Under the pieces are notes generated by a model that made no database searches, had not been told where the DNA came from, and saw nothing but the letters and a program-made list of their open reading frames with translations. DNA of 25,241 nucleotides from positions 1-25,241 of the forward strand of contig JAGNUJ010000007.1 in assembly GCA_017987055.1 (NCBI GenBank). The letters run 5' to 3'. Position numbers and translations under genes: made by a program. Positions 1-25,241 of this stretch are shown here, one piece after another. Source of the DNA: Giesbergeria sp. (GTDB taxonomy: Bacteria > Pseudomonadota > Gammaproteobacteria > Burkholderiales > Burkholderiaceae_C). The stretch's first letter is position 1; each line of letters starts with the position of its first letter.

Positions 1-967
1 GTTCCAGCGCCAGCGCCTCAAAGCGACGCAGCATCAGTTCGGGCTGCTGCGTGTCGCATTCCAGCGCGCCGCCGTCCAGCAGTGCCACCAGCACCCGGCC
101 AGCGCCGCTGTGCAAGGCGGCGCGCCCGGCCAGCAGCGCCGCGCCCGTCATGCCCATGCCGCGCGCTTGCAAGCCCTCGCCGCCAATGACGGCGACGTCG
201 CCAAAGCTGCCTTTGTGACTGGCGTGGCGGCGCACGCTGACCGCAGCAGGACCGCTGAGCCATGCGCTGGCGGCTTCGGTGCCCGGTGTGCAGTCCAAGT
301 CGTCAAACCACACCGTTCCGCTGGCGTCGCGCCCTGCGCCGGTGAACAGGCCGGGTTTGAGCGTCAGCAGACTGAGTGTGTGGCGCTGGCCAGTGGGTTG
401 GTGCTTATCGGGTGCCAAGCCGGTGGCGTATTGGCCGGTGTCGGCATCCAAGCCGCTGGGCACATCGAGCGCCAGCAGGGTGGCCGGACTGCTGCGCAGT
501 TGTTGCAACAACTGAGGCAGCGCCGTGTTGGAGGGGGGCGCGGGGCGCGTGTGGTGGGCGGATAAACCAAGGCCCAGCAACGCGTCGATGCACAAATCTG
601 CGGGGCCTAAATCAGTGGGCGCTTGGGCAGCAAACTCCACACCGGCGCTGTGGGCGCACTGCCACGATTGCTGCGCGTCGGGCGGTGCGCTGCCCGCCTG
701 ACCCAGCCAAGTGACCACCACGCGCACGCCGGGGCGCTGCAGGTGGATGGCGGCTTCTAGCCCATCGCCGCCGTTGTTGCCAGTGCCGCAGGCAATCCAG
801 ATGGTGCGGGCGTGCGGTGCCAGCGCCCGCGCCAAGCGCGCCACCGCCAAGCCTGCCCGCTGCATGAGCGTATGCGGCGGCAGTTGCGCGGCGGCGGTGT
901 GTTCTATGCGCAGCGTGGCAGCGCGGCCAAACAACGCATAAGGCTGGGTCGGCTGTAGGCGTTGCAT
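1..967 (-). CDS. nnr: Bifunctional NAD(P)HX epimerase/dehydratase, partial (3' end outside window)
   Basis: Repairs hydrated, inactive NADHX/NADPHX in the cytosol: the N-terminal YjeF_N domain epimerises the R and S forms and the C-terminal ribokinase-like domain dehydrates the S form using ADP or ATP. I translated it from the ATG at 967; the frame stays open for 322 codons to the window edge. Visible motifs are GTGNNGGDG (residues 61-69, phosphate-binding loop of YjeF_N), DVPSGLDADTG (168-178), LTLKPGLFTG (201-210) and the start of the dehydratase domain, SHKGSFGDVAVIGG (250-263). Fusions of this kind are usually about 500 residues, so roughly a third is missing. An AGAAAG ribosome-binding site lies just upstream, and the start is 17 nt after the stop of the acetyltransferase-like gene, so the two are probably one operon. 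Confidence 0.9.
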   Translation of the reverse strand, partial: MQRLQPTQPYALFGRAATLRIEHTAAAQLPPHTLMQRAGLAVARLARALAPHARTIWIACGTGNNGGDGLEAAIHLQRPGVRVVVTWLGQAGSAPPDAQQSWQCAHSAGVEFAAQAPTDLGPADLCIDALLGLGLSAHHTRPAPPSNTALPQLLQQLRSSPATLLALDVPSGLDADTGQYATGLAPDKHQPTGQRHTLSLLTLKPGLFTGAGRDASGTVWFDDLDCTPGTEAASAWLSGPAAVSVRRHASHKGSFGDVAVIGGEGLQARGMGMTGAALLAGRAALHSGAGRVLVALLDGGALECDTQQPELMLRRFEALALE

Positions 968-984
968 GGCCGTGCTTTCTGCTT

Positions 985-3681
985 TTACAGCTTGTGCGTC
1001 ACCAGTTTGAAGTCTGGGTCTTCGGGGTAGGCCTTGATGGCAAAGCCCAAGCGGCGCATCAGCTTGAGCATGCCGGGGTTGTTGGCCAGCACCAAACCGT
1101 CGATTTCGCTCAGCCCCTTGTCGCGTGCCACGTCCATGATGCTCAGCATCATCCGCGAGCCCAGCCCCTTGCCGTTGAAGTCGTCGGCCACCACCAAGGC
1201 AAATTCGCAGCTCGATTTGTCGGGGTTGGTGACATAGCGCGAAACGGCGATCATGCGTTCGGTCTCGATCATTTGGCCCTCAGCATCGGCGCTGCGCTGT
1301 TTGAGGATGGCCACCAGCGCCATTTCGCGGTCGTAGTCAATCAGCGTAAAGCGCGCCAGCATCGAGGGCGGCAGCTCGGCCATTGACGAGACAAAGCGGT
1401 AGTAGCGGCTTTCGGAGGACAGACCCTGCACCATGTTTTGCAGCATTTGCGCATCACCGGGGTGGATGGGGCGAATGGTGTATTCGCCGCCACCGCTCAG
1501 CGGCCACACCTGCTCGTAGCGCGCCGGATACGGCAGGATGGCCAAGTGGTCATAGCGGTGGCTGCTGCGCCCGCCGCTGGTCGATTGCGGTGCGTGTTTG
1601 ATGGCGATGCGTGCATCGACAGCCACGGCGCCAAACTCGTCGACGATGATGGGGTTGATGTCCATCTCGCGCAGCTGCGGCAGCTCGCAGGCCATCTCCG
1701 AGACGCGCAGCAAAATTTGCTCCAGCGCGTCGGCATTGGTGGCGTTGGCACCGCGCCAAGCGCCCAGCGTGGTGGCAACGCGCGAGCGCTCGATCAGGCT
1801 GTGCGCCAAAAATTTGTTCAGCGGCGGAAACTCCATCGCCTTGTCGTCAATCAGCTCAATCATGGTGCCGCCGGCACCAAATGAGATGACCGGGCCAAAC
1901 GGGTCGTCGGCCACCAAACCAATGCAGATTTCGCGGCCACGGCGCACGCGCGCCATCACTTGCACCGTCACGCCGTTGATGCGGGCGTTGGGCTGCAAGC
2001 GGCTGACGCGCTGCACCATGTCGGTATAGGTGTCGCGCGCAGCGGCGCCGTTGGCAATGTTCAGCGCCACGCCGCCGACGTCGGATTTGTGCGTGATGTC
2101 GGGCGAGTCGATTTTTAGCGCCACCGGAAAGCCCAGTTGGGTGGCAATCATCATTGCTTCGTGGGCGCTGCGCGCCAAAATCGTTTGCGTGACCGGGATG
2201 TGGAACGCTGCCAGCAGCGTTTTCGATTCCATCTCGGTCAGGATGTTGCGCCGCTCGGCCAGTGCGCTCTCAATCACCAAGCGCGCGCCTGCAATGTCGG
2301 GCTTGGCCAGCGTGGACAGCGGCGGCGGCGTTTGCTGCAGCAGTTGTTGGTTTTGATAGAACGAGGCGATGTTGCCAAACGCGCCTACCGCCGCTTCAGG
2401 CGTGCGAAAGGTCGGGATGTTGGCGGCTTTGAGCGTGCTGCGCCCAGAAGCCACCGTGGCATCGCCCATCCAGCAAGTCAGCAGCGGCTTGCCCATGCGC
2501 TGCTTGGCGGTGGCCAGTGCCTGCGCAATGGCGTCGGGGTCGGTGCCGGGGCGCGGTGAATACACCACCAACACGCCGTCAATTTGGCGGTCTTTGTCGG
2601 CCGCCTCGATGGCGGCTTGGTACTCCTCGGCGCAGGCGTTTTCGGACAGGTCTATCAAGTCAGTCAGCGATGCCAGCGGCGACAACTTGGGCTGCAGCGC
2701 GCTGATGGACTCGGGCGACAGGCGACCGAGTTCGAGCGAGATTTCGTGTACCCAATCGGCCGCCAGCACGCCGGGGCCGCCGCCGTTGGCAATGATGCCC
2801 AAGCGCCGCCCGACAGGCCGGTAGCGCGAGGCCAGACATTTGGCGGCAGAGAACAACTCCACAAACGTATGCACCCGCACCGCACCGGCACGGCGCAGCG
2901 CGGCATCAAACACGTCGTCGCTGCCAACAATGGTGCCGCTGTGGGTTTGTGCCGCTTCGTTGCCGCCGGGTTTGCGCCCGGCTTTGAGTACCACCACCGG
3001 CTTGGCATTGGCGGCCGAGCGCAGCGCGCTCATGAAGTTGCGCACGTTGCTGATGCCCTCCATGTAGACCACGATGCTTTGGGTTTGGCGGTCGTGCGCC
3101 AAAAAGTCCAGCACCTGCGCCAAGCCAATCGAGGTGTTGGGGCCGAGCGAGACGACAGAAGAAAAACCCACACCGTTGTTTTGCGCCCAATCCAAAATGG
3201 CCGAGGTCAGCGCGCCCGACTGCGACACCAGCGCCAGTGGGCCTTTTTGTGCCAGCGGGCCAGCAATGCTGGCGTTGAGTTGCAGCTGCGGGCGCTGCAG
3301 TCCCAAGCAGTTGGGGCCGAGCAAATGGATGTTTTCGCGCTGGGCGATTTTTTTCAGCTCAGCGGCTTCTTCGGGCGTGGTGCCGCTGGAAATCACCAAG
3401 GCAGCATTGCAATTCATCCGCGCCACCAGTTCCAGCGTGGCGGCCACTTCGCTGGGCGGCTGCGCAATGATGGCCAAATCGGCTTTGGATTGCGCCAAAT
3501 CGGCTAGCGTGCCACTGGCCTTGGTGCTCAAAAACTGCAAAGTGCCTTTGAATTCCTGCGCGCGCAAGGTTTCGTGCAGCATGGCGGCTTGGGGCGTTTG
3601 CGAGGACGGATCATCGTGTTCTCCGGCAAATACGACGATCGATTGCGGGGTGAAAAGCGGTGTCAGGTAGTGTTTGTCCAT
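985..3681 (-). CDS. Acyl-CoA synthetase (NDP-forming)/GNAT fusion, Pat/YfiQ-type protein lysine acetyltransferase
   Basis: In enterobacteria, proteins of this architecture acetylate lysines of metabolic enzymes such as acetyl-CoA synthetase. The 898 residues show a CoA-binding Rossmann domain with LLGPNCLG (about 120-127), succinyl-CoA-ligase-like domains (about 145-450), an ATP-grasp domain (about 480-700; GFPVALKIDSPDITHKS at 517-533) and a C-terminal GNAT domain (about 730-890) with acetyl-CoA loop NGKGLGSRM (836-844) and likely catalytic Glu826 in CEFAL. I chose the ATG at 3681 because GGAGAC lies 3-8 nt upstream; an in-frame ATG at 3741 would add 20 residues with no better site. His247, in QTHSGT, sits where NDP-forming synthetases carry the phosphorylated His; as I recall, the enteric Pat proteins have lost it. 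Synthetase activity therefore remains possible here. E. coli YfiQ is 886 residues, a similar length. Substrates cannot be read from the sequence. Confidence 0.88.
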   Translation of the reverse strand: MDKHYLTPLFTPQSIVVFAGEHDDPSSQTPQAAMLHETLRAQEFKGTLQFLSTKASGTLADLAQSKADLAIIAQPPSEVAATLELVARMNCNAALVISSGTTPEEAAELKKIAQRENIHLLGPNCLGLQRPQLQLNASIAGPLAQKGPLALVSQSGALTSAILDWAQNNGVGFSSVVSLGPNTSIGLAQVLDFLAHDRQTQSIVVYMEGISNVRNFMSALRSAANAKPVVVLKAGRKPGGNEAAQTHSGTIVGSDDVFDAALRRAGAVRVHTFVELFSAAKCLASRYRPVGRRLGIIANGGGPGVLAADWVHEISLELGRLSPESISALQPKLSPLASLTDLIDLSENACAEEYQAAIEAADKDRQIDGVLVVYSPRPGTDPDAIAQALATAKQRMGKPLLTCWMGDATVASGRSTLKAANIPTFRTPEAAVGAFGNIASFYQNQQLLQQTPPPLSTLAKPDIAGARLVIESALAERRNILTEMESKTLLAAFHIPVTQTILARSAHEAMMIATQLGFPVALKIDSPDITHKSDVGGVALNIANGAAARDTYTDMVQRVSRLQPNARINGVTVQVMARVRRGREICIGLVADDPFGPVISFGAGGTMIELIDDKAMEFPPLNKFLAHSLIERSRVATTLGAWRGANATNADALEQILLRVSEMACELPQLREMDINPIIVDEFGAVAVDARIAIKHAPQSTSGGRSSHRYDHLAILPYPARYEQVWPLSGGGEYTIRPIHPGDAQMLQNMVQGLSSESRYYRFVSSMAELPPSMLARFTLIDYDREMALVAILKQRSADAEGQMIETERMIAVSRYVTNPDKSSCEFALVVADDFNGKGLGSRMMLSIMDVARDKGLSEIDGLVLANNPGMLKLMRRLGFAIKAYPEDPDFKLVTHKL

Positions 3682-3813
3682 AGTGTCTCCAGTGGTTTGA
3701 TCCAAGCTGCTAAGGCGTGCCAGCGCAGGGGCGATGGGCATGCTGCACTGTAGCCAGTCTTGGCTGTTATCGACAAACTGTGTGGCTACTTTTTATACCG
3801 CTGCGCCAGTCGC
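3682..3813. other. 132-bp gap between the DadA-like and Pat-like genes
   Basis: Noncoding on the minus strand between the two genes. It holds the GGAGAC ribosome-binding site of the Pat-like gene (3685-3690) and a 7-bp inverted repeat (3750-3756 with 3783-3789). A promoter for the Pat-like/nnr pair could lie here, but I cannot identify convincing -35 and -10 elements. Confidence 0.4.
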
Positions 3814-5064
3814 TCAAAAACGCTGGGCATCCAAGCCTTCTAGGCTGATGTCTGTGCTGCGCCCGGCCAGCGTGTCGGCCAGTGCGCGTGCGCTGCCGCA
3901 GGCCAGCGCCCAGCCGCTGGCACCGTGCCCTAAGTTCAGCCACAGCCCCGGCAGGCCACTGGCGCCGACGACCGGCGGGCCGTCGGGCAGGGCAGGGCGC
4001 GCACCGCGCCACTCTTGCACGCTACCCGAGAGCTGCGCACCGCCCGGAAACCAGTCGCTCAGCACTTGGTAGAGCGTGCGCAAGGTGCTGGCGTGCGCGC
4101 TTTGGTTGCTGCGCCCCAACTCGGTGCCGCCAGAGACGCGGATGCGCTGACCCAGCCGCACGATGCTGACTTGGTGGCGCGCGTCGATCACGGCGCTGTA
4201 CGGCGCGTGCAGTGCTTCGCGCAGCGGCGCGCTGATCGAGCAGCCGTGCAGCGCCACCAGCGGCAAGCGCAGCCCCAGCGGTTGCAGCAAGGCGCTGGAG
4301 GCGACCCCCGCGCACAACACCACCGCATCAAAACGCTGCGCTTGTGCTTGGCCCTTTAGTTGCACGCTGGCCGGTGTGTGGCCGATGCGGCTGACGGTGG
4401 CGTTGAACTGAAATTGCGCCCCCAGTTGCTGCGCGGCTTGGCGCAGCAGCAGCGCAAATTGGCGGCAGTTGCCGGCCTCGCCGCTGGGCACGTGCAGCGC
4501 GCCAATCAACGGCGTAGCGGCGCACAGGCCCGGCTCGATGTGGCGGGCGGTGTCGGCGTCTACCTCGTTGGCGTCAATGCCTGCGCCCCGCAGCGCTTGC
4601 ACCGCAGGGCGCAGGGCTATGGCGTCAGTCGGACTGCGCAGCAGCAGCAAGGCGCCGTTGCTGCGCTCAAATTGCAAGTCTAGGGTGGTGCTCAAGCTTT
4701 GCAGGCGCTGGTGGCTGTAGCGGGCCAGACGCTCTAGCGCTAGCAGCGGTGGCTGCGGTGTTGGGTTGTGGGCGTAGGCGCGCGACGCCCGGCGCCAGCG
4801 GCGCAGCCAAGCCAAGTCGCTGGCGTTGAGGCCGCGCCCAATGCGCAGCGTGGCTTGCTTGCCCCACACCGATAGCGCCTGCGCCGCGCCGGGCGCCGAC
4901 CACGGCAGCAGCGCGCCGGGAGCGAGCAGACCGCCCGTAGCAAAGCTGGCCTCTTCGGCGGCGGCGCTGCGTTGTTCAAAGACAGTCACGCTGTGCCCAT
5001 CACAGGCCAACTCATAGGCAGTGGTGACGCCGACAATGCCGGCGCCCACAATGGCAATATTCAT
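3814..5064 (-). CDS. FAD-dependent D-amino-acid dehydrogenase family protein (DadA-like)
   Basis: Probably a flavoprotein that oxidatively deaminates D-amino acids or related amines, passing electrons to the respiratory chain at the inner membrane, as DadA does. The 416 residues begin with a dinucleotide-binding fold, IVGAGIVG (5-12) with Glu30 ending the second strand (VTVFE), followed by the family's SFATGGLLAPG segment and a C-terminal FAD-contact region, LWLNLGHGASGWALACGS (about 378-395). Length is close to E. coli DadA (432). The ATG at 5064 gives a complete nucleotide-binding fold, but no clear Shine-Dalgarno sequence precedes it. No alanine racemase or transporter lies beside it, so substrate specificity is open. 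It is 132 nt upstream of the acetyltransferase-like gene on the same strand and divergent from rpsB. Confidence 0.82.
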   Translation of the reverse strand: MNIAIVGAGIVGVTTAYELACDGHSVTVFEQRSAAAEEASFATGGLLAPGALLPWSAPGAAQALSVWGKQATLRIGRGLNASDLAWLRRWRRASRAYAHNPTPQPPLLALERLARYSHQRLQSLSTTLDLQFERSNGALLLLRSPTDAIALRPAVQALRGAGIDANEVDADTARHIEPGLCAATPLIGALHVPSGEAGNCRQFALLLRQAAQQLGAQFQFNATVSRIGHTPASVQLKGQAQAQRFDAVVLCAGVASSALLQPLGLRLPLVALHGCSISAPLREALHAPYSAVIDARHQVSIVRLGQRIRVSGGTELGRSNQSAHASTLRTLYQVLSDWFPGGAQLSGSVQEWRGARPALPDGPPVVGASGLPGLWLNLGHGASGWALACGSARALADTLAGRSTDISLEGLDAQRF

Positions 5065-5075
5065 TAATAAGAGTG

Positions 5076-5128
5076 TTTTAGGCCTCTAGCGCAATAGATA
5101 CGTGCGCTAGTAGCTATTATTTTTGTAG
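5076..5128. repeat. Repeat copy A (hairpin-forming, intergenic)
   Basis: Intergenic member of the AT-rich repeat family described in the findings. Arms CTAGCGC (5086-5092) and GCGCTAG (5104-5110) form a perfect 7-bp stem with an 11-nt loop, followed by TAGCTATTATTTTTG. It shares 16 of 17 positions (5076-5092) with a stretch inside the RNA methyltransferase gene (19924-19940), and ATACGTGCG (5098-5106) with a stretch inside dxr (10449-10457). It lies 12 nt upstream of the DadA-like start codon and could form a hairpin in that gene's leader. Confidence 0.65.
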
Positions 5129-5224
5129 TAATAAATCGATCTTTAGGCCGACATCTGGCGTCGCATCATCGTGCAAGTTGGCCATATCGGTGCCGGACGA
5201 TGGTGGGGCTGTAGAGTATCGGTG

Positions 5225-5233
5225 TGCTAAAAT
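5225..5233 (+). promoter_or_regulatory. Predicted extended -10 promoter of rpsB
   Basis: TGC followed by TAAAAT (5228-5233) fits an extended -10 element (TGn plus hexamer). No good -35 hexamer is found 16-18 bp upstream, which extended -10 promoters can tolerate. Predicted transcription start is about 5239-5241, giving a leader of about 118 nt before rpsB. Confidence 0.55.
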
Positions 5234-5239
5234 CTTGCG

Positions 5240-5357
5240 GCTTTGCTGGACTGAATAAAGCAAAGTAAATCGCAAACCAGCCCTATCAAGGTGTTGCTCG
5301 CCCCACAGGCCGCAATGAACTGGCTGGATTTTAGACCCAACCTTTAGAGAGTTTTAT
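5240..5357 (+). promoter_or_regulatory. Structured rpsB 5' leader (candidate S2 autoregulatory element)
   Basis: Two helices can be drawn by eye. The first is CTTTGCT (5241-5247) with AGCAAAG (5259-5265), a perfect 7-bp stem with an 11-nt loop. The second is CCAGCC (5277-5282) with GGCTGG (5322-5327), enclosing about 39 nt. The AGAGAG ribosome-binding site (5346-5351) follows. In gammaproteobacteria the rpsB leader is bound by S2 to repress rpsB-tsf. Whether this leader works the same way is inference; no sequence match to the enteric element is claimed. Confidence 0.45.
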
Positions 5358-6125
5358 ATGTCCGTAACCATGCGCGAAATGCTTGAAGCCGGTGTCCACT
5401 TCGGTCATCAAACCCGTTTCTGGGATCCCAAGATGGCTCCCTACATCTTCGGCCACCGCAACAAGATTCACATCATCAACTTGGAAAAATCGCTGCCCCT
5501 GCTGCAGGAAGCGACCAAGTTCATCAAGCAACTGGCGGCCAACGGCGGCACGATCATGATGGTCGGCACCAAGCGCCAAGCCCGTGACACCATTGCTGCA
5601 GAAGCTGCACGCGCTGGCGTGCCGTTTGTCAACCAGCGTTGGTTGGGCGGCATGATGACCAACTTCAAGACCGTCAAGACCTCGATCAAGCGCCTCAAAG
5701 ACATGAAGACCCAGCAAGAAGCCGGTCTGGAGTCGCTGAGCAAAAAAGAACAGCTGATGTTCACCCGCGAAATCGAGAAGCTGGAAAAAGACATCGGCGG
5801 CATCCAAGACATGGCTGCGCTGCCCGATGCCATCTTCGTCATCGACGTTGGTTTCCACAAAATCGCCATCGCTGAAGCCAAGAAATTGGGCATCCCACTG
5901 ATCGGTGTGGTCGATACCAACCACTCGCCAGAAGGCATCAACTACGTTATCCCCGGTAACGACGACTCGGCCAAAGCGGTTGAGCTGTACGCCCGTGCGA
6001 TTGCTGACGCCATCATCGAAGGCCGTAAAAACGCTGGTAACGAAGTCGTTGCCGCTGCTGCTCCAGCTGCCGAAGGCGCTGACGAGTTTGTGGAAGTGGT
6101 AGAAGCGCCAGCGACTGCTGCATAA
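5358..6125 (+). CDS. rpsB: 30S ribosomal protein S2
   Basis: Binds the small subunit between head and body and is needed for S1 assembly. The 255 residues begin with [19 protein letters not shown], the conserved S2 start, and contain [15 protein letters not shown], the conserved [13 protein letters not shown] segment (about 94-106) and [20 protein letters not shown] near residue 190. The last 25 or so residues are an Ala- and acid-rich tail, a little longer than E. coli S2 (241 residues). The ATG follows an AGAGAG site by 6 nt. First gene of the cluster, with its own promoter and structured leader. Confidence 0.98.
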
Positions 6126-6148
6126 ACACAGGCTGCGCGACCCATCGC

Positions 6149-6188
6149 GAAAAAAAGCGGGGCTTACTGAGTGAGCCCCCTTTTTTTA
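6149..6188 (+). terminator. Rho-independent terminator/attenuator between rpsB and tsf
   Basis: GGGGCTTAC (6159-6167) pairs with GTGAGCCCC (6171-6179): a 9-bp stem with one G-U pair and a 3-nt loop, then C and seven T (6181-6187). A seven-A tract precedes the stem, so it could act in both directions. Because no strong tsf promoter is visible downstream, it probably allows partial read-through and lowers tsf and distal expression relative to rpsB. Confidence 0.8.
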
Positions 6189-6232
6189 TCTTGAATCGAT
6201 TGAACCCAATACCTGAATACGGAGAAACACAG

Positions 6233-7171
6233 ATGGCTGTAATTACCGCAAGCATGGTCGCCGAACTGCGCGCCAAAACCGATGCACCCATGATGGAGTG
6301 CAAAAAAGCTTTGACCGAAGCCGAAGGCAATATGGACAAAGCTGAAGAGCTGCTGCGCGTCAAGCTGGGCAGCAAAGCCGGCAAGGCCGCTTCGCGCATC
6401 ACTGCTGAAGGCGTCATTGCTAGCAAAATGAATGGCAACGTCGGCTCGCTGATTGAAGTTAACTGCGAAACCGACTTTGTCACCAAAAACGACAGCTTTT
6501 TGGCACTGGTGCAAGCCGCTGCCGATTTGGTTGCCGCGCACAATCCAGCCGACATCGCCGCTCTGGGCGCACTGCCTTACGAGCAAGACACTTTTGGTCC
6601 GACGTTGGAAGACGTGCGCAAGGGCTTGATTGGCAAGATTGGCGAGAACATGTCGTTCCGCCGCTTCCAATATTTTGGTGGCGCTGCTGCTACGACGCAA
6701 TTGGCTTCTTACTTGCACGGTACACGCATTGGCGTGGTGGTCGAGTACGAAGGTGACGCTACAGCGGCCAAAGATGTCGCCATGCACGTCGCTGCCATGA
6801 AGCCAGTTGCGCTGACCAGCGCGGATGTGCCAGCTGAGCTGATCGAAAAAGAGCGCTCGGTAGCTGCTGCCAAGGCTGCAGAAGATGCTGCTAAAGCCAC
6901 TGCCGAAGGCAAGCCTGTGCAGTCCGACGAAATCGTTGCCAAGCGCATCGAAGGCGGCGTACAGAAATTCTTGAAAGAAGTTTCCTTGTTCAATCAAGTC
7001 TTCGTTAAAGCGGCTGACGGCAAGCAAACCGTTGAGCAAATGCTCAAGGCCGCCAACACCACCATCAAGGGCTTTACCCTGTACGTGGTCGGCGAAGGCA
7101 TTGAGAAAAAGGTAGACGACTTCGCTGCTGAAGTGGCTGCCCAAGTCGCTGCCGCTCAGGCTGGCGCTTAA
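6233..7171 (+). CDS. tsf: Elongation factor Ts
   Basis: Guanine-nucleotide exchange factor that releases GDP from EF-Tu. The 312 residues start with an N-terminal UBA-like domain ([19 protein letters not shown]) and contain the EF-Tu contact motif [10 protein letters not shown] (80-89), followed by the core dimerisation subdomains. I chose the ATG at 6233 because GGAGAA lies 7 nt upstream and it matches the family N-terminus; an in-frame ATG at 6191 would add 14 unrelated residues. It is somewhat longer than E. coli EF-Ts (283). It lies downstream of rpsB across a terminator-like hairpin, the usual bacterial pairing. Confidence 0.97.
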
Positions 7172-7179
7172 TAAGCGAT

Positions 7180-7210
7180 AGCACTGCAGAGCGTTGCAGT
7201 GCTTTCCTTA
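7180..7210 (+). terminator. Hairpin after tsf, weak terminator
   Basis: AGCACTGCA (7180-7188) and TGCAGTGCT (7195-7203) form a perfect 9-bp stem with a 6-nt loop. The following stretch, TTCCTTAG, is a poor U-tract, so termination is likely weak; the stem may instead protect the upstream mRNA end. It starts 9 nt after the tsf stop codon and lies about 70 nt before pyrH. Confidence 0.5.
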
Positions 7211-7272
7211 GTTATCCCGCTGTTTCGCCCTTCCATTTACCATCCTTTTTTTTAATCCACGGAGAATTTCCC

Positions 7273-7995
7273 ATGCCCATTGCAACACCAGCCTACAAGC
7301 GCATTTTGCTCAAGCTGTCTGGTGAGGCGCTGATGGGCGAGGACTCCTTTGGCATCAATCGCACCACCATTGTGCGAATGGTGGAGGAAGTTGCCGAAAT
7401 CACCCGCATGGGGGTCGAAGTGGCGGTGGTGATTGGTGGCGGCAATATTTTTCGCGGTGTCGCTGGCGGTGCCGTCGGCATGGATCGCGCCACGGCCGAC
7501 TACATGGGCATGTTGGCCACGGTGATGAACGCCTTGGCGCTGGCCGATGCCATGAACAAACAAGGCCTGACCGCCCGTGTGATGTCCGCCATTTCGATTG
7601 ACCAAGTGGTCGAGCCGTATGTGCGCCCCAAAGCCTTGCAATACCTCGAAGAGGGCAAGGTGGTGATATTTGCCGGTGGCACGGGCAATCCGTTTTTCAC
7701 CACCGACACCGCTGCTGCGCTGCGCGGCGCGGAAATCGGTGCTGAGCTGGTGCTCAAAGCCACCAAGGTGGACGGCGTGTATACCGCCGATCCATTCAAA
7801 GATTCGACTGCCACGCGTTACACACAGCTCAGCTTTGATGAGGCGATGGCCGGTAACTTGGGCATCATGGATGCTACGGCGTTTGCCTTGTGCCGCGATC
7901 AAAAGCTGCCTGTCAAGGTCTTTTCCATCATCAAGCCCGGCGCGCTCAAGCGCGTGATCATGGGTGAAGATGAAGGTACGCTGGTTTACGCTTGA
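7273..7995 (+). CDS. pyrH: Uridylate kinase (UMP kinase)
   Basis: Phosphorylates UMP to UDP with ATP, the step feeding UTP and CTP synthesis; the bacterial enzyme is a hexamer, typically activated by GTP and inhibited by UTP. The 240 residues contain [11 protein letters not shown] (about 10-20), [12 protein letters not shown] (about 56-67) and [14 protein letters not shown] (about 163-176), all typical of the amino-acid-kinase fold, and match E. coli PyrH in length (241). GGAGAA lies 6 nt before the ATG. A pyrimidine-rich stretch with eight T (7246-7253) precedes it. It sits 10 nt upstream of frr. Confidence 0.97.
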
Positions 7996-8005
7996 GGGAA
8001 AAAAT

Positions 8006-8563
8006 ATGATTGCTGATATCAAAACCCATATGGAAACCAAGATGGATCAGTCCATCGCGGCGTTCAAGAACAATCTGCAAAGAATCCGCACCGGTCGCCC
8101 CAGCCCGGCGCTGCTCGACACCATCCATGTTGATTACTACGGCTCCATGGTGCCGCTGAGCCAAGTGGCCAACGTGCAGCTGCTCGACGCCCGCACCCTG
8201 AGCGTGCAGCCGTGGGAAAAAAACATGTCGGCCAAGATTGAAAAGGCCATCCGCGAGAGCGAGTTGGGTCTGAATCCAGCCTCGATGGGCGACATCATCC
8301 GCGTTCCGATGCCAGCCATGAGCGAAGAGCGCCGCAAAGAAATGACCAAGCTGGCGCGTAACGAAGCCGAAGGCGCAAAAATTGCCGTGCGCAACCTGCG
8401 CCGCGATGCCAATGAGTCGGTCAAAAAGCTAGTTAAAGACAAGCAGGTCTCGGAAGACGACCAAAAGCGCGCCGAAGCGGAGATCCAAAAAGTCACTGAC
8501 AAGCACATCGCCACCATCGACTCGCTGGTGGCTGCCAAAGAGCAAGACATCATGGCCGTCTAA
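8006..8563 (+). CDS. frr: Ribosome recycling factor
   Basis: With EF-G, splits post-termination ribosomes. The protein is 185 residues, exactly the usual length, beginning [16 protein letters not shown], with [11 protein letters not shown] (about 29-39), the conserved [20 protein letters not shown] (about 99-118) and a C-terminal helix ending in [17 protein letters not shown] chose the ATG at 8006 because GAGGGAA lies 5 nt upstream; an in-frame ATG at 7964 lies inside pyrH and would add 14 unrelated residues. Confidence 0.97.
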
Positions 8564-8597
8564 GGCCTGCCGGTGTATTGATTAGCTAGTTGATGGC

Positions 8598-9344
8598 GTG
8601 TTGAATTTTTCTGCTGGCGTGCCGCGCCATATCGCCATCGTGATGGACGGCAACGGTCGCTGGGCTAAGCGGCGCTTTTTGCCGCGACTGGCTGGCCATA
8701 AGCAAGGCGTCACAGCGCTGCGCCACTGCACCCAAGCCTGCGTTGAGCGCGGCGTAGCAGTTCTCACGGTTTTTGCTTTTTCCTCCGAAAACTGGAATCG
8801 CCCCGATGATGAAGTCGCGGGACTGATGGACTTGTTGGCACTGGCGCTATCGCGCGAGGTGCCGCAGTTGCGCAAAGACGGCGTGCGCCTGTACTTTGTT
8901 GGCAACCGCCAAGCACTGTCAGACAAGGTGCGCGCCGGCCTAGAGCAGGCCGAAGCCGCCACCGCGCACAACACACGCTTGGTGCTCAATGTGTGTTTTA
9001 ACTACGGTGGCCGCTGGGACATTGCCCAAGCCGCCGCCACGCTGGCCGCACGCGGCGACGCCATCACCGAAGCCAGCTTGAACGCCGCCATGGCGCTGGC
9101 CCATGTGCCCGACCCTGATTTGTTGATTCGTACCGGTGGCGAAATGCGCCTGAGCAATTTTTTGCTGTGGCAAGCCGCCTACAGCGAGCTGGTGTTCAGC
9201 GACCGGCTGTGGCCGGAATTTGACGCGGCCGCGCTGGACGAGGCGATTGCCGCCTACCAAGCGCGCGAACGCCGTTTTGGCAAAACCTCTGAGCAAATTG
9301 CGCCCTCATCGTCGTTGTCATTGCCCGATGCCGCGCGTGCCTGA
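8598..9344 (+). CDS. uppS: Isoprenyl transferase (undecaprenyl diphosphate synthase)
   Basis: Adds cis isoprene units from IPP to farnesyl diphosphate to make undecaprenyl diphosphate, the lipid carrier for peptidoglycan and O-antigen. The 248 residues contain HIAIVMDGNGRW (11-22) with catalytic Asp17, FAFSSENWNRP (about 58-68) and RTGGEMRLSNFLLWQAAYSE (about 178-197). The start is taken as GTG at 8598: an in-frame TAG at 8583 excludes a much earlier start, and the only close alternative is TTG at 8601. The ribosome-binding site is weak. It is followed 9 nt later by cdsA. Confidence 0.94.
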   Translation: MLNFSAGVPRHIAIVMDGNGRWAKRRFLPRLAGHKQGVTALRHCTQACVERGVAVLTVFAFSSENWNRPDDEVAGLMDLLALALSREVPQLRKDGVRLYFVGNRQALSDKVRAGLEQAEAATAHNTRLVLNVCFNYGGRWDIAQAAATLAARGDAITEASLNAAMALAHVPDPDLLIRTGGEMRLSNFLLWQAAYSELVFSDRLWPEFDAAALDEAIAAYQARERRFGKTSEQIAPSSSLSLPDAARA

Positions 9345-9353
9345 AAGGCCTCC

Positions 9354-10205
9354 ATGCTGAAACAGCGTGTTCTCACCGCTTTGGTGTTGCTGGCAATTTT
9401 GTTGCCAGCTTTGTTTTATCCCTCGCCCTTGCCGTTTGCCATCGTCGTGTTGGTGCTGATGGCCGCCGGCGCGTGGGAGTGGGGGCGCATGAACGGCTGG
9501 GGGCAAGTGGGCGCGCTGGCCTTGGGCGCGGTGTGCGTGTTGCTGTGCGCAGTGAGCGCCCAACTCGGTTGGCTGGAGCGTCCGCTGACCCATGTCTGGG
9601 TCATCGGCGGCGCGCTGTGGGTGCTGGGCGGCGCGGTTTTATTGCGCGCCGGCGTGCCCGGCTGGCCGCGTATTCCGGCTGCCGTGCGGCTGGTGGTCGG
9701 CGTGCTGGCGCTGTGGCTGGCGTGGCTGGCGGTGGTGCAGGCGCGCATGATTGGCATCAATTTTTTGCTGTCGGTGCTGGCCTTGGTCTGGGTGGCCGAC
9801 ATCAGCGCCTACTTTGCCGGTCGCGCGTTTGGTCTGCGCTTTACCAAAAATAAATTGGCCCCCGCCATCAGCCCCGGCAAAAGCTGGGAAGGCGTGTGGG
9901 GCGGCGCTGTCGGCGTGGTGGTGCTGGCCTGGGTCTGGGTGGCAGTCGATGCTGCCGGCCACACCAGCGTGCCGAGTTTTTATACCGTGCTGGCCAACAA
10001 AGGCTGGTGGCTGCTGCTGCTGGCCGCGCTGTTTATGACGGCGATGAGCGTCGCCGGTGATTTGATTGAATCGCTGATCAAACGCAGCGCCGGCGTCAAA
10101 GACAGCAGCCATTTGTTGCCCGGCCACGGCGGGGTGCTGGATCGCGTCGATGCGCTGCTGCCCACTTTGCCGCTGGCCTTGATGCTTTATTCCTTGGTGT
10201 CCTAA
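9354..10205 (+). CDS. cdsA: Phosphatidate cytidylyltransferase (CDP-diglyceride synthase)
   Basis: Inner-membrane enzyme that joins CTP and phosphatidic acid to CDP-diacylglycerol, the branch point to all phospholipids. The 283 residues are very hydrophobic, with about seven or eight membrane segments. The C-terminal family signature is intact: SLIKRSAGVKDSSHLLPGHG followed by GVLDRVD (about residues 239-265), as is NKLAPAISPGKSWEG. AAAGG precedes the ATG. Its stop codon is immediately followed by the dxr ATG, so translation is probably coupled. Confidence 0.95.
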   Translation: MLKQRVLTALVLLAILLPALFYPSPLPFAIVVLVLMAAGAWEWGRMNGWGQVGALALGAVCVLLCAVSAQLGWLERPLTHVWVIGGALWVLGGAVLLRAGVPGWPRIPAAVRLVVGVLALWLAWLAVVQARMIGINFLLSVLALVWVADISAYFAGRAFGLRFTKNKLAPAISPGKSWEGVWGGAVGVVVLAWVWVAVDAAGHTSVPSFYTVLANKGWWLLLLAALFMTAMSVAGDLIESLIKRSAGVKDSSHLLPGHGGVLDRVDALLPTLPLALMLYSLVS

Positions 10206-11402
10206 ATGCAGATAAAACAACGGCTGACGGTTTTAGGTTCTACCGGTTCCATCGGTGTCAGTACGCTGGACGTGGTGGCACGCCACCCGGAGCGCTTTGA
10301 GGTGTTTGCCCTCAGCGCTGCTACCCAAGTTGATGCTTTGTTGGCGCAATGTGCCCAGTTCAAGCCACGTTACGCGGTGATGGCCAGCGATGCTCATGCA
10401 GCGCTGCTGGAAGAGAAAATACAGTCAAATAGCCTTCAAACCCAAGTAATACGTGCGGTATCAGCTCTTGAAATCATAGCATCGCATCCAGAGGTGGATA
10501 CGGTGATGGGTGCCATCGTCGGCGCTGCGGGCTTAGCTCCCTGCTTGGCGGCGGCGCGCGCGGGCAAGCGCTTGCTGCTGGCCAATAAAGAAGCGCTGGT
10601 GGTCGGCGGTGAGCTGTTTATGCAAGCCGTGCGCGACGGCGGTGCCACGCTGCTGCCGATTGACAGCGAGCATTCGGCCATTTTTCAGTCATTGCCCGAA
10701 GACCCCCGCACCTGGGCGCAGCGCGTCGACAAAATTATTTTGACCGCCTCGGGCGGGCCGTTTCGCCAGCGCGCGCCCGATACGCTGCGCCACGTCACGC
10801 CCAGCCAAGCCTGCGCGCACCCCAATTGGGTGATGGGGCGCAAAATTTCTATCGACTCGGCCACCATGATGAACAAAGCGCTGGAAGTGATTGAGGCGCG
10901 CTATTTGTTTGGGCTGGCGCCGGACAAGCTGGACGTGGTGATCCACCCGCAAAGCGTCATCCATTCGATGGTGCAGTACCACGACACCTCGGTGGTGGCG
11001 CAGCTGGGCACGCCCGATATGCGCGTGCCGATTGCTTATGGCTTGGCTTGGCCTGAAAGAGTGGCTTCTGGGGCTACAGCCCTTGATTTCCATGCGCTGA
11101 GCGCTATGACTTTTGAGGCGATTGACGACCACGGCCATCCAGAGCGCTTCCCCGGTTTGCGCTTGGCATGGGAGGCGCTGGCCGCGCCCACCGGCACCAC
11201 GGCGGTGCTGAACGCGGCCAACGAGGTGGCGGTGGCGGCGTTTTTAGATGAACGCATCCGTTTTGACCAAATTCACGCGGTCAATGAGGCAACTTTGGCG
11301 GCGGTGCTGCCCTCCAACCCCGATTCACTCGAAGCCTTGTTGGCGCTGGACGCCAGCGCCCGCGCCTACGCTGAGCGCAATGTCGCCAGCATGGCCGTCT
11401 GA
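10206..11402 (+). CDS. dxr: 1-deoxy-D-xylulose 5-phosphate reductoisomerase
   Basis: Converts DXP to 2-C-methyl-D-erythritol 4-phosphate with NADPH, the committed step of the non-mevalonate isoprenoid pathway that feeds UppS. The 398 residues carry the NADPH loop VLGSTGSIG (9-17), [11 protein letters not shown], the metal-site [29 protein letters not shown] and LNAANEVAV near the end. The start directly abuts the cdsA stop. Residues about 72-93 are encoded by an AT-rich block with ATA, GTA, TCA and CTT codons unlike the rest of the gene. It aligns without a gap to E. coli Dxr from memory, so length is unaffected (see repeat copy D). Confidence 0.97.
10426..10479 (+). repeat. Repeat copy D (inside dxr)
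   Basis: AT-rich 54-bp segment in frame within dxr. It shares ATACGTGCG (10449-10457) with copy A, a CAAATAGCCT start resembling the GGCCTCTA start of copies A and B, and a TCAGCT...TAG end. Its GCT codon (10464) is in the same register as in copies B and C. Confidence 0.5.
11063..11117 (+). repeat. Possible repeat copy E (inside dxr)
   Basis: GGGCTACAGCCCTT (11071-11084) matches copy C in lpxB at 13 of 14 positions, and TGCGCT and GCTAT follow at matching spacing. However, the encoded residues LDF..LSA.TF are conserved in the DXR family, so an inserted repeat is doubtful here and chance or codon convergence is possible. Confidence 0.3.
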
Positions 11403-11431
11403 GTGCTGTTTTTGTTGCGGGAGCTTTCGCC

Positions 11432-12796
11432 ATGTTGATGACGGTTGTGGCTTTTGTGGTGGCGCTGGGTATCTTGATTGCCGTGCACGAGTACGGCCAC
11501 TACCGAGTGGCCGTCGCTTGCGGTGTCAAGGTGTTGCGCTTTTCGGTCGGCTTTGGCCAGCCGCTGCTGCGCTGGCAGCCCAAGGGCTCGCCGACGGAGT
11601 TTGTGATTGGTGCCTTTCCGCTGGGCGGCTATGTGCGCATGTTGGACGAGCGCGAAGCACCGGTGCCCGAGCACGAGCGGCATTTGGCTTTCAACACCCA
11701 GCCGCTGCGCGCCCGCGCGGCCATCGTCGCTGCCGGGCCGGTGGCCAATTTGCTGCTGGCCGTTTTGCTCTATGCCAGCGTCAACTGGATGGGTATGCAA
11801 GAGCCGATGGCTTATCTGGCGCGCCCGGTGCAGGGATCTATTGCCGAATCCGCCGGCCTGCAGGGCGGCGAGTTGGTGCGCAATGCCGCCTTAGGCGGTG
11901 ACGAAGTGCGCCCAGTGCGCTCGTTTGACGACCTGCGCTGGATGTTGACGCGCGGCGCGCTGGACGGCCAATCGGTGCGGCTGGAGCTGGAAAGCACGCC
12001 GGGCGCCTCGCTGCGCACAGTGGTGCTGCCGCTGGGCGAGATTGATGCCAGTCAAGCTGACGCGCAGCTACTCTACAAAGTCGGCCTCGTCGGCCCGTGG
12101 ACGCGCCCGGTGATTGGTGAAGTGATGGACGGCGGCGCTGGCCAGCGCGCCGGTCTGCGCAAGGACGACTTGGTGCTGCAAGTAGGCGATGCCCAGGTAC
12201 ACGACGGTCAGCAGTTGCGGATGTTGATTCGCGCTGCGGTGCGTGATGGCCAACCGCTGAGCCAGCCGTGGCTGATTGAGCGCGATGGTCGCCAGCTGAC
12301 GTTAGAGGTCGCGCCCGATGTGCACACCGATGACAGCGGCACGGTGGGTCGCATCAGCGCCTTTGTTGGCGAGCCACCCAAATTCACCACCGTGCAATAC
12401 GGCCTGCTTGAAGGCTTGTGGAATGGCGTGACGCGCACTTGGGAGGTGTCGGTGCTGTCGCTGCGCATGATGGGGCGCATGGTCATTGGCGAGGCTTCGC
12501 TGAAGAATCTGAGCGGTCCGCTGACGATTGCCGATTACGCCGGGCGCTCGGCCAGCATGGGTTTGACACAGTATTTGGTGTTTTTAGCGCTGATTAGCGT
12601 CAGTTTAGGCGTGCTTAACCTGCTGCCGCTGCCTGTCTTGGACGGGGGGCACCTGATGTATTATCTTTGGGAGGCGATCACGGGAAAAAGCCCGTCTGAT
12701 CTCTGGATGGAGCGCTTGCAGCGCGGCGGTGTTGCGGTGCTGCTGCTCATGATGTCCATCGCCATGTTCAACGATATCACCCGGCTTTTTGGCTAA
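11432..12796 (+). CDS. rseP: Site-2 intramembrane metalloprotease RseP
   Basis: Inner-membrane zinc protease that makes the second cut in the anti-sigma-E factor, releasing the envelope stress sigma factor; it also clears remnant signal peptides. The 454 residues show the zinc motif HEYGH (19-23) in the first membrane helix, two periplasmic PDZ domains (about 110-200 and 210-300) and the third zinc ligand in NLLPLPVLDGGH (about 392-403) near the last helices. A GGGAG site precedes the ATG. It lies 29 nt after dxr and just before bamA, matching its role in outer-membrane protein homeostasis. Confidence 0.95.
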   Translation: MLMTVVAFVVALGILIAVHEYGHYRVAVACGVKVLRFSVGFGQPLLRWQPKGSPTEFVIGAFPLGGYVRMLDEREAPVPEHERHLAFNTQPLRARAAIVAAGPVANLLLAVLLYASVNWMGMQEPMAYLARPVQGSIAESAGLQGGELVRNAALGGDEVRPVRSFDDLRWMLTRGALDGQSVRLELESTPGASLRTVVLPLGEIDASQADAQLLYKVGLVGPWTRPVIGEVMDGGAGQRAGLRKDDLVLQVGDAQVHDGQQLRMLIRAAVRDGQPLSQPWLIERDGRQLTLEVAPDVHTDDSGTVGRISAFVGEPPKFTTVQYGLLEGLWNGVTRTWEVSVLSLRMMGRMVIGEASLKNLSGPLTIADYAGRSASMGLTQYLVFLALISVSLGVLNLLPLPVLDGGHLMYYLWEAITGKSPSDLWMERLQRGGVAVLLLMMSIAMFNDITRLFG

Positions 12797-12804
12797 CTTT
12801 TCGT

Positions 12805-12825
12805 CCACCGTGATTACAACGGTGG
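12805..12825 (+). other. Hairpin between rseP and bamA
   Basis: CCACCGT (12805-12811) and ACGGTGG (12819-12825) form a perfect 7-bp stem with a 7-nt loop. There is no T-tract, so it is not a terminator. It ends 14 nt before the chosen bamA ATG, where no standard Shine-Dalgarno sequence is visible. Confidence 0.5.
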
Positions 12826-12839
12826 CACCCGCTTCATTC

Positions 12840-15137
12840 ATGAAAAAAAACCTCCATCGCTTTGGCGTACGCACCGCGTGTGCCGCAGCCGCCATGATTT
12901 TTGCTGCTCAGGCGGCCTGGGCACTGGAGCCCTTCAAAGTGCAAGACATTCGCATTGAGGGGCTACAACGCGTGGAGCCAGGCACTGTTTTTGCCTCGAT
13001 GCCGATGCGCGTCGGTGACGATTACAACGACGAAAAAGGCGCTGCTGCCATTCGCTCTTTGTTTGCACTGGGCTTGTTCAAGGACGTGCGCTTAGAGGCC
13101 AACGGCAACGTGCTGGTGGTGGTGGTGCAAGAGCGCCCCACCATTGCCGACGTCGAATTTGCCGGCTCGCGTGAGTTTGACAAAGAGGCGCTCAAGCGCA
13201 GCATGCGCGATGTCGGCCTTAGCGATGGCCGCCCATTTGACAAAGCTCTGGCTGATCGTGCTGAGCAAGAGCTCAAGCGCCAGTACTTGAACAAGAGCTT
13301 TTATGCAGTCGATGTGGTCACCACCGTGACCCCTATCGAGCGCAACCGCGTCAATCTGACTTTCACCGTTATCGAAGGTGCGCCAGCGCGCATCAAAGAG
13401 ATGCGCATTGTCGGCAACAAAGCTTTCAGTGAGTCCACGCTGACTGGTTTGTTTGAGCAAGACACTGGCGGTTGGCTGAGCTGGTACACCAAGTCCGACC
13501 GCTACGCCCGCTCTAAACTCAATGCCGATTTGGAAACCTTGCGCTCCTACTATTTGCAGCGCGGCTACCTTGAGTTTCGTATCGACTCGACACAAGTGGC
13601 GATGTCTCCCGATAAAGAAAGTATCTCCGTCGCTGTTAACGTGACGGAAGGTGAGCGCTATGTAGTTTCGGGCGTACAGCTTGAAGGCAACTACCTCGAT
13701 CGCGAGGATGAGTTCAAGTCGCTGGTAAAGATTGTTCCGGGCGAGCCCTACAACGCCGATCAGGTGGCTGAGACGACTAAGGCATTTTCAGACCATTTCA
13801 GTAACTTTGGTTTTGCTTTTGCGCGTGTCGAGGCCGTGCCAGAAATTGACCGCCAAAATAACCGCGTTGCTATCGTGGTGCAGGCTGAGCCAAGCCGGCG
13901 TGCTTATGTGCGGCGCATCAACGTGGCCGGTAACAACCGCACCCGCGACGAAGTAGTGCGGCGCGAATTTCGCCAGTTTGAAGCCTCGTGGTATGACGGC
14001 GACAAAATCAAGCTCTCGCGCGACCGTGTCGATCGCTTGGGCTATTTCACCGATGTGAACGTGGAGACACAAGAAGTGCCAGGCGCGCCCGATCAGGTTG
14101 ATTTGGTCGTTACCGTGGTCGAAAAGCCGACGGGCTCGTTGCAGTTAGGCGCTGGTTTTTCGAGTGCTGAAAAAGTGTCGTTGTCGTTTGCGGTCAAACA
14201 AGAAAACGCCTTTGGCTCGGGTAACTACCTAGGCGTTGAAGTCAACACCAGCAAGTACCGCCGCACTTTGGTGTTGAGCACCACAGACCCGTATTTCACG
14301 GCCGATGGCGTCTCGCGCACGTTGGATTTGTACTACCGCACCGACAAGCCTTACGAAGACCAAGGCGGCAACTACGAGCTGGTGACAAAGGGAGCGAGCA
14401 TCCGTTTTGGCGTGCCGTTTAGCGAAACCGACACGGTTTTCTTTGGTGCCGGTGTCGAAGGTGTATCGATCAAGCCCGGCACTAATATTCCGGCAGCGTA
14501 TTTGGACTACGCCGAGCGTTTTGGCTACAACAGTACCTCGGTGCCGCTGACAGTGGGTTGGTCGCGCGATGACCGCGATAGCGCTTTGGCACCCAATTCG
14601 GGGCGTTACCAGCGGCTCAATTCAGAGTGGTCTATTGCGGGTGATGCGCGTTATGTGCGAGCCAATTATCAATACCAGCAATATGTGCCGTTGAACAAGA
14701 AATTCACTTTGGCATTTAATGGCGAGCTGGGCTGGGGCAAGGGCATGAGCGACCGTCCTTTCCCGGTGTTTAAGAACTTTTATTCGGGTGGTCTTGGCTC
14801 GGTGCGCGGCTTTGACCAAGGTACGCTCGGGCCGCGCGATGTGACCGGTGCCTCGCTGGGCGGCCCGAAAAAGTTGACCCTCAATGCTGAGTTGATGGCA
14901 CCATTTCCCGGTGCGGGTAACGATCGTACATTGCGTGTATTTACCTTTGTCGATGTGGGTAACGTCTATGGCGACAACGAGAAAATAACCTTTAGTGATA
15001 TGCGTGCCTCTGCTGGCGTGGGCTTGAGCTGGATTTCTCCGCTCGGTCCTTTGCGTATTGCCTTTGCCCAGCCGGTGCGTAAGTTTGCCGGCGATAGAAT
15101 CCAGAAACTGCAATTCCAGATTGGAACATCTTTCTAA
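12840..15137 (+). CDS. bamA: Outer membrane protein assembly factor BamA
   Basis: Omp85-family core of the BAM complex, which folds beta-barrel proteins into the outer membrane. The 765 residues begin with a signal peptide (KK near the N-terminus, hydrophobic Ala stretch, cleavage after AAWA at about 28), followed by five POTRA domains (about 30-425; the first begins FKVQDIRIEGLQRVEPG) and a 16-strand barrel. The barrel contains the lid-loop motif VRGF (about 655) and ends in Phe, the usual outer-membrane signal. I chose the ATG at 12840 because it starts the signal peptide directly; an in-frame TTG at 12789 overlaps rseP. The ribosome-binding site is poor. The stop overlaps the skp start by 1 nt. 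Confidence 0.95.
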   Translation: MKKNLHRFGVRTACAAAAMIFAAQAAWALEPFKVQDIRIEGLQRVEPGTVFASMPMRVGDDYNDEKGAAAIRSLFALGLFKDVRLEANGNVLVVVVQERPTIADVEFAGSREFDKEALKRSMRDVGLSDGRPFDKALADRAEQELKRQYLNKSFYAVDVVTTVTPIERNRVNLTFTVIEGAPARIKEMRIVGNKAFSESTLTGLFEQDTGGWLSWYTKSDRYARSKLNADLETLRSYYLQRGYLEFRIDSTQVAMSPDKESISVAVNVTEGERYVVSGVQLEGNYLDREDEFKSLVKIVPGEPYNADQVAETTKAFSDHFSNFGFAFARVEAVPEIDRQNNRVAIVVQAEPSRRAYVRRINVAGNNRTRDEVVRREFRQFEASWYDGDKIKLSRDRVDRLGYFTDVNVETQEVPGAPDQVDLVVTVVEKPTGSLQLGAGFSSAEKVSLSFAVKQENAFGSGNYLGVEVNTSKYRRTLVLSTTDPYFTADGVSRTLDLYYRTDKPYEDQGGNYELVTKGASIRFGVPFSETDTVFFGAGVEGVSIKPGTNIPAAYLDYAERFGYNSTSVPLTVGWSRDDRDSALAPNSGRYQRLNSEWSIAGDARYVRANYQYQQYVPLNKKFTLAFNGELGWGKGMSDRPFPVFKNFYSGGLGSVRGFDQGTLGPRDVTGASLGGPKKLTLNAELMAPFPGAGNDRTLRVFTFVDVGNVYGDNEKITFSDMRASAGVGLSWISPLGPLRIAFAQPVRKFAGDRIQKLQFQIGTSF

Positions 15138-15655
15138 TGACCTCCTTTTCACGCCATCTCCCCCTAGCCCTTGTGTTGGGTTCGTTGGTTGCCGTAGCAC
15201 CAGCCTACGCAGAAGAATTTAAGGCCGGCTTTGTCAACACCGATCGCGTGTTCCGCGAGGCCAATACCGCTAAAGCGGCGCAGGCCAAGCTGGAGCAAGA
15301 GTTTTCGCGCCGCGAAAAAGAGCTGATCGACATGGGTAACACGCTCAAGACAGCTACCGAAAAATTTGAGCGCGATGCCCCGACTTTGGCTGAGAGCCAG
15401 CGCACGACGCGCCAGCGCCAGTTGGTTGACCAAGACCGTGACTTTCAGCGCAAGCGCCGTGAGTTCCAAGAAGACCTGAACGCCCGCAAAAACGAAGAAC
15501 TGGCGCAAGTGCTAGAGCGCGCCAACAAGGTGGTCAAGCAAGTTGCTGAAGCTGAAAAGTACGATGTGATCTTGCAAGAAGCCGTCTATATCAACCCCAA
15601 GCACGACATCACTGACAAGGTGCTCAAGGCTTTGAATGCTGCGCCTGCCAAATAA
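15137..15655 (+). CDS. skp: Periplasmic chaperone Skp/OmpH
   Basis: Trimeric periplasmic holdase that escorts unfolded outer-membrane proteins to BAM. The 172 residues have a signal peptide with probable cleavage after PAYA (about residue 25), a short beta segment (KAGFVNTDRVFRE), then a long charged helical hairpin (about 45-140) rich in Lys, Arg, Glu and Gln, and a final segment, YDVILQEAVYINPKHDITDK, typical of OmpH. The ATG overlaps the bamA TAA (TAATG), so translation is probably coupled. Confidence 0.93.
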   Translation: MTSFSRHLPLALVLGSLVAVAPAYAEEFKAGFVNTDRVFREANTAKAAQAKLEQEFSRREKELIDMGNTLKTATEKFERDAPTLAESQRTTRQRQLVDQDRDFQRKRREFQEDLNARKNEELAQVLERANKVVKQVAEAEKYDVILQEAVYINPKHDITDKVLKALNAAPAK

Positions 15656-15685
15656 ACACTGGCAGCACACTGGGGCGGTGCCAAG

Positions 15686-16675
15686 ATGAGCCTGCGTCTT
15701 GCGCAATTTATTGAGGCGCTTGGCGGAACACTCGAAGGCAATGCGGCGCAGAGCATTAACGCTTTAGCGCCACTAGACAGTGCCGGTCCCCAAGACCTGA
15801 GCTTTCTGAGCAATCCGCGTTACCAGCAACAACTGGCCGCCTCCCAGGCGGCCTGTGTCATTGTGGCACCTGCTCAGCGCCAGTTGGCGATGGCGCGTGG
15901 TGCTTGCATCGTTGCTGACGACCCCTACGTTTACTTCGCCCGTGCCACCCAGCTTTGGAAAAAGCACCACCGCCCGTTGGTTTTGGCTGGTGTACATCCG
16001 AGTGCGGTAGTCGATGCCACGGCTGTCGTTCACCCCAGCGCATCAATTGGTCCGCTGTGCGTGGTCGAACGCGGCGCGCACATTGGCGCCAACACCGTAC
16101 TCAAATCGCGTGTCACTGTGGGCGAGGACTGCCGTATCGGCGCGCGTTGCATCCTGCACGCTGGCGTGGTGATTGGCGCTGATGGCTTTGGCTTTGCCCA
16201 GCAGCAAGGGGTGTGGATCAAGATTGAGCAGCTCGGCGCAGTGCGCATTGGTGACGATGTCGAAATTGGTGCCAACACTTGTGTTGACCGAGGGGCATTG
16301 CAAGACACGGTGATTGAAGACGGTGTCAAGCTCGATAACTTGGTGCAGGTTGGGCACAACGTGCACATTGGTCGCCACAGCGCGATGGCTGGCTGCGTTG
16401 GCATTGCCGGCAGCGCCACGATTGGCGCGCATTGCACCGTCGGCGGCGGTGGCATTGTGCTAGGTCACCTGACGCTAGCCGATAACGTCCACATCTCAGC
16501 TGCTACGGTGGTGACACGCTCTTTGCCCAAGTCGGGGCACTACACCGGCATGTTTCCCATAGATGACAATGCGCATTGGGAAAAAAACGCTGCCACCCTC
16601 AAACAATTGCACAGCCTGCGCGAGCGCATCAAGGCACTAGAGCAGTCTCTTAAAGCCCGAGCTACAGCAGCATGA
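15686..16675 (+). CDS. lpxD: UDP-3-O-acyl-glucosamine N-acyltransferase
   Basis: Third step of lipid A synthesis: transfers a 3-hydroxyacyl chain from acyl-ACP to the amino group of UDP-3-O-acyl-glucosamine. The 329 residues have an N-terminal uridine-binding domain (about 1-100), a left-handed beta helix of hexapeptide repeats (about 102-280) and a C-terminal helix (about 297-325). His224 in QVGHN corresponds to the catalytic His of E. coli LpxD, and GADGFGF (164-170) is conserved. No strong ribosome-binding site is seen before the ATG at 15686. It lies 30 nt after skp and 16 nt before fabZ. Confidence 0.96.
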
Positions 16676-16691
16676 ACGGAAGAATAATTCG

Positions 16692-17147
16692 ATGATGGAT
16701 ATCCACGCAATTCTCAAGCAGCTACCGCACCGCTATCCATTTTTGCTAGTGGACAAGGTGCTTGAGCTCGAGCGCAACACCCGCATTAAGGCGATTAAAA
16801 ACGTCACTTTCAACGAGCCCTACTTTATGGGGCACTTTCCCGGCCACCCGGTGATGCCGGGCGTGTTGATTTTGGAAGCACTCGCTCAAGCCGCCGGCTT
16901 GCTGGCCTTTGATGCGATGGGCAAAGTGCCCGATGCCGATAATATTTATTACTTTGTCGGCATCGACGGTGCGCGTTTCAAACGCCCGGTCGAGCCGGGT
17001 GATCAGCTGATTTTGTCGGTCACCATTGACCGTGTGCGCGGCGGTATTTGGAAGTTCAAAGGCGTGGCCAGCGTGATGGACGAGGTCGCCTGCGAAGCCG
17101 AGCTGATGTGTACCATGCGCAACGTGAGCGGTGTAAAAGCAGATTAA
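16692..17147 (+). CDS. fabZ: 3-hydroxyacyl-ACP dehydratase FabZ
   Basis: Dehydrates 3-hydroxyacyl-ACP to trans-2-enoyl-ACP in fatty acid elongation. It competes with LpxA and LpxD for 3-hydroxyacyl-ACP, so its place between them is meaningful. The 151 residues form one hot-dog domain with [11 protein letters not shown] (11-21), catalytic His48 in [11 protein letters not shown] and Glu62 in LEALAQAAG. The double ATG (16692 and 16695) leaves the exact start open by one codon; GGAAG lies upstream. It matches the usual family length of 144-155. Confidence 0.97.
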
Positions 17148-17170
17148 CCAGTAAGAGGCGTTCGTTTGCT

Positions 17171-17959
17171 GTGAGCTTGATTCACCCCACCGCCCTGATT
17201 GCCGAGGGTGCCCGCCTAGACCCCAGCGTCAGCGTCGGGCCGTATGCCGTGATTGGTGCCAACGTCACCATTGGAGCCAACACGACTATTGGCGCGCACT
17301 GCGTGATTGAAGGCCACACCACCCTTGGCCAAGACAACCGCGTTTTTCAGTTCGCCTCGCTGGGCGGCGCACCGCAGGACAAAAAATACGCCGGCGAGCC
17401 AACGCGTTTGGTGATCGGTGACCGCAACACCGTGCGCGAGTTTTGCACCTTCAACACCGGCACCACGCAAGACGACGGCGTGACCCGGATTGGCGACGAC
17501 AACTGGATCATGGCCTACGTGCACATTGCGCACGATTGCGTTGTCGGCAACCAAACCATCCTCGCCAACAACGCCACCTTGGCCGGCCATGTGCAGATCG
17601 GTGACTACGCCATCATTGGCGGCTTGACCGGCTTGCACCAATTCACCCAAGTGGGTGCGCACGTCATGGCCGGTTTTGCCAGCCACATCTCGCAAGACGT
17701 GCCGCCGTTCATGATGGTCGATGGCAACCCGCTGGCGGTGCGCGGCTTGAACCTTGAAGGCCTGCGCCGGCGCGGGTTTTCGCCCGAACGCCTCAGCGCC
17801 ATCAAGCAAATGCACCGCCTGCTGTACCGCCAAGGGCTGACGCTGGATGCTGCCCGCAGCGCCATCGCCGCGCTGCCCGAGCAGCACCCGCAAGCGGCTG
17901 CCGACATTGCCGCCATGCTCGATTTTTTAAACACCTCCGCGCGCGGCATTGCGCGCTGA
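17171..17959 (+). CDS. lpxA: UDP-N-acetylglucosamine acyltransferase
   Basis: First step of lipid A synthesis: transfers a 3-hydroxyacyl chain from ACP to the 3-OH of UDP-GlcNAc. The 262 residues, identical in length to E. coli LpxA, form a left-handed beta helix (about 1-185) and a C-terminal helical domain (about 190-262). His121 in HIAHD corresponds to catalytic His125 of E. coli. At the acyl-length ruler position (E. coli Gly173) this protein has Phe169 in AHVMAGFAS, suggesting a shorter acyl chain. The GTG at 17171 gives the family N-terminus SLIHPTALI with AGAGG upstream; an in-frame ATG at 17048 lies inside fabZ. Confidence 0.95.
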
Positions 17960-17963
17960 CGCC

Positions 17964-19124
17964 ATGACCGACTCCACCCCCCGCGTCGCAATGGTGGCGG
18001 GCGAAACCTCGGGCGATTTGCTCGCTGGCTTGCTGCTCGATGGCCTGAAAAACGTCTGGCCGGAGGTGGCTGCCCACGGCATTGGCGGCGCGCAGATGGC
18101 CCAGCGCGGTTTTGCTGCGTGGTGGCCGAGCGAAAAATTGGCCGTCCACGGCTACAGCTTTGAGGTGCTGCGCCGCCTGCGCGAGATCATCGGCATCCGC
18201 AAACAACTGCGCACGCGCCTGTTGGCCGACAAGCCCGATGTGTTTATTGGCGTCGATGCGCCCGATTTCAATTTGGGGTTGGAAGCCGATTTGCGCGCTG
18301 CGGGCGTCAAAACCGTGCATTTTGTCTGCCCGTCGATTTGGGCGTGGCGTGCCGAGCGCATCGAAAAAATCCGCCGCAGCGTCGACCATGTGCTGTGCAT
18401 CTTTCCGTTTGAGCCGGAGTTGCTGGCGCGCCACGGCATTGCTGCCACTTACGTCGGTCACCCACTGGCGGCGGTGATACCGATGGAGCCGGACCGCGCA
18501 GCAGCCCGCAAACAACTGGGTTTGGCTGACGACGCCCCAGTGCTGGCGATTCTTCCCGGCAGCCGCCGCGCTGAGGTGCAATACATCACTTCAGGGTTTT
18601 TTCGGGCTGCAGCCCTTATACAGCGTGCGCTACCAGCTATCAAAATAATAGTTCCAGCGGTGCCGGCGCTGAAAGCGCGCATCGAGCACATCGCCCAGCA
18701 ATGCGGTTTGGGCGATGCGCTGCAGGTGGTGGCCGGCCAATCGCACACGGTTTTAGCCGCCTGCGATGTGACGCTGATTGCCAGCGGCACCGCCACGCTG
18801 GAGGCCGCGCTGTTCAAGCGCCCGATGGTGATTGGCTACCGCATGCACGCGCTGAGCTGGCGCCTGATGCGGCGCAAGCAGTTGCAGCCGTGGGTGGGGC
18901 TGCCGAATATTTTGTGCGGTGATTTCGTCGTGCCCGAGCTGATTCAAGATGCCGCCACGCCGCAAGCGCTGGCCGCCGCCGTGCTGCAATGGTTTGACGC
19001 GCGCCAGCACGACCCGCAGCGCCTCGCCGCGCTGCAAGAGCGCTTTACCGCCCTGCACCACAGCCTGCTGCGCAACACCCCCCAATTGGCCGCCGAGGCG
19101 ATTCGCAAAGTGATTTATGACTGA
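17964..19124 (+). CDS. lpxB: Lipid-A-disaccharide synthase
   Basis: Glycosyltransferase (family GT19) that joins UDP-diacylglucosamine and lipid X to the lipid A disaccharide at the inner face of the membrane. The 386 residues contain [13 protein letters not shown] (10-22), GVDAPDFN with Asp98 matching the catalytic Asp of E. coli Lpx[10 protein letters not shown] (121-129), LPGSRRAEV (197-205) and ASGTATLE (273-280). The ATG at 17964 lies 4 nt after the lpxA stop; there is no Shine-Dalgarno sequence, so translation is probably coupled. Residues 210-232 are encoded by an AT-rich block with rare ATA, CTA and CCA codons (repeat copy C), yet align without a gap to E. coli LpxB from memory. The stop overlaps rnhB by 8 nt. 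Confidence 0.96.
18594..18657 (+). repeat. Repeat copy C (inside lpxB)
   Basis: AT-rich segment in frame within lpxB. Positions 18634-18653 match 19959-19978 in the RNA methyltransferase gene at 19 of 20 bases, and GGGCTGCAGCCC (18604-18615) is a perfect 12-bp palindrome. It encodes part of the segment around PAIKIIV, against AAIKIVV in copy B, so the reading frame is the same. Confidence 0.65.
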
Positions 19125-19734
19125 ACAACACTCCCTGCCGTGGTACCCCGCCGGCTTGATGGCCGGGGTGGACGAGGCCGGGCGCGGCCCGTTGGCCGGG
19201 CCGGTGGTTGCAGCTGCCGTCATCTTGGACGAGCGCCAACCGATTGCCGGCTTGGGCGACTCGAAAAAACTCACCGCTGCCCGGCGCGAAGCGCTGTTTG
19301 ACGAAATCCGTGCCAAAGCGCTGTGCTGCAGCATTGCCGAAGCCAGCGTCGAAGAAATCGACCGCCTCAACATCTTGCAAGCCACGCTGCTGGCCATGCG
19401 CCGCGCGGTGCTGGGGCTGCGCTTGAAGCCGGTGATGGTGTTGGTCGATGGCAACCGCCTGCCGCTGCTGGACGTGCCGGCCGAAGCCATCGTCAAAGGC
19501 GATGCGCTGGTGCCGGCGATTTCGGCCGCCTCCATCTTGGCCAAAGTCCACCGCGACCGCTGGTGCGCACAGGTCGATAGCGACTACCCGGAATACGGCT
19601 TTGCCGGTCACAAAGGCTATGGCACCGCTGCGCATTTGGCCGCCCTGCGCGCGCATGGCGCGACGCCGCTGCACCGCAGCTCGTTTGCACCGGTGCGGGC
19701 GCAATTGCTGCTGCGCCCGCTTAACTCTGTTTGA
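19117..19734 (+). CDS. rnhB: Ribonuclease HII
   Basis: Cleaves RNA in RNA-DNA hybrids and single ribonucleotides embedded in DNA. The 205 residues contain [19 protein letters not shown] (17-35), which carries the first catalytic Asp-Glu pair (Asp19, Glu20), then [17 protein letters not shown], an acidic VDGN segment (about 111-114) and [26 protein letters not shown] typical of type II enzymes. The ATG overlaps the end of lpxB (ATGACTGA). Its position after lpxB is common in proteobacteria. Confidence 0.96.
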
Positions 19735-19738
19735 CTGC

Positions 19739-20536
19739 ATGACCACACCCGCCATCACCCACATCCAGTCGCGTGACAACGTCTTTGTTAAAGACCTGCG
19801 CCGCCTAGCGCAAGACAGCAGCGCCTACCGCAAACAAGGCCGCGTCTGGTTGGAGGGCGATCACTTGTGCCGCGCCGCGCTGGCGCGAGGTTTAGTGCCC
19901 GCCATTGCGGTATTTTCAGAGTCTTTTTGGCCTCTAGCGCCCGTGCAGTATGCGCAAGCAGCTATCAAAATAGTAGTTTTGGCCGATGCGCTGTTTGCGT
20001 CTATCAGCGGACTGGAGTCACCCGCGCAGATGGGCTATCTGATGGACTTGCCGGCTACGCCAGCGCTGCAGCCGACACTGGCCGCAGTGGTGCTGGATCG
20101 GGTGCAGGACGCGGGCAACGTTGGCTCGATTTTGCGCAGCGCCGCCGCGTTCGGCTTTGGCCAAGTGCTGGCGCTCAAGGGTACGGCGGCGCTGTGGGCG
20201 CCCAAGGTGCTGCGTGCTGGCATGGGCGCGCATTTTGGCCTGCGACTGATCGAGGCTCTGGAGCCAGACGCACTGGCTGCGCTGCAAATGCCACTCATCA
20301 TCACCAGCTCGCACCAAGGCGCGCTAGTGCAGCACCAGTGCCTGCCGTGGCCGTGCGCTTGGGCGCTGGGCCACGAAGGCCAAGGCGTGGGCGAGGCGGT
20401 GGCGGCACGCGCGCAGCTGTCGGTGCGCATTGGCCAGCCGGGTGGCGAAGAGTCGCTCAACGTGGCGGCGGCGGCAGCGATTTGCTTGCACGCCAGCGCG
20501 GTGAGCGCTGCACCCGAGTCAACACTTGCCCATTGA
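19739..20536 (+). CDS. SpoU/TrmH-family RNA 2'-O-methyltransferase
   Basis: SAM-dependent methyltransferase of the SPOUT (alpha/beta knot) class, probably acting on rRNA or tRNA. The 265 residues have an N-terminal substrate-binding domain (about 8-105) and three SpoU motifs: LDRVQDAGNVGSILRSAAAFG (119-139, catalytic Arg in the N-x-G-x-x-x-R pattern), WALGHEGQGV (208-217) and SLNVAAAAAICL (239-250). The ATG at 19739 lies 4 nt after the rnhB stop; longer in-frame starts lie inside rnhB. Residues about 62-81 are encoded by an AT-rich block with TCT, CTA, ATA and GTA codons (repeat copy B). The target nucleotide cannot be told from sequence. Confidence 0.9.
   Translation: MTTPAITHIQSRDNVFVKDLRRLAQDSSAYRKQGRVWLEGDHLCRAALARGLVPAIAVFSESFWPLAPVQYAQAAIKIVVLADALFASISGLESPAQMGYLMDLPATPALQPTLAAVVLDRVQDAGNVGSILRSAAAFGFGQVLALKGTAALWAPKVLRAGMGAHFGLRLIEALEPDALAALQMPLIITSSHQGALVQHQCLPWPCAWALGHEGQGVGEAVAARAQLSVRIGQPGGEESLNVAAAAAICLHASAVSAAPESTLAH
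19924..19980 (+). repeat. Repeat copy B (inside the SpoU methyltransferase gene)
   Basis: The best link between copies. The left part, 19924-19940, matches intergenic copy A at 16 of 17 bases, and the right part, 19959-19978, matches copy C in lpxB at 19 of 20 bases. It is in frame, with the GCT codon at 19961 in the same register as copies C and D. Confidence 0.7.
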
Positions 20537-20557
20537 AAATCCGGGTTTTCCCGCAGA

Positions 20558-20597
20558 TAGGCCTCTACAGGTAAAGCGCCGCTGGCTATAATGGGCG
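20558..20597 (+). repeat. Possible repeat copy F (overlapping the carA promoter)
   Basis: TAGGCCTCTA (20558-20567) is identical to the start of copy A (5079-5088), and GGCTATAAT follows at roughly the spacing of the GCTAT element of the other copies. The middle is diverged, so membership is uncertain. Confidence 0.35.
20564..20592 (+). promoter_or_regulatory. Predicted sigma-70 promoter of carAB
   Basis: A perfect -10, TATAAT (20587-20592), lies 17 bp after TCTACA (20564-20569), which matches 4 of 6 bases of the -35 consensus. The predicted start is about 20598-20600, followed at once by five T (20600-20604). The leader to carA is about 116 nt. Confidence 0.7.
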
Positions 20598-20598
20598 G

Positions 20599-20715
20599 CT
20601 TTTTCCGCATCCCCATACGCCTAGCGCAGCCCCCAAGCCGACCCCCACAAAAGCTTTTGCAAGAGACTTGTCTCTGGCTACGCTGGGCGTAACCGTAACT
20701 AAACCGGAGTACCCA
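20599..20715 (+). promoter_or_regulatory. carA 5' leader with two palindromes
   Basis: The leader contains a perfect 12-bp palindrome CAAAAGCTTTTG (20648-20659) and a near neighbour AGAGAC-TT-GTCTCT (20662-20675), then the GGAG ribosome-binding site at 20705-20708. The palindromes could be operator sites for a dimeric regulator or RNA structure. I recognise no known operator such as an ArgR box. Confidence 0.4.
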
Positions 20716-21880
20716 GTGCTTTTGTCTCTACAGGGAACCTTCCCGCCCGCCATCTTGGCGCTCGCAGACGGCACGGTCTTTATCGGCAATTCGATTGGTG
20801 CCGCAGGCACCACCGTCGGCGAAGTGGTGTTCAACACCTCCATGACCGGCTACCAAGAAGTCCTCACCGACCCCAGCTACTGCCAGCAGATCGTGACGCT
20901 CACGTATCCGCACATTGGCAACTACGGGGTCAATGCCGAGGACGTCGAATCCCATAAAGTCCAAGCCGCAGGTCTGGTCATCAAAGACCTGCCGTTGCTG
21001 GTCAGCAACTTTCGCTCCACTGAAACCTTGTCCGCCTACTTGGTGCGCGAGGGGGCGGTGGCCATTGCCAACATCGACACCCGCCAGCTCACCCGTTTGC
21101 TGCGCAGCAAAGGCGCGCAAAACGGCGCCATCGTCGGCCTCGCTGCCGGCGAAGTCGTGACGCAACAGCGTATCGACCAAGCCATTGCCGCTGCCAAAGC
21201 CGCGCCGAATATGGCTGGCCTCGACTTGGCTAAGGTAGTCACCACCGACAAGTCCTACGAGTGGACGGAAACCGAATGGACGTTGGGTGAGGGCTACGGC
21301 CAGCAAACCGCGCCGCAGTTTCACGTCGTCGCCTATGACTTTGGCATCAAGCGCAACATCTTGCGCATGTTGGCCGAGCGCGGCTGCAAAGTCACCGTGG
21401 TGCCGGCGCAAACGCCTGCTGCTGAGGTGCTGGCGCTCAATCCCGATGGTGTGTTTTTGTCCAACGGCCCCGGCGACCCGGCACCGTGCACCTACGCCAT
21501 CGAGGCCGTGCGCACGCTGGTCGAAACCGGCCTGCCGATTTTTGGCATTTGCTTAGGCCACCAAATCATGGCTTTGGCTGCGGGTGCGACCACTTTCAAG
21601 ATGGCCCACAGCCACCACGGTGCCAACCACCCGGTCAAAGACATCAGTACCGGGCGCGTTTGCATCACCAGCCAAAACCACGGTTTTGCGGTCGAGCTGG
21701 ACACGCTGCCAGCGCATTTGCGCGCTACGCACCTGAGCCTGTTTGACGGCACCTTGCAAGGCTTGGAGCACACCCAGCACCCGGCGTTTAGCTTCCAAGG
21801 CCACCCTGAGGCTTCGCCCGGCGCGTCGGACATTGATACCCTGTTTGACCGCTTCACGGATTTGATGGAGAAAAACAAAA

Positions 21881-21888
<8 letters not shown>
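20716..21888 (+). CDS. carA: Carbamoyl phosphate synthase small subunit (glutaminase)
   Basis: Hydrolyses glutamine and channels ammonia to CarB to make carbamoyl phosphate for pyrimidines and arginine. The 390 residues comprise an N-terminal domain (about 1-160; [20 protein letters not shown]) and a class I glutamine amidotransferase domain (about 200-385) with nucleophile Cys279 in FGICLGHQ and His363/Glu365 in QGHPEASPG, each offset by 10 from E. coli Cys269, His353 and Glu355. I chose the GTG at 20716 because GGAG lies 7 nt upstream and the N-terminus then fits the family; an in-frame TTG at 20668 would add 16 residues. It overlaps carB by 8 nt. Confidence 0.96.
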
Positions 21889-25156
<3,268 letters not shown>

Positions 25157-25191
25157 GCTGAAACAAAAGCGGCATAATCGCCGCTGAATCA

Positions 25192-25227
25192 AAACCGCCG
25201 CGCGGCAACGTGCGGCGGTTTGCTTTT
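25192..25227 (+). terminator. Probable rho-independent terminator after carB
   Basis: AAACCGCCGC (25192-25201) pairs with GCGGCGGTTT (25212-25221), a perfect 10-bp stem with a 10-nt loop, then GCTTTTGG. The T-run is short. A smaller stem, GCGGC (25169-25173) with GCCGC (25180-25184), lies just before it. The rest of the window to 25241 shows no gene start. Confidence 0.6.
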
Positions 25228-25241
25228 GGGGCGTCGCAAAT

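Follow-up and report, generated by a model that had tools for sequence, protein, structure and literature searches.

A degenerate DNA motif of about 70 bp in core genes and intergenic gaps of Giesbergeria and other Comamonadaceae looks like a recognition mark

The window analyzed here, a 25,241-nucleotide stretch of Giesbergeria sp. contig JAGNUJ010000007.1, contains four copies of a dispersed repeat, all on the plus strand. Copy A (5063 to 5138) lies in the gap between dadA, on the minus strand, and rpsB, on the plus strand. The other three are in frame within core genes: copy D (10414 to 10489) around codon 86 of dxr (10206 to 11402, plus strand; Pfam PF02670, PF08436, and PF13288); copy C (18586 to 18661) in lpxB (17961 to 19124, plus strand; PF02684; putative start), where it is read as ALPAIKIIV; and copy B (19911 to 19986) in a gene for a SpoU-family RNA methyltransferase (19736 to 20536, plus strand; PF00588; putative start in a frame open from 19448), where it is read as AQAAIKIVV. 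A check of the window sequence found the four copies where an earlier note had placed them and reproduced the matches described there: A and B are identical at 16 of 17 bases on the left side, B and C are identical at 19 of 20 bases on the right side, and A and D have ATACGTGCG in common. The repeat family proposed in that note stands, whereas the length of about 50 bp assigned to it does not, since the motif extends to about 70 to 76 bp.

Over 76 aligned columns, the copies share 45 (A and B), 52 (B and C), 43 (A and D), 39 (A and C), 36 (C and D), and 35 (B and D) identical positions, compared with a mean of 19.9 (standard deviation, 4.1) and a maximum of 34 among 2,000 random pairs of stretches from the window. 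A profile built only from copies in another genome of the genus, G128, scored A, D, C, and B at 65.2, 43.0, 45.0, and 63.7 bits, respectively. Although D is the weakest copy by eye, it is a genuine member of the family: of 67 named dxr orthologues, 22 have the motif at the corresponding position, as do all 18 motif-rich stretches from the genus that contain dxr. A candidate fifth copy in dxr (11053 to 11128, plus strand; 19.9 bits), which may be due to chance, has a counterpart of 23 bits in G132 and none in the other stretches listed. The gap that holds copy A carries the motif in G132 and G124 as well and lacks it in the other stretches compared.

Hundreds of copies of this one roughly 70-letter motif seem to be present in many Comamonadaceae; the earlier note was right to suspect a dispersed family common to them. 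The genome-wide search proposed there recovered CAGCTATCAAAA 33 times in the window's own 1.68-Mb assembly and its reversed pattern not once. In a 400-kb systematic sample of G128, a profile built without that genome (PWM1; 95 rows from the window's own genome, including its lpxB and SpoU copies, from G013, and from one match each in other genomes) found 65 non-overlapping copies and a single match in the reversed sequence, which extrapolates to about 650 copies per genome, or about 1 per 6 kb. This is the independent count for the sample; the 67 copies found there by PWM2, built from the G128 sample only, are partly a count on training data. Other controls agree: reversed sequence gave 0 versus 59 matches and 1 versus 67 matches, and synonymous shuffling of codons lowered the matches from 69 to a mean of 49.4 (maximum, 54 in 20 shuffles), so that the profile matches exceed both reversed and codon-shuffled sequence, a comparison that the note had proposed. 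The profile scans were ungapped and would miss gapped copies, and the absence of gaps among copies is therefore partly built in; with a further model (R1), at most 150 candidates were scored per genome, and its counts for motif-rich genomes are to be read as "at least."

Copies in the G128 sample occur at all sampled places but one, and their counts per 20 kb do not clearly differ from random (variance/mean, 0.73). About three quarters are not fully inside genes; by our own gene calls, 17 of 67 are fully genic (13 of 65 when PWM1 is used), and 9 of those 17 are antisense, so that both orientations occur inside genes. The motif is depleted between divergent genes, where 3 of 49 copies fall versus 29% of gap bases. 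Such avoidance of divergent gaps would fit a role in topology or termination just as well as one in uptake. A first look showed neither a macrodomain pattern nor a strand pattern of the motif. A strand-polar, KOPS-like reading was considered for G013, where almost all of the matches listed over 2.5 Mb are on the plus strand, and was abandoned when a complete search with a longer word gave mixed strands; the one-sidedness was an artefact of a listing cut short. G013 also holds three copies spaced 165 bp apart, long inverted-pair forms of the motif occur at two loci (L012 and L018), and four plasmids totaling 290 kb, whose hosts may not be motif rich, hold 2 copies.

The copies inside core genes are real and well beyond chance; the reading of them as palindromic repeats that landed in those genes, which the earlier note implied, is not supported. 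In each of the three host genes, orthologues that carry the motif are as long as those that lack it. No indel falls within the motif in any of 104 lpxB rows (100 distinct sequences, as the named loci and our numbered genomes overlap), in any of 67 dxr rows, or in 97 of 101 SpoU rows, the other 4 of which differ by 4 to 6 residues. Alignment to the best-matching solved structures of LpxB, Dxr, and RmlB likewise shows no indel in the motif, while distant solved relatives of the SpoU protein differ in length by 4 to 5 residues and PepN differs by about 7. Among the genic copies examined, with PriA left aside, none was longer by the 20 or more residues that an inserted motif would add, and the lpxB gene of G013 has a 66-bp in-frame addition that proved not to be the motif. 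Moreover, the same codons carry the motif in Acidovorax, Simplicispira, Rhodoferax, Polaromonas, and other Comamonadaceae, including 36 of 80 named lpxB orthologues at the place of copy C and 42 of 79 named SpoU orthologues at that of copy B; these codon positions are fixed at the named loci, while control windows gave 0 of 2,045. Codon choice at genic copies is unusually constrained (calculated for SpoU from the start at 19736). The genic copies act like a DNA motif that is preserved where it stands.

The information in the motif is spread over about 70 columns, with the strongest blocks being GCGC and AGCTAT. Among the 53 of 65 G128 copies that score 33 bits or more, GC content averages 40% (range, 30 to 51%), and AT content shows some 8-bp and 10.5- to 11-bp periodicity. 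A hairpin can be drawn for copy A, as the earlier note stated, but the pairing is not accompanied by compensating changes: in the same 53 copies RNAalifold retained only 2 pairs, and stem pairing equaled that of shuffled sequence. As compensatory pairing is lacking, it is the DNA sequence that is conserved and not an RNA structure. The window contains no Rfam family at gathering score, and one copy searched with its flanks gave a single subthreshold match (mir-1743, 18.5 bits).

Genomes either carry the motif throughout or have next to none of it. In G120 and G141, two genomes of the same genus that are sisters of the motif-rich G135, it is all but lost genome-wide and is absent at all three gene places, where related peptides are encoded with other codons; this joint absence, too, gives no support to repeats that landed inside genes. 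We examined 26 genomes of the genus and 30 of the family, the latter picked from 120 so that 16 had at least 8 copies of GCAGCTATCAAAA and 14 had none. With G134, whose lpxB is in fragments, and G142, where lpxB had no match, set aside, the lpxB copy was present in 34 of 37 genomes rich in the motif versus 1 of 17 poor in it; kinship is ignored in the Mann-Whitney and Fisher tests applied here. Joint genome-wide loss and the tracking of motif richness by the lpxB copy point to a trans-acting DNA recognition system. Among marker genes, ComEC (23 of 26 genomes, the three misses being incomplete assemblies) and PilO (46 of 47) were found in motif-rich and motif-poor genomes alike, which speaks neither for nor against uptake. 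Y1_Tnp, searched without separating the RAYT subfamily, occurred in 42 of 47 genomes, with no split between rich and poor, and the genomes that lack it include G130 and G085, both rich.

The motif, being abundant, present in both orientations, conserved in sequence rather than fold, and fixed to codons without insertion, looks like a recognition mark kept by a cell-wide system and not like a jumping repeat. We tentatively favor the view, which we consider quite plausible, that the repeats are copies of one degenerate double-stranded DNA motif, about 70 bp long and rigid in its spacing, recognized in trans and kept by biased uptake in the manner of the uptake sequences of Neisseria and Haemophilus. 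Drift would give partial matches wherever protein or intergenic sequence allows, a trans-acting factor would recognize them, motif-bearing DNA would be favored in uptake and in recombination into the chromosome, and biased uptake and replacement would improve and hold the matches; once the bias was lost, all copies would decay together. With slightly greater reserve, we propose that Comamonadaceae may possess a previously undescribed self-DNA uptake sequence system with an unusually long motif of about 70 bp at hundreds of chromosomal sites, fixed codons of essential genes among them, and that some lineages have lost it whole. Among the matches listed, the open-access literature contained no earlier description of the motif.

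The main rival to the uptake reading is a nucleoid- or gyrase-type binding site. The motif would then be a chromosome architecture site, under direct selection at each copy, to which a protein of the nucleoid, of segregation, or of DNA topology binds (through gyrase- or IHF-like wrapping with phased AT tracts, for example). Such a site would account for a DNA-level, orientation-free, chromosomal motif found nearly throughout the G128 sample, for the AT periodicity, for the rarity between divergent genes, and, through loss of the binding protein, for genome-wide loss of the motif; yet to maintain about 650 degenerate sites individually would ask a great deal of selection, and a first look showed no macrodomain or strand pattern. 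We regard this explanation as a serious but rather doubtful one.

Spread by transposition of a mobile palindromic repeat of the REP, MITE, BRE, or Rickettsia type, with genic copies later overwritten by gene conversion, appears unlikely to us. The hundreds of scattered, mostly not fully genic copies, the imperfect palindrome with its long inverted pairs, the lineage-restricted copy A, and the 165-bp spacing in G013 would all suit it, but the genic copies examined show no motif-sized insertion and keep constant positions across genera, Y1 transposases do not clearly go along with the motif, and the plasmids searched, whose hosts may not be motif rich, hold few copies. Far less credible still is an RNA-level element (a terminator, a small-RNA site, or a structured RNA), for which the drawable stem and the scarcity in divergent gaps could be cited, against the absent covariation, the lack of an Rfam match in the window, and the antisense orientation of 9 of the 17 genic copies in the G128 sample. 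Finally, genic copies in sense orientation frequently read as related A-x-x-A-I-K-x-[IV] peptides, which might suggest chance or protein-level convergence of helix-to-strand peptides encoded alike by coincidence; the reversed and shuffled controls, the antisense and intergenic copies, and the different codons used for related peptides in G120 and G141 refute this reading.

If the motif is a recognition mark, another bacterial family would have one genome-wide, whether molecular drive or a dedicated DNA-binding system keeps it there. The motif-rich G135 and its sisters G120 and G141, which have lost the motif, offer a natural experiment in which the trans-acting factor could be sought. Codon choice at genic copies is shaped by something besides translation, and annotators should bear in mind that repeat copies in essential genes need not be insertions.

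Rickettsia palindromic elements lie in frame in protein genes and are insertions relative to orthologues; the motif described here is likewise a palindromic repeat in frame in protein genes but, unlike those elements, is no insertion. Like REP sequences as defined in PMC3733652, it has hundreds of mostly extragenic copies that form an imperfect palindrome; unlike them, it lacks covariation-supported pairing, is fully genic in a quarter of copies, is longer, and does not clearly track Y1 transposases. Six taxon names looked for in that paper did not occur there. The Beta-proteobacterial repeat element (BRE), according to PMC3110155, is also dispersed, found in Comamonadaceae among others, and mostly intergenic, with some copies wholly in coding sequence. 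However, its Bordetella copies have 63.7 to 78.9% GC versus 40% for our motif, and it forms tandem arrays of variable number; the locus (L131) of Polaromonas JS666, reported there as the genome richest in BREs, lacks our motif in all three genes. The two are set apart here by published description rather than letter by letter. The uptake sequences of Pasteurellaceae and Neisseriaceae (USS/DUS) have a short core (9 to 10 bp with AT flanks, or about 9 to 12 bp more broadly) and number 1,465 or 1,892 per genome, whereas the present motif is about 70 bp long and sparser, and they promote uptake through a receptor, a role that is proposed for ours. PMC2397512 places USS/DUS in the core genome, mostly intergenic, in permissive places, and highly conserved, and PMC7811141 describes their copies as not inserted. 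Like them, the motif has many lineage-specific chromosomal copies inside and outside genes (PMC7811141, PMC2397512), sits in places that are permissive and yet strongly conserved, and leans toward the core genome, and its genic copies are not inserted, with indel rows of 0 of 104, 0 of 67, and 4 of 101.

The four copies of the AT-rich repeat reported in an earlier note on the window are present at the places it gave. Scored with a profile (PWM2) built from 53 copies of G128, another genome of the genus, and from none of the window's, they reach 65.2 bits (copy A, dadA/rpsB gap, 5063-5138), 43.0 bits (copy D, dxr, 10414-10489), 45.0 bits (copy C, lpxB, 18586-18661), and 63.7 bits (copy B, SpoU-family methyltransferase gene, 19911-19986), and one extra weak match lies within dxr (19.9 bits). 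Any two of the four agree in 35 to 52 of the 76 aligned columns; in 2,000 pairs of stretches picked at random from the window, agreement averaged 19.9 columns and never exceeded 34.

The motif is abundant. In the 1.68-Mb assembly that contains the window (61% complete), exact-word counts, which underestimate copy number, gave 33 occurrences of CAGCTATCAAAA and none of its reversed form. Of 120 Comamonadaceae genomes, 42 contained GCAGCTATCAAAA, the reversed form being absent from each. We further sampled 20 systematic 20-kb stretches of the complete G128 genome (3.97 Mb) with PWM1, an ungapped 95-row profile that excludes G128 and includes the lpxB and SpoU copies of the window's own genome. 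It returned 69 positions of at least 20 bits versus 1 in reversed sequence; 20 synonymous-codon shuffles of the called genes gave a mean of 49.4 and a maximum of 54. With overlaps removed, 65 copies remained (13 entirely genic), which extrapolates to ~650 per 3.97 Mb. PWM2, partly trained on the same sample, gave 67 copies versus 1 reversed; by gene calls from a simple script, 31 were intergenic, 19 lay across a gene end, and 17 were entirely genic (8 sense and 9 antisense, 15 sharing one codon phase). Among the 49 non-genic copies with both neighbors known, 33 lie in co-directional, 13 in convergent, and 3 in divergent gaps, yet divergent gaps make up 29% of the bases in sample gaps of at least 60 bp.

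Copies per 20 kb were not clearly different from random (variance/mean, 0.73); the sole stretch without a copy (L244, G128 3400001-3420000) could be acquired DNA. Four Comamonadaceae plasmids (290 kb), whose hosts are not necessarily motif-rich, held only two copies, both on one plasmid and situated at either end of cobN. Searching with the consensus by BLAST, we obtained one match among plasmid records, the same cobN-bearing record, and none among phage records. Three AGCTATCAAA copies with an exact 165-bp spacing in G013 (C1:1018261-1018600) possibly form a small tandem array, and four loci (L012, L018, L022, and L026, near 1500) carry longer inverted-pair forms (TGATAGCTGCTAGCGC ... GCGCTAGCAGCTATCA) resembling two right ends face to face.

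The 53 G128 copies align over 76 columns with no gap, a property partly built in by the ungapped scan with which they were collected; their consensus is nnAAnTTnnnnTnAAATnnGCCTCTAGCGCTTnnnnnnCAAGCGCTAnCAGCTATnAAATnnATAGCAA, with a mean GC content of 40% versus 63% for the sample. On this alignment RNAalifold predicted only 2 pairs. Across the stem that can be drawn, the share of paired cells is 72.4% versus 72.3% in shuffles, two-sided changes are no commoner than in shuffles, and a second dyad (GCTAT-N7-ATAGC) likewise lacks a pairing excess. What is conserved is the sequence, not the fold, and a role in mRNA is unlikely because genic copies occur in both orientations.

Within genes, the motif keeps fixed positions. 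In 80 dxr-lpxB-SpoU regions from genomes with organism labels (1.41 Mb), PWM1 gave 156 matches versus 1 reversed. Mapped window genes contain 122 of these. All but four occupy a single place per gene in a single phase (dxr, 22; lpxB, 45; SpoU, 51); the four exceptions are two matches in lpxA, an additional one in lpxB, and an antisense one in SpoU. At these places PWM2 reaches at least 15 bits in lpxB of 36/80 loci, dxr of 22/67, and SpoU of 42/79, and in none of 2,045 control windows from these genes (best, -10.4). The motif occurs in loci labeled Acidovorax, Simplicispira, and Curvibacter, in most Polaromonas, many Rhodoferax, and some Comamonas, and in 0/8 labeled Hydrogenophaga. Many of the 80 loci have a further recurring motif place ~800 to 900 bp beyond carB, perhaps likewise fixed and lying within or close to the genes that follow. 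In a G128 stretch (L286, near 5950-5990), dxr runs out of frame after a G run downstream of the motif, which may reflect either a genuine frameshift or an error in sequencing.

The codons chosen at the motif deviate from the gene background more strongly than those of every non-overlapping window in SpoU (0/198 higher) and lpxB (0/327) and of all but one in dxr (1/333). Codon identity to the window's genome across 17 to 18 motif-rich genomes is strongly raised in SpoU (0.83 versus 0.57; 0/205 windows higher) and more weakly in dxr (0.68 versus 0.52; 26/337) and lpxB (0.68 versus 0.59; 64/326). Copies within genes are thus both ancient and under constraint.

Alignments show that the genic copies examined are not insertions. 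The motif is free of indels in 104/104 lpxB rows (24 genus and 80 named genomes; 100 distinct), 67/67 dxr rows, and 97/101 SpoU rows, the other four having 4 to 6 extra residues. For LpxB and Dxr, the best solved chains, which we take to be those of E. coli, align across the motif place without a gap, and SpoU differs from distant solved relatives there by 4 to 5 residues. Of the copies elsewhere in the window's genome, that in ksgA aligns gap-free with one solved relative and differs by one residue from a second, that in rmlB has no gap, and that in rmlD has a two-residue difference; in G128, the acyl-CoA dehydrogenase copy differs by 2 residues, the aminopeptidase N copy by ~7 in a variable stretch, and the PriA copy coincides with an alignment break. 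None of the genic copies examined has the 20 or more extra residues expected of an inserted motif. A 66-bp in-frame extra stretch in G013 lpxB (L277, ~2440-2510) was rejected as a copy, its sequence not being the motif, and two lpxB matches (L077 and L078, from G125 and G130) contain one internal TAG stop, possibly just an upstream extension of the match.

The motif is retained or lost across whole genomes. With a sequence-only model (R1), 22 of the 26 genus genomes had at least 150 scored matches, G135 had 146, G141 had 6, G134 had 2, and G120 had 0; of 30 chosen family genomes, 15 were rich (140 to at least 150), G029 had 9, G014 had 1, and 13 had none. With genomes classed by these counts, lpxB carries the motif above 20 bits (PWM1) in 36/37 rich versus 1/17 poor genomes, and at 15 bits or more (PWM2) in 34/37 versus 1/17, the exceptions being rich G112, G057, and G126 (14.4 bits) and poor G029. 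The window and 20 other stretches around lpxB contain 59 matches, none reversed; motif-rich genomes have the motif in 18/18 holding dxr, 18/19 for lpxB, and 18/18 with SpoU found. In the named loci the three genes share presence or absence (Fisher P, 5e-6 to 1e-10, uncorrected for kinship). Copy A's gap carries the motif only in G132 and G124 among the stretches compared, and therefore intergenic copies turn over faster.

The G120 and G141 stretches around lpxB contain no match. Their motif codons are replaced (identical codons, 4/21 in dxr, 4/18 in lpxB, and 7/18 in SpoU), and the remainder of the genes is ordinary (identity, 0.54, 0.56, and 0.48, respectively). In an LpxB tree made with the motif columns left out, the two are sisters and join motif-rich G135 (support, 100/99) in a group placed weakly (81/67) among other genus members; motif state requires seven changes on this tree, at least two of them being forced by well-supported branches. 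Secondary genome-wide loss in G120 and G141 is the simplest reading.

The motif is an abundant, rigid, orientation-free DNA element, conserved at fixed codon positions and kept or lost genome-wide, and we hypothesize that a trans-acting factor recognizes it. A mobile repeat as the origin of the copies is a poor explanation for those within genes, and the presence of Y1 transposases, all subfamilies pooled, does not follow motif content across the genomes searched; G013 has 20 Y1 matches, far above other genomes searched. The closest working model is an uptake sequence such as USS (Pasteurellaceae) or DUS (Neisseriaceae), with a chromosome-architecture protein binding the motif as its main rival; USS are reported to evolve by point mutation and not as inserted elements (PMC7811141). 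Uptake sequences are denser and have a core of 9 to 10 bp, whereas the motif is sparser and much longer, and neither ComEC nor PilO presence tracks it across the genomes searched; the motif may therefore be called uptake-like at best, and we do not claim membership.

The nearest published name that we found is BRE, described in PMC3110155 as a repeat of Bordetella and Comamonadaceae with some copies within coding sequences. The motif shares the Comamonadaceae hosts and the partly genic placement but differs in composition, Bordetella copies of BRE having 63.7 to 78.9% GC (PMC3110155) versus the lower mean here. Polaromonas JS666, the BRE-richest genome in that paper, lacks the motif in all three genes at the locus compared (L131), which nevertheless has one match (25.8 bits) beyond carB; this comparison of BRE with the motif covers composition and distribution.
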